Shown here one piece after another: positions 1 to 64,000 of a DNA stretch of 64,000 nt. Positions within the stretch are counted from its first letter, which is position 1. Every line of letters begins with the position of its first letter. A model generated the notes under the pieces. It did not search any database. It was not told where the DNA came from and saw only the letters and a list, made by a program, of their open reading frames with translations. Source of the stretch: Sheuella amnicola (lineage in GTDB: Bacteria; Pseudomonadota; Gammaproteobacteria; Burkholderiales; Burkholderiaceae_B). The stretch is taken from NCBI RefSeq assembly GCF_010499255.1, contig NZ_JAAGRN010000009.1:1-64000 (forward strand), in the 5' to 3' direction. Both the position numbers and the translations under genes were made by a program.

Positions 1-20
1 TGAAATTTGTGCTCTGGCCT

Positions 21-62
21 GGTCACGATAAATCGGAATCATCGGTCACGATAATCCGGAAT
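21..62. repeat. Pair of 19-bp direct repeats resembling IS21-family terminal repeats
   Basis: Two near-identical 19-mers, GGTCACGATAAATCGGAAT at 21-39 and GGTCACGATAATCCGGAAT at 44-62, differ at two positions and are spaced 23 bp apart. Repeated motifs of this kind near an element end are typical of IS21-family insertion sequences, so an istAB-type element probably lies or lay to the left of the window. No transposase is visible. The family assignment comes from remembered end sequences. Confidence 0.45.
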
Positions 63-619
63 TGGCATTAACCACGCAGTATTTGAATATTATTGTTATT
101 GCAAGACGGTAATGACCGGAGCATTACAACTAATCCACTTCTAATATCGTCAATTCCAAACTTGCATCACAGTCAGATGGTCAAGATGGGTTGGCCGGAC
201 GCATACGCATCTACACGGGTATGGCCGCTATCTGGCTTAGGTTAGTTAACGGAATTCGTCCATTAAGTTGAGATGTGTTAAGTGTAACTATGGCTCTTGT
301 TGGCATGAAGATCATTGCATTTCAAACGCATTAGACTCGCTAAGAGTGTGGATTGAAATTTATCTATATTGACTCGAAATGGACCTCGCAAACAAACTAT
401 TTATACCTTAACTCATGACGAACATGGTTTCAGGTCAAACATCATCAATATCCTTCTCACCATAAGCGTGTGCCAGGACGAATTAAGACGAGATGCAAAT
501 AGTGAAAACGTGGATTCCGAGAAAATCAGCGTAATTGCTACCATTCGCTCAAAACAGCTCGTCCTAGGCATGTTTTGCGAAAAGCGAAATACCTAGAAAC
601 TGAATCATCATGGGGAGCC
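63..619. other. Non-coding stretch between IS-like end and MFS gene
   Basis: I see no supported gene here. The only open frame, about 75 codons at 369-596, has no recognisable domain and no good ribosome-binding site. No clear terminator hairpin for the leftward copper cluster was found downstream of 620. The stretch is probably decayed mobile-element DNA. Confidence 0.4.
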
Positions 620-1939
620 TCATGGTTTCGATGCTGTTATTGTTGGAGAAGAGGAAGCCGTGAGCAAAAGCGGATTTGCTGGCCACCAGAGCGAAGGAAT
701 CAACAAGATAGTAAGAGTGGCTATTAAAGGGATGGAGAGCCACACGAAGCTGATTTGCATGACGGTGCCAAACATCCATCCGGCAACAGCCGATCCCAAC
801 GTTTGTCCGAAACCTGCTGCCGCGGCAAGGCCGCCCATCGCTGTTCCGAGCCGAGGACGAGCAGAACCCGCCGCAAGATAGGCGACAGTTGGCAGTACGA
901 TACCGGTGCCCGCCGCCGTGAGGCTCACGCCTAAATACATCCAAGTCTGATTAGTATGAAACGCCATTACTATGAGTCCCGCGATACCCAGGGTCATGCC
1001 TGCAACCAATACACGACGCGAATCAGCACGTTCAAGCAAGCTTGTGAAGAACAAAACAGCGTTAACACCCAACATTACAAGGCTACATTCTGCGAACATT
1101 ATCGACACTTCACGCGAAGTAAGTTCAGGATGACGTTGGCCCTGTAGCATGATACCAAGCTCAAAACCAGCCAGTACAAACATAACTACGCCATTGAGCA
1201 GCCAAAGTGTAAGAGATTGACGCATAGCTGATTCATCAGCAGCCCCCATTTCCGTGTCTTGAATAGTCGTATGTGTGGGAAGGTTAATTGCTAAACCTAA
1301 CATCATCAACGCACCTAGCGCAGCTGAAAGTCCGATCACGATATTGGTCGATGATCCATTCAGGGGTTCGTTAAATAGACTCAAACCAACAAAACGATCC
1401 GCAATAGCATTAAGGCCAGGCCCGAACAGGAATCCAAGTAAAGACATAGCACCCAGCCAAGCAAAGCGTTTAGCTCGTAATGCTTTCGGCGTGTACTGAG
1501 CGACTAGAGCTGGCACCACAGGAACAACAGCGGCCACGAAGAATCCTGTAGCTCCGCGTAGAACATAGATACCTACTACTCCAATTGAATCGGGTCGAAG
1601 TAAAAAAAGAAGGCTCGCTACGTAGCCGACCATGCCAACTAATAACACGCGAGTACGTCCTAACCTATCAGCTAGAACACCCCATAGCGGGGCACCCATG
1701 AGAATCCCAGCGGTATAGATGCCGCTGAGGTAACCAACATGACGAGAGAGCACCTGTGGATCTGCATCACTCATTAAAGACCGCAGCCAATCGGGAATCA
1801 AAGGCATCAATGCACCATATCCGGCCGAAACAACAAATACGGCTGCAGCCAACCAACTTAACTGAACGACGCTTAAGTCTGCGTGATTGGTTAGAGCAAT
1901 TTCATTCGACGACGATCCACTTGAAGGGCTCTGGGACAT
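620..1939 (-). CDS. Major facilitator superfamily efflux transporter (DHA1-like)
   Basis: This 439-residue inner-membrane protein has about 12 hydrophobic segments. The MFS motif A between helices 2 and 3 is clear (GVLADRLGRTRVLLVG), after a first helix containing AGYGALMPLIPDWL. That is the layout of drug:H+ antiporters of the DHA1 group. It is the last gene of the leftward copper cluster and starts 6 bp after the DUF2789 stop, so it is probably co-transcribed. The substrate cannot be read from sequence: it may export a metal complex or simply be a multidrug exporter picked up by the cluster. The 5' end carries a Ser-rich cytoplasmic tail of about 25 residues. Confidence 0.8.
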   Translation of the reverse strand: MSQSPSSGSSSNEIALTNHADLSVVQLSWLAAAVFVVSAGYGALMPLIPDWLRSLMSDADPQVLSRHVGYLSGIYTAGILMGAPLWGVLADRLGRTRVLLVGMVGYVASLLFLLRPDSIGVVGIYVLRGATGFFVAAVVPVVPALVAQYTPKALRAKRFAWLGAMSLLGFLFGPGLNAIADRFVGLSLFNEPLNGSSTNIVIGLSAALGALMMLGLAINLPTHTTIQDTEMGAADESAMRQSLTLWLLNGVVMFVLAGFELGIMLQGQRHPELTSREVSIMFAECSLVMLGVNAVLFFTSLLERADSRRVLVAGMTLGIAGLIVMAFHTNQTWMYLGVSLTAAGTGIVLPTVAYLAAGSARPRLGTAMGGLAAAAGFGQTLGSAVAGWMFGTVMQISFVWLSIPLIATLTILLIPSLWWPANPLLLTASSSPTITASKP

Positions 1940-1945
1940 GATGAC

Positions 1946-2176
1946 TCAGCGTAAATCTTTGTTTAATTGATCTATGATCTCCGCCCAATCAGCATCCAAA
2001 AGTAATTGCTCACGAATGAATGTTGATTGTGCTTTCGTCCAGAAACTTGCATTTTCTAATGAAACTGCAGCGCTTAGCGGCGAATGCTTAGCAATAAATT
2101 GTTTAATACTGACAGGATCAGACTGCAAGCCAAGCTGCTCGAACAATTCTGTGAAACGATGAAACGACTTATCCAC
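1946..2176 (-). CDS. DUF2789 family protein
   Basis: A 76-residue acidic, helical protein that matches DUF2789 across its whole length: FTELFEQLGL near the N-terminus, then FIAKHSPL, ASFWTKAQSTFI and DADWAEIIDQLN. The frame stays open upstream inside copA. I chose the GTG at 2176 because it gives the family's usual length of about 75 residues and follows a good Shine-Dalgarno sequence (AGGGGAG, 4 bp upstream). The copA stop and this start share one base (TAGTG), so translation is probably coupled. The molecular function of the family is unknown. Its place between a copper ATPase and an exporter is the only functional hint. Confidence 0.8.
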   Translation of the reverse strand: MDKSFHRFTELFEQLGLQSDPVSIKQFIAKHSPLSAAVSLENASFWTKAQSTFIREQLLLDADWAEIIDQLNKDLR

Positions 2177-4539
2177 TACGCTCCCCTTCTTAAACGTAAT
2201 GCATTTGTAATCACTGAGGCTGAACTTAGGCTCATTGCAAGTGCTGCAATCAACGGGGAAAGCAACCATCCCGTCAAAGGATAAAGTAGGCCCGCAGCGA
2301 CAGGAATGCCTAATGCGTTATACAAAAAAGCAAAAACCAAATTTTGCTTCATGTTCCCCACTGTATTATCAGAAAGGGTCCTTGCAATAGCGATGCCTCT
2401 AAGATCACCTTTCACTAAAGTAACTTGAGCGCTATTCATGGCGACATCAGTGCCTGTACCCATGGCAATGCCAACATTGGCTTTTGCCAATGCCGGTGCG
2501 TCATTGATGCCATCGCCAGCCATCGCAACAATTCGACCTTCATTTTGTAATCGGCTAACTAACTCCAATTTATCCGCTGGCTTAACTTCACCATACACTT
2601 CATCGATACCGAGACGCTTACCTACCGATTTGGCAGTGGTTAGACCATCTCCCGTTGCCATCACAATTCGCAAGCCTGCATTCCTTAGCGTCTGCAACGC
2701 CTCCGCAGTGGTAACTTTGATGGGATCAGATACTGCCAACAAACCGGCGAGCTTTCCATCAATCGCCAAATGCATAACGCTCGCACCTTCGGATCGTAAC
2801 TCCTCTGCCTGAGACTTTAGAGTATCGACAGATACACCTAACTTATCCATTAACGCCGTATTGCCAAGAACCAAATGACGCGCATCAACACTGCCTTGGA
2901 CTCCGATGCCGGAGCTAGATTCAAAGTTTTCGGGATTTACAAGCGAAAGATTTCTATCTCTTGCGGCACGAACAATCGCATTAGCGAGTGGATGCTCACT
3001 ACCCTGATCCAAACTTGCTGCCAATCTTAAGATCTCGTCATCAGTAAATCCGGGAGCTGCAATCACTTTATCAAAAATTGGTTTGCCCTCAGTCAGAGTG
3101 CCCGTCTTATCAATAATTAGCGTATTGATTTTGCGTAAATTTTCAATTGCAGCCGCATCGCGAAACAAAATCCCTTTTGTTGCACCTTTGCCTGTGGCGA
3201 CCATGATGGACATTGGAGTAGCAAGGCCTAAAGCGCAAGGGCAGGCAATGATCAATACTGATACAGCATTAATTAGGCCAAAGACCCAGCTTGGCTCGGG
3301 GCCGAAAAATCCCCAAATAAAAAAGGTCAAGACTGCGATTGCCACAACAGTTACAACGAAGTAACCCGCAACAATATCGGCCATTCGCTGCATCGGTGCC
3401 CTGGAGCGTTGGGCTTGAGCAACCATTTGAACAATTTGTGCCAACATTGTCGCTGAGCCAACTCGTTCAGCTTTAATGACTAACGCACCATTTGTATTCA
3501 TCGTGGCGCCAATAACTTTATCTCCAGTGCGCTTACTGACTGGCAAGGGTTCACCTGTCAGCATTGATTCATCCAACGCACTTGATCCCTCAGTTACGAT
3601 CCCATCTACTGGCACTTTTTCGCCCGGACGCACCCTCAGTAAATCCCCAACATGAACATTAGCTAAAGGAATATCTTCGTCTGTCCCATCTGACTTAAGC
3701 CTTCTTGCTGTCTTTGGTGCCAATCCTAATAGAGATTTTATCGCAGCGGATGTTTGAGAGCGTGCTTTGAGTTCTAAAACCTGGCCCAGCAATGTAAGAG
3801 AGATAATGACGGCAGCGGCCTCGAAATAAACCCCAATTCGCCCCATCGACATAAATGACGAAGGGAATAGTTGAGGCGCCACAGTTGCTATTACGCTATA
3901 CAAAAACGCAGCGCCCGTTCCAAGACCGATCAGTGTCCACATATTGGGGCTTCGATTAACAACAGACTGCCAGCCTCGATAAAAGAACGGCCAGCCCGCC
4001 CATAAAACAATTGGGATAGACAAAACCATCTCTACCCAAGTTTGAATATGGGATTCAAATAAATTCAACTTGTGACCGAACATTGCAAGTGGGGTGACAA
4101 TGATTGTTAATGGCAATGTCCACCAGAAACGTCTTTGAAAATCGACTAATTCCGGATTTTCCTCTTCCTCCAACTCAGGTAACAAAGGCTCCAAGGTCAT
4201 GCCGCAAATTGGACAGTTCCCAGGATGATCCTGCCTGATTTGTGGATGCATCGGACAGGTATAGATTGTGCCTGCCTTTGGAACAGAAACTGGAGAATCT
4301 TTCAAGCTTTCAGCGAGATACTCTTCAGGTGATCTAGAAAATTTATCTTTGCAACCACTGCTGCAAAAATAATACATGACATCCTTGAATGAAAAGCTGT
4401 AATTCGACTGATTCTTAACTGCCATGCCGCAAACGGGATCCTTTATGGAATCATCAGCAGAGGTATGCATATGATGCATATCACCATGATTATGTGCATG
4501 GTGATGTTCATGGCTATGAGTTCCATTCTGAATGCTCAT
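2176..4539 (-). CDS. copA: Copper-exporting P1B-type ATPase, CopA-like, with YHS and metal-binding N-terminal domains
   Basis: A 787-residue ATPase that should pump Cu+ across the inner membrane. The N-terminus is His-rich (residues 8-26), followed by a YHS-type domain (about 34-75, DPVCGM and [10 protein letters not shown]) and a heavy-metal-binding domain (about 93-119, CPMHPQ and CPICGM). The ATPase core has TGE (328-330), the transmembrane CPC metal site (433-435), phosphorylated DKTGT (477-481), SEHPL (514-518) and GDGINDAP (675-682). The last two helices carry YN and MSLSS, the Cu+ signature of the P1B-1 group. The usual N-terminal CxxC HMA domain is missing; a separate HMA protein is encoded just upstream at 4628-4888. 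It probably hands Cu+ to the periplasmic proteins of the same cluster. Confidence 0.93.
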
Positions 4540-4627
4540 TGATAGATCCTTGCTTATTTGACACTCATTAAAATCAATTCTAAGTTGCTATTAATCAATG
4601 TTTTTCTCTCAATGTTGTTTGTCCAAC

Positions 4628-4888
4628 TTACCCGCAGCAACAACCATCAGATTTTTTTTGTGGTGCTTTTACGCTGCTATCGATATCGACTGACGCCGGA
4701 TAGCCCTCTTCATTAAGCGCTAGAATCAGATCATCTGACTGCGGTTTAGAACGCTGTAAATGCACTTTTCCATTTTGTAAATCCACATCAATATCAGTGA
4801 CGCCATCAAAGTATTCAAGAGCCTTAGTTACGTGCTTGACGCATGATCCGCAAGTCATGCCAGCAACATTTAAATTAATTTTATTCAT
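4628..4888 (-). CDS. Heavy-metal-associated (HMA) domain copper chaperone, CopZ-like
   Basis: An 86-residue cytoplasmic ferredoxin-fold metallochaperone with the Cu+-binding loop MTCGSCVKH near residue 10. The C-terminus ends in an unusual CCCG cluster that may add a second thiolate site. The start at 4888 was preferred over upstream ATGs because AAGGACT lies at proper spacing and homologues begin right at the beta-strand. The start is one base past the DUF2933 stop. It probably delivers Cu+ to the adjacent CopA ATPase, which lacks its own HMA domain. Confidence 0.9.
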   Translation of the reverse strand: MNKINLNVAGMTCGSCVKHVTKALEYFDGVTDIDVDLQNGKVHLQRSKPQSDDLILALNEEGYPASVDIDSSVKAPQKKSDGCCCG

Positions 4889-4889
4889 T

Positions 4890-5150
4890 TCAAAGTCCTT
4901 TTTTATTTTCGTCTGTTGATTGATTTTGATGTGAAGCATGATTATGTCCACCGTGACCATGCATGAGATGCATGAGTGGGCAAGCTAACAATATGAGATA
5001 GGGCCAATAACCAAAAATATGCCCGCCGTGCTCTCTAAGTGCATAAAACGCCAGAATCAGTATCGCCATAAGTAATGCTATACCTACAGGGCGACGCCAA
5101 AAGGATTTGATACTGGTTTGCTCAGTCGAGGTGTGGTTATGAATATTCAT
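4890..5150 (-). CDS. DUF2933 small membrane protein
   Basis: An 86-residue protein with one long or two short hydrophobic segments (about residues 22-60) and a His-rich C-terminal tail (HGHGGHNHASH). The size, the RREHGGH-like turn (here LREHGGHIFGYWP) and the tail match DUF2933, a family repeatedly found beside CopA/MCO genes in proteobacteria. The tail could bind copper, but no activity is known. It sits between the Met-rich exported protein and the HMA chaperone on the leftward transcript. Confidence 0.75.
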   Translation of the reverse strand: MNIHNHTSTEQTSIKSFWRRPVGIALLMAILILAFYALREHGGHIFGYWPYLILLACPLMHLMHGHGGHNHASHQNQSTDENKKGL

Positions 5151-5197
5151 GGTTTTGGCCCATTCTTAGATAAATAAACGGTTAAAACTATCTGATC

Positions 5198-5713
5198 TTA
5201 TTTACTCTTGGAATTACTCATTTGATCCATCATCATCTGCATCATGTTTGTCATCATTTCCATACGTTTCTGCATCATTTGATGTTGCATGTGCATCCCT
5301 TCCATCATCGGCATGCCGTCCTTCATTGGCATACCATCCTTCATCGACATGCCATCCTTCATTGGCATACCATCTTTCATTGGCATTCCCATCATTCCAG
5401 CATCACGCATCATTGACATTCCAGTCTGCATGGCTTTCATATTCTCTGTCATGATTGCGCTACGCTCTTCAGGCGTTTTTGAATTGATCATTTTTTGATG
5501 AATTTCCTGCATGGCCTTCATTTGCTCATCCATTTTTTTCATCATGTCTTGTGACACTTGATTGGATGGCATATTTGCTTTTGGTGTTGCTGTTGCTGCT
5601 GGCGATGCTGGTTCTGGATGATGACCTGCATGTTCATCTTTTGCTTGAGCCATCACTGCAGATGACGAAACCGCGATAAGACTGGCCACGACGAATGAAT
5701 TTAAGTTTTTCAT
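5198..5713 (-). CDS. Exported methionine-rich copper-binding protein with GMPMKDG repeats
   Basis: A 171-residue protein with a Sec signal peptide ending at AVMAQA (about residue 23). A His/Pro/Ala-rich linker (HAGHHPEP) follows, then a coiled-coil-like helix and a Met-rich segment of consecutive GMPMKD units (about residues 108-138), then a tail rich in MM pairs. Met-rich arrays in the periplasm bind Cu+, as in PcoE/CopB-type proteins, so I infer a periplasmic Cu+ sponge. No named domain covers the repeat. The two flanking gaps of 46 and 59 bp contain no obvious terminator, so it is probably part of the cluster transcript. Confidence 0.75.
   Translation of the reverse strand: MKNLNSFVVASLIAVSSSAVMAQAKDEHAGHHPEPASPAATATPKANMPSNQVSQDMMKKMDEQMKAMQEIHQKMINSKTPEERSAIMTENMKAMQTGMSMMRDAGMMGMPMKDGMPMKDGMSMKDGMPMKDGMPMMEGMHMQHQMMQKRMEMMTNMMQMMMDQMSNSKSK
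5310..5381 (-). repeat. Four tandem 18-bp coding repeats (GMPMKD units)
   Basis: On the + strand the units begin at 5310, 5328, 5346 and 5364 and differ at only one to three positions each. A degenerate fifth unit follows. They encode six-residue Met-Lys-Asp repeats in the Met-rich copper protein. High nucleotide identity suggests recent slippage, so copy number may vary between strains. Confidence 0.85.
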
Positions 5714-5772
5714 GATAATTTCCTATAAATTGAATGAGAATAGCGGCATCAAAGTCACCACTGAAATTAATA

Positions 5773-6081
5773 TCACTGAGGGGCGGGTTTAAGATCCGTT
5801 ACAACTATTTTTCCGCCTTCTTGAATAACGGTGAACTTCACTGTTTCACCGACTTGAATCTTGTCTAGCAACGCCTTATTCTTGACCTGAAACACCATCG
5901 TCATTGGTGGCATATCAAGGTTTTTAATTTCTTCATGTTTAATCGTGATTTTTGAATTTTCTATATCAATCTTTCTAACAATGCCATTTGTCATTTCGTT
6001 AACTTGAGAAATTGCGGGCGTTGAAATCACGACCAATGTTCCCAAGAAGATTGAAACTAAAGTACCTCTATTCTTATCCAT
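5773..6081 (-). CDS. CusF-like periplasmic copper-binding protein
   Basis: A 102-residue protein with a signal peptide (about 1-26) and one OB-fold-like CusF domain. The motif MPPMTMVFQV (about residues 57-66) supplies the Met ligands found in CusF, after HEEIKNLD with the candidate His. CusF proteins hand periplasmic Cu+ or Ag+ to an RND efflux pump. No Cus pump is encoded nearby, so here it may serve the multicopper oxidase or the outer membrane factor of the cluster. It starts 14 bp after the DUF411 gene on the same strand. Confidence 0.85.
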   Translation of the reverse strand: MDKNRGTLVSIFLGTLVVISTPAISQVNEMTNGIVRKIDIENSKITIKHEEIKNLDMPPMTMVFQVKNKALLDKIQVGETVKFTVIQEGGKIVVTDLKPAPQ

Positions 6082-6095
6082 TAACTTACACTCCT

Positions 6096-6563
6096 TTATA
6101 TATATTTTTGATATACATTCGTACCACCATCTTTCTTGATGAGTAGTACGGCGTATGATTGAGATTGGTTTCCGTAAGCGACTCCATCCATACCAGGTGA
6201 TCCTATTGGCATACCGGGTACTGCCAAACCAATTGCATCTGGCTTCTCTGAGAGCAATCTCTGAATCTCACGAACGGGTACATGCCCCTCAATGGCATAG
6301 CCTGCGATCAGAGCCGTATGGCAAGATCCTAATTCAACGGGTATGCCACTTTTTCTACGCACATCGGTATTACCCGTGTAGTGCACAATCACTTTAAAAC
6401 CTGCTTTTTGAACAATATCTATCCATTCCTGACAACATCCGCAGCTAGGTCCTTTCCAAACTTCCATAACCTGTGAAGGTTTTCCCCATGCGTGGGGAAA
6501 AACGGCAACAAGAGCTGATAAAAGCATTCCACGACGTATGAGATTCATATTTTTTTTCATCAT
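6096..6563 (-). CDS. Exported DUF411 metal-binding protein (CopG-like)
   Basis: A 155-residue protein with an N-terminal signal sequence ending near HAWG. A thioredoxin-like DUF411 domain follows, with the conserved CGCC cluster (GPSCGCCQEW, about residues 39-48), GELGSCHTA-like segment (here VELGSCHTALIAGY) and GHVPVREIQRLL. CopG proteins of this family change copper redox state in the periplasm of copper-resistant bacteria. Two ATGs lie in tandem at the start (6563 and 6560); I kept the first. It is embedded in the copper cluster between cupredoxin and CusF-like genes. Confidence 0.85.
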   Translation of the reverse strand: MMKKNMNLIRRGMLLSALVAVFPHAWGKPSQVMEVWKGPSCGCCQEWIDIVQKAGFKVIVHYTGNTDVRRKSGIPVELGSCHTALIAGYAIEGHVPVREIQRLLSEKPDAIGLAVPGMPIGSPGMDGVAYGNQSQSYAVLLIKKDGGTNVYQKYI

Positions 6564-6583
6564 GATTTCTCTAAAAAATGTGT

Positions 6584-7081
6584 TTACTTAGTTGCGCCAA
6601 CTTGAACCAAACCTTTCATCCCAGCATCGTAGTGACCAGGCAACAAACATGCGAAATCGACTATTCCGGATGTAGAAAACTTCCATATCACTGTGCCTGA
6701 TTTTCCAGGCTCCACAGTCACCATGTTTGGCTCATCATGCTCCATCTCCGGCACTTTCAGCATTTGCTGATAATGTTCTTTAAGATCTTTTTCCGTACCC
6801 AACACAAACTCGTGCTTCACTTTTCCACTGTTAGTTAGTACAAACTTGATCGTTTCGCCTGATTTGACTGAAATTCTAGATGGACTGAAACGCATTGCAT
6901 CTGACATATCAACCTGTATGGTTCTCATCACCTGATCCACCTGCCCTGGTTGTCCTATCGCACTACTATCAGTTCCATGAGAATGACCGCCAGCATGGTT
7001 ACCGGCAGCCCAACTCGAAGCTGCAAAACCAATTAAGCCAATCATTAGAACCAATCGTATATTTTTAAAGTGATCAAGCAT
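6584..7081 (-). CDS. Periplasmic cupredoxin (CopI-like copper tolerance protein)
   Basis: A 165-residue blue-copper-type protein. The signal peptide is followed by a His-rich linker (NHAGGHSHG) and one cupredoxin domain. The type 1 copper ligands are visible as His in KHEFVLG, then Cys, His and Met in FACLLPGHYDAGMKG. An insertion with MEHDEPNM next to the site adds possible extra ligands. The length and motif resemble CopI proteins that protect against Cu+ in Gram-negative bacteria. It lies between the multicopper oxidase and the DUF411 gene, consistent with a joint periplasmic copper-handling role. Confidence 0.85.
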   Translation of the reverse strand: MLDHFKNIRLVLMIGLIGFAASSWAAGNHAGGHSHGTDSSAIGQPGQVDQVMRTIQVDMSDAMRFSPSRISVKSGETIKFVLTNSGKVKHEFVLGTEKDLKEHYQQMLKVPEMEHDEPNMVTVEPGKSGTVIWKFSTSGIVDFACLLPGHYDAGMKGLVQVGATK

Positions 7082-7132
7082 TTTTATTTCTCATTAAAAT
7101 TTGTATTTAGTGAAGTTGTGAAATTAGTGATT

Positions 7133-8545
7133 TCAATGGTCAGAGTGATTCGTAGGCTTACGTACTTGAACCTCGGTATCTTTAACCGCAGGTTTAACTC
7201 TTGGCATAGATTGTCCACCGGATGATTTTGATCTTGCTGGCTCTTGAACTGGGCCTACATACTGACTCGCAACAGTGCCCGGTGGATGCTTAAACCAACC
7301 TGGATCCTTATAATCACCGGCAGGCTGATCAGAGCGCACCTTCAATACACTAAACATACCACCCATTTCTACACTACCGAATGGCCCCTGACCTGTCATC
7401 ATCGGTATTGTGTTATCAGGCAATGGCATTTCCATTTCAGCCATGTCGGCCATGCCTCTCTCCCCCATTGCCATATAGTCTGGGATCAATTTTGAAATTT
7501 TTTGCGAGATTCCACGATGATCGACACCAATCATCGTTGGTGGCGTGTGTCCCATCGCATTCATCGTGTGATGACTTTTATGACAATGAAACGCCCAGTC
7601 ACCAAGCTCATCCGCCACAAACTCAATCTGTCGCATCTGACCAACGCCAATATCGGTTGTTACTTCCGGCCAACGGGCCGTTTTTGGTACAGGGCCACCA
7701 TCTGTCCCTGTAACCTCAAATTCATGGCCATGAATATGGATCGGGTGGTTTGTCATGGTCAGATTACCCACACGTATCCGCACCTTATCGTTTAATCGAA
7801 CATTTAAGGATTCAATCCCTGGAAAAACGCGGCTGTTCCAGCTCCAAATGTTGAAGTCAAGCATGGTCATAATCTTGGGGGTATAGCTGCCAGGATCAAT
7901 GTCGAAGGAACTCAACAAAAAAATGAAATCCCGATCAACCTTATCAATGATGGGATGATCCCCCTTTGGATGCGTGATCCAACTCCCCATCATACCCATC
8001 GCCATCTGTGTCATTTCATCAGCATGCGGGTGGTACATAAAAGTACCTGGACGCCTTGCCTCAAACTCATAGACAAACGTTTTACCGGATGGAATTGCTT
8101 TTTGCGTTAAACCAGCAACACCATCCATACCATTAGGCAAACGTTGCCCATGCCAATGGATACTAGTGTGTTCTGGCAGTTTATTTGTGACAAAAATTCG
8201 AACACGGTCACCTTCAACTACTTCGATCGTCGGGCCTGGCGATTGTCCGTTGTATCCCCATAAATGCGCCTTAAACCCAGGTGCCATTTCACGCACCACC
8301 GGCTCAGCAACTAGGTGGAATTCTTTAACACCATTATTCATGCGCCACGGAAGTGTCCAACCATTCAAGGTCACAACCGGGTTATAAGGAATCCCTGTTT
8401 CAGGAATCAATGGAGGCATCGTCTGTGGATTCTTTTGAATGACAGGCTCAGGAATCGCTGCCATAGCAACTCGACCGACTGCCGCCATAGCAACAGCTCC
8501 TCCGGCAAGTCCTGCAGATTGTATGAAGTGCCTTCGAGAACTCAT
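7133..8545 (-). CDS. Periplasmic multicopper oxidase (Cu+ oxidase), Tat-exported
   Basis: A 470-residue laccase-like enzyme that probably oxidises Cu+ to the less toxic Cu2+. The N-terminal SRRHFIQ (residues 3-9) followed by a hydrophobic stretch is a twin-arginine signal. The four copper motifs are HWHG (130-133), HPH (172-174), HPIHIHGH (267-274) and HCHKSHHTM (320-328). Met-rich stretches surround the third and fourth motifs, as in copper-tolerance oxidases. The frame extends upstream, but the ATG at 8545 follows AAAGGA and begins exactly at the Tat signal. It is co-directional with the outer membrane factor gene, 40 bp downstream of it. Confidence 0.9.
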   Translation of the reverse strand: MSSRRHFIQSAGLAGGAVAMAAVGRVAMAAIPEPVIQKNPQTMPPLIPETGIPYNPVVTLNGWTLPWRMNNGVKEFHLVAEPVVREMAPGFKAHLWGYNGQSPGPTIEVVEGDRVRIFVTNKLPEHTSIHWHGQRLPNGMDGVAGLTQKAIPSGKTFVYEFEARRPGTFMYHPHADEMTQMAMGMMGSWITHPKGDHPIIDKVDRDFIFLLSSFDIDPGSYTPKIMTMLDFNIWSWNSRVFPGIESLNVRLNDKVRIRVGNLTMTNHPIHIHGHEFEVTGTDGGPVPKTARWPEVTTDIGVGQMRQIEFVADELGDWAFHCHKSHHTMNAMGHTPPTMIGVDHRGISQKISKLIPDYMAMGERGMADMAEMEMPLPDNTIPMMTGQGPFGSVEMGGMFSVLKVRSDQPAGDYKDPGWFKHPPGTVASQYVGPVQEPARSKSSGGQSMPRVKPAVKDTEVQVRKPTNHSDH

Positions 8546-8585
8546 TTTTAAATCCTTTTCTATATCTTTAGTTTCAGACAACTTA

Positions 8586-10028
8586 TTAATGGACCGCATC
8601 ACTAGAACCTCCACTAACCTGAGTCTTGATACTGTCACTTGTGGTTGCTGTTGGTCGCCCAAGAAGCGTGGCTTGCATAGCAGCATCAGCTAACCAAAAC
8701 TGCTGATCGGCATTGATTGAAAGCATCACGCTATTGACCATATCTTTCGCATCAGCTAATAGCTCAAACACACCAATCATCATCCCGTTGTAACGCAGCT
8801 GATTTTCTTCTGAAATCACTTTACGAAGGGGAACAACTTCTTTTCGATAGTGCTTTGCAATATCGAAGTTCGTACGGTATGCAGAATAGTTTTCTCTCAA
8901 ACTGGATTCAGTTACACGATATGCAGATTCCAGACGATTTACCGCAGCCAATGTTTGAGCATTCATCGCGTCACGCTGCATATCACCCCAGTCGAATATC
9001 GGCAATCTGATGCTGACTTCATATCCACGCCCAGGAGTATTGGATCCGGTTTCGTTGTCGTATACATTCTTATTTCTCAAACCCAGCTCAATATCTGTAA
9101 AACTTGTGACATTGTTTAGTCCTTGCTTTTTCATAGCAACTTCAAGTCCAGATTGTGCAAGTTTGATATCGATACGATTCGAGCTAACGGATTGACTAAC
9201 TTCCTGCGGACTCAGTGGCATTTTTGGTAAATTTGGAAGCCGCTCTGGTAGCCTTAGCTTCTGGGCCTGATCAAAAGTGAGACCAAGCGTCCTAATTAAC
9301 GCCTCTCTCGATGCGGTCACTGCATGCTCAGCAATCGCTAATTGCGTCGCAGAATCAGCATAAAATGCCTGTTGCCTTGCGCGTTGAATTTTTGTGAAAT
9401 TCCCAACCGATTGCAGTCGGCGAGCAAGCTCAGCGCTGACCTTTGCCACCTCATTTACCTGTCTGGCGTAAATCAAAGTTTGCTGTGCCGCTACGGCCCT
9501 CACCCATGATTGTCTGACGCGGGTGATCTCATCGACAACATCCGCGACAAGTTTTGTTTGAGCTTGTTCAAGTTGCTTTTCAGCAATTCCATATCGCTGT
9601 GGCAGCGTTAAAACATCTAACAATCCAAAACTAATCATCCGAACCAGCTCAAGCTCGTTTGGATAAGACATGCGCTCAAACATGAAGACTGGGTTCGATA
9701 TACGCCCAGACTGCGCAGCTTTTGCTGCAAAACTCCAGTTATCCGCGAGAAGTGTTTGCATTGCAGGGCTATTTAGCAGCGCCAACTGTACAGCCTCTCC
9801 TTGACCAAGCTCTCGCTGAAGCAGTTCCTGCGTACTTTGTTTACGAGCGATGTGTTGCTCTTCCGTCAAAGCAAGTTCCAGCTTTCCTTGAGTAAAGCCT
9901 GGAATATTTTCATTTGTTTGACTTATTGAGCGATCAAAATTGACGCTTGCGCAACCAGTTAGGACAGTAATAGAAACCAACGTACTAACAAGACGAAAGC
10001 GTTTTACCCAATTAATTTGCCTCATCAC
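8586..10028 (-). CDS. TolC-family outer membrane factor lipoprotein of the copper cluster
   Basis: A 480-residue protein with a lipobox (VLTGCAS, Cys about residue 26) and the repeated helical hairpins of the TolC family. It is rich in Ala/Gln coiled-coil sequence, with a central RVRQSWVRAVAAQQTLI-like repeat and conserved VSIRLPIFDWGD. It should form a periplasm-spanning channel. No RND or ABC partner lies in the cluster, so it may work with the MFS exporter or with a pump elsewhere. Its ATG overlaps the stop of the preceding small gene by 4 bp (ATGA), implying translational coupling. Confidence 0.85.
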   Translation of the reverse strand: MMRQINWVKRFRLVSTLVSITVLTGCASVNFDRSISQTNENIPGFTQGKLELALTEEQHIARKQSTQELLQRELGQGEAVQLALLNSPAMQTLLADNWSFAAKAAQSGRISNPVFMFERMSYPNELELVRMISFGLLDVLTLPQRYGIAEKQLEQAQTKLVADVVDEITRVRQSWVRAVAAQQTLIYARQVNEVAKVSAELARRLQSVGNFTKIQRARQQAFYADSATQLAIAEHAVTASREALIRTLGLTFDQAQKLRLPERLPNLPKMPLSPQEVSQSVSSNRIDIKLAQSGLEVAMKKQGLNNVTSFTDIELGLRNKNVYDNETGSNTPGRGYEVSIRLPIFDWGDMQRDAMNAQTLAAVNRLESAYRVTESSLRENYSAYRTNFDIAKHYRKEVVPLRKVISEENQLRYNGMMIGVFELLADAKDMVNSVMLSINADQQFWLADAAMQATLLGRPTATTSDSIKTQVSGGSSDAVH

Positions 10029-10360
10029 TTAACCTCTTTTGTATCTGAATGATCAAGAGAAGAAGTATTTAATTGCCGTTGATCTGCAGAAGCATCCGGC
10101 AGTCGAGCTTCTTTGGCATAAGTTCGCCAGCCTCCTATTTCACCAACGGTATCGTTTGCTTGACGCCAAGATTCAATTGTTTGTTCTGAATACGGAACAT
10201 AGTCAGAAAATGCCGATTTGTACTGAACCTGAGCGAAGTTCTGGTCACCCCGGTTACTTACGATATTGGCATCGACTACTGGCTGTGCCATCACGACGGT
10301 AACGGCAAAAGCAGCAAGAATGGCTACTGGAATAGCCCTAAAGACAAAGTGTAAAGACAT
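10025..10360 (-). CDS. Small exported protein of the copper cluster, function unknown
   Basis: About 111 residues. The ATG at 10360 follows GAGGG and opens directly into a signal peptide ending at VVMAQ, so it is preferred over an ATG 7 codons upstream. The mature part is polar and contains YSEQTIESWRQANDTVGEIGGWRTYAKEA, a pattern I associate with uncharacterised proteins placed just ahead of copper outer membrane factors. There are no Cys or His clusters. Coupling to the next gene by a 4-bp overlap suggests a role in assembly of that efflux or oxidation machinery, but this is inference. Confidence 0.65.
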   Translation of the reverse strand: MSLHFVFRAIPVAILAAFAVTVVMAQPVVDANIVSNRGDQNFAQVQYKSAFSDYVPYSEQTIESWRQANDTVGEIGGWRTYAKEARLPDASADQRQLNTSSLDHSDTKEVK

Positions 10361-10484
10361 GAAACCCTCGTGTGAGAACAATCAGTGATCCGTAAGAAAA
10401 ATACGGAATTACAGAATGGTCGCAACGAACCTAATTGGTATTAGCAGAGCGAGAAAACGCACTAAACCACTAAAGGTTGCGTCG

Positions 10485-10931
10485 CTAAGCGAGAGTCTGC
10501 CGAGGGGGGCGATCTAAGCCAGCCAGGACGGGTGGCAGATGTAGGGATGAAATGTAAGTAAATTCGGAACTATTAGTAACCGAAATTGCTAATAACTGCA
10601 CAGGATGTGCAATCGCACCAGAAGCCGTGCTTGATCCGCATGTATTGTGCTTGAGATGATTTTTATGTGGGTCAGAACTAGAGGAATGATGTTCAACATC
10701 CAAACTAGCCTTAATCAAATCTGATGGAGCATGGTCATCAGATGATAAATGCGCCTCTTGAGCTGAGTCTGGATGATCATGAGGCGTGACTTGAAAATCA
10801 TGAGTGTGATCCGAGACGATCAATCCATGACTCATCTCGCATGCAAACATAAGCGTAGAAGCGATACCTTGGAATGGAATCGCTACTAGCAAAATGCAGA
10901 CAAAGAGAAGACGACGAATCGAACATTTCAT
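10485..10931 (-). CDS. CzcI-like His-rich exported protein
   Basis: About 148 residues. The signal peptide ends near QGIAS, and the mature part is dense in His and Asp (SDHTHDFQVTPHDHPDS, VEHHSSSSDPHKNH). The C-terminus ends in LDRPPRQTLA, like the ends of CzcI-type proteins encoded at the head of heavy-metal efflux operons. It probably binds metal in the periplasm and tunes expression or efflux. An upstream in-frame ATG at 10946 is possible; I chose 10931 because the signal peptide begins there. A TATAAT on the same strand lies just before the start, so the transcript may be nearly leaderless. The 124-bp gap to the next gene leaves open a separate promoter. Confidence 0.7.
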   Translation of the reverse strand: MKCSIRRLLFVCILLVAIPFQGIASTLMFACEMSHGLIVSDHTHDFQVTPHDHPDSAQEAHLSSDDHAPSDLIKASLDVEHHSSSSDPHKNHLKHNTCGSSTASGAIAHPVQLLAISVTNSSEFTYISSLHLPPVLAGLDRPPRQTLA

Positions 10932-11294
10932 AGCCAAATTATACATTATGGAAATTTAAAGTTGACATGTTTTGTTGAAATTTCTGTTTTTTCAAATTGA
11001 TTCTTGATTTATATCAAGGGGAATTTCTTTGTTTGATTCCACTTGGCACCGACTCTTTTCAACGATCAAAATTTAATAAACAACACAAAACAACCCTCTT
11101 AGTCAATAAATTGTGAGTGAACACAGTAAGTTCAAGACCCTATAAAATTCCGAGAAGATAGGAGAAATGTGAATCTTGTACGATCAGTGTAGATAATTTC
11201 CGCTTAAAACCTCAAAGATTATTACCAGTACACAGGTTTTATTAAGCGTCCTAACCCCCTGCGCTACGGACCTTTATACTCGGTCCCCACTCCA
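10932..11294. other. Intergenic region upstream of the copper cluster
   Basis: This AT-rich stretch has no gene. The leftward promoter of the copper cluster should lie at its left end, where a TATAAT is present on the minus strand near 10937-10942. I looked for a tmRNA body because a tmRNA-3'-end-like sequence follows, but no conserved 5' GGGG/TTCGAC region is present. The right end (about 11250-11294) resembles the sequence preceding the other attachment-like sites in this window (CCTAACCCCCTG and GGTCCCCACTCC). Confidence 0.4.
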
Positions 11295-11530
11295 CCACCA
11301 ATACCGCGAAGGGTCCGGATAATCTCCGGGCCCTTTTTTTTTTGGCTCAAAGCCCAGTGTTTACGGGGTTCTGGGCAAAAGGCTTGCGGATGAGTTCTGA
11401 CGAATAAATCAAAAAAAGAACGAATTTCACGCCGATTTTGTCTCTTTTCTCCGATTAGCTTGCGGATAGGCGCAGCCTCCCCTCTATATAAATCAATTCG
11501 TTACGAGGGGCATTTTGTAGACAATTATGG
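11295..11530 (+). repeat. Direct repeat A (about 235 bp) with attachment-like sequence and terminator
   Basis: This segment recurs at 12959-13192 with roughly 90 percent identity by eye. It begins with CCACCAATACCGCGAAGG, continues through a GC hairpin and T-run, then shared sequences such as CGGGGTTCTGGGCAAAAGGC and CGATTAGCTTGCGG, and ends near GACAATTATGG. The two copies bracket the Fic gene. The 5' part equals the sequence following attachment-like sites at 24.48 and 37.4 kb, suggesting the downstream flank of a tRNA/tmRNA target duplicated by site-specific insertion. Confidence 0.85.
11311..11342 (+). terminator. Rho-independent terminator inside repeat A
   Basis: GGGTCCGG and CCGGGCCC form an 8-bp stem (one G-T pair) around a 7-nt loop, followed by a run of more than seven T. 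The position directly after an ACCA-type RNA 3' end suggests it was originally the terminator of a tRNA or tmRNA gene. Confidence 0.8.
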
Positions 11531-11636
11531 GGAGCAATCCCAATTCATCCAACTCCATATGAAAGAGATTTTTCATAGTTGCAAGTCAAATTAAAGAATG
11601 GTTTAATTTGGTGGCTACAGCAAAAGCGAACTTTAA

Positions 11637-12788
11637 ATGAATCGAAACACTGGGACCTATGTCATCACCACGACTCTGAGTGAGTCAGTGCGGGCGTTCG
11701 TGCCCCACCCCTTGCCGCCCACGGGGCCAGCTCTTGCTTCTGGTGTCTATGCTGAGCTCAATCGACAAGCCGAATTGGCGCTCGCTCGCCTTGCCGGCGT
11801 ATCTGGCTTGGTTCCGTCGGTGGACTGGCTTCTATACAGTGCCATCCGCAAGGAAGCGTTGCTAACATCACAGATCGAAGGCACGCAAGCCACCCTTACC
11901 GATTTGTTCGATGAAGAGGCTGGTTTCAAAGTCAGCAACACCGAGGATGTAGAAGAGGTCACCAATTACTTACGGGCCTTCCGGTTGGTTCAAGGTCAAT
12001 TACGCGATAACCAAGGACTGCCCGTCAGCATACGATTACTTTGCGACGCTCACCGTCTGCTACTTGATGGCGTCAGAGGTGCCGGCAAACAGCCGGGAGA
12101 GTTGCGTCGTTCACAAAACTGGATTGGCGGTACGCGGCCTGGCAATGCCGCTTTTGTGCCACCACCTCCGGAGCATGTGCCTGTCTTACTGGCCGATATG
12201 GAGCATTTTATTCATGACGATGAGGCGACAGAGTTGCCGCCTATGGTCAAGGTAGCGCTTATCCATGCTCAGTTTGAGACTATCCATCCTTTTCTGGACG
12301 GCAATGGGCGCATTGGGCGCCTACTGATCGCAGCTTTGTTCGAACACTGGGGATTGCTAGCGGAACCCCTGATGTACCTCAGTGGTTATCTCAAGCAACA
12401 CCAGGCTGAGTACTATCGCCTCCTCTCCGCCATCCGTACCGAGGGTGACTGGGAAGCCTGGGTGACGTTCTTCCTGGAGGGCGTGTGCGTGGCAGCTGGG
12501 GATGCAGAGCGCAACATCATTGAAGTGGCCAGTCTGGTGGCGGCTGACCGCAAGCGCCTGCTTCAGTCACCCAAAGCAGGTCCAGCGAGTTACCGTCTCT
12601 TTGAAATGCTTCCAATGATGCCGCGCTTCACGATCGAGCGAGTGCGACAACAACTCGACACCACGTTTCCCACGGCAACAGCAGCAGTCAAGATGCTTGA
12701 GGATCTGGGCATCGTGACAGAAATGACTGGACAGAAAAAGAACAGAAGCTACAGTTACCAGGACTATGTGGAGCTGCTCTCACGCTGA
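11637..12788 (+). CDS. Fic family adenylyltransferase with N-terminal inhibitory helix and C-terminal winged helix
   Basis: A 383-residue cytoplasmic enzyme expected to transfer AMP or another nucleotide part to protein hydroxyls. The catalytic motif HPFLDGNGRIGR (about residues 217-228) is intact. The upstream helix TSQIEG (about 77-82) fits the (S/T)xxxE(G/N) inhibitory motif, placing it with class II Fic proteins that restrain themselves. A Fic N-terminal domain comes first, and the last ~70 residues resemble a winged helix (FTIERVRQQLDTTFPTATAAVKMLEDLGIV). It is flanked by the two 235-bp direct repeats and followed by a truncated small gene, so it looks like cargo of an inserted unit. The target protein is unknown. 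Confidence 0.9.
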   Translation: MNRNTGTYVITTTLSESVRAFVPHPLPPTGPALASGVYAELNRQAELALARLAGVSGLVPSVDWLLYSAIRKEALLTSQIEGTQATLTDLFDEEAGFKVSNTEDVEEVTNYLRAFRLVQGQLRDNQGLPVSIRLLCDAHRLLLDGVRGAGKQPGELRRSQNWIGGTRPGNAAFVPPPPEHVPVLLADMEHFIHDDEATELPPMVKVALIHAQFETIHPFLDGNGRIGRLLIAALFEHWGLLAEPLMYLSGYLKQHQAEYYRLLSAIRTEGDWEAWVTFFLEGVCVAAGDAERNIIEVASLVAADRKRLLQSPKAGPASYRLFEMLPMMPRFTIERVRQQLDTTFPTATAAVKMLEDLGIVTEMTGQKKNRSYSYQDYVELLSR

Positions 12789-12819
12789 CAAATCAAGATA
12801 AATCATGAAGGAGATATTC

Positions 12820-12900
12820 ATGACTTCAGCTGTATGTGAAAAGTTTTCCTCGCAAGCATCACCTGAAGTACTCACCGCCCTTCGGCATTTGGTTGCGAGG
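12820..12900 (+). pseudogene. Truncated N-terminal fragment of a small (ribbon-helix-helix-like) protein
   Basis: The ATG at 12820 has a textbook Shine-Dalgarno sequence (AAGGAGATATTC, just upstream). It encodes MTSAVCEKFSSQASPEVL followed by TALRHLVAR, which resembles the start of small RHH-type antitoxin-like proteins. After residue 27 the similarity stops and the reading frame runs into the tmRNA-3'-end-like sequence at 12937. The gene was therefore probably cut by insertion at the attachment site. It begins 31 bp after the Fic stop, so it may once have been the partner of Fic. The family assignment is tentative. Confidence 0.5.
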
Positions 12901-12936
12901 ATTTGCTGTTCAAGAATAAAAATTTGTACATCTGAA

Positions 12937-12964
12937 CGGGGGTTCAATTCCCCCCGGCCCACCA
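12937..12964 (+). other. tmRNA (ssrA) 3'-end-like sequence, probable attachment site
   Basis: Five G, the loop TTCAATT and a C-run form a T-arm, followed by GGCCCACCA. This matches the end of Burkholderiales tmRNAs as I remember them, except for one missing base in the acceptor strand. No tRNA or tmRNA body precedes it. Islands that integrate into ssrA carry a copy of the 3' end, so I read it as an attL/attR remnant. The downstream sequence continues as repeat B. Confidence 0.6.
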
Positions 12965-13192
12965 ATACCGCGAAGGATCCGGATAATCTCCGGGCCCTTT
13001 TTTTGGGCTAAAGGCCCGGTAAATACGGGGTTCTGGGCAAAAGGCTTGAGGATGAGGTCAGCCGGATAAATCAAAAAAAGAGCGAATTTCACGGCGATTT
13101 TGTCTCTTGTCTCCGATTAGCTTGCGGGTAGGCGCAGTCTCCCTTCTATATAAATCAATGAGTTACGAGGGGCATTTTGAAGACAATTATGG
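12959..13192 (+). repeat. Direct repeat B (about 235 bp), partner of 11295-11530
   Basis: This is the second copy of the repeat flanking the Fic gene. It shares the ACCAATACCGCGAAGG start, hairpin (12975-12997, with one mismatch introduced by GGATCCGG), T-run and the long downstream part to GACAATTATGG. The differences from copy A are scattered substitutions and one or two small indels, so the copies are not newly duplicated. Confidence 0.85.
12975..13004 (+). terminator. Terminator hairpin inside repeat B
   Basis: GGATCCGG, a 7-nt ATAATCT loop, then CCGGGCCC and a T7 run. One base change relative to copy A weakens the stem, but the structure remains plausible. Confidence 0.6.
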
Positions 13193-13229
13193 CGTGGATG
13201 CTTCACCATAGTATTGATCCGGAAGGAAT

Positions 13230-13258
13230 GTGTTAACAAGCCAGAGGACTGTTAACAC
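13230..13258. other. 9-bp inverted repeat downstream of the autotransporter
   Basis: GTGTTAACA (13230-13238) and TGTTAACAC (13250-13258) form a perfect inverted repeat with an 11-nt centre. There is no T-run on either strand, so it is a weak terminator at best; a protein-binding site is equally possible. Confidence 0.4.
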
Positions 13259-13274
13259 GCACAAAGGTCATTAC

Positions 13275-16200
13275 TTAAAACTGTAACCTCACCCCAACAT
13301 TGACTGCGCCTAGTGTCTGGCCACTACGTGCTTCACCAGACAGACCAGCATACGCATAAGCGTTATCCGAAAACTTCGCTGTGCCATATAAACCAGCTTG
13401 TACAAAGGTCGTACTCGCATTTGGCGTTGTGATGTTTGTACCCATGCCGCCAATTGATGCATTAAGCGTTGGATTTAACAATCCAGACGAATCAGCACCC
13501 ACTCCGACATAAGCACGATACGTATACTTTTCGGTCATTGGATTATTTGTTTTTGAGCCAACCGCCGCACCAATCACACCACGCACGCCATTGCCTGTAA
13601 ATGACTTCACGCTGAGTGCCGATGCTGCATCACCTTCATTGACACCTGACTGTGAAACGATCTGCCATGTCACACGAGCATAAGGCGTAATGCGAACCTC
13701 TTCAGTGTCGATTGGACGACTTAATCCCAAGCTGAGCAAGGCATCGTTACCAGAGACAGACTTGCTCTTGAACCCATTACTCAGGCCTGTCGCATCACCA
13801 CGAGACAGATCACTTGAGTTCAGACCAATGCTGGCCATGCCATCCACCACGAACTCTTGTACTGGCATCTTTCCATAAGCAAAGATGGATCCTTGCTGAA
13901 TCGTGCCTGAGCCATAAGTTGGGTTCAATGTGGTGCTGGAAAGAGCTAAGCCGCCGCCAATCTTCATGCCATTTGCGGTGTAGAAGTCTGAACCAAACAC
14001 CAGTTGGTACAAGTTACTGTTCCAACCGCCAGAGTTACTGTCGCTGTTACGGTTGCCGTACTGATAGGCCAAATCACCCCAGACATTGCCGTTGGAGAAT
14101 GTCTTTGCATCCGCATTGGGATTGACGCTTGGGTTCGTGCTAACCGCTGAAATAGCCACGCCACCAGATAAGGCCGTATTTGTTGTTGCCATTAACCCCG
14201 TGTTACCAGTGGGATTGGAGTTTGGTAAACCAATACCCATCGTGTCGCCAAGACGTGTCATAACGGCTTGTTGTACACGCTGTGTAGTCTGAGCGATTGC
14301 GGCGACAGCAGCTGGGTAGACTTCACCAGATAGGCTTTGTGCATAACCCGACAAAGCTGCTGCAGGTTTGGTTGAACCTGCATAAAGCAACTGATCTTGT
14401 GCTGCGGTCGATGTGCCATTCTGTGCAGCAACGACCATTTTATCTAAAGCACTACCAACCGATTGTGCGTTCTTATTGCCTGAAGCAGCAGCAATCGTTG
14501 TTTTATAGGATGTTGGGATCAGTGCCAGATCAACGCTATTGCTTCCAGCCATGTTGTAGAAAGGCAAAAATTGCGTACCTGAGGTCAACTCCGCTGGTTG
14601 TGTGACTGTTGAAAACTTGCCTGAAATGCCGCCATCGGCCGTCACGATGCGAAATAAGTCACCAAGGACTGGTGTGTATGGTGTGGTTCCGTAACCTGAT
14701 TCATTAGCTGTAAATAGATTAGAAAGCCGTGGCGTCAGTGTCGCACCTGAATTGATGACAAACAGACCACCACTCACGTTCAAGTTCGAGTAGTAACCTG
14801 TCGCACCAACCGGTGTAGCATCTGTAGCTTTAATCGTACCTGCAATATCTTGCTGATAAATTGAACCATTATTCATGGTGACTGTATTATTTGCCGCCAG
14901 ATATCCAGGCGAATTACCAGGCTTGAGAATACCTGCAACAGTCACAGTACCATTAATCGTTCCAGCTCCCATCAATGTACCGTTATTTTGAACGTAAACG
15001 TTACCTGAACCTGTCGGACTAGAACCTTGAATAGACAATGTGCCAGACTGAACAGTGGTACCACCACTATATGTATTAGAGCCATTCATCACAGTTGTAC
15101 CAGTGCCGGTAAATGTCATGCCACCAGACCCTGAAAATATACCTGACAATGTCGCAACTCCGGAACTCGGAGACTGAATTGTGCCGCCAGCAGAATTGAC
15201 TGTAAAAGATTGTGAAGATGAATTGCCTGTAACGAGAGATAATGTTCCACCGTTAAAAACAGGATTTGCTGAAACACCTATGCTCGAAAGAGAAACAATA
15301 TTGTTAGGATCAATATTGCCAACTGTTGAGCCGCCACTGCCACTGCCCCCGCCCCCACTATTACTTCCACCTGTGACCACCAAATCCCAAAGTGTTCCAG
15401 AACTATTTACAAGTGTCCAAGAATAACCACCTGTATATGTTCCACTCACACCACTTAAGTTCGAAAGAGTCAGCCCCTGCAATACTGATGTATAAGTATT
15501 CGCAGCAATTGTTGAGGTTGAATTAATACTAAATGTAGTTGTTGTTGCCCCAGGACTTGCAGCACTTAGCTTGCCATAAGATGAAGTGCTATTAACGATA
15601 ATTTTATAATTAGTTGGCAAATTACCAGTGAACGTTAATGCTCCATTCACGTTGCCTAATCCCTGACTGTTGCTTAGAGTAGTTATCGTACCTGCATTGG
15701 TAATACCCTTTGTCGAGCCAGTGATTGAACCAGTATTCGTAATGGTAGTAATAGTTGATCCAGATTGATTACTAACACCATAACTAGAACCTTGAATTAA
15801 ACCCGCATTAGCAATCGTTCCAATCGTTGCAGCTCTTGTATTGTTATAGTTATCTATAGCTATATTGTTATCAGAAATAATTGATCCACTGGCTTGATTG
15901 TTTAGAGTTGTGATTGTTCCACCATAGTTATTAATAGCAGAATTATTTCCCGTATTTTTTATTAATGACGTGTTTGTTAATGTAGTGATAGTCGGTTGAA
16001 ACCAACCCAAATATCCATACGTATCTGTCAACGTAATCGCACTTCCTGCAGACGTTGCCTTTAACGTGCCATTATTAGTTAATTGAGAAATTGTCGAATT
16101 ATTGACCCACAGACCAGCAGAGCCTGACCCTGTTCCCTGTATGGTGCCGCCGTTTACTAGCGTACCTAAACTTCTGTTTTGACTCGTACCAAGAGCCGCA

Positions 16201-16466
16201 CCACCTGAAGTATTTTTATCTAATAATGCACCGCTATCAATTGTGAAACCGCTTGTTGACCAATTTCCATTATTTGTACAAGTATCAGTACTTGCAACGA
16301 TCGTACTTCCTGCCGAGCCGAGTTGCGTGCAATCGATCGCATAAGTGTTTTGATGATTTAAAACACCTACAAAAATCATAATAATCAGTAGCTTTATATT
16401 AAATTCACATTTGTTTTTAAACTTTAAGTTTATAAACTTCAAATTGAAGACTGCGCAGTAATTCAT
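13275..16466 (-). CDS. Large autotransporter (type Va secretion) with PATR repeats
   Basis: A 1063-residue surface protein. The N-terminus has an extended signal region with hydrophobic LLIIMIFVGVL ending at NTYA (about residue 43). The passenger is rich in Gly, Ser, Thr and Asn with many short beta-helix-type repeats (TNTGSITG, ITTLSNS). It includes one passenger-associated transport repeat (NGSNTYSGGTTVQSGTL) about residue 455 and an SGGGGSGSGG linker about residue 370. The last ~280 residues form the outer membrane barrel, ending in NVGVRLQF with the terminal Phe needed for BAM recognition. The function is likely adhesion or autoaggregation. It is divergent from the two-component system at 16794, which may regulate it. 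Confidence 0.88.
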   Translation of the reverse strand: MNYCAVFNLKFINLKFKNKCEFNIKLLIIMIFVGVLNHQNTYAIDCTQLGSAGSTIVASTDTCTNNGNWSTSGFTIDSGALLDKNTSGGAALGTSQNRSLGTLVNGGTIQGTGSGSAGLWVNNSTISQLTNNGTLKATSAGSAITLTDTYGYLGWFQPTITTLTNTSLIKNTGNNSAINNYGGTITTLNNQASGSIISDNNIAIDNYNNTRAATIGTIANAGLIQGSSYGVSNQSGSTITTITNTGSITGSTKGITNAGTITTLSNSQGLGNVNGALTFTGNLPTNYKIIVNSTSSYGKLSAASPGATTTTFSINSTSTIAANTYTSVLQGLTLSNLSGVSGTYTGGYSWTLVNSSGTLWDLVVTGGSNSGGGGSGSGGSTVGNIDPNNIVSLSSIGVSANPVFNGGTLSLVTGNSSSQSFTVNSAGGTIQSPSSGVATLSGIFSGSGGMTFTGTGTTVMNGSNTYSGGTTVQSGTLSIQGSSPTGSGNVYVQNNGTLMGAGTINGTVTVAGILKPGNSPGYLAANNTVTMNNGSIYQQDIAGTIKATDATPVGATGYYSNLNVSGGLFVINSGATLTPRLSNLFTANESGYGTTPYTPVLGDLFRIVTADGGISGKFSTVTQPAELTSGTQFLPFYNMAGSNSVDLALIPTSYKTTIAAASGNKNAQSVGSALDKMVVAAQNGTSTAAQDQLLYAGSTKPAAALSGYAQSLSGEVYPAAVAAIAQTTQRVQQAVMTRLGDTMGIGLPNSNPTGNTGLMATTNTALSGGVAISAVSTNPSVNPNADAKTFSNGNVWGDLAYQYGNRNSDSNSGGWNSNLYQLVFGSDFYTANGMKIGGGLALSSTTLNPTYGSGTIQQGSIFAYGKMPVQEFVVDGMASIGLNSSDLSRGDATGLSNGFKSKSVSGNDALLSLGLSRPIDTEEVRITPYARVTWQIVSQSGVNEGDAASALSVKSFTGNGVRGVIGAAVGSKTNNPMTEKYTYRAYVGVGADSSGLLNPTLNASIGGMGTNITTPNASTTFVQAGLYGTAKFSDNAYAYAGLSGEARSGQTLGAVNVGVRLQF

Positions 16467-16793
16467 GCCAAGTACCTACGGATTATTAGTCCGAAAATAC
16501 TAAGTTAAATTCACATCATTTACCTGTTTGACTTTCTACGAATTAACTTCTAAATGATACGAAATATTGCAAGCTGATTTTTTTTACACTGAGATTAAAG
16601 CCAATCCGGTAAATTCAAAGGCCTATCTCATCTACACCGAATTCAGTTAGCAATAAATAAGTTTCAGTTGCTTACCTCCCTATTTATGCGTGCTGCGCCA
16701 TCACTGGCCTGCATTACTCATCTGACAACATGAAAGTCGATCTAAATATCTTTGATAAAAATAGTAAATTTTTGAATTTTAGGACTTAGGATT
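16467..16793. promoter_or_regulatory. AT-rich divergent regulatory region between autotransporter and sensor kinase
   Basis: 327 bp with no gene, separating two outward-facing transcription units. On the autotransporter side there is a short inverted repeat (CGGA, 7 nt, TCCG) around 16477-16491. On the kinase side TTAGGA precedes the TTG start. Promoters for both genes must lie here, but I could not define their boxes with confidence. Confidence 0.45.
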
Positions 16794-18761
16794 TTGAACT
16801 TTAGTACCTTAAACCTTTACTTGATCGCCTCCGGAATGAGCCTTGGGCTCTTCGCTGTCATCTTCATATACGCAAAATTTCAAACAAATTCAAACATTAT
16901 TCGCAGCTTTGGATACAGCGTACTTTCTTTAGGAACTGGATTTTTTATATCTGGATTTGGGCACGCTCTTCCTATCTGGGCAACGCTTATTGGTACAAAC
17001 ATAATACTGACCATTTCAAGCGCATTTTTTCACCGGGGCTTATATAAATTTTTATATAACAAGCGCCCATCTCACTTTTGTTGGATACTTGCCATCGGCA
17101 CAGCACCTGGATTTTGGTACTGGGGAATAGTTGATCCCAATGGGCCATTCAGAAGCGCACTTTTTTCATTCGCGGTTGCAGTGATTAATGGATTAAATAC
17201 TCAACTACTTTTTAGAATCGCAAAAAACAATTTTAAAAACTTTGCTGCATGGATTCTTTTTTTGTTATTCGCTACAGCCACCGTCTGGATGCTTGTTCGA
17301 GGCATATATATGCTGCAACTCGATACTGCACCAAGTATTAGAGCAAGCAACCCAACCGATTGGAAATCATTACTTGGCTATATCATCCTAGTGTCCCTGA
17401 TGACAGTCTGTGTCATGTGGATGGAATCCACACTCCGCGATGGATATCAACAAACATTCTTTCAAAAAAATAAAGAAAATTTCAAATTCATTCAACACTA
17501 CGGACAAAAAGTATTATTGCTCTGGAGTTGTGTCTCAGTAATGATTTTTGGAATCGTATGCTTGCTTGGTATATCTTATGGAAATTTTTATGAGGTAGAA
17601 AGAAACAGATGGTTAAATTCAACAGAAATCATCAACGAATCTTTCGTTATCACAACAAATCAGATTACGAATAGCATTATTTTTGATAAAAATAATAATA
17701 AGAGCGTTGCTTCATCAGCAGAATCAAAAATTACAGATGTATTCACTCACTTTTATCGCGGAATAGCAGAATTAGAAAATATATCAGTTGTACTGATTGA
17801 TAAAACTAACAGAAGCATTAAAGCGATTGCTCCCGATAACGTAAAAAATATAGACTTAAAACTAATAGAACCTCTATGGGCAGCATTAAACAATGCATCT
17901 CAAGGTTTATTTGAATCTATAGACTCCGATACAGGTTTAAAACAATTATTTGCATACACAAGCATAGATAACACCTCGCTCGTAATCATGACGAGTCTAT
18001 CCAACCAAGGACTGTCGAACACAGTTCATTTAAGAATGTTTTGGTTTGCTATCGTCTCGATTGTGATTGTTTTATTTACTGTTTTTATGGCCTTATTACT
18101 GACTGCTGAAATCAAGCGACGAGAAGATCAAATGCAGTTTATGGCAATGCTGAATCATGAACTTAAAACACCAATGTCAGTCATCCGAATTGCGACAGAT
18201 ACAAATACCTTTCCTGATAAATTAAAAATTGCCATCAGTCGTGCGATTGATGATATGAGTTCTGTCATCGATCGCTGTATGCAATCAGACAAACTACAAC
18301 ACGGAAATATTAAATTATCACTCTCCTATCTGAGCATAGACGAAATAATTGATACCGGCATTATGAATAGCTCAGCACCAACCAGGATTGAAGCTGATGT
18401 TGAAAAAAAACTGACCGTTAAAACTGACATTCAATTACTAAACGTTATCCTATCTAATTTGATAGAAAACGCGCTGAAATATAGTCCAGCAAATGAAAAA
18501 ATAAAGATGACTGCCCAACAGTTTCCAAAAAATGGAAGTTTGGGAGTTTTAATTAATGTTTCGAATTCACCTGGAACATCAGGCATTCCGAATTCAAAAA
18601 GGGTATTTGAAAAATTCTATCGTGATGCACATTCTCAAAGTAAAACAGGCTCTGGATTAGGTTTGTTTATTGCGAAGGGATTTTCAAAAAAAATAAAAGG
18701 TGACCTTAGAATGCACGCAACCAATCATCTCATTACTTTCGAACTATGGATTCCACTTTAA
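16794..18761 (+). CDS. Membrane sensor histidine kinase with multi-helix N-terminal sensor
   Basis: A 655-residue hybrid-free kinase starting at TTG with AGGA upstream. The first ~220 residues hold seven or so hydrophobic helices, resembling integral membrane sensor modules. Another helix near residue 250, a ~160-residue periplasmic domain and a final helix near residue 425 follow. The dimerisation domain has H455 in NHELKTPMSV. The catalytic domain shows LSNLIENALKYSP (N box), RVFEKFYRD (F box) and GSGLGLFIAK (G2 box). The gene overlaps the response regulator by 16 bp, so they form a pair. AT-rich codon use contrasts with the methionine genes downstream. Confidence 0.9.
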   Translation: MNFSTLNLYLIASGMSLGLFAVIFIYAKFQTNSNIIRSFGYSVLSLGTGFFISGFGHALPIWATLIGTNIILTISSAFFHRGLYKFLYNKRPSHFCWILAIGTAPGFWYWGIVDPNGPFRSALFSFAVAVINGLNTQLLFRIAKNNFKNFAAWILFLLFATATVWMLVRGIYMLQLDTAPSIRASNPTDWKSLLGYIILVSLMTVCVMWMESTLRDGYQQTFFQKNKENFKFIQHYGQKVLLLWSCVSVMIFGIVCLLGISYGNFYEVERNRWLNSTEIINESFVITTNQITNSIIFDKNNNKSVASSAESKITDVFTHFYRGIAELENISVVLIDKTNRSIKAIAPDNVKNIDLKLIEPLWAALNNASQGLFESIDSDTGLKQLFAYTSIDNTSLVIMTSLSNQGLSNTVHLRMFWFAIVSIVIVLFTVFMALLLTAEIKRREDQMQFMAMLNHELKTPMSVIRIATDTNTFPDKLKIAISRAIDDMSSVIDRCMQSDKLQHGNIKLSLSYLSIDEIIDTGIMNSSAPTRIEADVEKKLTVKTDIQLLNVILSNLIENALKYSPANEKIKMTAQQFPKNGSLGVLINVSNSPGTSGIPNSKRVFEKFYRDAHSQSKTGSGLGLFIAKGFSKKIKGDLRMHATNHLITFELWIPL

Positions 18762-19510
18762 AAATTATCGTAGTTGAAGATCATAGTGAACTTAGACAAG
18801 TTACAGTTTTAGCATTGCACAAACTTGGATATGAAGTTCGAGGTGTTGAAAATGCCATTGCGCTCTATACGACGTTAAATGAATTTAACGCTGATTTACT
18901 TATACTTGACTTAAACCTTCCTGGTGAAGATGGTTTAAATATTGCAAAAAGGATGCGAAATGCGCGCCCCAATATTGGAATCATCATGGTAACGGTTCGA
19001 GAGCACCTTCAAGATAAGATCAGCGGATATACCAACGGTGCAGATCTCTATTTAACTAAGCCGACATCTATCGACGAACTTGAAGCAGCGATTGAAGCTT
19101 TAAGCCGTCGTTTGTTATTGCAACCAGCACCAAAATCAACCTTCACCTTCTCTGATAAAAATCACGCGAACAATCGTGATGATCTAGCGAGACACTTACA
19201 CAGTTACTTGGTTAATTACGAAGGTAAATTACCAAACTTAGATGATCTCTCAAAAAAATACGGCGTATCAGCACGAAAATTAAATGAAAAATTTATTGAT
19301 GCCTTCGGCGATTCAGTCTATTCATACATGACAACCCATCGGCTGAATCAAGCTAAAGAAAAGATAATCAATTCAGACATACCTCTTAAGTTAATTTCAT
19401 ACGAATTAGGCTATTCACACGTCAATCACTTCATAACAATGTTTACTAAGAAATTCGGCTTTACGCCTGGTAGCTTAAGAAAAAATAGCAAAATCGATTC
19501 TGATGGGTAG
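18746..19510 (+). CDS. Response regulator with REC and AraC-type DNA-binding domains
   Basis: A 254-residue protein. The receiver domain (about 1-125) has the acidic pair ED at 11-12, phospho-acceptor D55 (LLILDLNLPG), T83 and K105. The C-terminal ~100 residues contain two AraC-type helix-turn-helix units (LDDLSKKYGVSARKLNEKF and IPLKLISYELGYSHVNHFI), ending in the FTPGSLRK signature. REC-AraC fusions are less common than OmpR or NarL types. Target genes are unknown; the divergent autotransporter is the nearest candidate. Confidence 0.92.
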   Translation: MDSTLKIIVVEDHSELRQVTVLALHKLGYEVRGVENAIALYTTLNEFNADLLILDLNLPGEDGLNIAKRMRNARPNIGIIMVTVREHLQDKISGYTNGADLYLTKPTSIDELEAAIEALSRRLLLQPAPKSTFTFSDKNHANNRDDLARHLHSYLVNYEGKLPNLDDLSKKYGVSARKLNEKFIDAFGDSVYSYMTTHRLNQAKEKIINSDIPLKLISYELGYSHVNHFITMFTKKFGFTPGSLRKNSKIDSDG

Positions 19511-19654
19511 TTATCGCGATTAGATCTAACTGTTCCCCATGATTGAATACCTATTTTTCAGATCAAAACGAAACAACTTCAAATGAACTAATTAATTTTT
19601 AATTAATTTGGCAATTAGGAATTGTTATGAATAGTGGTTACTCCTCAGCCGATA

Positions 19655-19692
19655 TCAACTGGCCTAACCCCTTGTACTAACAAAAACTCTAT
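19655..19692 (+). other. tmRNA/tRNA 3'-end-like attachment site
   Basis: CCTAACCCCTTG near 19660 and GTCCCCACATCTCCACCA (about 19677-19694) resemble the region before the other attachment-like sites, and the latter resembles tmRNA 3' ends. Unlike the other copies, it is not followed by AATACCGCGAAGG. No RNA body is present. I read it as another insertion boundary next to the excisionase-like gene at 19952. Confidence 0.4.
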
Positions 19693-19742
19693 ATAGTCCC
19701 CACATCTCCACCATATTTTGGTCCGCTAGTTATTGCTAATTC

Positions 19743-19800
19743 ATGCGGGTTCATGAGGGTTCATAAGACCCTCATGAACCCGCATTTTCATTGTTTTTTA
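19743..19800 (+). terminator. Perfect 18-bp hairpin followed by T-rich sequence
   Basis: ATGCGGGTTCATGAGGGT and its exact reverse complement (19743-19760 and 19768-19785) flank a 7-nt loop. The tail TTTCATTGTTTTTT follows. It may end transcription from the REC-AraC gene or from the small RNA whose end was duplicated here. The left arm contains GGGTTCATGAGGGTTCAT, a short internal direct repeat. Confidence 0.65.
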
Positions 19801-19951
19801 TGTTATTTCCTTCGCTACCCAAAATACATTTACAACTCAAATAAAAAAAGCCAATAAAATCAATGGTCTATTGCGGACTTAAGTCCGCAGGATAGAGTTC
19901 TCGGAAATTTCGTGAACTATTTGTATCCAGCATGAATTGCCTAATACAAAA

Positions 19952-20389
19952 TCAGACTTTTACAAAGGTTTTGACGACATGTGCATCCTCGTATGCAGAG
20001 ATGTCTTCTCGACGATACAAGACCTTACCACCTATCTTCAAATAATTTGGACCAGTATTAGCGGCGCGCCAACGCTGAAGGCGAGATGTTGAGCAGTGCC
20101 AACGCCCAGCCAACATTTGCTCGGTTAACAGGTCCATTGACTGGCTGGAAGAAGGATTCGCTATCACTCGGGCACTCGACTTACTTTTTCCTAAACGCAA
20201 CTCAGTCTGAGCAAGATTAGAGCGTAGAGAAGCCATCTGCTTGATATCAGTTGGTGCAATCGGAATCTGGAGAGAAACCGTTCCGTCCAGATTTTTGATT
20301 ATTGTTTTATTCTGAGCTTTAGCCTCTATTGCGTGTATGGCTTGCTCAATGGTAAGTTTCTCTGCAAGTAATGATTTTCTGGTCTTCAT
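19952..20389 (-). CDS. Small protein with C-terminal excisionase/MerR-like helix-turn-helix
   Basis: 145 residues. The N-terminal half is helical and charged with no recognised domain. The C-terminal ~60 residues (LLTEQMLAGRWHCSTSRLQR, then GPNYLKIGGKVLYRREDISAYE) match the winged HTH seen in AlpA/excisionase-type and DNA-binding domain 17 proteins. Excisionase-like proteins control integrase directionality. No integrase is near, so this is likely a left-over of the element that used the adjacent attachment site. The start ATG follows a run of A with a poor ribosome-binding site. Confidence 0.65.
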   Translation of the reverse strand: MKTRKSLLAEKLTIEQAIHAIEAKAQNKTIIKNLDGTVSLQIPIAPTDIKQMASLRSNLAQTELRLGKSKSSARVIANPSSSQSMDLLTEQMLAGRWHCSTSRLQRWRAANTGPNYLKIGGKVLYRREDISAYEDAHVVKTFVKV

Positions 20390-20399
20390 AACTTTTTTG

Positions 20400-20606
20400 C
20401 CAAAAAAATCTTATTAGAAAACAAGCAGTTTCAGGCATTCCTATCGACGAGTTCCTTTTACCAAGAGTGGAATCTACATTTTCGCTGAATATGCTTCATG
20501 GCTCAGCCGACCATCTTCAACTACTTTAGATGTTCTATGCAATCGCCGGATGGATCTCGCGACAGAAAGCGTGACTCAGTGGCATTAGGCAACGGTCCTG
20601 AGCGCC
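20400..20606. other. Intergenic region between HTH gene and mesD
   Basis: About 200 bp between two leftward genes. I see no clear terminator or promoter. A long + strand open frame running into mesD is an antisense shadow. Confidence 0.4.
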
Positions 20607-21632
20607 TCAATCTTTGGAAAATCGCTCCTTTGCCAGCCTCGTACCTTCAGCTAATGCTTGAAGTTTGCGCAACGCAACTTCTCGCTCCATCGGGGCCAAG
20701 CCACAATTCGTGCACGGGAACAACCGCTCCTTCGGCACAAACTCCAGCGCCAGGCCGATGGTATCAGCCACTTCCTCAGGTGTCTCGACCACATCGCTCG
20801 CCACATCGATCACACCTACCATCACATCCTTACCTGCCAGCAGTTTCATCAGATCTGGAGGTACATGTGAATGAATACATTCAAGGCTCACTTGGTCGAT
20901 GCTGCTGTGGGCCAGCGCAGGGAACACCGTTTCGTATTGGCGCCATTCGTCACCAAGCGTGCTCTTCCAGTCGGTATTGGCTTTGATGCCGTAGCCGTAG
21001 CAAATGTGCACCGCCGTTGTACAGGTCAATCCCTGGGCAGCACGCTCCAGCGCCTTAACACCCCAATCAGCCGCATCCTTCATATAGACATTGAAAGCGG
21101 GCTCGTCGAACTGGATGATGTCCACGCCATCTGCTTGCAATGCGAGCGCCTCCTGATTGAGTAGCTCTGCAAATGCAAATACCATCTTGACCTTGTCGCC
21201 ATAGAATCGGTCGGCGACAGTATCAACAATAGTCATCGGGCCAGGTAATGTAAATTTCAACTTCTTTTTAGTGTGCGCACGCGCCAGCTGTGCTTCGAAG
21301 GCATGCACGCGACCTTTCAGTCGGAGAGCCGATACCACCTGCGGCACCATCGCATCATAGCGGTTGTTCCGGATGCCCATCTTCACCTTGTGATCGAAGT
21401 CGATGCCCTCGATCTGTTCAAGGAAACCGTGCACAAAATGCTGACGCGATTGCTCACCATCACTCACAATGTCTAGCCCAGCGTCTTCCTGAGCCTTGAT
21501 CCACAGCAGGGTCGCATCGGCTTTGGCTTGAAGAAGTGCAGCGCCCTCGCTCCTCCATTGCGGCCAGAGCTTGTTAGTTTCAGCTAGCCAAGCTGGTTTG
21601 GGCAAGCTGCCTGCGATCGAGGTTTCAAACAT
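20607..21632 (-). CDS. mesD: Folate-independent methionine synthase of the MesD type (core MetE domain)
   Basis: 341 residues, equal to the catalytic half of cobalamin-independent methionine synthase without the N-terminal folate half. Visible features are AGSLPKPAWL at the start, SDGEQSRQHFVHGFL, PGPMTIVDTVAD, DIIQFDEPAFN, the zinc-ligand region HICYGYG, and NCGLAPMERE with the second Cys ligand. The ATG at 21632 follows AAGGAATT. The upstream extension in frame is not conserved-looking. It lies with DUF1852 (MesX) and a flavin reductase; in characterised MesD systems MesX and oxygen are needed for methionine formation from homocysteine with an unknown methyl donor. Regulation by the divergent MetR is likely. 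Confidence 0.85.
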   Translation of the reverse strand: MFETSIAGSLPKPAWLAETNKLWPQWRSEGAALLQAKADATLLWIKAQEDAGLDIVSDGEQSRQHFVHGFLEQIEGIDFDHKVKMGIRNNRYDAMVPQVVSALRLKGRVHAFEAQLARAHTKKKLKFTLPGPMTIVDTVADRFYGDKVKMVFAFAELLNQEALALQADGVDIIQFDEPAFNVYMKDAADWGVKALERAAQGLTCTTAVHICYGYGIKANTDWKSTLGDEWRQYETVFPALAHSSIDQVSLECIHSHVPPDLMKLLAGKDVMVGVIDVASDVVETPEEVADTIGLALEFVPKERLFPCTNCGLAPMEREVALRKLQALAEGTRLAKERFSKD

Positions 21633-21690
21633 CTGAGAATTCCTTTTGGTAAGTGTATGGAAATTGAATGAATTCAAATGAGCCGAACAA

Positions 21691-22674
21691 TTAATGCGCG
21701 CATTCAGCCGCCCACCGGTCAAGTACGTTCTTGTATGGCGTGATGAAGTTCTCTTGCGCAAATTTTCCTTGATTGACAGCCAGTTGTGAGCGCTCTTCCC
21801 GATCGTAGACTATCTGTGTTGACGAATAATCCTGATATTTCAAGCTGGGTCGGTATAGTCTTCCGGCTGCAGAATTGGCGTTGTAGATTTCGGGGCGATA
21901 GATCTTCTGAAAAGTTTCCATGGTGCTGATGGTGCTGATCAGTTCGAGATTTGTGTAGTCACCCAATAAATCGCCGTAAAAGTAGTAAGCCAATGGTGCA
22001 ACACCATTGTGAGGCATGAAAAAGCGAACCTGCATTCCCATTTTTGCGAAGTAATGGTCAGTCGGGGACAGTTCACTCTGTTGATACTCGACACCCAGTA
22101 CCGGGTGCTGATTCAGGGTCCGCTGATAGGTCTTGCTAGTCGACACACTGATGCAAATGACGGGTGGCTTGCTGAAGTGATGTTTGTAAGTGTTCGAACA
22201 TACAAATTGTTTGAACAGTTTTCCATGCAAGTCTCCAAAATCTTCTGGAATACTGAATTGCGGGCGATCCACGTTGAAGCTCGGAAGCAATATACTGAAG
22301 TCGTAGTCACGCACGTAGGAGGAGAAGTTGTTCCCAACAATCCCATTGATGCGTTTGTTTGTCTTCTTATCAAGAATGCTGGTATTGAGCATTTCGATCA
22401 ATGGAAATGCAGCCTCGCTACTCCCCGAACCAAGACTCATCTCGACGGAGATAATCTCCAGTTCAACAGAGTATCGATCTTCCGATGCATTATCCCAATG
22501 AGCCAGGTTATTGAAGCGGTTGTCGATCATTTTCAGCGTATTGCGCAAATTTTGCTGCCGATTTGTACCCCGTGCCAGATTGGCAAAATTCGTGGTGATA
22601 CGCGTGCTGTCCGATGGATGATAATTTTCATCGAAACAAATTCTTTTAATTTTAAAAATGAGTTCTTGGTTCAT
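21691..22674 (-). CDS. mesX: MesX (DUF1852), partner of MesD methionine synthase
   Basis: A 327-residue soluble protein spanning the full DUF1852 family. Characteristic segments include RICFDENYHPSDSTRITTNFANLARG, PVLGVEYQQ, PLAYYFYGDLLGDYTNLELISTISTMETFQKIYRPEIYNANSAAG and the C-terminal FITPYKNVLDRWAAECAH (each part of one uninterrupted domain). Genetic work on MesD systems found this protein is needed with MesD for folate-independent methionine synthesis, perhaps as an oxygenase. It ends 58 bp before mesD on the same transcript. No cofactor motif is obvious to me. Confidence 0.85.
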   Translation of the reverse strand: MNQELIFKIKRICFDENYHPSDSTRITTNFANLARGTNRQQNLRNTLKMIDNRFNNLAHWDNASEDRYSVELEIISVEMSLGSGSSEAAFPLIEMLNTSILDKKTNKRINGIVGNNFSSYVRDYDFSILLPSFNVDRPQFSIPEDFGDLHGKLFKQFVCSNTYKHHFSKPPVICISVSTSKTYQRTLNQHPVLGVEYQQSELSPTDHYFAKMGMQVRFFMPHNGVAPLAYYFYGDLLGDYTNLELISTISTMETFQKIYRPEIYNANSAAGRLYRPSLKYQDYSSTQIVYDREERSQLAVNQGKFAQENFITPYKNVLDRWAAECAH

Positions 22675-22723
22675 TACGATTTAATTTTTGAATATTTAAG
22701 AAAAAAAAAAGCCAATTTCTGTT

Positions 22724-23305
22724 TTAGGCCACAACTAATTGCTCCACAAAAGCGTGTTTGGCTGCGCGTGTCAACTCCAGCAAGGGCAATGCTCGTTGCA
22801 CCGCCAGTCTAATCCGCTCGATCAGCACTACGTCCTGCACTCGATAGTCGACAAAATCCTTGTCAGTCGCATATATGCCCAATGGCAATGTGCGCGCCTG
22901 GAAGAAACTGAACAGCGGCCGCAGCTGATGATCGATCACCAACGCATGGCGCTCGCTTCCCCCCGTGGCCGCCAATAAAACCGGCTTGTCGACCAAGGCG
23001 TACTGATGAATGAAGTCGAAAAAGTGCTTGAACAGCCCAGTGTAAGAGCCGCGATAGACTGGTGTTGCCACCACGAGGATATCGGCTTGCTCAACTAGAG
23101 CAAGCTTGCGCTCAACTGCATCGGGCAGTTGGGTTCGCCAGATCTCGCCAGCAAAAAGTGGTGCGAGTTGCCCAAGTTCAACCGAATGTTGTTCGATCGA
23201 AATTTCTTCCGCAATTAGATTCAAGATGTGCTCTGTCAGGGCTGCAGACTTGGAAGGGCTTTGCAGTCCGCCAGAAATCGCTACTACACGCAGTGGATGT
23301 GTCAT
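22724..23305 (-). CDS. NAD(P)H-dependent FMN reductase (MsuE-like)
   Basis: 193 residues with a flavodoxin-like fold. GGLQSPSKSAALTEHIL is the FMN phosphate loop, and ATPVYRGSYTGLFKHFFD and AATGGSERHALVIDHQLRPL are typical of the MsuE/SsuE group. The ATG at 23305 has GGAAAC upstream; an in-frame TTG four codons earlier is less likely. It is first in the leftward unit with mesX and mesD, so it may supply reduced flavin to MesX. Alternatively it serves alkanesulfonate or methanesulfonate use, but no such monooxygenase is nearby. Confidence 0.85.
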   Translation of the reverse strand: MTHPLRVVAISGGLQSPSKSAALTEHILNLIAEEISIEQHSVELGQLAPLFAGEIWRTQLPDAVERKLALVEQADILVVATPVYRGSYTGLFKHFFDFIHQYALVDKPVLLAATGGSERHALVIDHQLRPLFSFFQARTLPLGIYATDKDFVDYRVQDVVLIERIRLAVQRALPLLELTRAAKHAFVEQLVVA

Positions 23306-23485
23306 TTTCGTTTCCAATCAAGGACTAAACGGATGCTATGGCTGAACTCCAACCCCTGCTTTTGCTCTACTGCAATGCGAGGTTGTTTTTGAAGTCCATC
23401 AACGCTCCGAAAATTCTCATGAATAATGGTTCAGATGTTAGATTCGATAAATCATGAAGTAAAATGGTCTTATTTCATAAATCCA

Positions 23486-23498
23486 TGAAAATAATTCA
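23486..23498. promoter_or_regulatory. MetR operator (TGAA-N5-TTCA) in the mes/metR divergent region
   Basis: TGAAAATAATTCA matches the MetR consensus exactly and lies 5 bp before the metR ATG. A second half-site pair, TTCAT (23474-23478) and ATGAA (23485-23489), overlaps it. The location between metR and the mes genes suggests autoregulation of metR and control of the mes operon. Confidence 0.65.
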
Positions 23499-23503
23499 TT
23501 TAA

Positions 23504-24424
23504 ATGATTGAGCGCATTCATCTCAGCATCGTTCAGCAGGTCGAGGAGCAAGGCTCGTTGACTGCCGCTGCGGGCGCGCTGCACCTGACCCAGTCAGCCT
23601 TAAGCCACACCATGAAAAAACTGGAGCAACAACTGGGTACCGACATTTGGTTACGCGAAGGACGAAGTCTGCGCCTGACCCAAGCCGGTCAGTACTTACT
23701 GGCAGTGGCAAGCCGGGTACTACCGCAACTAGACCTAGCAGAAGAGCGCCTTGGCCAATTTGCGAAGGGCGAGCGAGGTGCGCTGCGCATCGGCATGGAA
23801 TGCCACCCTTGTTACCAGTGGTTACTCAAAGTGGTTTCACCCTATTTGACCGCATGGCCTGACGTGGATGTGGATGTCAAACAAAAATTCCAGTTCGGCG
23901 GAATTGGCGCGCTTTTCGGTTACGAAATCGACCTGCTAGTCACTCCCGATCCGCTTTATAAACCCGGTTTGAAGTTCGAACCTGTGTTCGACTACGAACA
24001 AGTACTTGTTGTGGGCAAAAACCATGCGTTGGCTTCGGCTGCCCATGTAAAACCCCAGCAACTGTCCCAGGAAGTACTAATCAGCTATCCCGTGGATATT
24101 CAGCGCCTTGACATCTATAACCAATTCCTGTTGCCGGCCGGGATCACCCCCAAGCACCATAAGACCATCGAAACGACCGATATCATGCTGCAGATGGTGG
24201 CCAGCGGTCGCGGTGTGGCCGCCCTGCCCCGTTGGCTTGTCGAGGAATACGCAGTCAAGATGGATGTGGTACCTGTGCGGCTGGGCGCACGCGGTATCGA
24301 CAAACAGATATTTCTGGGAGCACGGGAAGCGGATACAACTATAGATTACGTACGCGCGTTCATCGAACTGGCTCGCCAGCCTAATGGTGAGACAGGAAAA
24401 GTCAACCAAGCCCTCACCAACTAA
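23504..24424 (+). CDS. metR: LysR-type regulator of methionine synthesis, MetR-like
   Basis: 306 residues. The N-terminal HTH reads GSLTAAAGALHLTQSALSHTMKKLEQQLG, and the effector domain has the MetR hallmarks IGMECHPCYQWLLKV, VFDYEQVLVV, LISYPVDIQRLDIYNQFLLPAGI and GVAALPRWLVEEY. E. coli MetR has the same segments in the same order. MetR senses homocysteine. The gene is divergent from the flavin reductase-mesX-mesD unit with a MetR box between. Its last ~550 bp are duplicated as a pseudogene at 36782. Confidence 0.9.
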   Translation: MIERIHLSIVQQVEEQGSLTAAAGALHLTQSALSHTMKKLEQQLGTDIWLREGRSLRLTQAGQYLLAVASRVLPQLDLAEERLGQFAKGERGALRIGMECHPCYQWLLKVVSPYLTAWPDVDVDVKQKFQFGGIGALFGYEIDLLVTPDPLYKPGLKFEPVFDYEQVLVVGKNHALASAAHVKPQQLSQEVLISYPVDIQRLDIYNQFLLPAGITPKHHKTIETTDIMLQMVASGRGVAALPRWLVEEYAVKMDVVPVRLGARGIDKQIFLGAREADTTIDYVRAFIELARQPNGETGKVNQALTN

Positions 24425-24505
24425 CAATAATTATCAACGACCCTAAGCCCTTGAACTACTGATCTTTTAAATCGGTCCTCATCCCACCACCAATACCGCG
24501 AAGGG
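23873..24505 (+). repeat. Direct repeat C (about 630 bp): metR 3' part plus attachment-like site, copy 1
   Basis: From GATGTCAAA to CGCGAAGGG this matches 36782-37413, with substitutions and one 1-bp deletion in the second copy. The last ~80 bp downstream of the metR stop are identical by eye, while the coding part has drifted. The copies frame the 12.9-kb efflux block. After the repeat, the terminators differ between the copies. Confidence 0.9.
24445..24500 (+). other. Attachment-like sequence after metR
   Basis: CCTAAGCCCTTGAACTACTG, then CGGTCCTCATCCCACCACCA, then AATACCGCGAAGG. The CCACCACCAATACCGCGAAGG core is shared with 11295 and 37390. ACTGATCTTTTAAATCGGT within it can fold like an anticodon arm. 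It fits a degenerate tRNA/tmRNA 3' end used repeatedly as an integration site. Confidence 0.5.
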
Positions 24506-24533
24506 GTTTCTCCTATGAGAAGCCCCTTTTTTT
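24503..24533 (+). terminator. Rho-independent terminator after metR
   Basis: GGGGTTTCTC and GAGAAGCCCC pair over 10 bp (one T-G) around CTAT, followed by T7. It should end metR transcription. Confidence 0.85.
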
Positions 24534-24657
24534 ATGCCCTTCTACAAAAATCTTAAGTACCCCAGAATTTTCACAAACCGCTACAAAACGACACAGAAAC
24601 TACGCAGTTTTGAGCGATCACCAACACGCAAGGTGCAAAAGAAAAAAATCTTGCTCA

Positions 24658-24694
24658 ATTATATACATTTATATATTATATAAATGTATATAAT
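24658..24694. promoter_or_regulatory. 37-bp perfect AT palindrome, probable operator of the rhodanese-RND operon
   Basis: ATTATATACATTTATATA (24658-24675) and its exact reverse complement (24677-24694) are separated by a single T. It lies 45 bp upstream of the rhodanese ATG, where a promoter should be. AT-rich dyads of this type bind ArsR-family repressors such as the sulfide sensors BigR/SqrR/YgaV. No such regulator is encoded in the window, so a trans-acting one is inferred. Confidence 0.65.
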
Positions 24695-24739
24695 GTTTAA
24701 TCTTTCGACAAATATTTCATAGCGAACAAGGAAGAACAA

Positions 24740-25069
24740 ATGGGTATTTTTCAATCTATTCGCGATGCAATTTCGACTGCTCGCGAGCAAACCGTTTTGC
24801 CGGCTAATGCCATTTTGATTGATGTCAGGTCACCGGGGGAATTTTCCCAGAGTCGAATTGAAGGATCTGTTAATTTTCCTGTTGGAGAAATTACCAACCA
24901 TATCGAGGCGCACTGTCCTGATAAAACAACTAATATCGTTGTATTCTGCGCCAGTGGCATGCGATCATCCTCTGCCCGCAACGCCTTGATACAAATGGGT
25001 TACACCCAAGTGTTCAACGGCGGAGGCATCGGAAGCTTGGCGAGCAAGTTCAATAAGAGAATCGTCTAA
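24740..25069 (+). CDS. Single-domain rhodanese sulfurtransferase
   Basis: 109 residues with one rhodanese domain. It shows ILIDVRSPGEFSQSRIEGSVNFP and the active-site loop CASGMRS with persulfide Cys70. It has no signal peptide, so it is cytoplasmic. The six-residue loop is typical of sulfur-transferring rhodaneses such as GlpE and the N-terminal half of YgaP. It is the first gene of an operon with an RND adaptor, RND pump and DUF2892 protein. DUF2892 is the membrane half of YgaP. Expected substrate: thiosulfate, persulfide or another reactive sulfur species. AGGAAGAA precedes the ATG. Confidence 0.9.
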   Translation: MGIFQSIRDAISTAREQTVLPANAILIDVRSPGEFSQSRIEGSVNFPVGEITNHIEAHCPDKTTNIVVFCASGMRSSSARNALIQMGYTQVFNGGGIGSLASKFNKRIV

Positions 25070-25104
25070 ATATTCTGATCACCGGGTTACTGGAGTCCAC
25101 TGAT

Positions 25105-26205
25105 ATGTCGCGCAACATGACTTTGCAAAAACTGCAATACGCTGTCTTTGCGTTATTGTCTTTGGTCGCAACAACGGATGCGTTTGCCGTATCGCCGATC
25201 GAGGTGCAAACGATCCAGTTGGACAGTCAATCCATCGCAGCTAATTTCGAATTGGATGGAGCAATAGAGGCAGTCAAGCAAAGCGTAATTTCAGCGCAAA
25301 TTTCGGGACAAATCTCATCTCTGGAAATAAAGGCGGGTGACCAGGTTAAAGCTGGGCAACTGCTGCTAATCATCGACGACAGGGAAGTCATGGCTGGCGA
25401 ACAAAAAGCTCAGGCGCAGTTGATACAGGCCGAAGCTGAACTACGCAATGCACGCGTGAACCTGGAGCGGACCCGGCAGTTGCAGTCCGAAGGTTTTGTC
25501 AGCAAAGCTGCGCTTGATACGGCGGACACTCAGTATAAAGCCGCTCTCGGAGGACGCGATCAGGCAAGTGCTGCCGTACGTCAAGCCAGTCTTGCCAGAG
25601 AATATAGTCGTGTCACGGCTCCTTATGATGGATATATCTCGGAAACGATGGCCCAAGCGGGCGACCTAGCGACGCCTGGTCGACCTTTGCTCATTCTGTA
25701 TGCGCCTTCTCCGCTTCGTGCCATTGTGCATGTGCCCGTCACGCTGACTAACGCAGTAAAAGAAGGTGGGAAGGTTGAAGTGCTCGTGCCAGATGTGCAG
25801 TCCAAACAGCACTGGGTTGTGCCTGTTTCCAAACAAATTCTTTCAGCCGCGGATCCTATTGCCCAAACAATCACTTGGCGGCTTGATTTACCGACAGATG
25901 ACGTAAGAGGATTGGTTCCCGGTCAGCAGGTGCGGGTGCGCTTTACCGGAACTGCAGCTAAGCGGCCGGTCATACCCGCCTCTGCGGTTTTGCGACGAGG
26001 CGAATTAACCGCTGTGTATGTGGCAGGCAAGCAAGGTTTTGTGCTGAAAATTGTTCGTCTAGGGCATGATTTTGGTGCAGAGGGTATCGAAGTGCTGGCC
26101 GGCTTATCTCCTGAAGACCGTATTGCGCTTGATCCCATCAGGGCAGGATTATCAGGAGCCCGCCCTTTGGCGAACCCGGCTTCCTCCGACACATCCAAAC
26201 CCTAA
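25105..26205 (+). CDS. RND efflux periplasmic adaptor subunit
   Basis: 366 residues. The signal peptide ends near DAFA. A split lipoyl domain (SAQISGQISSLEIKAGDQVKAGQLL and APYDGYISETMAQAGDLATPGRPLL) surrounds a short alpha-hairpin (AEAELRNARVNLERTRQL), then beta-barrel and membrane-proximal domains. The absence of a lipobox suggests a soluble adaptor. It lies 35 bp after the rhodanese and 9 bp before the pump gene, so it is part of the same operon. Confidence 0.92.
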   Translation: MSRNMTLQKLQYAVFALLSLVATTDAFAVSPIEVQTIQLDSQSIAANFELDGAIEAVKQSVISAQISGQISSLEIKAGDQVKAGQLLLIIDDREVMAGEQKAQAQLIQAEAELRNARVNLERTRQLQSEGFVSKAALDTADTQYKAALGGRDQASAAVRQASLAREYSRVTAPYDGYISETMAQAGDLATPGRPLLILYAPSPLRAIVHVPVTLTNAVKEGGKVEVLVPDVQSKQHWVVPVSKQILSAADPIAQTITWRLDLPTDDVRGLVPGQQVRVRFTGTAAKRPVIPASAVLRRGELTAVYVAGKQGFVLKIVRLGHDFGAEGIEVLAGLSPEDRIALDPIRAGLSGARPLANPASSDTSKP

Positions 26206-26214
26206 GGCGCAAAG

Positions 26215-29200
26215 ATGAAATCAAATCATCCAAATGCTGGGAAAATGGGTCTTTCAGGACGTATTGCTTCGACATTTCAAGACAATGCAATTACGCCATT
26301 GTTGGCACTTGTGGCATTACTGTTGGGTATTTTCGCTGTCCTCGTTACCCCCCGCGAAGAAGAGCCGCAAATTAATGTCACGATGGCCAATGTGCTGATC
26401 TCGTTTCCGGGCGCGAGCAGCCAGGATGTGCAAAACATGATTGCGCGTCCTGCCGAACAGGTACTCAGTCAGGTCAATGGCATAGAGCACACCTATTCTG
26501 TCGCAAGACCGGGTGTGGCCGTGCTGACAGTTCAGTTCAAAGTAGGTGTTCCTCGAACCGAGGCGCTTGTCAGACTTTACGAAGTTTTAAACGCCAATCA
26601 AGATTGGTTGCCCCGCGAACTTGGTGCCCTGCCCCCTATTGTTAAACCCAAGGGAATTGATGACGTGCCTGTTTTGGCCGTCACTCTCTGGAGCAAGGAC
26701 TTCATGTCCGGAGTCGAGCTTGAACAGGTTGCACGCAATATCGAGCAGGAAATGAAATCCGTTCCCGGTACGCGTGAGGTTCAGACTATCGGTGGACCTG
26801 GGCGCGCAATTCACGTATGGCTGGATCCGACAAGTCTTCGCGAGCGAAGTGTTGACGTGCTCAGCCTGAAAAACACCTTGTCGTCGGCAAACTTCCGCAT
26901 GCCATCGGGTGCCGTTCTTGAGAAGAACGAAATTGGCAATCAGATGTTAGTGGTGGAGTCGGGTGAATTTTTACGCTCAGCTCAGGACATCGGCGAGTTG
27001 ATCGTTGGTGTCAACAAGGGCAAGCCTGTTTACCTGCGTGAAGTTGCCCGCATTGAGGCCGGCGCAGAACTGCCCCAGCGGTACGTCTGGTTCACGCCCG
27101 GATCGGTGAGCGAAGCCGGACAGAGAGAACCGAATGCGGGAAATGTCTACCCTGCAGTTACAGTCACAGTTACAAAAAAACCTGGTGAAAATGCAGTCGA
27201 TGTAGCCACTGCGACGCGTAAAAAGATTGAGTCGCTACGCAATAGCATGATTCCTGAAAATATTGAGATGACAATCACACGGGATTATGGTGAAACTGCA
27301 GCCGAAAAAGCCAATAAACTCATTCAGAAGCTCGCCTTTGCCACAGGTTCGGTGATTTTGCTTGTCGGCTTTGCGCTCGGAAGGCGGGAAGCCGTCATTG
27401 TAGGCAGTGCTGTCATCCTGACATTGACGGCAACCCTGTTTGCTAGCTGGGCATGGGGCTTTACCCTGAATCGCGTATCGCTATTTGCTTTGATTTTTTC
27501 GATCGGCATTCTTGTCGATGACGCAATCGTCGTCGTCGAAAACATACATCGCCATCAGCAGCTCTATCCTGAAAAAACCTTGCGGGAAATCATTCCGGAA
27601 GCGGTTGACGAAGTTGGTGGACCAACCATCCTCGCTACGCTGACGGTCATTGCCGCTTTGCTGCCAATGGCGTTTGTTTCGGGATTGATGGGGCCGTACA
27701 TGAGTCCGATTCCCATCAATTCAAGCTTAGGTATGGCCATCTCTCTGGCCATCGCTTTTACAGTCACACCATGGCTTTCACTGAAGCTGATGAAAAACCA
27801 TAGTGTGCATGCATCGGCGCAATCATCCAAACTTCAGAATGTATTTTCAGACATTCTTTCCCCGCTATTGGAAAGTACTCGCAGGCGCTGGTATCTGCTT
27901 GGCGGCATTTTTGCGGCGATGCTACTATCCGTCGGACTAGCGGTTGTTGAGCTTGTTGTGCTCAAAATGTTGCCATTCGATAATAAAAGCGAGTTTCAGG
28001 TTGTTCTGGATATGCCTGCCGGCACACCGCTGGAAGATACGGCGGCAACATTGCATGATATAGGAGCGTTTCTGTCGCACCAGTCTGAAGTGCTTAATCT
28101 TCAAGGCTATGCAGGAACTGCTAGTCCAATTACGTTTAACGGCCTGGTTCGTCAATACTATCTTCGTGCTGAATCTGAATTGGGTGATCTGCAAGTCACC
28201 CTGATTGACAAGCATCATCGCAGCGAAAAAAGTCACGCCATCGCGCAGCGGTTACGTCCTGAAATAGAAAAGATTGCACAGCGTCACGGCGGACGAGCCA
28301 AGGTAGTGGAAGTGCCTCCCGGACCTCCGGTCATGAGTCCGCTTGTTGCCGAAGTTTATGGACCCGACGAGGCAGGGCGCCAAAAGCTAGCTCAACATAT
28401 CGGACAGGCCTTCGCCACAACAGACGATATTGTCGCTATCGATACGACGCTCAAAGAAGACGCTCCTCGTGTGCACCTGCGCGTGAATCGTCAGCGTGCG
28501 GAAGTGCTGGGCATTTCGGCTGCAGCGATTGCCCAGACAGTCAATGGCGCGCTTTCAGGGATGAACGCCGCCTATATGCATGACGAGCATAGCAAGTACC
28601 CGATTCCTGTCAAGCTGATCCTGCCGCGTGAATCTCAGGTCGGTCTTGACGCGTTGCTTGCACTGCCACTGCGGACCACCGGCGGCAGCATGGTTCCGCT
28701 GTCGGAACTGGTAACCGTCGAGCGCAACTTTATAGACAAACCGCTTTACACGAAAGATCTCAAACCACTCTCTTATGTCTTTGGCGACATGGCGGGCAAA
28801 CTTGATTCGCCGCTATATGGACTATTTGCGATTCGTCCCAAGTTGCAAATCGCCGCATTGCCCGACACGGGCCAGCTCGGCGAATACTGGATACGCCAGC
28901 CTTCAGATACATATAAAGAATATGCGATCAAATGGGATGGCGAGTGGCAGATCACATATGAAACTTTTCGGGACATGGGCGCAGCCTATGGAGTGGGGTT
29001 GATTCTTATCTATCTGCTTGTCGTTGCTCAATTCAAAAACTATCTCACTCCGTTGGTGATCATGGCTCCGATCCCATTGACACTGATTGGCGTCATGCCA
29101 GGTCATGCCCTTCTTGGGGCGCAATTCACGGCGACCTCAATGATTGGGATGATTGCGCTAGCGGGGATCATTGTCCGAAATTCGATTCTGCTTGTGGATT

Positions 29201-29454
29201 TTATAGAACTACAAGTCGCGCGCGGCGTTGAATTCAAGCAGGCTGTGATGCAGTCGGCATCGGTACGCGCTCAACCGATTGCGCTTACTGGACTGGCCGC
29301 CATGATTGGGGCTTTCTTTATTCTGGACGATCCTATCTTCAATGGTTTGGCGATTTCACTTATTTTCGGCATTCTTGTTTCAACTATTTTGACTCTTGTG
29401 GTGATACCGGTGATGTATTTCGCCCTATATCGCAAGCAACACATCACTCTCTAA
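26215..29454 (+). CDS. RND superfamily efflux pump, inner-membrane subunit
   Basis: A 1079-residue AcrB-type protein with 12 predicted helices and two large periplasmic loops. The first loop region has PGASSQDVQNMIARPAEQ, and helix 4 shows IGILVDDAIVVVENIHRH with the paired Asp of the proton relay. The second half has GLAISLIFGILVSTILTLVVIPVMYF at the end. Overall it resembles RND permeases annotated as hydrophobe/amphiphile or uncharacterised cation exporters rather than CzcA. The substrate is unknown; neighbours suggest sulfur compounds. It is transcribed with adaptor, rhodanese and DUF2892, and followed by a TolC gene. Confidence 0.92.
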   Translation: MKSNHPNAGKMGLSGRIASTFQDNAITPLLALVALLLGIFAVLVTPREEEPQINVTMANVLISFPGASSQDVQNMIARPAEQVLSQVNGIEHTYSVARPGVAVLTVQFKVGVPRTEALVRLYEVLNANQDWLPRELGALPPIVKPKGIDDVPVLAVTLWSKDFMSGVELEQVARNIEQEMKSVPGTREVQTIGGPGRAIHVWLDPTSLRERSVDVLSLKNTLSSANFRMPSGAVLEKNEIGNQMLVVESGEFLRSAQDIGELIVGVNKGKPVYLREVARIEAGAELPQRYVWFTPGSVSEAGQREPNAGNVYPAVTVTVTKKPGENAVDVATATRKKIESLRNSMIPENIEMTITRDYGETAAEKANKLIQKLAFATGSVILLVGFALGRREAVIVGSAVILTLTATLFASWAWGFTLNRVSLFALIFSIGILVDDAIVVVENIHRHQQLYPEKTLREIIPEAVDEVGGPTILATLTVIAALLPMAFVSGLMGPYMSPIPINSSLGMAISLAIAFTVTPWLSLKLMKNHSVHASAQSSKLQNVFSDILSPLLESTRRRWYLLGGIFAAMLLSVGLAVVELVVLKMLPFDNKSEFQVVLDMPAGTPLEDTAATLHDIGAFLSHQSEVLNLQGYAGTASPITFNGLVRQYYLRAESELGDLQVTLIDKHHRSEKSHAIAQRLRPEIEKIAQRHGGRAKVVEVPPGPPVMSPLVAEVYGPDEAGRQKLAQHIGQAFATTDDIVAIDTTLKEDAPRVHLRVNRQRAEVLGISAAAIAQTVNGALSGMNAAYMHDEHSKYPIPVKLILPRESQVGLDALLALPLRTTGGSMVPLSELVTVERNFIDKPLYTKDLKPLSYVFGDMAGKLDSPLYGLFAIRPKLQIAALPDTGQLGEYWIRQPSDTYKEYAIKWDGEWQITYETFRDMGAAYGVGLILIYLLVVAQFKNYLTPLVIMAPIPLTLIGVMPGHALLGAQFTATSMIGMIALAGIIVRNSILLVDFIELQVARGVEFKQAVMQSASVRAQPIALTGLAAMIGAFFILDDPIFNGLAISLIFGILVSTILTLVVIPVMYFALYRKQHITL

Positions 29455-29473
29455 CTTATCCTGGGAGCATCCC

Positions 29474-29680
29474 ATGACTGTAGAACGTTATATCCGTATA
29501 TTCGCCGGTTTATTCATCTTGATTTCGCTGGCGCTGGGTGTCGAGCAAAGTCCTTTGTTTGTCAGCAAGTGGGCCTTGGCCTTCACCGCCTTTGTCGGTC
29601 TGAATCTGTTCCAGTTTGGTTTTACGAATGCTTGTCCGCTGGGATTTTTTCTGAGAAAGCTAGGCGTCCCCGATGCTTAA
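29474..29680 (+). CDS. DUF2892 small membrane protein (YgaP C-terminal-like)
   Basis: 68 residues with two hydrophobic helices. TVERYIRIFAGLFILISLAL and FVGLNLFQFGFTNACPLGFFLRKLG match DUF2892, the membrane part of the YgaP sulfurtransferase, including the conserved CP. In YgaP this part is fused to rhodanese; here the two halves sit at opposite ends of an RND module. AGGATCC-like GGGAGCATCCC precedes the ATG. A role in passing sulfur or SCN- at the membrane is inferred. Confidence 0.85.
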   Translation: MTVERYIRIFAGLFILISLALGVEQSPLFVSKWALAFTAFVGLNLFQFGFTNACPLGFFLRKLGVPDA

Positions 29681-29781
29681 AATGCAAGCTGCAATAGTAG
29701 CCGTTGCTGCTGACTTCAAAACATCGGCATTGTCTAATCTTGCCCCGCCGCATCATCAGGTTCGGGCGTAAGGAGTAAGTT

Positions 29782-31176
29782 TTGAATCGTGAAAAAATAA
29801 CCATCAGTCGTATCGCGACCGTTGTTTTAACGGTGACTCTGGTGCTCTCATCCAAAATGAGTGCCGCAATCGATTTGAAGCAATGTTGGCAGCTTGCGTT
29901 GACACACGATCCCGTTTACGCGGCAGCACGAGCCAACTATCGCGCCATGATGGAGAAAATGCCTCAGGCGCGATCATCCTTGCTTCCCCGGGTTTCTGCA
30001 TCCGCGGCGGTTGGCTATCTGGATAGTCGCGCCAATACGGCGTTCACTCAGGTTTATCAAAACTCCAATACAGCCTGGGCGCTTACTTTATCTCAACCGA
30101 TTTTCAACTGGTCGGCCTGGCAATCTTACGAGCAATCAAAACTTGTTGTTGCAAGCGCAGAAATTCAATTGCAAATTTCCTATCAAGATCTGGTTCTCCG
30201 TGTCGGGCAAGCTTATTTCGAGGTCCTTGCTGCCCAAGATGCCCTAATGGCCCTTCAAGCCGAGCAGCGAGCCATCGCCGAGCAGCTCGCTTCTGCCAAG
30301 CGGCGATTCGATATGGGTAAAGCAACCATCACTGATACGCATGAATCGCAATCTCGCTACGATCTTGCCAGTGCAAACATTATCGCTGCCCAAAACACAG
30401 TGCAGAATACGAAAGATGTACTCAGTAGAATCATTGGTCGTCCGGTCGATGATCTGTCGGTGCTCCCATATAGCGTCACGTTACCATCACCTGTTCCAAA
30501 TGAATTGAAAAAATGGTCTGAACAATCGCAAACGGCCAATTTAGAAATCATCCGATCCCATTTTCAAACCCGCATTGCCGAAGCCGATGTTGACATTGCA
30601 AAAGGCGGACACTACCCAACCGTTAGTGCGTTCGCATCAACATCGAGCAATACGCTGGGCAATATGTATGTGCAACCCTACTATAACGGCCGTACGGTGG
30701 ACAACGTTGTGGGTGTCATGGTGAATGTACCGTTGTATTCGGGCGGAATGACGAGTTCGCGTGTCTCTGAAAAAAGTGCGCTTCACGAAAAATCGGTATT
30801 CGATCTTGAGGCAGCGAAACGTCTTGCATTGCAACAATCCCAACAGTATTTCAATGGAGTGACGGCCGGACTTGCTCGCATCAAAGGCCTGGAGGCAAGT
30901 GAAAAGTCCAGCAATGCATCTTTACAAGCCAATCGTACAGGTTATGAAGTTGGCGTAAGGATCAATCTTGATGTTCTGAATGCGCAGCAGCAGTTGTATA
31001 CCACCATGCGAGAGCTTGCGCTCGCACGCTATAACACCGTGATTATGGGGCTTCGTTTAAGAGCAAATAGTGGAATTTTGTCTGAAGATGATCTGATCAC
31101 AATCAATGCATTATTACGCGCCTCAGGTACTCCCGGCACAAGTCTCATAGACACAGAAAGGACTTTGGCAAAATGA
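29782..31176 (+). CDS. TolC-family outer membrane channel
   Basis: 464 residues starting at TTG, supported by AAGGAG 6 bp upstream. The signal peptide ends near KMSA. The body has TolC-type repeats: LKQCWQLALTHDPVYAAARANYRA and VGQAYFEVLAAQDALMALQAEQ in the first half, GVMVNVPLYSGGMTSSRV in the second, and VGVRINLDVLNAQQQLYTT near the end. It lacks a lipobox, so it is closer to TolC/AprF than to NodT. It should complete the tripartite pump with the RND genes upstream, 101 bp after DUF2892. Confidence 0.9.
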   Translation: MNREKITISRIATVVLTVTLVLSSKMSAAIDLKQCWQLALTHDPVYAAARANYRAMMEKMPQARSSLLPRVSASAAVGYLDSRANTAFTQVYQNSNTAWALTLSQPIFNWSAWQSYEQSKLVVASAEIQLQISYQDLVLRVGQAYFEVLAAQDALMALQAEQRAIAEQLASAKRRFDMGKATITDTHESQSRYDLASANIIAAQNTVQNTKDVLSRIIGRPVDDLSVLPYSVTLPSPVPNELKKWSEQSQTANLEIIRSHFQTRIAEADVDIAKGGHYPTVSAFASTSSNTLGNMYVQPYYNGRTVDNVVGVMVNVPLYSGGMTSSRVSEKSALHEKSVFDLEAAKRLALQQSQQYFNGVTAGLARIKGLEASEKSSNASLQANRTGYEVGVRINLDVLNAQQQLYTTMRELALARYNTVIMGLRLRANSGILSEDDLITINALLRASGTPGTSLIDTERTLAK

Positions 31177-31419
31177 TGACAGAGACATTGTGCATTCCAG
31201 ACTTAAACCATTTACGGTTAATCTGTAAGCGATGGCTACAAACCACTTAAGGTTTAATTCAATCCCGACCGCTTATTACTGCTATGTAAAATCAATCTGT
31301 AATGATCCAGCATTTTCTGCAAAGGTCGGGCTGCAAATTTAAATGACGCGTTGGTTTTCGCGGGAATTTTAAGGGTAAGTGCCTGATGTGGCCTTAGAAG
31401 ATAGTAAAAATGTATCCTG
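31177..31419. other. Non-coding stretch before LysR remnant
   Basis: No gene or terminator was recognised. The sequence just before 31420 is out of frame with the LysR fragment and may be its decayed upstream part. Confidence 0.35.
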
Positions 31420-31728
31420 ATGCGCGAACCATTGCTTGTGGCCCATCCTCCCGGTCATAGGTTTGAAAAAAGGCGCCACGTTCGATTAATCGATTTGAGC
31501 AAGGGAAGCTTCATCCTTCATAGCTCGCCGCTGGGGAGTGGAATATTCGATAGTCTGATCGCAGCCTGTCAGACCTCTGGCTTCACCCCCAATGTAATCT
31601 ATCGAGAGATCGAAACCCTACCGATGTTACTTATCGTCAAACGTGGTCTAGAGATTGCCTGTGCCCCAGCCAGTTTGGCAAAACAAAATCTAACGGGCCT
31701 TCCATCGCTTGTACCTCTGAAAACATAG
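31420..31728 (+). pseudogene. C-terminal fragment of a LysR-type regulator
   Basis: About 102 codons covering only the second half of a LysR effector domain: REPLLVAHPPGHRFEKRRHV, IDLSKGSFILHSSPLGSGIFDSLIAACQTSGFTPNVI, and LLIVKRGLEIACAPASLA. There is no HTH, and stops interrupt the frame upstream. It is probably the relic of a regulator for one of the flanking efflux operons. Confidence 0.65.
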
Positions 31729-31932
31729 ACATTCAAACACATATGAATTTAATTACCAGAAAACAGGTCAAATTCACTAAAACGACTCGAATGTTCATTG
31801 ATCTTGTCTAGAAAAGTGTAGGAAGCATTAAACCTGTCACTTTGGAAAATTAAGCTGATATGATCAAAGTCAAGTCAATTAGCCTCGATTTGCTTCATAC
31901 TCCCCTCCACATGTATAACTGGCCCCCCTCAC
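31729..31932. promoter_or_regulatory. Leader region of the second efflux operon
   Basis: About 200 bp upstream of the adaptor gene. It must hold the operon promoter, but I found no convincing boxes. CCCCCCTCACATG gives little ribosome-binding signal. Confidence 0.3.
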
Positions 31933-33090
31933 ATGAAGCTCAAGAAACCGAACATAAGCAAGCGCATGCTTCTTTTGCTGCTGGGCGTAATTTCATTTGT
32001 ACTGCTTTTCGTTTATGTCCTGTTCCGTTCAGGGCCAATGGCATCCATCGCCGTAACCGTGACACAAGTTGAAAACAAAGCGATTTCTCCTGCTATTTTC
32101 GGTATCGGAACTGTCGAATCGCGTCGCACCTACAAAATCGGCCCGACCGCTGCAGGACGCTTGTTGAAGATTGATGTGGATGTGGGTGACAAAGTCGAAG
32201 CAGGACAAGTTATCGGGGAAATGGATCCTGTCGATCTGTATGACAAGATACGGGCGCAGGCCGCCGCACTCAAGCAGAGTGAAGCACAACGTCTGGATGC
32301 ACAAACTCGCCAAAGCTATGCAAAAACACAGGCAAGACGTTATGAACAATTGTTTGCCGCAAAATCGACCAGCGAAGAGAATTACACAACCAAGCAGCAT
32401 GAATACCGTTTATCCGAAGCAAATTTAAACGCCGCCGAACAACAATATGTTCGTGTCCGATCGGATTATGAAGCGCTGATTGCACAGCGCCAAAACTTGA
32501 AACTGATTGCTCCTGTCGACGGTATCATCTCGATCAGAAAGGCCGACCCCGGCACAACGCTCGTTGCCGGTCAAGCTGCGGTGGAAATGATCGATCCAAA
32601 AACGATCTGGGTAAATGCGAGATTCGATCAAGTTAATTCGAAGGGATTAAAAACAGGACTGCCGGCGAGAGTGGTGCTTCGTTCGGATACAAATCGCTTG
32701 CTTGAGGGACACGTTACGAGGATTGAACCCATGGCCGATGCCATAACCGAAGAGATGTCGGCGAAAATATCGTTCGACAAGCCGCTGACCACGCTTCCTC
32801 CTGTCGGAGAACTTGCCGAAATCACGGTGATGCTCCCTGAACAATCTTCTACACTCGTCGTACCCAACGCAAGCATCAAACGCCTCGGCGGTAAGTCCGG
32901 CGTGTGGGAAATCAAAAATGGCAATCTCAACTTCGCCTCTGTCAAGTTTGGTGCCGCAGACTTGAGTGGTACGGTACAAGTTCTTGAGGGCCTGAACACC
33001 AAATCACAAATCGTTGTATACAGCGAACAGGCTTTAACCCCAAAAAGTCGCATTCGAGTCGTTGATCATATCTCGGGCACAAAAAAATGA
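31933..33090 (+). CDS. HlyD-type membrane fusion protein of an ABC exporter
   Basis: 385 residues anchored by one N-terminal helix (MLLLLLGVISFVLLFVYVLF). The lipoyl halves (GRLLKIDVDVGDKVEAGQVI and APVDGIISIRKADPGTTLVAGQ) flank a long coiled-coil hairpin (about residues 100-185). The ATGA overlap with the permease gene indicates coupling. With the permease and ATPase this is the adaptor of a MacAB or DevBCA-type exporter. Confidence 0.9.
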   Translation: MKLKKPNISKRMLLLLLGVISFVLLFVYVLFRSGPMASIAVTVTQVENKAISPAIFGIGTVESRRTYKIGPTAAGRLLKIDVDVGDKVEAGQVIGEMDPVDLYDKIRAQAAALKQSEAQRLDAQTRQSYAKTQARRYEQLFAAKSTSEENYTTKQHEYRLSEANLNAAEQQYVRVRSDYEALIAQRQNLKLIAPVDGIISIRKADPGTTLVAGQAAVEMIDPKTIWVNARFDQVNSKGLKTGLPARVVLRSDTNRLLEGHVTRIEPMADAITEEMSAKISFDKPLTTLPPVGELAEITVMLPEQSSTLVVPNASIKRLGGKSGVWEIKNGNLNFASVKFGAADLSGTVQVLEGLNTKSQIVVYSEQALTPKSRIRVVDHISGTKK

Positions 33091-34289
33091 TCAGTCTTGC
33101 CGGACGCGATATTTTGCATGGATGGGGCAAATTCGTTTTTACTGGATTGGGTCTTGGGCTACTGATTGGCGTCACGTTAACCATGGCTGGGGTCTATCGA
33201 GGCATGGTGGATGACGCAAAGGCCCTACTCGATAACAGTGGCGCCGATTTATGGGTAGTTCAGAAAGATACGCTCGGCCCTTATGCAGAACCATCAAGCG
33301 TATACGATGATCATTGGCGGAGCATTCGCACGATTCAGGGCGTTTCGGATGCAACGAATGTGACGTACCTGACCATGCAGATACGATATGCCGAGAGGGA
33401 TGTACGCGCCATGGTAAGTGGGGTTGTTATGGGAGATGTTGGTGCACCCGGATGGCCTCCTTATTTGATTGATGGAAGGCAAATCACACGCGGACACTAC
33501 GAGGCCGTTGCCGACGTTGCGGCGGGAATCGGTTTAGGTGAAAAAATCAAAATCAGGCGCAACACTTACACCATTGTCGGTTTGACTCGCCGTATGATTT
33601 CTTCAAGCGGTGACCCGATGATTTTCATCCCGATCAAAGACGCACAACAGGCTCAATTCTTGAAGGATAACGATGCCATTCTCGAACAGCGTCGACGGAC
33701 GGAACAAAACCCTGCCTTAAACAGACCGGGATTGCCTGATTTACTGGATGCAGTCATCGCAACACAATCTGCAAATCCATTTGTCAATGCCGTTCTGATC
33801 AGAGTCAAGCCCGGATATTCGACACAGGAAGTCGCGGATTCGATCCGACGCTGGCATCGGCTACAAGTATATGACCGTGACCAGATGGAAGAGATTCTGG
33901 TGAGCAAACTGATCGCGACATCGGCTAAACAGATTGGAATGTTCCTGGCTATCTTGGCCATTGTCAGCGCCGCAATTGTCGCGTTCATTATCTACACATT
34001 GACAATGGGGAAAATTCGTGAAATCGCAGTCCTGAAGCTGATCGGCACCAAGAATCGGACAATTGCATCAATGATCGTCCAGCAGGCTCTTGGACTAGGC
34101 ATCATTGGATTTGTAGTCGGCAAGGTCTCAGCCACATTCTGGGCTCCCTTTTTTCCAAAATATGTCTTACTCGAACAAGGCGATGCGGTCAGAGGCTTCA
34201 TAGCAATCGCCCTGATTTGTATTCTGGCCAGTATTGTTGCCATTTGGGCCGCGCTCAAAGTCGACCCAGCCGAAGCGATTGGTGGCTGA
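33087..34289 (+). CDS. FtsX-like ABC exporter permease (MacB/DevC type)
   Basis: 400 residues. The N-terminal helix (FTGLGLGLLIGVTLTMAGVY), a periplasmic MacB-like core domain of about 230 residues, and three C-terminal helices (FLAILAIVSAAIVAFIIYTL and following) make the four-helix FtsX topology. IREIAVLKLIGTKNRTIASMIVQQ is the coupling region to the ATPase. Unlike MacB, the ATPase is a separate gene, as in DevBCA. Substrates of such exporters include lipids, peptides and lipoproteins; none is indicated here. Confidence 0.9.
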   Translation: MISLAGRDILHGWGKFVFTGLGLGLLIGVTLTMAGVYRGMVDDAKALLDNSGADLWVVQKDTLGPYAEPSSVYDDHWRSIRTIQGVSDATNVTYLTMQIRYAERDVRAMVSGVVMGDVGAPGWPPYLIDGRQITRGHYEAVADVAAGIGLGEKIKIRRNTYTIVGLTRRMISSSGDPMIFIPIKDAQQAQFLKDNDAILEQRRRTEQNPALNRPGLPDLLDAVIATQSANPFVNAVLIRVKPGYSTQEVADSIRRWHRLQVYDRDQMEEILVSKLIATSAKQIGMFLAILAIVSAAIVAFIIYTLTMGKIREIAVLKLIGTKNRTIASMIVQQALGLGIIGFVVGKVSATFWAPFFPKYVLLEQGDAVRGFIAIALICILASIVAIWAALKVDPAEAIGG

Positions 34290-34290
34290 C

Positions 34291-35001
34291 ATGTATACAG
34301 CCGGTATTCGCATTGAAAACCTTAGAAAACGATTCGGCACCGGTGATATGGCATTTGATGCACTTAAAAAAGTCAATATGATTATTGCTCCGGGCGAAGT
34401 CGTCGGACTGATCGGACCTTCGGGTTCCGGCAAAAGTACACTTCTGAAATGTCTGGGAGCAGTCATCGAGCCCACGGAAGGTCGCATGTCAGTGGGAGAC
34501 GAGGTCATTTATGACAATGAATGGAAGATACCCGATCTGAGAGCACTGAGAAGAGACAAAATCGGATTTATATTTCAAGCGCCGTACTTGATCCCTTTTC
34601 TTGATGTAACTGATAATGTTGCTTTGCTGCCCATGCTTGCGGGTAGGTCGAATGATGTTTCAAGGCAAATGGCTATTGAACTGCTTGAAGCACTTGATAT
34701 CGGTCATCGGGCAAAAGCGATGCCTGCACAACTATCAGGTGGAGAACAGCAACGCGTTTCGATCGCTAGAGCGCTTGTCAACCGACCTCCTGTGATTTTG
34801 GCTGATGAGCCGACCGCACCGCTTGATGGTGCGCGTGCCCTGACAGTCATTCGAATGCTGAATCAATTGGCGCAGCAGTTCGAAACCGCGATTATCGTCG
34901 TCACGCATGATGAAAAGATCATCCCAACATTCAAACGGATTTATCACATACGCGAAGGGGTGACACACGAGGAAGTGGGTGAAGGACGGTCTTTCGAATG
35001 A
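34291..35001 (+). CDS. ABC exporter ATPase (MacB/LolD type)
   Basis: 236 residues from the ATG at 34291, one base after the permease stop. An in-frame upstream ATG lies inside the permease gene and is rejected. Walker [10 protein letters not shown], signature [15 protein letters not shown], Walker [13 protein letters not shown] and the switch His in VVTHDEK are all intact. Typical of the LolD/MacB/FtsE branch. It overlaps the channel gene by 4 bp. Confidence 0.93.
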
Positions 35002-36485
35002 AAAAACTCCTTGCTTCGCTATGCCTGATCGCGCTGACGGCTTGCACCGTTGGCCCGGACTTTACGCGCCCTGCTGATCCGAGCGCCGAGTCATATACGA
35101 TCAAGAATTTCCCTGGTAAAACAACTTCTTCCGAATTCACTTTTGGACAAGAGCAACGCTTTGATCGCAACAATGTCCTGGAACAACAATGGTGGCGAAC
35201 CTTCGGATCATCCAAACTGGACGAAGTAATTGCTCGTGCCATGCAAGCCAATCCCACACTTCTGGCTGCACAATCAACCCTCAAACAAGCTCAAGAGTTG
35301 TACAGCGCGAGAGCAGGATCGACCCTTTACCCGCAACTCAATGCAACACTCAGCGATCAACGGGTGCAACTAAATGGAGCAACACAGGGTTTATCCACCA
35401 GCCCGAATGTCTTCAATTTGTACAATGCTACTGTTGGGGTGACATACAACTTCGACATTTTCGGCGGGAATCGCCGAATCCTCGAAGCCCTTGCTTCACG
35501 CGCCGACTATCAGCAATATCAGTTGTTGGCGGCAAAGCTGACACTCGCAGCAAACATCTCAACGACGGCAATCACTCAAGCCAAGCTGGCGGGTCAGATA
35601 AAGGCCAATGAAACCAGTCTGAAGGCGCAAGAGGATCAGCTCATCGTTGCGCGCAATCGACTCAGGCTTGGTCAAGCATCCGAGGACGATGTCCTGGCGC
35701 TGACAACAGAGGCCGAACAAACGCGTGCTGGCATTCCTGTCCTCCGTACAAGATATGAACAAACCAGGCACTTATTGTCGACCCTGTCCGGTCAAGCTCC
35801 AGGACAATCGGCATTGCCCACTTTTGTCATGTCAGATTTCACTCTACCGACAGACCTTCCTCTGCTGATCCCGTCTGAGCTCGTGCGACAACGCCCGGAC
35901 ATACAGGCATCCGAAGCACTGATGCGTGCATCGAATGCAGAATATGGTGCCGCGATCGCTAAAATGTATCCTCAACTCAATCTGAGTGCGAGCATCGGAT
36001 CTCTTGCGCTTGCACCTGCCTCACTCTTCGGAACAGGAGCTCTTTTCTGGCAAGTTCTTGGTCAACTGTCCCAACCTGTATTCAATCCAGGACTTCCTGC
36101 AGAAAGTCGTGCCGCTTTAGCCGCCTTCGAAGCAACCGCTTCGAACTATCAAATGACCGTTCTGGATGCGTTACGCAATGTCGCCGATGTATTGAAAGCG
36201 CTGGAAAACGATGCCATGACTCTTAAATCGCAATCAACGGCAAACTCTGCGGCGAGAGATCTGGCAAAGTCCGTCGAGCGTCAATACACGCTGGGCAGTG
36301 CAAGTTATTTACAGTTACTGATTGCCCAACTTCAGGATCAAAGGACACGTTTTGAACTGATAGCCGCTCAAGCGCAGCGATTAATCGATACCGTCGCATT
36401 ATATCAAGCGCTGGGCGGAGCCATGCTGACTTCAACAGTATCAACACCCAGACAAACAACAGACTCCGGCTCGGCGAACAAATAA
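34998..36485 (+). CDS. NodT-family outer membrane factor lipoprotein
   Basis: 495 residues with the lipobox LTACTVGPDF (Cys about residue 16), where CTVGPD is the NodT/CusC hallmark. It shows WWRTFGSSKLDEVIARAMQANPTLLAAQSTLKQAQ, FDIFGGNRRILEALASRADYQQ and LVRQRPDIQASEALMRASNA, each standard for the family. It is the fourth gene of the exporter operon and gives it a complete path to the outside. The ATGA overlap with the ATPase shows coupling. Confidence 0.92.
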   Translation: MKKLLASLCLIALTACTVGPDFTRPADPSAESYTIKNFPGKTTSSEFTFGQEQRFDRNNVLEQQWWRTFGSSKLDEVIARAMQANPTLLAAQSTLKQAQELYSARAGSTLYPQLNATLSDQRVQLNGATQGLSTSPNVFNLYNATVGVTYNFDIFGGNRRILEALASRADYQQYQLLAAKLTLAANISTTAITQAKLAGQIKANETSLKAQEDQLIVARNRLRLGQASEDDVLALTTEAEQTRAGIPVLRTRYEQTRHLLSTLSGQAPGQSALPTFVMSDFTLPTDLPLLIPSELVRQRPDIQASEALMRASNAEYGAAIAKMYPQLNLSASIGSLALAPASLFGTGALFWQVLGQLSQPVFNPGLPAESRAALAAFEATASNYQMTVLDALRNVADVLKALENDAMTLKSQSTANSAARDLAKSVERQYTLGSASYLQLLIAQLQDQRTRFELIAAQAQRLIDTVALYQALGGAMLTSTVSTPRQTTDSGSANK

Positions 36486-36781
36486 TTTGAAATAGTGATT
36501 TGATCTGATAAACAAGTGCCGCAAACTGGGAAATGTCAGATCAAGCCGCGATCACTACAATTTATGTAAGGCTGCTGTTTATAACTGCAATACACTTAAA
36601 AGAGAATTAATAAATTTTGAGCTCATTTGTGAGTACGAGGTAGTGCCATGCACTCGACTCATGTCAACTGTGATCACTCCAAATTCTCCTGCTCATTTTT
36701 GAGAAGATCATTCAATCACATGGGTCAATCTTGGGTGAAAAATATTGCCTAAGATGGGTCAGCTTTGAGCGATCGCCAACA
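36486..36781. other. Intergenic region with IS-end-like repeats
   Basis: No gene. ATGGGTCA occurs at about 36719 and 36751. TTTGAGCGATCGCCAACA near 36765-36782 also occurs, with one change, at about 24613-24629 (TTTGAGCGATCACCAACA). Such repeats resemble the ends of IS21-like elements. Both sit just outside the metR duplicates, so an IS may have helped move the block. Confidence 0.4.
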
Positions 36782-37332
36782 GATGTCAAATAAAAATTCC
36801 AGTTCGGTGGAATTGGCACGCCTTGCGGTTACGAAATCGACCTGCTAGTCACTCTCGATCCGCTTTATAAATCTGGTTTGAAGTTCGAACCTGTGTTTGA
36901 ATACCAGCAAGTATTTGTTGTGGGCAAAAGCCATGCGTTGGCTTCGGCTGCCCATGTAAAACCCCAGCAGCTGTCCCGGTAAGTAAAGATCCTCTATCCC
37001 GTGGATATTCAGCGCCTAGACATCTATAACCAATTCCTGTTGCCAACCGGGACCACCGCAAGCACCATAAGACCATCGAAACGACCGATATCATGCTGCA
37101 GATGGTGGCCAGCGGTCGCAGTGTGGCCGCCCTGCTCCGTTGGCTTGTCGAAGAATACGCAGTCAAGATGGATGTGGTACCTGTGCGGCTGGGCGCACGC
37201 GATATAGACAATCAGATATTTCTGGGAGCACGGGAAGCGGATATAACTATAGATTACGTACGCGCGTTCATCGAACTGGTTCGTCAGCCTAATGGTGAGA
37301 CAGGAAAAGTCAACCAAGCCCTCACCAACTAA
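36782..37332 (+). pseudogene. metR pseudogene (3' half duplicate)
   Basis: Homologous to the last 552 bp of the intact metR at 23504. It contains TAA at the second codon after GTCAAA (CAA to TAA), another in-frame TAA where metR reads QEV, and a 1-bp deletion near 37047 that shifts the frame. No HTH part is present. It marks the right arm of direct repeat C. Confidence 0.9.
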
Positions 37333-37413
37333 CAATAATTATCAACGACCCTAAGCCCTTGAACTACTGATCTTTTAAATCGGTCCTCATCCCACCACCA
37401 ATACCGCGAAGGG
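36782..37413 (+). repeat. Direct repeat C, copy 2
   Basis: Second copy of 23873-24505, ending with the shared attachment-like sequence CCACCACCAATACCGCGAAGGG. Here it is followed by the GGGTCCGG hairpin found in repeats A and B, unlike copy 1. Confidence 0.9.
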
Positions 37414-37441
37414 TCCGGATAATCTCTGGGCCCTTTTTTTT
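37411..37441 (+). terminator. Terminator after attachment-like site
   Basis: GGGTCC pairs with GGGCCC-type right arm (GGGTCCGGATAATCTCTGGG then CCC) and is followed by T8. It is the same hairpin as at 11311 with one change. It also sits tail to tail with the leftward gene at 37584. Confidence 0.7.
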
Positions 37442-37583
37442 GGTTGAAGACCCGGTTCAGTCGGATGTCGGTCTTTGAGGCAAAGCTGCCAAAATCACTC
37501 GAGTTAAAAATAAATAAACTCAAAGGATTTTGGACAAAAACTCCCTCGAATATCGCACGGTAAACATACTGAATGTTTACAGA

Positions 37584-38414
37584 TCACTTAGGGAATACGA
37601 ATGTCATACTTGCGCGCGCACCCCATCCAGAAGGTCCGCCGGGCATACTGTTCAAGTAATAACGGGCACCCACAGTAAATGAAACAGGTAGCTCACCAAA
37701 TTTAACCAATTTGGATATCGTCGCATTCATAGGATTTTCAGATTGTTTTGTGTCCCAGTTATAGGTTGATTGGGTATTCAAAGAATAAGTCCAAGCATCA
37801 TGTGTCACGTAGGAAATGAATGGCTGATAATACAAATTGTTTGCAGTACCAGATGTGGTATCTCCGCCCGTACCCCACGTGTTATAGGTCAAAAGACCAA
37901 CCGTCCACGGGGCCTTCATCACAAGTCCAACCGCAGTAACGCCAACCCCAGTTTGAGCTGTACCAAAATTACGCCCGGAAAGCGACGGGGTAGTCACAAT
38001 CGGCCCCACACCCCAAATGACATCGCTAGCCGCCCTTGGCGAGAAAAATGTCTCTAACGTGATTGGTGCTGCACCAGATCCTGTATATCCATTTACATTG
38101 CTAAGAGATTCAAGCGTAATGACCGGTCTCAGAATATAGTTCCAATCATTATTCAACTTGATCGGTACAACAGGTTGAACAATCAACGAATTGGCGGTCC
38201 CTTTTTTATCGATTCCGATATTCGCATCGTAGTTGTATTGAATTGGAAATGAAATCAGATCAGCAACTGGATTAGTTAATTTTGTAGCAATATCATTCGC
38301 ATCAGATTTTGATTTTTCTGAGGACTGGGCGGCTGCAGAGTTGGCCATTATGCATGTAACACCAAGCAACAACGATGCAAATATTGACTTCTTAAATTTA
38401 TTCAAAAGATTCAT
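37584..38414 (-). CDS. Outer membrane beta-barrel protein (transporter-like)
   Basis: 276 residues with a signal peptide ending near SAAAQ. The mature protein has alternating beta segments (YNYDANIGI, PVVPIKLNNDWNYILRPVITLES, FSPRAASDVIWGVGPIVTTPS) and ends in SMTFVF-PK. Proteins of this pattern are often labelled transporter or neuromedin-U-like and belong to the MetA-type outer membrane family. It is the last gene of the leftward Bug-esterase-lipase unit, 24 bp after the lipase. A role in uptake of the ester substrate is inferred. Confidence 0.7.
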   Translation of the reverse strand: MNLLNKFKKSIFASLLLGVTCIMANSAAAQSSEKSKSDANDIATKLTNPVADLISFPIQYNYDANIGIDKKGTANSLIVQPVVPIKLNNDWNYILRPVITLESLSNVNGYTGSGAAPITLETFFSPRAASDVIWGVGPIVTTPSLSGRNFGTAQTGVGVTAVGLVMKAPWTVGLLTYNTWGTGGDTTSGTANNLYYQPFISYVTHDAWTYSLNTQSTYNWDTKQSENPMNATISKLVKFGELPVSFTVGARYYLNSMPGGPSGWGARASMTFVFPK

Positions 38415-38438
38415 AACTTAGCCTGATCAACTCAACAT

Positions 38439-39743
38439 TTATTGGATTTTGCTACAACCATTGGTGACAGGCTTGCCAGCTATGCGATCTTTAACCCATG
38501 AGAGATACATTGGAGCCGACACTCCGGGAGTTGTGAAATGGGTTTGCTCTCCGGGCAATTGAATCCTTTCGATACTCGCCCCCATCGAACACATTTGCTT
38601 CTGATAAAGCTCATGCATGATTGGTGGAACCGCAGTGTCTTTTGTACCCCAATAAATAACTACAGGTGCAACCGGTTTTACTGGTTTCACACTACCATCA
38701 ACAAATGCCTTAATCCAAGCCAATGAATTGTTAGTTTGAGGTTTGATTAGAGACTTGTACTGATCTCCATATGCATAACCAATAGAATCGGCCATCACAT
38801 GCACGCATTTATTACTTGATAATGTATCCGCAACCTTTACGCCCTCTTCAGTTAGTACATCGGTCAATTTAAGATCGGGATAGGCTGCTTGAGTCCCCCA
38901 AAGACCCATCATAAAGTGAGCAAACAAGAATACATTCGGAACATTTGCCTGAGTAAATTCATTCATGAGCTTGCTCGCGCCAGCTTCATCGGTGGGTGGT
39001 TTTGGAAGCATGGCTGCAACGTCTTCAGGCGCCAGCGCAACAAATCCAAGATATTCCAGGTTATCTGCGGCAGTACCTTGTTCAGCTTGATAGTCCGGCA
39101 GACTTGCAGCGGCAATCGTCGCACCACCACCTTGTGACCATCCATAAATAATAGTCTTCTTACCGGCACCAACTTCTTTCATTGCACTGGCAGCTCTGGC
39201 AGAATTAATAACGTCCCTGCCATTTGTAGCAGCAACAGCGTACTGATGTTTACCGCCGCCACCCAGACCTTGGTAATCTGTAGAGACTACAACATACCCT
39301 TCATCGATAAACGCTTGACCATTTGGAATCCCGAAGTCGGTCCAGGAATTTCCATCCATTAGAAAATACTCATTGAGTTCACGAGTTGGATCAATGATTT
39401 GGGATGGCCCACAGTTTTGCGCCGCTCCGGTTGTGCCGTGAGCCCAAGCCAAAATAGGTCTTCCTTCTTTTGGGGCTGGTCCGACTGGAGCAATAATTAA
39501 TCCGGTAGCAATCGTTTTACGTCCCGCAACATCAGATGAAATGTAGGCAATTTTCCAGGCTTGTGTACCTTTGAGCGAAGTCGGAATTTGCTCTTTTTTA
39601 ACAATCTGTCCAAGTTTGCCTTCTGGAGCCAATTTCATTACCGCTTCATAAAACGGAGGAACGGGCGGCTCTGCCTGGCTGGAAGAGGTAAACATTGCAA
39701 CACAACCGATCGCTAACAATAACGATTGAACGTAATTTTTCAT
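38439..39743 (-). CDS. Secretory lipase-family alpha/beta hydrolase
   Basis: 434 residues with a signal peptide (ends near SQAEP). The nucleophile elbow is YGWSQGGGA (Ser about residue 199). GTTGAAQNCGP and VVSTDYQGLGGGG precede it, and the acid and His lie near YWGTKDTAVPP and EQTHFTTPG. This arrangement matches the secretory lipase family (LIP). It is probably periplasmic or secreted and hydrolyses a lipid or synthetic ester. It is the third gene in the leftward unit, 51 bp after the esterase fusion. Confidence 0.85.
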   Translation of the reverse strand: MKNYVQSLLLAIGCVAMFTSSSQAEPPVPPFYEAVMKLAPEGKLGQIVKKEQIPTSLKGTQAWKIAYISSDVAGRKTIATGLIIAPVGPAPKEGRPILAWAHGTTGAAQNCGPSQIIDPTRELNEYFLMDGNSWTDFGIPNGQAFIDEGYVVVSTDYQGLGGGGKHQYAVAATNGRDVINSARAASAMKEVGAGKKTIIYGWSQGGGATIAAASLPDYQAEQGTAADNLEYLGFVALAPEDVAAMLPKPPTDEAGASKLMNEFTQANVPNVFLFAHFMMGLWGTQAAYPDLKLTDVLTEEGVKVADTLSSNKCVHVMADSIGYAYGDQYKSLIKPQTNNSLAWIKAFVDGSVKPVKPVAPVVIYWGTKDTAVPPIMHELYQKQMCSMGASIERIQLPGEQTHFTTPGVSAPMYLSWVKDRIAGKPVTNGCSKIQ

Positions 39744-39794
39744 AAATCCCCTGCATTTAAATAAAAATTTTGAACCTTCTAAATAATTCGCTTT

Positions 39795-41117
39795 TTAAAC
39801 TCGATTTTTACGAAATGAGTTTTTCAATAGAATCTTGCCATCTCTGAAGGTGAACACATCACACCCATTAACTTCCATCTTTTTTCCATCTATAGATGTA
39901 CCTGTAAACACCCACTCGGATAAACCACGATCACCACTCACAAAATGCCTATCATGACTCCACTTTGCATCAGGAAAGACTTTCCACGCATTTTGAAAAC
40001 CTTTTCGCACCTCTTCTAATCCAACAAACCTAGTTCCGCACACTAACGTGCCGGTCCAGGTTTCAAAGGCACAATCAGGATGCATGTAACTCATCAATGC
40101 ATCGATATCATGATCATTCCATGCGCGAGCAAAGCCCTTCAACTGTTCAATAGAAACGCTCATATTTTTCTGGGCTTTACTACGATTTAACTCATCTAAC
40201 CGCATGGACCGGTAAAGAAAATCCGACATGGCTGGCTCAAGAGAATTAACAATATTTGGGTTTTCTATGCGATGGATCGAACTCGTTGATGGATAGAAAT
40301 GTGTTGCGCCCGGAGCCCTCCATAATTGATTGATTACCCCGAGTTCACTCAAGTATGCATGCGACTCTTGACAGAGTGTTTTGATATGATCCAGATCAAT
40401 TTCACCCATCACCATCATGATCGGTGGATTTTTATCATCTGACCGAATCAATCTTTTTCCATCTATTGTTCCGATCATTCCCGAAAGCGCAACAATGGCC
40501 GCAGCTGGTACCTTTTTGCCATAAGCAGCACTGGCAGCCATGCGTGCGCCCGCAGAAAACCCGCCGACAGCAATTCTAGTGACATCAATTCCGTATTCTG
40601 ATGCATGATCGTAGACATATTCAAATGCCTTGCGCATATCATCAACCGCAGCTTCGACGCCCGCCCAAAGCATGTATGACGTGGCCGGCTCCAATCCTAA
40701 AATATTGCGTACATGATCCATCCGTGATCGAGAAATCGTATTTTTATCCAAAATAATGTTATTGCTACCCGGATCGGGATCTTCTTGCACTAACCGATAA
40801 TCTATTGAGAATGTGACATAGCCACGCTTTGCGAATTCATGACAGTATTCCGAAACGGGCGTATTTCGATGTCCTTCAATATCAAATTCATCCGCTTCTT
40901 TTGATCCGCGATGAAATGCACCACCAAACGCCATGATCAATGCGGGACGCCCTGATTGTGGAGCCATCACGCTTTTTGTTGGAACTGATCGAGGCAGATA
41001 AACATCCATGCATAACGCACGGGACTTAGGTACGGTTGTATGGTTGATACCACCAGTGCCGTACTTCACATCATGGATGATTTCAACTTCGTATATTTTT
41101 TCTTTGAAGTTAGGCAT
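39795..41117 (-). CDS. Fusion of alpha/beta-hydrolase esterase and C-terminal SnoaL/NTF2-like domain
   Basis: 440 residues from the ATG at 41117, two bases past the Bug gene stop. The open frame upstream runs into that gene and is rejected. Residues 1-310 form an HSL/carboxylesterase-like hydrolase with MAFGGAFHRGS (oxyanion region), GGFSAGARMAASAAYG (nucleophile Ser), and a DLDHIK acid and ATHFYP His. The last ~120 residues are a SnoaL-like cone domain (FARAWNDHDIDALMSYMHPD, then ERGLSEWVFTGTS-like GDRGLSEWVFTG). It has no signal peptide. This domain pairing is uncommon; the NTF2 part may bind or isomerise the product. Confidence 0.85.
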   Translation of the reverse strand: MPNFKEKIYEVEIIHDVKYGTGGINHTTVPKSRALCMDVYLPRSVPTKSVMAPQSGRPALIMAFGGAFHRGSKEADEFDIEGHRNTPVSEYCHEFAKRGYVTFSIDYRLVQEDPDPGSNNIILDKNTISRSRMDHVRNILGLEPATSYMLWAGVEAAVDDMRKAFEYVYDHASEYGIDVTRIAVGGFSAGARMAASAAYGKKVPAAAIVALSGMIGTIDGKRLIRSDDKNPPIMMVMGEIDLDHIKTLCQESHAYLSELGVINQLWRAPGATHFYPSTSSIHRIENPNIVNSLEPAMSDFLYRSMRLDELNRSKAQKNMSVSIEQLKGFARAWNDHDIDALMSYMHPDCAFETWTGTLVCGTRFVGLEEVRKGFQNAWKVFPDAKWSHDRHFVSGDRGLSEWVFTGTSIDGKKMEVNGCDVFTFRDGKILLKNSFRKNRV

Positions 41118-41119
41118 TT

Positions 41120-42100
41120 TCAGTCGTTTTTTGCACCAGATTGCCGGGCAATATCGCCCCATATTTTGACATCCTGAGCAAATTGTTTGCTCCAACCATC
41201 CACTGTCCATGGCGGCGATGGAGGTATGGAGCCGCCAGCGATGATCTTCTCCTGAATTTCCGGAGATGCGATCACAGTATTGATGTCCTGATTCAATTGA
41301 TCCGCTAGGGCTTTCGACATTCCAGCAGGGGCAAATACTGCATGCCAGCCAACGGTCTCAAATGGAATTCCTGATTGCGCAAGAGTGGGCACATCAGGCA
41401 ATGAAGGAGAGCGTTGCCGCCCCATAATAGCAATTGCTCGCAACTGACCACTCTTAATCAAAGGTGTAATTGAAATGGCATCCAGTATGGCAAAAGACAA
41501 TTGTCCCGAAATAACATCAGGCAATGCAGCGCTGCTGCCCTTGTAAGGAACATGCGTCATCTTTAGCTTGGCAATCTGATTAATGCTTTCACCGACTAAA
41601 TGCGCCGGGGATCCGTTGCCAAAACTGCCGAACGTGACTTTTTCTCCATCCTTGCGAGCAAGTGCAATCAAATCCTCCATGTTTTTAATGGGAGAGTCAG
41701 GACGGGTCACCAGAATCAATGGAACTGTCGCAATCTGCGTAATAGGAGTAAAGCTTTTAATAGGATCAAAATTTAGTTGAGAAAAAACCGCTGGTGCAAT
41801 CGCAAATGGAGCGGATGTCAGAAGCCAGGTATAACCATCTGCCGGCTGCTTGGACACAAACTCGGCACCAATATTGCCACTTGCGCCAGCTCGATTTTCA
41901 ACAATAACTGGCTGCTTCCATTTTTCATTTAATCTGGCACTAATCATTCTCGCAATGATATCGGCCCCGCCTCCCGGAGGGAATGGGACAACAATTTTGA
42001 CTGGCTTGCTCGGAAAATCTGTTTGTGCAAATGCCGAATAATGCCCACTCAAACAAAAATACAGGCAAAGAACCAAAGCCAAACACTTTCGCCAGATCAT
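41120..42100 (-). CDS. Bug/TctC-family periplasmic substrate-binding receptor
   Basis: 326 residues. The signal peptide ends near SAFAQ, followed by the family start FPSKPVKIVVPFPPGGGADIIARM. VENRAGASGNIGAEFVSKQPADGYT, TFGSFGNGSPAHL and HVPYKGSSAALPDVISGQ are all diagnostic. No TctA or TctB membrane partners are nearby, as is usual for the expanded betaproteobacterial Bug set. It is first in the unit with two hydrolases and an outer membrane protein, suggesting it captures the ester or acid substrate or senses it. Confidence 0.92.
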   Translation of the reverse strand: MIWRKCLALVLCLYFCLSGHYSAFAQTDFPSKPVKIVVPFPPGGGADIIARMISARLNEKWKQPVIVENRAGASGNIGAEFVSKQPADGYTWLLTSAPFAIAPAVFSQLNFDPIKSFTPITQIATVPLILVTRPDSPIKNMEDLIALARKDGEKVTFGSFGNGSPAHLVGESINQIAKLKMTHVPYKGSSAALPDVISGQLSFAILDAISITPLIKSGQLRAIAIMGRQRSPSLPDVPTLAQSGIPFETVGWHAVFAPAGMSKALADQLNQDINTVIASPEIQEKIIAGGSIPPSPPWTVDGWSKQFAQDVKIWGDIARQSGAKND

Positions 42101-42189
42101 TATTCACTCCTACAGGAATGTATATAGCTTAGATAAAACTAGAATAAAATAAAACTTATTAATTAGGATATATGTATAAGTATTAGGTT

Positions 42190-43176
42190 ATGGTTAAAAA
42201 AACGTCCTCTAATGATCTGCCTAGCTTTGCATCTTGGACCAATCGACTTAGATTGCGACATTTAGCTATGTTGTTGAACATCTCGAAACATTCCAGTCTG
42301 ACTGCGGCTGCCGAGTCAATGAATATGAGTCAACCGGCGGTATCGCAATGGTTGAGCGATATTGAAAGTGCCATTGGCGTCACGCTTTACACACGAGGCC
42401 GTCGGCTCAAACCTACTCCTTACGCAGACATCCTGATCAAACACGCGCATGTCATGCTAGGCGAATCAAGCCGAATGCATGAAGAAATCTCTGCGATGCA
42501 AAAAGGATCTTCCGGGATCGTGCGTATCGGAACGCTTCTTGTTGGAGCAACAAAGATATTGCCCGCGACCTTGCTAAGCCTGATGGCCGAACACCCAAAT
42601 TTGCAATTTTCGGTGATTGAAGACCTCAACGTTAACTTGGTCACTCGTTTTGAAAACAATGAACTCGATATCATCATCGGACGCATCGATTTTCTGATGT
42701 TGACCTCAAAATACTTTCATGAAGTATTACTTGATGATCAACATTGCGTTTTTTGTGGGCCCAATCACCCTCTGACTAAAAAAAGAAAACCAACATGGAA
42801 AGACACATTGAATTTTCCATGGATTCTTCCTCCGTCAGATACCCCGCTGCGGCAAGCGATTGAAATGAATTTTGCTGCAAATGAATTAGCATATCCAACG
42901 CCATGGGTAGAGTCGACATCGATTACCGCAAACATGTCATTAATGCGCCAGAGCAATTGTCTAGCCATCAGTTCCACCACAGCCGCACGGCATTACGAAT
43001 CCTTTGGAATCATTCGAACATTACCGCTCGTGCTTTCTTATTTATCAAATTCTATTGGCATGATGTGGAGAGATAAAACCCCATCGCCTCAAGTCCAAAT
43101 GGTTTTGGATGCTTTACGTAAACAAACGAAAATCATTCGCTCTGAACATGCTGAACGCTTAAAAGTAACAACTTAA
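42190..43176 (+). CDS. LysR-type transcriptional regulator of the Bug-hydrolase unit
   Basis: 328 residues. HTH: LNISKHSSLTAAAESMNMSQ then PAVSQWLSDIESAIG. The effector domain follows with VRIGTLLVGATKILPATLL and FENNELDIIIGRIDF. It is divergent from the Bug gene, 89 bp apart, with an AT-rich spacer that should hold both promoters and the operator. I infer it activates the leftward catabolic unit in response to its substrate. Confidence 0.9.
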   Translation: MVKKTSSNDLPSFASWTNRLRLRHLAMLLNISKHSSLTAAAESMNMSQPAVSQWLSDIESAIGVTLYTRGRRLKPTPYADILIKHAHVMLGESSRMHEEISAMQKGSSGIVRIGTLLVGATKILPATLLSLMAEHPNLQFSVIEDLNVNLVTRFENNELDIIIGRIDFLMLTSKYFHEVLLDDQHCVFCGPNHPLTKKRKPTWKDTLNFPWILPPSDTPLRQAIEMNFAANELAYPTPWVESTSITANMSLMRQSNCLAISSTTAARHYESFGIIRTLPLVLSYLSNSIGMMWRDKTPSPQVQMVLDALRKQTKIIRSEHAERLKVTT

Positions 43177-43388
43177 ATTGCCGGATTTTTTCTAATCAGT
43201 TCATACCTGAAGGACGATGATCATGTAGGAATATATTCAACTTACCCTGATTTTCATAAAATTTATCGCCGTGAAAAAAACTCTACGCATTTGTTTTTAG
43301 TCAAAAATTTAAAAAATGGGCATTAACTTTCAAGCCAACAAAATCGCTTTGCTCAGAAAATAATTAACTCCACTTAAATCTATCCACC

Positions 43389-44180
43389 ATGAAAAAGAAC
43401 TTACTTACTAAGCTCGCATATCTACTCTTTATCGGCATATTAAACGCCCCTGCTTTTGCCGCTGATAAATCGGCGCCAATTGCTATTCCACAGGTATCAG
43501 ATGGATTTCGCTACTCTTTGACCCCATATCTTTGGGCGGTCAACGTTGGTGGAGATATTGCCTATAAAGACCGAACACTCATCGATCAGAATATTTCTAC
43601 TGGTGAGCTGTTATCCAAACTTCAATACGGCGGCATGATTGAAGGCGAGGTACATAATGGCAACTGGGGTTTTGCAGCAAACCTGCTTTACTCAAGCATT
43701 CAGAATTCTAGTTCCCGCATGCGAGGCGTTGTGGATCTTGGTTCAACCACTACAGCCCAGATGGGCATTTATAACCTAACAGCCACCTATACACTTTTAA
43801 GTAGCAAACAAGCTTATGTGGATGCATTGCTAGGCGTGAGGATTTTATCCAATGATGCAAAAGTAAATGTCAATGCCCAGGGTACCCCTTTGGGCACTAC
43901 TTTGAAATCTAATACCACATTGACGAATCCTATCGTCGGGCTCAAGGGTCGATACCGCCTTGGTGAGTCTGATTATTTCGTGCCGTTTTATATTGATGTG
44001 GGTGGTGGTGTTGACGGTACACAATTGACAACGCAAGGTATTCTTGGAATAGGTAAAGCGTACGACTGGGGTGATTTGATGCTGGTGTTCAATGACGTTT
44101 ACTACCAGACTAAAAATGGCGCTACGACGAGCAATCTGAATTTCTATGGTGCCGCAGTTGGTGTAACGTTCAAATTTTAA
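43389..44180 (+). CDS. Outer membrane beta-barrel protein, function unknown
   Basis: 263 residues, signal peptide ending near PAFAA. The mature part starts FRYSLTPYLWAVNVGGDIAYKDR and has repeated amphipathic strands ending in FYGAAVGVTFKF with C-terminal Phe. SLTPYLWA at the start is typical of a family of uncharacterised outer membrane proteins with eight to twelve strands. It stands alone between the LysR gene and its own terminator. Confidence 0.75.
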   Translation: MKKNLLTKLAYLLFIGILNAPAFAADKSAPIAIPQVSDGFRYSLTPYLWAVNVGGDIAYKDRTLIDQNISTGELLSKLQYGGMIEGEVHNGNWGFAANLLYSSIQNSSSRMRGVVDLGSTTTAQMGIYNLTATYTLLSSKQAYVDALLGVRILSNDAKVNVNAQGTPLGTTLKSNTTLTNPIVGLKGRYRLGESDYFVPFYIDVGGGVDGTQLTTQGILGIGKAYDWGDLMLVFNDVYYQTKNGATTSNLNFYGAAVGVTFKF

Positions 44181-44188
44181 ATTAAGCG

Positions 44189-44258
44189 CACGGTAGTAAA
44201 TACCGTGTATTCTTTCTGGCCCTGCTCTTACGCCATACGGGTGCGTATGGCTTTATTT
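44189..44258 (+). terminator. Two consecutive hairpins ending the outer membrane protein gene
   Basis: CACGGTA/TACCGTG (44189-44207) and GCCATACG/CGTATGGC (44232-44251, 4-nt loop) followed by TTTATTT. The second is a good rho-independent terminator. The first may assist or be a remnant. Confidence 0.75.
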
Positions 44259-44425
44259 CATGCTTCTTAGTTCGTATGTAACTATCCGAGTGAATTCATT
44301 GACATAGAAATTTTGTGCAAAATCAGTCGATATCGCGCAAGATAAATATAAGAAGGGTCAACTAAAGGGAAAACCATCCTTAGCCAACAAGGGCTTTAAA
44401 AGTATGCTCCATCAGTCTTCTGGAC

Positions 44426-45319
44426 TCACCCGCGAACCTCAACTCCTGCCCAAGACTCTACGACGCGGCACAACGAGGTGTAATCGGATTCGGCGCCATA
44501 CATCGCGTTCGTAATAGCGAGCATCTCACGTACTGCAGCGCCGATTACCATCGGAACGCCTAGCGCTTCAGCTTCATTGATACACAAGCGAATATCTTTG
44601 TACGCAAGTCCTGTACCAAAGCCAAAATCGAAACCGCCCGTCAAAATCGAACGGGTGAACTTATCCTGGGTAGCACTGTTACGCCCCGAACCCGCATTGA
44701 TCACTTCCAGCATCACTTTGGGATCCAAGCCTGCTTTCACGCCCATAACCATCGCTTCCGAAGAGACCGCGATGGCGGCAGCAGCCAGCAAGTTGTTTGC
44801 AAGTTTCATCGTCTGCGCCTGCCCTGCCCCCTCACCCAAATGAAATACTTTGCCAAAGGTTAAGAGTATGGGTTGCAATGCTGCAAACACACCTGAGGGA
44901 CAGGACACCATCACGGCAAGCGTTCCCGCTCGAGCCCCTGGAACGCCTCCACTCACTGGTGCGTCGACATAGTCAATACTTCTAGCATTTAAAGCTTGCG
45001 CTGCTTTGACTGCCGCTTGTGGACCGATCGTAGAAAAGTCAACGACATGCTTGACCCGTGTCCCCTCGATAACACCTTGAGGCCCTGTCACAACACTCAA
45101 TACGATCTCCGGCGTGGGTAAACTCATAAAGATTGTTTCAGCCTGATTAGCCACTTCAGCAGCGGATTCCGCCTTTATGGCGCCCCGTGCAACCAAAGCG
45201 GACACCGCCTGTTGATTGGGGTCAAAGACGCAAACACGCTTACCCGCATTGAGCAAACGTGTAGCCATTGGCGTACCCATATTGCCGATACCGACAAAAC
45301 CATATTGAATTTCAGCCAT
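44426..45319 (-). CDS. NAD-dependent 3-hydroxyisobutyrate dehydrogenase family oxidoreductase
   Basis: 297 residues. N-terminal Rossmann motif GFVGIGNMGTPMATRLLNAG, family motif DAPVSGGVPGARAGTLAVMV, and catalytic Lys in MKLANNLLAAAA. The family includes 3-hydroxyisobutyrate, tartronate semialdehyde and glyoxylate reductases; sequence alone does not decide. It follows the branched-chain-type ABC importer after a strong terminator, so it may be partly independent. Valine breakdown would fit both the enzyme and importer but no other pathway gene is present. Confidence 0.88.
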   Translation of the reverse strand: MAEIQYGFVGIGNMGTPMATRLLNAGKRVCVFDPNQQAVSALVARGAIKAESAAEVANQAETIFMSLPTPEIVLSVVTGPQGVIEGTRVKHVVDFSTIGPQAAVKAAQALNARSIDYVDAPVSGGVPGARAGTLAVMVSCPSGVFAALQPILLTFGKVFHLGEGAGQAQTMKLANNLLAAAAIAVSSEAMVMGVKAGLDPKVMLEVINAGSGRNSATQDKFTRSILTGGFDFGFGTGLAYKDIRLCINEAEALGVPMVIGAAVREMLAITNAMYGAESDYTSLCRVVESWAGVEVRG

Positions 45320-45386
45320 ATTTCTTCCAATTTTTTAAAACAAGCTGATGTAAATGAGGCTTCGCACACAATACCACCAGCGACAT

Positions 45387-45420
45387 AAAAAAACCGGGGC
45401 AAGTTAAAACATTGCCCCGG
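45387..45420 (-). terminator. Rho-independent terminator of the liv operon
   Basis: On the minus strand CCGGGGCAA, a 9-nt loop and TTGCCCCGG are followed by T7. The 9-bp stem is perfect. It lies 24 bp after the binding-protein stop and separates it from the dehydrogenase gene. Confidence 0.92.
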
Positions 45421-45443
45421 CTTGATTTCAATTCAATCCATAT

Positions 45444-46643
45444 TTATTGAATTTTTTTGCCTTCCCACAGGAAAGGCTTAGTCTGCGGACCTTGTGGCCA
45501 GATTGGTACAAGCTCGCCATTCTGCCACTGCGCCATGATCGAATAGGTCATCGTATTGGCGCCACGAGCATCAAACTTGACGCCACCGCCCGGCATGTAT
45601 TGAGCATTACCGCTCTTAAAAGTCATTTCATGCAATGCATTAGCTAAATCTGTTGGTGAGCGTGACTTGGTTTTTTCCAGCGCCTCTGCAATCAACTCTG
45701 TAATGACGGCATGTTCAAAACCTGCATGCGACATGAAGGTACCGTATTTGGCACGATACTGTTCATTCAAAGGACCGATTGCAAGGGCGGGAGTTTCGAC
45801 AAAAATGCCTTCTGATTCGGCGCCAATCGCTTTATAAAAATCCGGCTCAAGAAATCCGGCACCACCCGCGACGATAGGAGTCTTGTCGCCTTGCTGTCGC
45901 AAACCACGAATGATCAGAACCGAGTCCGAAATCGTCGCGTTAATAAACAAAGCCTGTGCCTTGGCTGCCACTATTTTATTGACCAACGGCACTGCATCCG
46001 CCAAACCTGGCGCGTACGATTCGAACAGCACAACCTTCAAGCCTGCCGCCTCTGCCGTTTTCTTGACGCTATCGGCTTGCGACTTGCCAAAGGCTGTATC
46101 TTCAAAAATTACGGCGATAGACTGGATTGGAGGAGCCCCTGCCTTTTTACCCAACTCAAGGGTGTGTTCAACTTGATTCTTACCCATCGAACTGGCAGTG
46201 GCCACCACCTGATAAACAAACTTGTAGCCACGATTGATGATGTCATCCGAAAAGGACATCGTCAGAAAGGGAATCTTTTGTCGCTCGGACACACCGGTTG
46301 CGGCAAAGGTGATCGAGCTGCCGTATGCGCCTTGAATCGCGACTGGACGATTGTTGCTGATCATGCGTGAGACAACGTTCGCTCCTGTTGAAGGATCCGA
46401 GGTTGTATCGGCATAAATCATTTTCAATGGTGCGCCGCCCAGGGACTTGATGCCGCCCTTCTGATTAATGTTATCAACCGCAATATCGATACTACGTTTG
46501 ATGTTTTGCCCGGATAGTGCCATCGGACCTGACAAGGGGATAGCCACACCGACCGTGACAGGATCTGCAGCCTGAACAACTCCTGCAGAAAAAGCCAGGC
46601 TCATTGAGAGCAACGAGCCCATGAATAAAGATTTGCCTTTCAT
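45444..46643 (-). CDS. Branched-chain amino-acid-type ABC transporter substrate-binding protein
   Basis: 399 residues from the ATG at 46643, preceded by GGAG. Earlier in-frame ATGs would give an odd N-terminal extension. Signal peptide ending at VVQAA, then VTVGVAIPLSGPMALSGQNI of the Peripla_BP_6 group. SGANVVSRMISNNRPVAIQG and GIFVETPALAIGPLN follow. The bound ligand is not evident; such proteins take amino acids, amides, urea or aromatic acids. It is last in the operon, 42 bp after livF. Confidence 0.9.
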   Translation of the reverse strand: MKGKSLFMGSLLSMSLAFSAGVVQAADPVTVGVAIPLSGPMALSGQNIKRSIDIAVDNINQKGGIKSLGGAPLKMIYADTTSDPSTGANVVSRMISNNRPVAIQGAYGSSITFAATGVSERQKIPFLTMSFSDDIINRGYKFVYQVVATASSMGKNQVEHTLELGKKAGAPPIQSIAVIFEDTAFGKSQADSVKKTAEAAGLKVVLFESYAPGLADAVPLVNKIVAAKAQALFINATISDSVLIIRGLRQQGDKTPIVAGGAGFLEPDFYKAIGAESEGIFVETPALAIGPLNEQYRAKYGTFMSHAGFEHAVITELIAEALEKTKSRSPTDLANALHEMTFKSGNAQYMPGGGVKFDARGANTMTYSIMAQWQNGELVPIWPQGPQTKPFLWEGKKIQ

Positions 46644-46685
46644 AGTTGTCTCCATAATTGTTTTAAGAATGTGCTGCATGACTTT

Positions 46686-47393
46686 TTAAAGTCCGAGAAA
46701 AGCTGTCCTGACTCCGGGATCCGTCTTCAGGGCCTCTGCGCTACCGCTGATGGACACTTCGCCATGTTCAAGAACATAGGCTCGCGAAATCACGCCCAGC
46801 GCCATAGGTACGTTTTGTTCAACCAGAAGAATCGACAAACCTAGCTTCTGAATTTCACAAATCTTTGAATACACCTCATCAACAATGATAGGGGCCAAAC
46901 CCATCGAAGGCTCGTCAAGCAAAAGCAGCCTCGGATCCAGCATCAAGGCACGGCCAATCGCCAGCATTTGCTGCTCTCCGCCCGATAGCGTTCCTGCCGC
47001 TTGCTTACGACGCTCGGCCAATTTTGGGAACAAGGCATAGACGGTTTCGATGCGTTGATTGCGCGCCGGCTTGCTGGCAGGCGTGATTGCCCCAAGTATA
47101 AGATTTTCTTCAACGGTCAAACGCGGAAAAACCTGACGCCCCTCGGGCACATGCGCAATCCCTAGTTCAGGTCGACGATGAGATGCCAATCCATCAATCC
47201 GCTCACCAGCGAACATAATATGGCCGGCATGAACCGGCACCAGACCGGAAATCGCGCGCAGTAGAGTCGTCTTGCCTGCGCGATTAGCACCAATCACGCC
47301 GACAAACTCGCCTGGATTGACGTGGATAGACACATTCGTCAGAGCCGGAATCCGATCGTAATCTACCGCAATGGAATCAATTTGTAGCAGCAC
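46686..47393 (-). CDS. livF: ABC transporter ATPase, LivF type
   Basis: 235 residues starting at GTG (47393) with GAGG upstream, and overlapping livG by 17 bp. Walker A reads GANRAGKTT, where the usual Gly is Arg; it still fits GxxxxGKT. Signature LSGGEQQMLAIGRALM, Walker B LLLLDEPSMGLAP, and the switch-region Q in VEQNVPMAL are those of LivF. One of two ATPases energising the importer. Confidence 0.92.
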   Translation of the reverse strand: MLLQIDSIAVDYDRIPALTNVSIHVNPGEFVGVIGANRAGKTTLLRAISGLVPVHAGHIMFAGERIDGLASHRRPELGIAHVPEGRQVFPRLTVEENLILGAITPASKPARNQRIETVYALFPKLAERRKQAAGTLSGGEQQMLAIGRALMLDPRLLLLDEPSMGLAPIIVDEVYSKICEIQKLGLSILLVEQNVPMALGVISRAYVLEHGEVSISGSAEALKTDPGVRTAFLGL

Positions 47394-48111
47394 TTGCGCC
47401 TCGACCTAAATAACTTTCGATGACAGACGGATGGTTGGCAACATCGGACGGTGTGCCATCCGCAATGCATTCGCCTTGCTGAAAAGCAATAATCCTGTCG
47501 CATAGCGCCATGATTGCTCTCATATTATGCTCAACCACGATGAGCGTAATGCCTTGATCTCGCATCGTCCGGATAAAATCCATTGCCAATAAGGTTTCCG
47601 ACGGCGTCAAGCCAACCATTACTTCATCAAGCAAAAGCATTTTCGGCTGCGTGGCCAAAGCCCTGGCAACTTCAAGGCGGGCGCGATCAACCATGGTCAG
47701 GTCTCTGGCCGATGCTGTCGAGTCGGGATTCATTCCTGCCAGAATTAGGGCGTTGCGCGCAGCCACTCTTGCTTCCCGCACAGAATTTGTTCTGAGCAAC
47801 GCTCCAACCATCACGTTTTCGACCAGACTTAAGTCTTCAAACAGCGCAATAGTCTGAAAAGTCTTTGTCATGCCAAGCTTAGCAATCGAATGCGGTGCTA
47901 AACCCTGCACCTCCTGCCCATCAAAAACAATGCGACCCGTAGTAGGCTTGGCTAAACCGACCAACATATTGAAAGTTGTCGTTTTACCTGCGCCATTCGG
48001 ACCAATCAGACCTAGGATTTCGCCTTTTTTAACTGAAAAGTTCACATCCTTGACGGCGACTAAGCCACCAAACACTTTTGTCAGCCCTTCTACTCGCAAA
48101 AGCTCGCTCAC
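47377..48111 (-). CDS. livG: ABC transporter ATPase, LivG type
   Basis: 244 residues starting at GTG (48111), which overlaps the livM stop (GTGA). An in-frame upstream ATG lies in livM and is rejected. Walker A GPNGAGKTT, Walker B MLLLDEVMVGL and switch His in VVEHNMRAIM. The signature loop reads LTMVDRARLEVARAL, without the canonical LSGGQ, a feature seen in many LivG proteins where LSYGxQR varies; here it is more divergent than usual. Pairs with LivF. Confidence 0.92.
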   Translation of the reverse strand: MSELLRVEGLTKVFGGLVAVKDVNFSVKKGEILGLIGPNGAGKTTTFNMLVGLAKPTTGRIVFDGQEVQGLAPHSIAKLGMTKTFQTIALFEDLSLVENVMVGALLRTNSVREARVAARNALILAGMNPDSTASARDLTMVDRARLEVARALATQPKMLLLDEVMVGLTPSETLLAMDFIRTMRDQGITLIVVEHNMRAIMALCDRIIAFQQGECIADGTPSDVANHPSVIESYLGRGASAATN

Positions 48112-49106
48112 TTTGTCAACCTCGCGAAAACTCGATTGAAAATCTGCTCGCCCCAGTGCAGAAGACCTCGTGGTCGAACCAGAACCAGAATAATCAACAA
48201 CACCCCATACAACACACGGCCAACACCTGCAAATTGGTCCGAGAAAACGGCATTGGTCCACTCATCCAAAAAGGTCAACACAACTGCGCCAACAAACGGC
48301 CCCCAGACATAGGTCAGACCGCCCAGAATCGACATCATGGCAACTTTAATCGAGACGTTCCAGAAACTGAATACCGTCTCGGGGTCGATAAAAAAGTGCA
48401 TCTGCGCATACAGCACACCATACGCTCCCATCAAGCTGCAACTAATAAAGTTGGCGATCAACTTTGTCTTGAGCGTATTGACGCCCACGACTTCTGCTGC
48501 TTCATGGCTCGAACGCAACGCGCGCAGTCGATAACCCAGTGGCGCATAGTGGACGGTATGACCAATAAAAATTACAACTGCGAACATCCCAAGCGCAATC
48601 AGATAGAACTCGTAGTTACCAACAAACTGCATAAACCACCAACCGTCCTGCATCGCCGGAACCGAAATACCGAGCGCACCACCGGTTGCTTTGGCGTAAT
48701 ACAAAACGATGATCCGGATGATTTCCGCAAATGCCAGTGTGCCAAGCGCAAAGTAGTGGCCTCGCAAACGAAAACTCGGCCACCCGATGATTAAACTAGC
48801 TAACCCTGCCAACACCAAGGCGGCAATCATGCCCAGCCAGGGAGACAATTGAAGATGAATCAGGAGCAGTGTGGAACAATAGGCACCTATTCCAAAAAAA
48901 GCGGTATGGCCCAGGGAAACCAGATTCGCCTCCCCTCCTACGATGTTCCATGCTGTTGCCATTCCTGCAAACATCAGAATCAAAGTTGCGATGCGCAAAG
49001 AATAGGCATTGGTATCGAGCAGAAAAGGCGGAATGCACAGCCCGACAAACACGAGAACAATCAGTGCTCGTTTTACATTTGAATTTAGCGCGGTAGCTGT
49101 CATCAC
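48108..49106 (-). CDS. livM: ABC transporter permease, LivM type
   Basis: 332 residues with about nine helices. Conserved permease features are MFAGMATAWNIVGGEANLVSLG-like start, GHYFALGTLAFAEIIRI, and the EAA-like loop YRLRALRSSHEAAEVVGVNTLKTKL. The start is GTG at 49106 (directly after the livH stop) or the next codon ATG at 49103. Confidence 0.92.
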   Translation of the reverse strand: MMTATALNSNVKRALIVLVFVGLCIPPFLLDTNAYSLRIATLILMFAGMATAWNIVGGEANLVSLGHTAFFGIGAYCSTLLLIHLQLSPWLGMIAALVLAGLASLIIGWPSFRLRGHYFALGTLAFAEIIRIIVLYYAKATGGALGISVPAMQDGWWFMQFVGNYEFYLIALGMFAVVIFIGHTVHYAPLGYRLRALRSSHEAAEVVGVNTLKTKLIANFISCSLMGAYGVLYAQMHFFIDPETVFSFWNVSIKVAMMSILGGLTYVWGPFVGAVVLTFLDEWTNAVFSDQFAGVGRVLYGVLLIILVLVRPRGLLHWGEQIFNRVFARLTK

Positions 49107-49967
49107 TTATCTCTTGAAAAGACCATAAGGCCTGAACATCAATGTACCGATAAAAATTACGTAGACCAGGCCATTCTGCAAGACTGTCGGCAGCAAGGCT
49201 GAACCGAGTGAATAGACAACACCGATTATCAGGCCTCCAGCTACTGCCCCACCTACCGAACCCAATCCTCCCAAGGTCACGACTGTGAACATGATTAATC
49301 CGTAGTTATGACCAATCGTTGGATAAACATATGCATATGGCAAAATCGCTGCTCCGGCGGCTCCAGTGAGCGCTGTTCCAACAGCAAAAGCGATTAAATG
49401 GATACGTTGCGGATTAATGCCTACCAGTTGTGCAGCTGTACTGTTTTGCGCCGTGGCACGCATCATTCGCCCCAAGTCTGTCTTCTCAAGAAACAGCCAT
49501 AAACCTCCAGCGAGCACAGCGGACATGGCGAAGGCATACAAATAAGGCAAAGACATCCGGATCGGTCCAAACACGATCGAGTCAGTTTGATAGGCGGTTT
49601 TCACAGAGCGAAAGTCTGCCCCAAACAGTACTTGGCTGACACCAACCAATACAAGCGAGATACCGATCGTAAGAAAAATCTGGTTAACCATCGGCGCCTT
49701 CAGAATCGGCTTGATCAAAAATCGTTGGGTAATCGCCCCGAAGGCAAACATGATCGCCATAACCAGAGGCGTCCCAAGCACTGGATCCAGCCCCAACACG
49801 GAAAAGAGCACATATGAGATATACATGCCTACCATTAGAAAATCAGCCTGAGCAAAATTAACAATGTCCATCACGCCAAAAGCAAGAGCCAGTCCAACAC
49901 TGATAATCGCGAACACTCCGCCAATCAGCAAGCCGCTCACCAGAGCCTGTATGAATGTATCTGTCAT
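49107..49967 (-). CDS. livH: ABC transporter permease, LivH type
   Basis: 286 residues with about eight helices. IQALVSGLLIGGVFAIISVGLALAFGVMDIVNFAQADFLMVG at the start and VTLGGLGSVGGAVAGGLIIG near the end are classic LivH segments; GRMMRATAQNSTAAQLVGIN is the ATPase contact. The ATG overlaps the cyclase stop by 4 bp. Confidence 0.93.
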   Translation of the reverse strand: MTDTFIQALVSGLLIGGVFAIISVGLALAFGVMDIVNFAQADFLMVGMYISYVLFSVLGLDPVLGTPLVMAIMFAFGAITQRFLIKPILKAPMVNQIFLTIGISLVLVGVSQVLFGADFRSVKTAYQTDSIVFGPIRMSLPYLYAFAMSAVLAGGLWLFLEKTDLGRMMRATAQNSTAAQLVGINPQRIHLIAFAVGTALTGAAGAAILPYAYVYPTIGHNYGLIMFTVVTLGGLGSVGGAVAGGLIIGVVYSLGSALLPTVLQNGLVYVIFIGTLMFRPYGLFKR

Positions 49968-50716
49968 GTTGTTGCATCCGTCCGTGCAAGTCGTCTGGCT
50001 AACACGCGTGCGGGCGCTCCATCCGAATCTTCAATATTGAGGGCTGAAAACATAAACTCGACACGTTCTCCCGCCAACGCATCCAAGCCAGTGATATTCT
50101 CGGCAACCAGTATTCCGTTCCCTAGCAAGATATGGTGTGCAGGCCAGTTATAGTTGGCCGGACGCCGCCCAACTGGCATATCCGGCGTGGGCAAATCACA
50201 CGCCAGAAGTTTTATTTTTTGCTCGAGCAACCACTGCGCTGCCTCCGAACTGAGATATGGATGATCGTCATAAGCAGGCGTTCCGGCATATTGAGACCAT
50301 CCAGTGTTCAACGCCACGATGTCTCCTGGCTGAATTTGAACCGCACAGCGACGCAAATCATCGGGCTCGATCAACTCGCCCGGCTTTTTCATCACACGCA
50401 GTACAACACCGGGACCAGACAAGCGCTCGAGAGAGATCTCGTGAAAGGCGGGTCCGTCACTATAAAAGTGGCGAGGCGCGTCCACATGTGTGCCAATATG
50501 CACAACCATCTGCATTTCCGTGATATTTAACGGATCCTCGGGCAAGCTTTTCAAACGACGAAAACTTGGCTGCGGAAACACGGTTGCGCGTGGAACCTTC
50601 GGTCCGAGACGATAGGTCAGATCCAGCCAAGGGCCACTTGCTTGTAAATATTGAGAATCCGGAAGCGGCATCCATCCACGCCAGCCATGACCACGCGCTT
50701 TTGAGCAATCACACAT
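49964..50716 (-). CDS. Metal-dependent cyclase-family hydrolase (KynB/isatin hydrolase-like)
   Basis: 250 residues. The metal motif HIGTHVDAPRHF (about residues 72-83) is the family's HxGTHxDxPxHF signature. DLTYRLGPKVPRATVFPQPSF precedes it and WPAHHILLGNGILVAENI follows, with further ligands His and Glu. Members hydrolyse cyclic amides or formamides, such as N-formylkynurenine or isatin. It is first in the liv operon with GAGGCGAC before the ATG, so the importer likely brings in its substrate, perhaps an amide-containing or aromatic compound. Confidence 0.85.
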   Translation of the reverse strand: MCDCSKARGHGWRGWMPLPDSQYLQASGPWLDLTYRLGPKVPRATVFPQPSFRRLKSLPEDPLNITEMQMVVHIGTHVDAPRHFYSDGPAFHEISLERLSGPGVVLRVMKKPGELIEPDDLRRCAVQIQPGDIVALNTGWSQYAGTPAYDDHPYLSSEAAQWLLEQKIKLLACDLPTPDMPVGRRPANYNWPAHHILLGNGILVAENITGLDALAGERVEFMFSALNIEDSDGAPARVLARRLARTDATT

Positions 50717-50957
50717 AAGTCGCCTCGCATACAGTCAGATGCGCCGACTCTGTAGATCCTCTATCTACCTTGTGCTGCATTTTGTCTCCAGTCATTATGA
50801 TGACTTATATCGACTCATGTCATTTTGCATGGTCGTATTTATTCTATATACCTAAAAGTATATCCTTTCTTGCATTCATTGTGATCAGATGAACTCTGAA
50901 GATAAAGTTCTAAAGAGACAAGTCGTTTCGGTGAGGTATCCAGCAGAAAAATTAAAA
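50717..50957. promoter_or_regulatory. Promoter region of the liv/cyclase operon
   Basis: 240 bp between two leftward genes. Its minus strand should hold the cyclase-liv promoter. No clear operator was recognised. Confidence 0.35.
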
Positions 50958-52619
50958 TTAGTGAGTATTTTTGGGCAACTTTACGCCATACATCTCACGC
51001 AAGCGTAGGATCTGATAGTCAACGCGCTCTTTGAGCAAGTTCGTGATTGTCTGATTATCATCAGAGAACTTTCTCATTACATCATCCTTAAGATTGTAGA
51101 TTGGCCAATGAGCCTGTCCCTCTACATTCGGATTGCCAGTCTTGGCAAAAGCAACCCAACTAGCGGACATTATTTCAGACATCGCGATATCTTGCGGATT
51201 ATTTTTATCGGTAATTGGATACCAATATTTTGGCCATATGCCCCTTTTCTTGATATCTTCCTTTGACTTCTCAATACGAGCGCAACGATTTGCGCCAGAC
51301 TCGATAGTCTTAGGTGCTTGTGGCATCAGCGCATAACTACCAAATACATAGTTAATTTCAAAAGTGTGCGGAACACCAGGGTAAGCAGGTCGAATATTCT
51401 TGGTTAGATAATCAAAATAGTATGCATACCCTGGTGCAATACCATTCATACTATCCGCCAACAATTTAGTGCTGCCTCGATAAAGCATATCGCCTAAGGC
51501 ATCAGATGACGCTATGCACTTATCTTCAACATTTCCGTAGAGCCGATCAAGAATTGCTGGATCCTCGCGGAACGTTTTGGCAAGCCCTGCCATAGAGGGT
51601 TGAGATGGAACCAAAAAACTGGAGTCCCAGGAGTTGGTGCCAATCATAAAAGGCACTTTCGCCTGTTGGCCTGCAGCAAATAAAGGAACAGGATCTCCTT
51701 TCAGAATCTGGCCATCAATAAAAGGACCACCAAATTCACCATCTTCAAAATTAGCCGCAGTAAGAATTAATTTTTTAGTTGGCAAACTTCTAAGCTCTTT
51801 TAGAGATTTCACTTCAAGTCCATTCATAAACTTTTCTGAAACTTCTGTTTCTGCAGCCATGCCTAGACGCATCTCTGTCATGCCACGCAATGGACTTTGT
51901 TGGGCACTTTGAGCAATTGCCTTGTGAAACAAACCCCTGGCAGCATCAGACACCATCAACCAAGTGACGCTTCGCCCACCGGCTGATTCACCAAAAATTG
52001 TCACGTTGTCAGGATTACCCCCGAAAGCAGCAATATTGCGCTTCACCCACTTGAGCACTGCGATCTGATCCATCGTGCCATAGTTGCCAACAGGCTCCCC
52101 TTTAGCTTTTGCTTCTTCGATCAATTCATTGGTAGCAAAAAATCCCAATGCACCTAAACGGTAATCAAAGGTCACCACAATAACGCCATTCTTTACCAAA
52201 CTAATTGGTGTAAATTGAGCATCCTTGGCACCATCAACCAGCAAACCGCCTCCATGTATCCAAACCATCACTGGCAAATTTTTGCCAGGTTTTGAGGGGG
52301 CAAAGACGTTTAACTTTAAGCAATCTTCATTTCCCGGTAAATCAAGGCCGGAGCTCAAGGTTTTTACATAAGGCTGCGGACAAGAATCACCAAATTGACT
52401 GGCATCACGCACCCCATTCCATGGGACTGCTGGCTGTGGAGGACGCCAGCGCAAATCACCAACTGGTGGCGCTGCATAAGGAATGCCCTTAAAAACGTGC
52501 ATGTTGTATTCAATCGCCCCTTGCAACGACCCACTATCAACGTTCGCGGAGGGTCGCTCTGGATTGGCGGCACTATTGAACGCAATTGTGCTCAGCAAAA
52601 GAATAAGAATCTTTTTCAT
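50958..52619 (-). CDS. Type B carboxylesterase, exported
   Basis: 553 residues, signal peptide ending near NSAAN. VDSGSLQGAIEYNMHVFKGIPYAAPPVGDLRW, EDCLKLNVFAP, PVMVWIHGGGL (oxyanion hole) and VTIFGESAGGRSV (Ser nucleophile) define the family; PHTFEINYVFG holds the His. It should be periplasmic or outer-membrane-exposed and hydrolyse carboxylic esters. It is a separate unit between the liv operon and the photolyases. Confidence 0.92.
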   Translation of the reverse strand: MKKILILLLSTIAFNSAANPERPSANVDSGSLQGAIEYNMHVFKGIPYAAPPVGDLRWRPPQPAVPWNGVRDASQFGDSCPQPYVKTLSSGLDLPGNEDCLKLNVFAPSKPGKNLPVMVWIHGGGLLVDGAKDAQFTPISLVKNGVIVVTFDYRLGALGFFATNELIEEAKAKGEPVGNYGTMDQIAVLKWVKRNIAAFGGNPDNVTIFGESAGGRSVTWLMVSDAARGLFHKAIAQSAQQSPLRGMTEMRLGMAAETEVSEKFMNGLEVKSLKELRSLPTKKLILTAANFEDGEFGGPFIDGQILKGDPVPLFAAGQQAKVPFMIGTNSWDSSFLVPSQPSMAGLAKTFREDPAILDRLYGNVEDKCIASSDALGDMLYRGSTKLLADSMNGIAPGYAYYFDYLTKNIRPAYPGVPHTFEINYVFGSYALMPQAPKTIESGANRCARIEKSKEDIKKRGIWPKYWYPITDKNNPQDIAMSEIMSASWVAFAKTGNPNVEGQAHWPIYNLKDDVMRKFSDDNQTITNLLKERVDYQILRLREMYGVKLPKNTH

Positions 52620-52720
52620 TCGAAATTCCCTAATTAAACGTCCTAGTTGAAATGATTTTCTGTGAAAATCATTTCATTTTCATCATTCAGATTTGCATCA
52701 ATTTACAGAACACCGGCAAC

Positions 52721-54088
52721 TCAAGTTTCCAACCACATTTTTCTGTAAATACCTTCTGGATCATAGTTTTTTGCTTGCAATTGAGGATTAAATCTGCGAG
52801 TAGGCCTAGGGTCTGTCCCTCGCCCGCTAAGATACAACCAATTGCCTTGATTACTATAAACATCGTAATCGATCAGATTAGCTTCAAACCATGCAGCACC
52901 AGCTCTCCAGTCGCATCTCAAATCATGAATTAAAAAGCTTGCAACATTCTGACGCATCCTATTAGAAAGATAGCCCGTCAAAGCAAGTTCGTTCATACCC
53001 GCATCAATAAATGAATTACCCGTTTCACCATCACACCATTTCTTAAAGGCTGCATGATCGTGCTTTGGTAGCGAAATATTTTTTAAACCTCGTGCCGCAT
53101 ACAGTAATTTGCCGTACTTTAGATGCAACCATCGAAAATGATCTCGCCAAAGCAACTCGAAAAAAAGCCAATACGTGCTCTCATTTGCGCCATGCATTTC
53201 TTCAAACTTAGCTATAGCTGCCCATGCCCGCCTCGCAGAGAGCGCGCCCGTGGCTAACCATGGAGACCATTTGCTGGAGTAGTCGATACCTATCAGTTCG
53301 TTTCGGGTTGATTTATATGAATGAGGCAGGCCTCGACCACAATATTGGTCGAGGTGTGCAAGCGCGGCTTTTTCCCCTCCATGAAATCTGAATTGATTCC
53401 ATGGAAAAGATGAACGAGGGTCAATCTCTGGGTGATTTGAATCTATTGAAGCAGCAAGATCATGAAGTGCACCTCTACATAATGCCAAGTCAGAATGTCC
53501 CGGAAGTGGCGGCAGCACTTTCACATCTTCTAATGGTGGTGTAGCGCGAACTGCATATTGTTCAAGGAGTTGACGAAATTTAGTAAAAGTATCCGGCAAA
53601 TCCTCAGGTTTAAAAGGAAGCGATTCAGGAGCAATCAGTGTGGATTGCCAAACAGTCTCGACGGATACTCCATTACGCCTGATTTCTTCAACCTGATCCT
53701 GTTCTTCCGGAGCGGCGATCTCTTCGCAGACTATCAACGGACCACCAAGCACATGAACAAGATTCGCAAGGACATGCGCAGAGTTTCCACTAACTTGTAT
53801 TAGTGTGCTGCCTAATCGGGTTAATTGATTGAATAAATCATCCAAAGCCATGCGAACCCATGCGGTTTGTTTAGCTCCGATGCGCTTAAATCCCCATGGA
53901 GTCATTGCATCTAATCGGTTGTCATGAATATAAACCGGTAACAGCCAGCCACCTAAACGATGGGCGATGTCTATTGCATGCGCAAGTGCCACTTGGTCAT
54001 GCAATCGCAAGTCATTACGAAACCAAAAAATTACGCCAGGACTAAGCCGATTCGACCTATTGTCATGACAAGCAGGAAATGAAGTCAT
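52721..54088 (-). CDS. Cryptochrome DASH-type photolyase
   Basis: 455 residues. The photolyase alpha/beta domain begins IFWFRNDLRLHDQVALAHAI. The FAD-binding helical domain has STYWLFFELLWRDHFRWLHLKYG, FIDAGMNELALTGYLSNRMRQNVASFL and NWLYLSGRGTDPRPTRRFNP, followed by YDPEGIYRKMW, all typical of cry-DASH. These enzymes repair CPD lesions in single-stranded DNA and may sense blue light. It is last in a three-gene leftward unit with a second photolyase-like gene and DUF2256, starting 11 bp after the former. Confidence 0.88.
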   Translation of the reverse strand: MTSFPACHDNRSNRLSPGVIFWFRNDLRLHDQVALAHAIDIAHRLGGWLLPVYIHDNRLDAMTPWGFKRIGAKQTAWVRMALDDLFNQLTRLGSTLIQVSGNSAHVLANLVHVLGGPLIVCEEIAAPEEQDQVEEIRRNGVSVETVWQSTLIAPESLPFKPEDLPDTFTKFRQLLEQYAVRATPPLEDVKVLPPLPGHSDLALCRGALHDLAASIDSNHPEIDPRSSFPWNQFRFHGGEKAALAHLDQYCGRGLPHSYKSTRNELIGIDYSSKWSPWLATGALSARRAWAAIAKFEEMHGANESTYWLFFELLWRDHFRWLHLKYGKLLYAARGLKNISLPKHDHAAFKKWCDGETGNSFIDAGMNELALTGYLSNRMRQNVASFLIHDLRCDWRAGAAWFEANLIDYDVYSNQGNWLYLSGRGTDPRPTRRFNPQLQAKNYDPEGIYRKMWLET

Positions 54089-54099
54089 GTCAGATGCAT

Positions 54100-55659
54100 T
54101 TAAAAATCAAAATCCAACTGATTTTGCTTAGATGAGTAGATGCCTGAAGTAGGACGAGATGGCGTTCGATCGCCTCGATGTTTACGTGATGCATGTTTTT
54201 CGATGATGGCACTTTTTGCGGATTTGACCTCATCAGTTTGACGCCTTCTGTGTAGTCGCTGTTTAGCATCACGTGTGGCCTGAGATAAATCCACTAAAGG
54301 TCGCGCAATGTCACTACCAACACGGATACCAATATGTGTCTGAACACTATTTGGCATTAACCAAGGCTCAAAAAGCCAGGTATCGGGAATCTTGCGCAAA
54401 TTAGGTATCCATCGTCTGACAAATTGGCCATAAGGGTCATGATCCTGCGCTTGTTTGATTGGATTGTATACACGCGTAGCATTGATTCCGGTCGTGCCAG
54501 ATTGCATTTGCAATTGGCTCCAATGAATACCAGGTTCATAATCTAGAAATTGCGTAGCCAGCCACTCCCCGACAGGGCGCCAATGTAACCACAATGGATA
54601 GGCGGCAACAGAGACCAACATGGCACGCATTCGAAAATTTAGCCAACCCGTTTCCCTTAACATCGCCACACAAGCATCTACCATTGGCCAGCCGGTACGT
54701 CCCTCTCGAAGCGCTTGAAAGTGTACTTCATTGAAATCATTTTCGCGTAGGCCATCATATCCACGATTCATGTTGCGCCATTCAATGCCGGGTTCAGTTT
54801 CCAATTTTTGAATGAAGTGGCAATGCCAATATAAACGACTGATAAAAGCGGTTAAACCCAAACGGTGACGACTGGCGTACGGAGGTAGCTGAGAAATCTG
54901 TGTACGAGTTTGTTGCACAACCTCCCGCATGCTAATGCAGCCCCATGCCAGGTATGCTGAAAGCCGTGAGCATGCGTCCGGTGCAGACAGAGGAGAAGAA
55001 ATTCCTCCGCGATAGCCCAAACTGCGTGCATGTAAAAAGCTTTGCAATGTAGAGAGTGCCAATTGACGACCACCACGCTGACGCAATGGAGGGTTATGTT
55101 CAAGACAATCAGGAGCCTGGATTTGAGATGGCGCAAACCATGAGGTTCGTTTCGCTACTTTTGTAGATGGCTGCCAAAACTTCAGTCCACCAACATGATG
55201 AACAGGCTCGGCCATGAAATTCTCCCAGGCAGCTTGCCATAGACTACGGCTTTTCAGGGCACGAACCACACCAAACTGAGGGTACTCGTGCCATTTAACA
55301 CCATGGTTACGACACCATTCCCCTACTTGCAAGTCGCGAGCATATGTGAAACCGTTTCCGGTTTCTTGATGCGAGTGCAGTTGGTGAAAAGGAGCTTCCT
55401 GCCAAATCCGAGTCAACACATCGGGCACCTCACCCGTGTGTACCTCGACACAACCTCCATGCAATTGGAGCTCGGCATCTAATTCTTGCAAGGATTCCCG
55501 CATGAATTCAAAATGCTGCAATGCAGAATCGGGCTGCAACCACAACTCGGGCTCAACTACATAAATACAACGAATACGTCCGCAAAGCGCAGCTTGTTTC
55601 AAGGCAGCATGATCCTGCCAGCGCAAATCTCGCTTGAACCATACTAATTCGTAACTCAT
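54100..55659 (-). CDS. Photolyase/cryptochrome-family FAD-binding protein
   Basis: 519 residues. Starts with YELVWFKRDLRWQDHAALKQA, an intact photolyase domain, and an FAD domain with SRLYWHCHFIQKLETEPG, GRTGWPMVDACVAMLRETGWLNFRMRAM, LDYEPGIHWSQLQMQSG and NPIKQAQDHDPYGQFVRRW. It is not cry-DASH and lacks the four Cys of the Fe-S (6-4) photolyases in what I can see. The last ~70 residues are basic and unrelated to the fold. Probably a DNA repair or light-sensing flavoprotein. It overlaps DUF2256 by 4 bp. Confidence 0.85.
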   Translation of the reverse strand: MSYELVWFKRDLRWQDHAALKQAALCGRIRCIYVVEPELWLQPDSALQHFEFMRESLQELDAELQLHGGCVEVHTGEVPDVLTRIWQEAPFHQLHSHQETGNGFTYARDLQVGEWCRNHGVKWHEYPQFGVVRALKSRSLWQAAWENFMAEPVHHVGGLKFWQPSTKVAKRTSWFAPSQIQAPDCLEHNPPLRQRGGRQLALSTLQSFLHARSLGYRGGISSPLSAPDACSRLSAYLAWGCISMREVVQQTRTQISQLPPYASRHRLGLTAFISRLYWHCHFIQKLETEPGIEWRNMNRGYDGLRENDFNEVHFQALREGRTGWPMVDACVAMLRETGWLNFRMRAMLVSVAAYPLWLHWRPVGEWLATQFLDYEPGIHWSQLQMQSGTTGINATRVYNPIKQAQDHDPYGQFVRRWIPNLRKIPDTWLFEPWLMPNSVQTHIGIRVGSDIARPLVDLSQATRDAKQRLHRRRQTDEVKSAKSAIIEKHASRKHRGDRTPSRPTSGIYSSKQNQLDFDF

Positions 55660-55823
55660 TTTGATAAAGCTGATTTAGATTTGCGACAAGCGTTAGAACA
55701 ATACAAGACATGTTCCCAATTTTTGGCCCAAGCCTTTCGCCACGTCATCTGACGCCCACAGGCTTTACAAAGCTTGCTAGGCAGGCTTAGCTTGTTTCCT
55801 TTGAATGTCGTCTTCAATGTCAT
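55656..55823 (-). CDS. DUF2256 small zinc-ribbon-like protein
   Basis: About 55 residues from the ATG at 55823; the frame extends 22 codons more but without family similarity. KLCKACGRQMTWRKAWAKNWEHVLYCSNACR matches DUF2256 with four Cys for a metal site (shown here in two parts: CKACGRQMTWRK and YCSNACR). The family often sits beside photolyase genes. The stop overlaps the ATG of the next gene. Confidence 0.85.
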   Translation of the reverse strand: MTLKTTFKGNKLSLPSKLCKACGRQMTWRKAWAKNWEHVLYCSNACRKSKSALSK

Positions 55824-55905
55824 GGAGCACGTTCGTGGTTCGTATTGCAAGTCAATAACTGTAAAATTCATGCTTACGCATACCAACATTAAACATCAAT
55901 AAAAA

Positions 55906-57315
55906 ATGGGTAACAAGATAGTCAAACGTAATGAATCACTGTCTGAATTCGACTCCAATCAGTCTGTATTTCTTTCATTGGAAGAGCGTATCAAGCGTGG
56001 CAAAAGCATGCGAAAGTCAACTCCGCGAGAGTCTCATGCTGAATGGAATCCAAAGCTCAAACGCAAGGATCCAATCAAGATTCTCGAACATTCAAACAAG
56101 GGGCGGATGAATGATTTAATCCCTATTCGATATGGACGTATGATCCGAACTCCCTTCACATTTCTGCGAGGTGCGGCAAGCCTGATGGCTTATGATCTTG
56201 CCTCGACGCCAAGCACCGGAGAATACGTGCAGGCATGCGGTGACTGCCATTTGATGAATTTTGGCTTATTCGCTACCCCTGAACGCAATCTGATCTTTGA
56301 CATCAACGATTTTGACGAAACACTACCAGCACCTTGGGAGTGGGACGTAAAGCGTTTGGCAGTTAGCTTTATAGTAGCTGCCCGAGACGTCGAACACAGT
56401 CATTCAGAAGGGAAACGTGCCGCCATGGCGTGTGTGCGTGCATATCGCGAAAAAATGGCCGCCTACGCCAAAATGAGCCCGCTTGAAGTCTGGTACGACA
56501 AACTTGATGCAAAAACCCTCATCAAAAATGCCCCGGATGAAGATTCACGAAAAAATCGGATACAGATTGCCAGAAAAGCACGAGAACGTATCGGAGAATA
56601 TCTCTTACCCAAGATTGCAACCAAGGTCGATGGCCGACATAGGCTAGTTGATCAACATCCTGTTCTGTTTCATGTAGAAGATACTGCCCAATCTGAAAAC
56701 ACACTCCATGCAATTGAAGAATATCGAATGACGTTGTCGGATTAGCGACGCAAACTCTGGGATCGCTACCGTATTGAAGATATTGCCATCAAGGTAGTTG
56801 GAATCGGTTCTGTTGGTACACGTTGTTTTGTTGGATTGTTTTTCTCGGCTGAAAATCACCCCCTTCTGATGCAATTTAAGGAAGCCAGGCCTTCAGTACT
56901 TGAACCATACGCCCAAAAGACTGTCTATAGAAATAACGGACAGCGTATTGTGAACGGGCAGCTACTCATGCAGGCCTCAAGTGACATATTTCTAGGATGG
57001 ACACGTAGTCGTCTGGGCTTTGAATATTACGCAAGGCAATTAAGAGACATGAAGTTTTCAATGCCACTTAACGGAATCACGCCTCAACGATTGCATAATT
57101 ATGCAGAGGTGTGCGGCTGGACATTGGCACGTGCGCATGCTAGATCGGGAGATGCTGCGTTACTGAGTGGTTATATGGGTAAATCGGTAGCTTTCGACAA
57201 AGCGATTGGCGATTTTTCTGTAGCGTATGCAGATCAAAATAATGCAGACTATCAAAAACTCGTGAATGCGATCGCTATCGGTAAGATCAAAGCGCTGATT
57301 GAAGAGGATCTTTGA
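55906..57315 (+). pseudogene. DUF2252 protein gene with one in-frame TAG
   Basis: The frame from 55906 reads DUF2252 throughout: RYGRMIRTPFTFLRGAASLM, GDCHLMNFGLFATPERNLIFDINDFDE, WEWDVKRLAVSF. It stops at TAG (56743-56745), then continues in the same frame with RRKLWDRYRIEDIAIKVVG, GSVGTRCFVGLFF and YARQLRDMKFS up to 57315. The total of about 469 codons equals the family length. So a single nonsense change splits an otherwise intact gene. DUF2252 proteins look kinase-like but their role is unknown. Readthrough or sequencing error are alternatives. Confidence 0.85.
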
Positions 57316-57365
57316 TGCAACCGTTTAATCGGCACTCAAAAGTCCTCTACTCTAAGGAACTGGCA

Positions 57366-57690
57366 TTACGCAATCAGAGATACTCGACCAGTTTGTAGAT
57401 CATACAATCCACCAACAATTTTTAATTTACCTTGAGACACTCGCTCACTAATGATTGGGTTTGACTCTTTTAACTTAATCACACTCGCCGCATTGATCGC
57501 GCCACAACTTGTATGACCTAAAACCATGATCAATGGTGCATTTAAAACAGCAACTCCATATTCCAAACTAGCAAGAATATCGGTGTTAATAAAGAATCAA
57601 TTCACCTTTGACATAGCGCTCATTACCCGCCATCAAACGTTTCAAGACTTTCTCACATGTTTTTGCTCCGTTCAAAAATTTAAAGATCCA
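57366..57690 (-). pseudogene. Decayed beta-carbonic anhydrase
   Basis: On the minus strand VLKRLMAGNERYVKGEL (around 57600-57645) matches the start of a beta-carbonic anhydrase and then stops. In another frame, TDILASLEYGVAVLNAPLIM then VLGHTSCGAINAA (zinc His and Cys) follows. About 60 residues between are missing. A further gap precedes KLKIVGGLYDLQTGRVSLI at the end. Two internal deletions and a frameshift make it non-functional. Confidence 0.85.
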
Positions 57691-57935
57691 CGGTCCACCG
57701 GTACGATGCTTATTTGCTAATAGAACATCACATTACAAAAAAAATATACACTTGAAACAAATCAAATGTAAACATTGTTTACTAAATGTTGAATATATCA
57801 AGTTGATAAAGTAGACTTCGATGAGGTTGACAACAATCAATTCAATTCGATTCGGATTTATTTTCAAATCAAATCAAAATTTTTAAGACAATTGAATTGA
57901 ACGTTTCAGATAAACGATCAGAAGCCAACAACAGA

Positions 57936-58928
57936 ATGCAAAGAATTTTTGTACAAAGCGAATTTGCCTCATTACACGCAGTGATAGTTGCTGAATGCGA
58001 ATTTAGGCTGCCAGACGCTGACTTCATGACAGGTGAACAACTCGCGAAAGAGCTATCTATCTTGCCGTTATCCGAACAAGAATTTATGCGTTCAATTCTC
58101 GGTACAGATATGCGGGATTCCAAACCTGATGTACAAAAACGCTGGGAAGAGGAACGGTCAAAGCTTGTCGATCTTTTCAGGCAACTTGGTGTCACCGTGT
58201 ATCGGCCCGAAAAATTGACTGCTTTGCAAAAGTTGAATCGCGGAAAGGCTGGTTATTCGAATAACTTTGTTCGCGACCCATTGATGGTAATCGGCAACAA
58301 CGTTATCGAAGCAAGCTTCAGGTTTCCACATCGTTGTGAAGAAATCCTTCCCTGTCGTCCGTTAATCGAAAAATTGGTTATGCCTGCTGAATGCGGTTAT
58401 TTTGCAGTGCCTCGTCCGGACATCCTACCGATTGATGCAGATTTCGACAAAGCAGGTCCCTTTCTTGAAGGAGGGGATGTATTGGTGCTTGATAAAAATG
58501 TTTTTGTCGGAATTTCCGGCAGAGCATCATCCTTGAAAGGGATGAATTATCTAGCCAAACTTCTTGCTCCGCAAGGATATAAAGTCCACAGGGTTGCACT
58601 CAAGCCTAATTTCTTACACCTTGATTGTGCAATGGGATTATTGAGGCAAGGATTAATGCTTGTTTGTCCTGAAGCATTTATAGATGGAATTCCGGAATAT
58701 TTTCGCGAGTGGGAAAAAATAGAGGTTTCGATGGAAGAAGCTTCCGCTCTTGGAACAAATGGTATTCCCCTATCCCCCAACGTTTACATTACGGATCCGA
58801 TATTTGAACGTATTGGAGCGGAAATTAATAAACGTGACATTGATGTTCACTACATTGACTTTACGATTTCTCGATCGCTAGGAGGAGGTTTTCGGTGCAG
58901 TACGCAAGCATTGCATCGTGAAGACTAA
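57936..58928 (+). CDS. Amidinotransferase/guanidine-deiminase fold enzyme
   Basis: 330 residues from the ATG at 57936; an in-frame TTG 13 codons upstream is possible, but both lack a strong ribosome-binding site. FLEGGDVLVLDKNVFVGISGR, FLHLDCAMGLL with the catalytic His, and GGGFRCSTQALHR with the candidate nucleophile Cys321 are those of the DDAH/arginine deiminase/amidinotransferase superfamily. NNFVRDPLMVIGNNVIEASF provides the substrate Asp/Glu. It could transfer an amidino group or hydrolyse a guanidine. No pathway neighbours define the substrate. Confidence 0.85.
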   Translation: MQRIFVQSEFASLHAVIVAECEFRLPDADFMTGEQLAKELSILPLSEQEFMRSILGTDMRDSKPDVQKRWEEERSKLVDLFRQLGVTVYRPEKLTALQKLNRGKAGYSNNFVRDPLMVIGNNVIEASFRFPHRCEEILPCRPLIEKLVMPAECGYFAVPRPDILPIDADFDKAGPFLEGGDVLVLDKNVFVGISGRASSLKGMNYLAKLLAPQGYKVHRVALKPNFLHLDCAMGLLRQGLMLVCPEAFIDGIPEYFREWEKIEVSMEEASALGTNGIPLSPNVYITDPIFERIGAEINKRDIDVHYIDFTISRSLGGGFRCSTQALHRED

Positions 58929-58971
58929 ACATGGCCCATCTTCATTCATATTGATCAGGGCCTAGCATTCA

Positions 58972-59970
58972 TTAGTCCGCTTTTATGCCGGCGTCAGAGA
59001 CAACTTTCGCCCATTTTGCAATTTCCGCCTTTTGAAAAGCTGCAAATAGTGCGGATTCACGTCCATCTGGCTCGACCCCCATCGCGCGAAGCTTTATCCC
59101 AACTTCGGGGGATTTTATGATCTCTGACAAATTCCTCGATAATTTCTCGACAACTTGAGATGGTGTTCCGCCCGGTGCAAAAACACCTTGCCAAGATTGC
59201 ATCTCAAAGCCCGGCACACCGGCCTCTGAAATAGTTGGAACATTGGGTAACTCTGCCAACCTTTTAGCTGATGTCACACCCAAAACTTTAACTTTTTTTG
59301 CTTCAATCATCGGTTGAGCGGCTGCATATGTTTCAAAAACCATATCCAGTTGCCCACCAGCCAGATCTACCATGGCTTGTGAGCCTCCCTTATACATAAT
59401 TTGGCGCATTTTTGTACCGGTCAAACTCTGAAATAACTGACCGGAAAGATGTTGCGAAGTGCCAGCACCCGATGAACCATAGGTCAAACTATCGGGATTA
59501 CGCTTCAACTCTTTTATGATTTCTTGAACATTATTAAATTTGCTGTTTACTGGTACGACCAAAACATTGCTCACTGTGCCAACCATCGCTAGAGGCACGA
59601 AATCTACGACGGGGTCATAACCTAAATTCTTTGCAAAAAAGGGATTAACTGCATGGGTAGTGATAGTGCCACCCATGATTGTGTAACCATCGGCAGAAGA
59701 TTTGGCAACAAGCTGCGTACCTACTATGCCTGAAACACCGGGTTTATTTTCAACGATGACAGATTGCTTAAGCATGATTGACAGATGCTGTGCAATCAAT
59801 CTCGCGACATTATCCGAAACACCACCAGTTCCGAAGGGCACAACATACTTGATGGGTTTTGATGGCCAGTTTGCCTCCGATGCTTGTGCACTCGCATTGC
59901 TAAAGAATAAACATGTAAATGCAGCACAAATAAATTTGAATATAAGGCTTTGATTTTTTATAAAATTCAT
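58972..59970 (-). CDS. Bug/TctC-family periplasmic receptor (orphan)
   Basis: 332 residues, signal peptide ending near NASAQ. WPSKPIKYVVPFGTGGVSDNVARLI, VENKPGVSGIVGTQLVAKSSADGYT, TYGSSGAGTSQHLSGQLF and MYKGGSQAMVDLAGGQLDM are family hallmarks. No transporter membrane genes adjoin it. It converges on the amidinotransferase gene and is divergent from the arsenic pair. Confidence 0.92.
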   Translation of the reverse strand: MNFIKNQSLIFKFICAAFTCLFFSNASAQASEANWPSKPIKYVVPFGTGGVSDNVARLIAQHLSIMLKQSVIVENKPGVSGIVGTQLVAKSSADGYTIMGGTITTHAVNPFFAKNLGYDPVVDFVPLAMVGTVSNVLVVPVNSKFNNVQEIIKELKRNPDSLTYGSSGAGTSQHLSGQLFQSLTGTKMRQIMYKGGSQAMVDLAGGQLDMVFETYAAAQPMIEAKKVKVLGVTSAKRLAELPNVPTISEAGVPGFEMQSWQGVFAPGGTPSQVVEKLSRNLSEIIKSPEVGIKLRAMGVEPDGRESALFAAFQKAEIAKWAKVVSDAGIKAD

Positions 59971-60070
59971 TTGCTCGCTCCTTTAACCTGCCATTTAAAA
60001 TTATTAAGTACTGTATTGTTTTAAAACTGTTAATGTATTGTCATGGATTTGACATCTTTTGACCCTATCA

Positions 60071-60090
60071 TTCAAATACGTGCATATGAA
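60071..60090. promoter_or_regulatory. Imperfect dyad upstream of the arsenic genes
   Basis: TTCAAATACGTGCATATGAA is a 20-bp imperfect inverted repeat (7 of 10 positions pair), 58 bp before the GAPDH start. It could be an ArsR-family operator, but no arsR gene is in the window and the match is weak. Confidence 0.3.
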
Positions 60091-60148
60091 AATTGTGTAA
60101 TGAAATTCAACTAATCGCTCAGTCTATAGCATTCAAAAGCAAATCAGC

Positions 60149-61192
60149 ATGAAAGTTGGCATAAACGGAATGGGACGAATTGGCCGTCTCGCGCTTCGAG
60201 CTGCATTTGGGGCAGCTGAACGACAACCTGATGATCCGCGTGCCGATAATAGGCTTGAAATCGTTCATCTGAATGAAATCAAGGGTGGAGCAGCTGCTAC
60301 TGCGCACTTATTGGCATTTGACTCTGTCCAGGGACGCTGGCGCGAAAACATCGAAGCAGAAGGTGATTCGAGCATCAATATTGGCAGCAAAAATCTAAGA
60401 TTTACTTCCCATTCGACGCCAGCGGACATTCCCTGGAAGGATCTAGAGATTGATCTTGTACTGGAATGCACAGGTAAATTTTTAACTCCAGAGACGATCC
60501 AAGGCCATCTCGATCGTGGCGCCAAACGGGTCATCGTTGCAGCGCCCGTGAAAGTCGGAGATGTTCTTAATATTGTTGTCGGTGTCAACGAGCATCTATA
60601 CGATCCATCAAAAAATAAAATTGTCACTGCAGCGTCCTGTACGACAAACTGTCTTGCTCCCGTAGTGAAGGTTGTTCATGAAGCGATCGGAATTCGTCAC
60701 GGTCAAATCACGACCATACATGACCCGACAAATACCAACTTGGTTGTCGATGCGCCCCACAAAGACTTGCGACGCGCTCGGAGCGCCATGCAAAGCTTGT
60801 CACCGACTACAACCGGTAGCGCAACAGCAATCTCACTGATCTATCCCGAACTAAAAGGCAAGCTGAATGGCCATGCTGTGCGCGCACCAGTCTTGAATGC
60901 ATCTTTGACGGACTGCGTATTCGAGATGAAAAGAGAAACAAGCGTCGAAGAGGTGAACAACCTTTTTGAAGTTGCCGCAAAAGGGGCGCTTGCAGGTATT
61001 CTCGGCTATGAAACTCGTCCGCTCGTCAGCGCTGATTATGCCAGGGACACTCGCAGCTCAATCATCGATGCGCCATCGACCATGGTGACAGACGGTACTT
61101 TATTGAAAATATATTCCTGGTACGACAATGAGATGGGATACGCTTGCCGTATGGTTGATCTTGCCTGCCATATGCGCAGACAAGGAATCTGA
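60149..61192 (+). CDS. ArsJ-associated glyceraldehyde-3-phosphate dehydrogenase
   Basis: 347 residues. NAD fold [18 protein letters not shown], catalytic Cys164 in [12 protein letters not shown], and [20 protein letters not shown] at the end. The length and the adjacent arsJ (6 bp apart) identify it as the arsenic-linked GAPDH. It combines glyceraldehyde-3-phosphate and arsenate into 1-arseno-3-phosphoglycerate. The partner ArsJ exports that unstable compound, which then decays outside, so together they remove arsenate. Confidence 0.92.
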
Positions 61193-61197
61193 TTTAC

Positions 61198-62445
61198 ATG
61201 ACTCAAATCGCGTCAGATCGTAAATACTCACCCCAAAATGGGGCTCGTAATTACGCCATCGTAACTTCAGCCTACTGGGGCTTTACATTAACCGATGGCG
61301 CTTTGCGCATGTTGGTACTGTTGCATTTTTACCGTCTCGGCTTTTCACCATTCACTCTGGCTTTTTTATTTCTGTTATATGAAGCAGCCGGAATTCTGGC
61401 CAATCTTATTGGTGGTTGGCTGGCTACCCGATTCGGTATAGCGCGTATGTTGATGATCGGTTTGTCGACACAAATCATTGGCTTTGGCTTGCTAAGCACC
61501 CTATCGCCCGATTGGACCGCGACAATGTCTGTTGCTTGGGTAGTGATGTCTCAAGGCGTATGCGGTATCGCTAAAGACTTGACCAAAACTGCAAGTAAGT
61601 CTGCGATAAAAGTCACGGCCGGAGAAGCATCAGGGCAATTATTCAAATGGGTTGCTTGGTTTACCGGTAGCAAAAACGCAATGAAAGGCGTTGGCTTTTT
61701 TTTGGGAGGATTGCTACTTGATCAATTAGGATTTCAAGGATCACTTTGGGTAATGGCGGGCTTGCTATTATGCATTCTGATAGGTGTCGCGATTTCACTT
61801 CCTCCCATGATGGGAAAAAGCAAAGCGTCGAAATCCGCTAAAGAATTGTTTGCTAAAAACAAAGCAATCAATCTTCTTGCTGCAGCGCGAGTATTTTTAT
61901 TTGGCGCACGCGATGTTTGGTTTGTTGTAGGGGTACCTGTTTTTCTATATGCATCGGGCTGGACTTTCACGATGGTTGGTGGATTTCTTGCATCTTGGAC
62001 TATAGGCTACGGTTTAGTTCAGGCTATCGCCCCCATGCTAGTCAGACGGAGTCAAGATGGTTTGAGCAATGAAGTTCCCGAGGCCCGAAAATGGTCTTTT
62101 ATGCTCGCAATCATTCCCGCCATATTGGCGATACTCGTTCTGCTTAAAGTCAGTCATCCGGAATGGGTGGTTGTTATAGGACTTGGGCTATTCGGCTTTG
62201 CTTTCGCCGTGAACTCATCTGTGCATTCGTACTTGATTCTTGCTTATGCCGGTTCTGAAAAGGCCGCCGAAGATGTTGGTTTTTATTACGCAGCCAATGC
62301 TGCCGGACGATTCATGGGCACGCTACTCTCAGGCTTACTTTACCAATGGGGCGGATTGCTCTATTCGCTTGGCGGATCTGCCATGATGCTGCTTATTTGC
62401 TGGGTTTTCACATTGAATCTTCCTGTTTCACGTTCGAAAGTCTGA
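61198..62445 (+). CDS. arsJ: ArsJ organoarsenical (1-arseno-3-phosphoglycerate) efflux MFS permease
   Basis: 415 residues with about 12 helices. RNYAIVTSAYWGFTLTDGALRMLVLLHFYRLGFSP at the start, GVCGIAKDLTKTASKSAIK and FYYAANAAGRFMGTLLSGLLYQWGG are diagnostic for ArsJ (each cited in part). It is immediately downstream of the GAPDH gene and probably co-transcribed with it. Confidence 0.93.
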   Translation: MTQIASDRKYSPQNGARNYAIVTSAYWGFTLTDGALRMLVLLHFYRLGFSPFTLAFLFLLYEAAGILANLIGGWLATRFGIARMLMIGLSTQIIGFGLLSTLSPDWTATMSVAWVVMSQGVCGIAKDLTKTASKSAIKVTAGEASGQLFKWVAWFTGSKNAMKGVGFFLGGLLLDQLGFQGSLWVMAGLLLCILIGVAISLPPMMGKSKASKSAKELFAKNKAINLLAAARVFLFGARDVWFVVGVPVFLYASGWTFTMVGGFLASWTIGYGLVQAIAPMLVRRSQDGLSNEVPEARKWSFMLAIIPAILAILVLLKVSHPEWVVVIGLGLFGFAFAVNSSVHSYLILAYAGSEKAAEDVGFYYAANAAGRFMGTLLSGLLYQWGGLLYSLGGSAMMLLICWVFTLNLPVSRSKV

Positions 62446-62528
62446 CAGTTTTAAGCGATTTCTTGCGGCAGGCGTGGTATACACAAGGTAGAAATATGAA
62501 GACCTTGAGATACTGAGTGGATACCGCC

Positions 62529-63821
62529 ATGTCAACAACTCCGTCAAATCCGAACATAGTCGCTAAAGATGTTGCCCATAGCCTGAATCAAAGTTGCTAT
62601 TGCAAAACTCTCAATGAATCGGAGCTTCAAAAACAAATTGAGCGTGACGTCAGCCTAAGCGGACTATTGCACGAAATTCGGACCAGCCGACCCAATCTAT
62701 TTTCATCGACGGTTGTATTCATCTCCGATGAAATTGAAAAGAAAATCATTAATGCCATTGCTGCTATCGAAAGAGTAATTGCGTTACCTGCTTATCAGCA
62801 AAGCGCTTTAAAAAAAGCACCTTTGATCGCCCAATCCGTATTTGGTCCGATCGGTGTATTTATGGGATTTGATTTTCATCTGGATCATGATGGTCCAAAG
62901 CTAATCGAAATCAATACCAATGCAGGTGGCGCTCTGTTAAATGCAGCCCTCGCACGTGCACAAGAGTCTTGTTGCAAGGAAATGGACTTAGCCATGCGAC
63001 CTAATCCGATTCTTGCATCGCACGAGAAGAATTTTTTTGATATGTTCATGTCTGAATGGAAAAGCCAACGCGGTGAATTGCCATTACGCTCGATTGTTAT
63101 CGTTGATGACAATCCCTCAACTCAATATCTTGAACCTGAGTTCGAGCTTTTCAGGCAGATGTTTCGAAGCTACGGCGTGCGTGCCGATATCGCCGACCCA
63201 TCTGAATTATTTTGGCTAGATAATCAACTTATCTTTAAGTCCCGTACTGTAGACATGATCTACAACCGACTGACTGATTTTTATCTGGAGAACCCTGAAC
63301 ACGGCTCAATCAAGAACGCTTATCAAAGCGGATCGGTTGTCATCACCCCCGGACCCCATGCCCATGCGCTCTATGCAGACAAGCGAAACCTCATCACCTT
63401 AAGCGATGATTCCATGCTTTCATCATGGGGGGTCTCTGAAAAAGACCGCGAAATTCTTAGCCAGACCGTTCCGCGTACTGAACTCGTTACGCCAGATCAT
63501 GCAGAAACGATGTGGGCAAAACGCCGGCATCTCTTTTTTAAACCGGTCGCAGGCTTTGGTTCAAAGGCAACATACCGTGGCGACAAATTGACAAAAAAAG
63601 TCTGGGCTGAAATTCTGGAAGGGCAATTTGTCGCACAAAACATTGTTACCCCGGGTGAACGCCTGATATTGGTGAATGATGCTTTAACAGAACTGAAATT
63701 CGATATTCGCGCATATGCCTATGCAGGTAAAGTGCAACTATTCTCTGCCCGAATGTATTCAGGTCAAACAACAAATTTCAGAACATCGGGCGGAGGTTTT
63801 GCACCGGTTGTGACTATATGA
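62529..63821 (+). CDS. ATP-grasp-like protein downstream of arsJ, function unknown
   Basis: About 430 residues. The start could be GTG 62517 or ATG 62529; I prefer the ATG. Visible motifs are DGPKLIEINTNAGGALLN (a metal/ATP-grasp Glu-x-Asn), DMIYNRLTDFYLE, RHLFFKPVAGFGSKATYRGDKL (nucleotide-binding Lys and Gly loop) and FDIRAYAYAGKVQLFSARMY followed by GQTTNFRTSGGGFAPV. The order resembles circularly permuted ATP-grasp ligases. I recall similar genes near arsJ elsewhere. It may ligate a small molecule linked to arsenic stress, but no reaction is known to me. Confidence 0.7.
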   Translation: MSTTPSNPNIVAKDVAHSLNQSCYCKTLNESELQKQIERDVSLSGLLHEIRTSRPNLFSSTVVFISDEIEKKIINAIAAIERVIALPAYQQSALKKAPLIAQSVFGPIGVFMGFDFHLDHDGPKLIEINTNAGGALLNAALARAQESCCKEMDLAMRPNPILASHEKNFFDMFMSEWKSQRGELPLRSIVIVDDNPSTQYLEPEFELFRQMFRSYGVRADIADPSELFWLDNQLIFKSRTVDMIYNRLTDFYLENPEHGSIKNAYQSGSVVITPGPHAHALYADKRNLITLSDDSMLSSWGVSEKDREILSQTVPRTELVTPDHAETMWAKRRHLFFKPVAGFGSKATYRGDKLTKKVWAEILEGQFVAQNIVTPGERLILVNDALTELKFDIRAYAYAGKVQLFSARMYSGQTTNFRTSGGGFAPVVTI

Positions 63822-63881
63822 TGATCGTGTATTGATCATCACGACTCATCAACACTCTAGTCCAAAATAATTGAGACCTCC

Positions 63882-64000
63882 ATGTGCTTCTCTGCTACAG
63901 CGAGCTTTACAGCCAGTGCAACATTAATCGTGCTGGGCACATTGGCCGTACGCAAAGCGCAAACTCGTGCAGAGCTTCCATTCGCATTTATTCCTGTATT
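63882..64000 (+). CDS. DUF6629-like membrane protein, cut by the window end
   Basis: The first 39 codons are visible: MCFSATASFTASATLIVLGT followed by LAVRKAQTRAELPFAFIPV. MCFSATASF and a first hydrophobic helix are typical of DUF6629 proteins. GAGACCTCC precedes the ATG. The rest lies beyond the window. Confidence 0.65.
   Translation, partial: MCFSATASFTASATLIVLGTLAVRKAQTRAELPFAFIPV

Follow-up and report, generated by a model that had tools for sequence, protein, structure and literature searches.

Tandem junctions of a probable ssrA-targeting island family in Sheuella amnicola

Described islands at tmRNA and tRNA genes

Tandem cargo units that are separated by similar sites and are common to strains are known from integrons. 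In Dehalococcoides, genomic islands of mixed cargo lie in tandem downstream of the tmRNA gene, ssrA, whose 3' end recurs among them as direct repeats, and an integration module is present in 16 of 31 islands; the passages of the report that bear on these islands describe insertion in the T-loop, a 20-bp repeat, a six-gene serine recombinase (DsiB) module located next to the left repeat in reverse orientation, and, upstream of the repeats, an additional motif that is unlike ssrA (PMC3146451). The Acidithiobacillus phage AcaML1 (JX507079) is, in the relevant part of its description, a 59-kb inducible prophage with reported integration at ssrA and a 10-bp repeat (PMC3826726). Tycheposons and additive flexible genomic islands are found at tRNA genes, and the tyrosine recombinase xerD is named for the tycheposon in the corresponding passages (PMC10872708).

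The locus considered here is a 64,000-nt stretch of the genome of Sheuella amnicola (the window), which contains five sites of a related kind. The genus is presumably beta-proteobacterial, and no publication on the array or the genus was found in the open-licence literature, which was searched without a query by genus name. With a probability of roughly 80%, the sites are best explained by a family of islands that target the CCACCA of ssrA, characterized by their junctions, heads that bring a putative terminator, tandem arrangement and, for the 66-nt-arm type, a likely AcaML1-type integrase, with the window holding an old, integrase-free and partly decayed array.

Five sites, their heads and their cargo

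The initial annotation had placed five similar sites in the window, all on the + strand, and both places and strand were verified for each of them. The sites are real, occupy a single strand and stand far above chance, the one at 19.68 kb being the weakest. When up to two mismatches are allowed, CCACCAATACCGCGAAGG has four copies in the 3.18-Mb genome (positions 11295, 12959, 24487 and 37395), all exact and all inside the window, and a reversed-pattern control has no match in the whole genome. Four of the sites have in common a 66-nt left arm, distinct from tmRNA, with the same CCACCA end: the arm of site 1 (11235-11300, +) ends in CCACCACCA, that of site 3 (19648-19713, +) is the most diverged and ends in CTCCACCA, and those of site 4 (24427-24492, +) and site 5 (37335-37400, +) are identical. 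Three window sequences were included in the arm model R1, and a control model, R2, was built without them from eight copies in relatives, three of which were found through similarity to site 1 and five through the core pattern. Over 187 kb of the genome's own DNA, this relatives-only model recovers the arms at 24430 and 37338 (E = 7.6e-13), 11238 (E = 1.6e-10) and, weakly, 19650 (E = 0.0039), with no further match up to E = 1.

Site 2 (12936-12971, +) duplicates the 3' end of tmRNA, with T-arm and CCACCA followed by ATACCGC. It aligns to the 3' end of the genome's own ssrA over 37 nt at 97% with one gap, and Rfam, taken to E = 1, matches nothing but this site within 11.0-38.0 kb (tmRNA, E = 2.9e-5). 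The sequence ATACCGC after CCACCA is common to ssrA, this site and three of the other four. The sites had been taken for degenerate RNA 3' ends, which holds for the 12.94-kb copy, including its tmRNA T-arm, and fails for the four that have the 66-nt arm. The reading of all five as degenerate genes for tRNA or tmRNA was rejected, as ARAGORN and Rfam at gathering score found none and the 12.94-kb site alone scores as tmRNA. An origin of its T-arm from a tRNA was likewise rejected: the six tRNA-like loci of the genome that were compared (L002-L006 and L008) mismatch, while the ssrA locus (L001) matches. That CCACCA-like strings and unrelated terminators came together by chance is barely conceivable. 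CCACCA alone is indeed frequent in the window (39 on + and 18 on -), but CCACCA followed by ACCGC within 3 nt occurs four times on + and never on -, and the reversed-pattern control together with the E-values of the relatives-only model rules chance out, least firmly for 19.68 kb.

All five cores are followed by a hairpin and then a T-rich stretch, the one at 12.94 kb being weak, and heads mostly start with NTACCGC or AACCGC. The type-C head of site 1 (11301-11540, +), delimited by comparison with the ssrA flank of the relative G022 and by folding, comprises ATACCGCGAAGG, a predicted terminator hairpin at 11308-11336 and about 200 bp that are conserved. A second type-C head follows site 2 (12965-13192, +), where 12998-13192 is 89% identical to 11336-11530 and a mismatch weakens the hairpin, with a fold energy of -14.0 kcal/mol (equalled by 7 of 200 shuffles) against -21.0 kcal/mol at site 1 (by 0 of 200). 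The head of site 3 contains a strong hairpin (19743-19785, +; -40.5 kcal/mol for 19708-19800, z = -7.5), that of site 4 is of type E, in which ATACCGCGAAGG precedes a different terminator, whose stem spans about 12 bp and is followed by a T-run (24493-24535, +), and that of site 5 is again of type C by sequence comparison and folding (37401-37441, +; hairpin at 37408-37436). Two further types of terminator, A and B, are perhaps related to one another.

The cargo differs between the sites, as had been proposed. The first segment encodes a Fic-domain protein (11637-12788, +; Pfam Fic_N and Fic), and the second (13275-19510) an autotransporter (13275-16466, -), a histidine kinase (16794-18761, +) and a response regulator (18746-19510, +). 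Between sites 3 and 4 lie genes for a methionine-synthase-type protein, a MesX-family protein, an FMN reductase and a LysR regulator (20607-24424), and between sites 4 and 5 those for a rhodanese, RND-type and MacB/HlyD-type exporters and outer-membrane factors (24740-36485, +). In the last segment, the 3' part of the LysR gene is present a second time in decayed form (36782-37335, +; 91-97% to 23873-24447), with no + strand ORF of at least 100 aa.

The tmRNA gene in this genome and in its relatives

The intact ssrA of the genome lies on contig C6 (178285-178646), while the window lies on contig C9. Alignment of this gene with the sites, as had been suggested, recovers its 3' end and ATACCGC at 12.94 kb and fails for the longer flank: its terminator differs from the window heads, whose longer downstream sequence is instead common to the ssrA of G022, with window positions 11284-11540 matching the DNA directly after that gene at 92% over 257 bp.

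The 66-nt arm is present in at least 24 copies in 14 of 32 same-genus genomes, with up to 150 candidates scored per genome, and the candidates scored in the other 18 include no match. The 18-nt core, searched with at most one mismatch in 150 relatives, has a single, mismatched match in each of four genomes besides its own, and the two of these that were inspected (L014 and L016) are not ssrA; the exact core is found in eight stretches of other organisms in a broad collection of genome contigs, and the two inspected (L018 and L022) look coding and unrelated. Two exact patterns have no matches in viral contigs, and the left arm has none in plasmids.

Cargo of the window is located behind ssrA in five relatives (G022, G023, G008, G017 and G006). 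Fic homologues are linked to the gene in G023 (88%) and G008 (72%), a 72-73% homologue of 25195-31094 lies downstream of it in G017, and a block homologous to the segment between sites 3 and 4 (86-87%) lies inside a 5.1-kb insert at the gene in G022. Variable presence of the segments among relatives was confirmed in ssrA-linked DNA taken from 11 of them, where segments occur singly or in different combinations. BLAST against 255 kb of this DNA covers 42% of the first 37.4 kb of C9 and 4% of 37.4-146 kb, the boundary having been set after the sites were known and the ssrA-linked set possibly extending past the islands into flank for G006 and G008.

A precise filled/empty pair is provided by G022 and G012. 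The two agree in ssrA, its CCACCA and a head of type B (91% over 47 nt), and they are colinear over long blocks at 72-74%, but G022 holds about 5.1 kb extra between CCACCA and that head, comprising methionine genes and, at its end, the 66-nt arm. The pair concerns the methionine segment and not the window array itself. The segments might instead have spread through plain homologous recombination, with repeated heads and gene ends as substrates and no active site-specific recombinase. Repeats that homology could exchange do exist: sites 4 and 5 both have the LysR 3' end with its arm, and sites 1 and 2 both have a head of about 230 bp. Such a spread is nevertheless quite improbable, given that the insertion boundary in this pair falls at CCACCA, where arm and tmRNA are alike over only a few bases, and that recombinase genes recur beside sites.

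Under a strict terminator test, which the hairpins of sites 3 and 5 fail, all 19 ssrA genes tested have a terminator no more than 100 nt from CCACCA; 21 ssrA genes were over the cut-off, of which G015, whose contig ends at CCACCA, and G026 were left out. The same is true of 19 of 26 array sites, while the control windows give 4 of 639 and 0 of 639. Because these predicted terminators follow CCACCA at every ssrA gene counted and are of at least three clearly different sequences, the islands appear to replace the terminator of tmRNA.

The island family outlined above could arise as follows. An island, presumably circular, would enter ssrA by site-specific recombination at CCACCA, so that its head provides the gene with a new 3' flank and putative terminator, while its left arm, usually of the 66-nt kind and sometimes a copy of the tmRNA T-arm, comes to abut the head of the island that entered before it. 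Repeated entry would build a one-directional tandem array with the newest island adjoining ssrA. Repeated island insertion at one target had been suggested from the outset, and the ssrA-type junctions agree with it, although four of the arms are not RNA ends. The array could then record the order in which metal resistance, methionine synthesis, efflux and Fic genes arrived, and the apparent terminator swap offers a direct test of how tmRNA output stays constant despite a changing 3' flank. It is also possible, if rather doubtful, that ssrA serves the genus as a cassette platform, on which a serine recombinase of the AcaML1 type, acting in trans, inserts and shuffles integrase-free modules of about 1-13 kb that have hardly more than an arm, a core, cargo and a substitute terminator for tmRNA. 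If so, each acquisition would bring a new tmRNA terminator, much as an integron feeds one promoter.

An alternative possibility, which falls short of even odds but deserves real weight, is that the window is a second hotspot independent of ssrA, where arm/CCACCA/head junctions recombine mutually or with another chromosomal target. Core synteny suggests that the array lies elsewhere than next to the genome's own ssrA: the contig sequence that follows ssrA, 405 kb long in G022 and 450 kb in G014, does not contain the core genes of C9, and the core right flank of ssrA is located on C3. A direct linkage of C6 to C9, sought through contig-end overlaps and core synteny, was not found; the downstream end of C6 has no join to C9 among the readable contig ends, where joins through some small unreadable contigs may be missed, and the start of C9 connects to a repeat contig that, at its other readable join, leads to the start of C6 and not to the ssrA-downstream end of C6. 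No further arm is present in the 40.7 kb after ssrA on C6, and sites are found off the ssrA contig in G022 (C22) and, weakly, in G012 (C9), where a homologue of the autotransporter lies near the weak arm. Against independence from ssrA, the window heads equal an ssrA flank, the 12.94-kb site has a tmRNA T-arm and window cargo stands behind ssrA in the five relatives named above; an ssrA array moved by an IS or by homology would, moreover, look alike.

The candidate integrase and the described systems

The absence of a tmRNA body and an integrase from the window, claimed initially, was borne out: there is no tmRNA or tRNA gene (ARAGORN; Rfam at gathering score), and neither a PF00589 or PF07508 recombinase nor any gene of the trio described below was found there. 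Integrases had been supposed lost or located elsewhere; a candidate system is present in relatives, and a remnant of its third gene lies 3.6 kb downstream of the genome's own ssrA (C6:182236-182659). Most islands observed have no integrase or remnants only.

The likely integrase of the 66-nt-arm type is a large serine recombinase, which is accompanied by a DUF2924 protein and by a small partner. The three genes occur in AcaML1 order in G027, G022 and G013, and the trio, intact or decayed, is on site-bearing contigs in 9 of the 14 arm-bearing genomes. Its third gene runs opposite to the array in 12 of 12 places in a hand-compiled table, not all of them independent. All three genes match those of AcaML1 (63%, 37% and 37%; the recombinase is 63% identical), and the phage record starts with CCACCA and a terminator hairpin. 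Model R1 gives nothing significant on the phage ends, and because the 66-nt arm does not match the right end of AcaML1, the link between arm and integrase rests on co-location. The site next to the trio has no terminator in G022, G015 and G013, and in G022 lies on a contig other than that of ssrA. Recombinases of this type are common in phages, and G031 has one that is 97% identical and no arm match.

The 12.94-type junction, with its real T-arm copy, may stem from a tyrosine integrase: on C40 of G028, a C-terminal fragment of such an enzyme, whose score of 24.5 bits is under the cut-off of the family, ends immediately upstream of a site of the T-arm type that resembles the one at 12.94 kb. 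An extension of this to all junctions, as in classic tRNA and tmRNA islands, with the serine recombinase trio as a passenger, could also invoke the four PF00589 matches of the genome itself, but is improbable. Each of the arm-bearing G007, G010, G013 and G016 has two PF00589 matches; apart from two genus-wide types, which we take to be XerC/XerD-like, no tyrosine recombinase seems widespread; and the arm type, like the 10-bp repeat of AcaML1, has little beyond CCACCA in common with ssrA.

Among the described systems, integrons differ in that the segments here reach 13 kb and have genes in both orientations, with no PF00589 match in the window. Tycheposons, in the passages concerned, differ in their tRNA targets, their tyrosine recombinase xerD and their hosts (PMC10872708). 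AcaML1, as far as its record and description extend, has the same three-gene module in the same order near its left end and CCACCA with a terminator hairpin at the start of its record (PMC3826726), and differs in a right end unlike the 66-nt arm. With Dehalococcoides, as portrayed in the relevant passages, the locus and its relatives have in common tandem islands downstream of ssrA (here in sister species), repeats of the ssrA 3' end, mixed cargo, an integration module in only part of the islands, a reverse-strand serine recombinase module and sequence upstream of the repeats that does not match ssrA; the differences are that, in place of T-loop insertion and the six-gene DsiB/DsiA module, the relatives have exchange at the terminal CCACCA, a 66-nt arm and an AcaML1-type module of DUF2924 protein, recombinase and small protein, and that those passages make no mention of terminator replacement (PMC3146451). 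The window array adds an example to the known exchange of gene blocks by tmRNA-gene islands, and a tandem-island hotspot behind the tmRNA gene, detailed for Dehalococcoides, is indicated for this genus too, with a different integrase candidate, of the AcaML1 type.

Tandem junctions and a shared arm

The five CCACCA junctions of the window, at about 11.29, 12.94, 19.68, 24.48 and 37.39 kb on the forward strand, read as described in the initial annotation. The motif CCACCAATACCGCGAAGG occurs four times in the genome (36 contigs, 3.18 Mb; the window being C9:1-64000) at up to two mismatches, each time exactly and inside the window, and a reversed-pattern control gave no genome match. As had been proposed, the 12.94-kb site features a tmRNA T-arm: it copies the T-arm and CCACCA of the intact ssrA gene of the same genome (C6:178285-178646), with 97% identity over 37 nt, one gap, and a match reaching ATACCGC. 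Rfam with an E-value threshold scores it as tmRNA (E = 2.9e-5), with nothing else in 27 kb reaching E = 1, and ARAGORN and Rfam at gathering thresholds found no RNA gene in the window, in keeping with the reported lack of a tmRNA body. The claim that all sites resemble tmRNA 3′ ends fails for the other four, which carry a shared 66-nt arm instead.

This arm (consensus GnnGTTATCAGCCGCCCTAACCCCTTGAACTACnAAnTTTTTnACTCGGTCCCCACCCCACCACCA) is common to the four window sites and to sites in relatives. A model of 11 arms, three of them from the window, detects at least 24 copies in at least 14 of 32 same-genus genomes (E ≤ 0.001; at most 150 candidates scored per genome), the weakest being that of G012 (5e-4). 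As a control, a model of the eight non-window arms was run on 187 kb of the genome's own DNA, where it recovers three window arms at E = 1.6e-10 or better and the 19.68-kb arm at 0.0039, with no further match. The arms at 24.48 and 37.39 kb are identical, and the two sites also have in common the 3′ part of a LysR gene, of which a decayed second copy lies with its arm at 36782-37335 (91-97% identity). This repeat suggests either two methionine islands once in tandem or a duplication across the two sites.

Probable exchange behind ssrA

The proposed kinship with intact ssrA is borne out by the match of the gene's own 3′ end to the 12.94-kb site and of the 11.29-kb region to the ssrA flank of relative G022. 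There, a 421-bp query around the site aligns at 92% directly downstream of ssrA, and a second copy is found about 1.2 kb further on. Within the genus, the ssrA 3′ flank differs, CCACCA being followed by a head of type A, B, C or D; types A and B may be related. Three window sites have type C, the 24.48-kb site a fifth type and the 19.68-kb site another. By core pattern, tandem sites lie behind ssrA in G022, G005, G023, G008 and G019. The contigs of G015, G004 and G016 (L079, L077, L081) stop at the ssrA 3′ end or no more than about 300 bp from it, a pattern that would be expected of assemblies interrupted by repeated heads.

A filled and an empty site can be compared in G022 and G012. Over the 400 bp up to the end of ssrA the two are 98% identical; they also have in common a type-B head (91% over 47 nt) and extended colinear stretches (72-74%). 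In G022, about 5.1 kb separates the ssrA CCACCA from this head; the stretch starts with a type-C head, holds one further site and methionine genes 86-87% identical to those of the window, and ends in the 66-nt arm. Judged from these alignments, DNA of a kind that also makes up a window segment was inserted at CCACCA. Past the type-B head, G022 has about 1.7 kb more sequence that does not align to G012.

Homologues of the window cargo are linked to ssrA for the copper block (G006, G008), Fic (G023, G008), the methionine genes (G022) and the exporters (G017). An autotransporter homologue lies beside the weak arm and a methionine block on G012:C9, a contig other than that of G012 ssrA. The methionine block (20607-24424) encodes a Meth_synt_2-domain protein, a MesX-family protein (PF08908, E = 8e-181), an FMN reductase and a LysR regulator. 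It resembles an operon for oxygen-dependent, folate-independent methionine synthase, carried in this case by an island. Matches to 255 kb of ssrA-linked DNA from 11 relatives cover 15,910 of 37,400 bases in the part of C9 that ends with the last site, and 4,327 of 108,610 bases in the rest. None of the 11 has all segments within its ssrA-linked stretch, which suggests that they move separately.

All 19 ssrA genes examined passed a strict hairpin-plus-T-run test of the 100 nt after CCACCA. So did 19 of 26 array sites, a set made up of the 24 arm sites, the 12.94-kb site and one further G022 site; control windows passed at 4/639 and 0/639. The seven failures are three window sites (19.68, 12.94 and 37.39 kb), all of which still fold into hairpins, three sites beside the recombinase trio described below, and the weak G012 site. 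Since the terminators are placed alike but vary in sequence, the tmRNA gene seems to gain a new one with each island, one that probably works in the cell.

Position of the array and candidate integrases

The right core flank of ssrA begins at C3:32384. The core DNA at 124-144 kb of C9 has its counterpart in G022, G014 and G005 on contigs other than that of ssrA, and is absent within 405 kb (G022) and 450 kb (G014) downstream of the gene. The start of C9 (window 1-127) overlaps exactly over 127 bp with a 3-kb, putatively IS-like repeat contig, which the starts of C10 and C13 also share. The far end of this repeat joins the start of C6, the end away from the ssrA array, and the downstream end of C6 has a repeat in common with C7. 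Core synteny and the joins among the readable contigs thus revealed no link between the window array and ssrA, and the array may have moved or be separate.

In line with the initial annotation, no integrase turned up in the window, where searches for PF00589, PF07508 and trio genes gave no match. An arm site directly adjoins a reverse-strand trio of a small protein, a large serine recombinase and a DUF2924 protein in G022:C22, G015 and G013 (L143 12490-14671 in G022, with more genes beyond it, among them one for an AAA_24 ATPase). The junction is the same in all three, on a contig other than that of ssrA in G022, and the DUF2924 gene of G015 is cut by the contig end. G027:C235 has one intact and one decayed trio upstream of its arms, and remnants occur on site-bearing contigs of G005, G007, G016, G020 and G024; in total, 9 of 14 genomes with sites have the trio or remnants on such contigs. 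A remnant of the small-protein gene lies 3.6 kb downstream of ssrA in the genome studied here (C6:182236-182659). The small gene runs opposite to the array in 12 of 12 places, several of which go back to a single event. A PF07508 search yields 11 recombinases, spread over 8 of 32 genomes; three of the 11 share their contig with arm sites no more than 4 kb away, and the genome's own single match is of a distant type.

The G027 and G022 recombinases are 63% and 49% identical to that of phage AcaML1, and the two partner proteins are each 37% identical to their counterparts. The phage is reported to have integrated into ssrA, with a repeat of 10 bp (PMC3826726). The AcaML1 record begins with CCACCATTTA followed by a terminator hairpin and ends with CCACCATTTA. 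The trio is the best integrase candidate because of its likeness to AcaML1, the reported ssrA integration and its co-location with sites, but the right end of AcaML1 gave no match to the 66-nt arm. In G028:C40, a C-terminal piece of a tyrosine integrase (L157 1-345) stops shortly upstream of a junction of the tmRNA T-arm type and may represent another kind of integrase with the same target. The 12.94-kb site, the only other T-arm junction among the loci examined, may thus have another origin.

Relation to known ssrA islands

In Dehalococcoides, tandem islands at ssrA that have serine recombinases are already known (PMC3146451), and AcaML1, with the same integrase trio as the relatives' module, is reported at ssrA (PMC3826726). 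The combination of CCACCA exchange and a 66-nt arm with apparent terminator replacement and small modules free of an integrase was not found in the open-licence literature searched.
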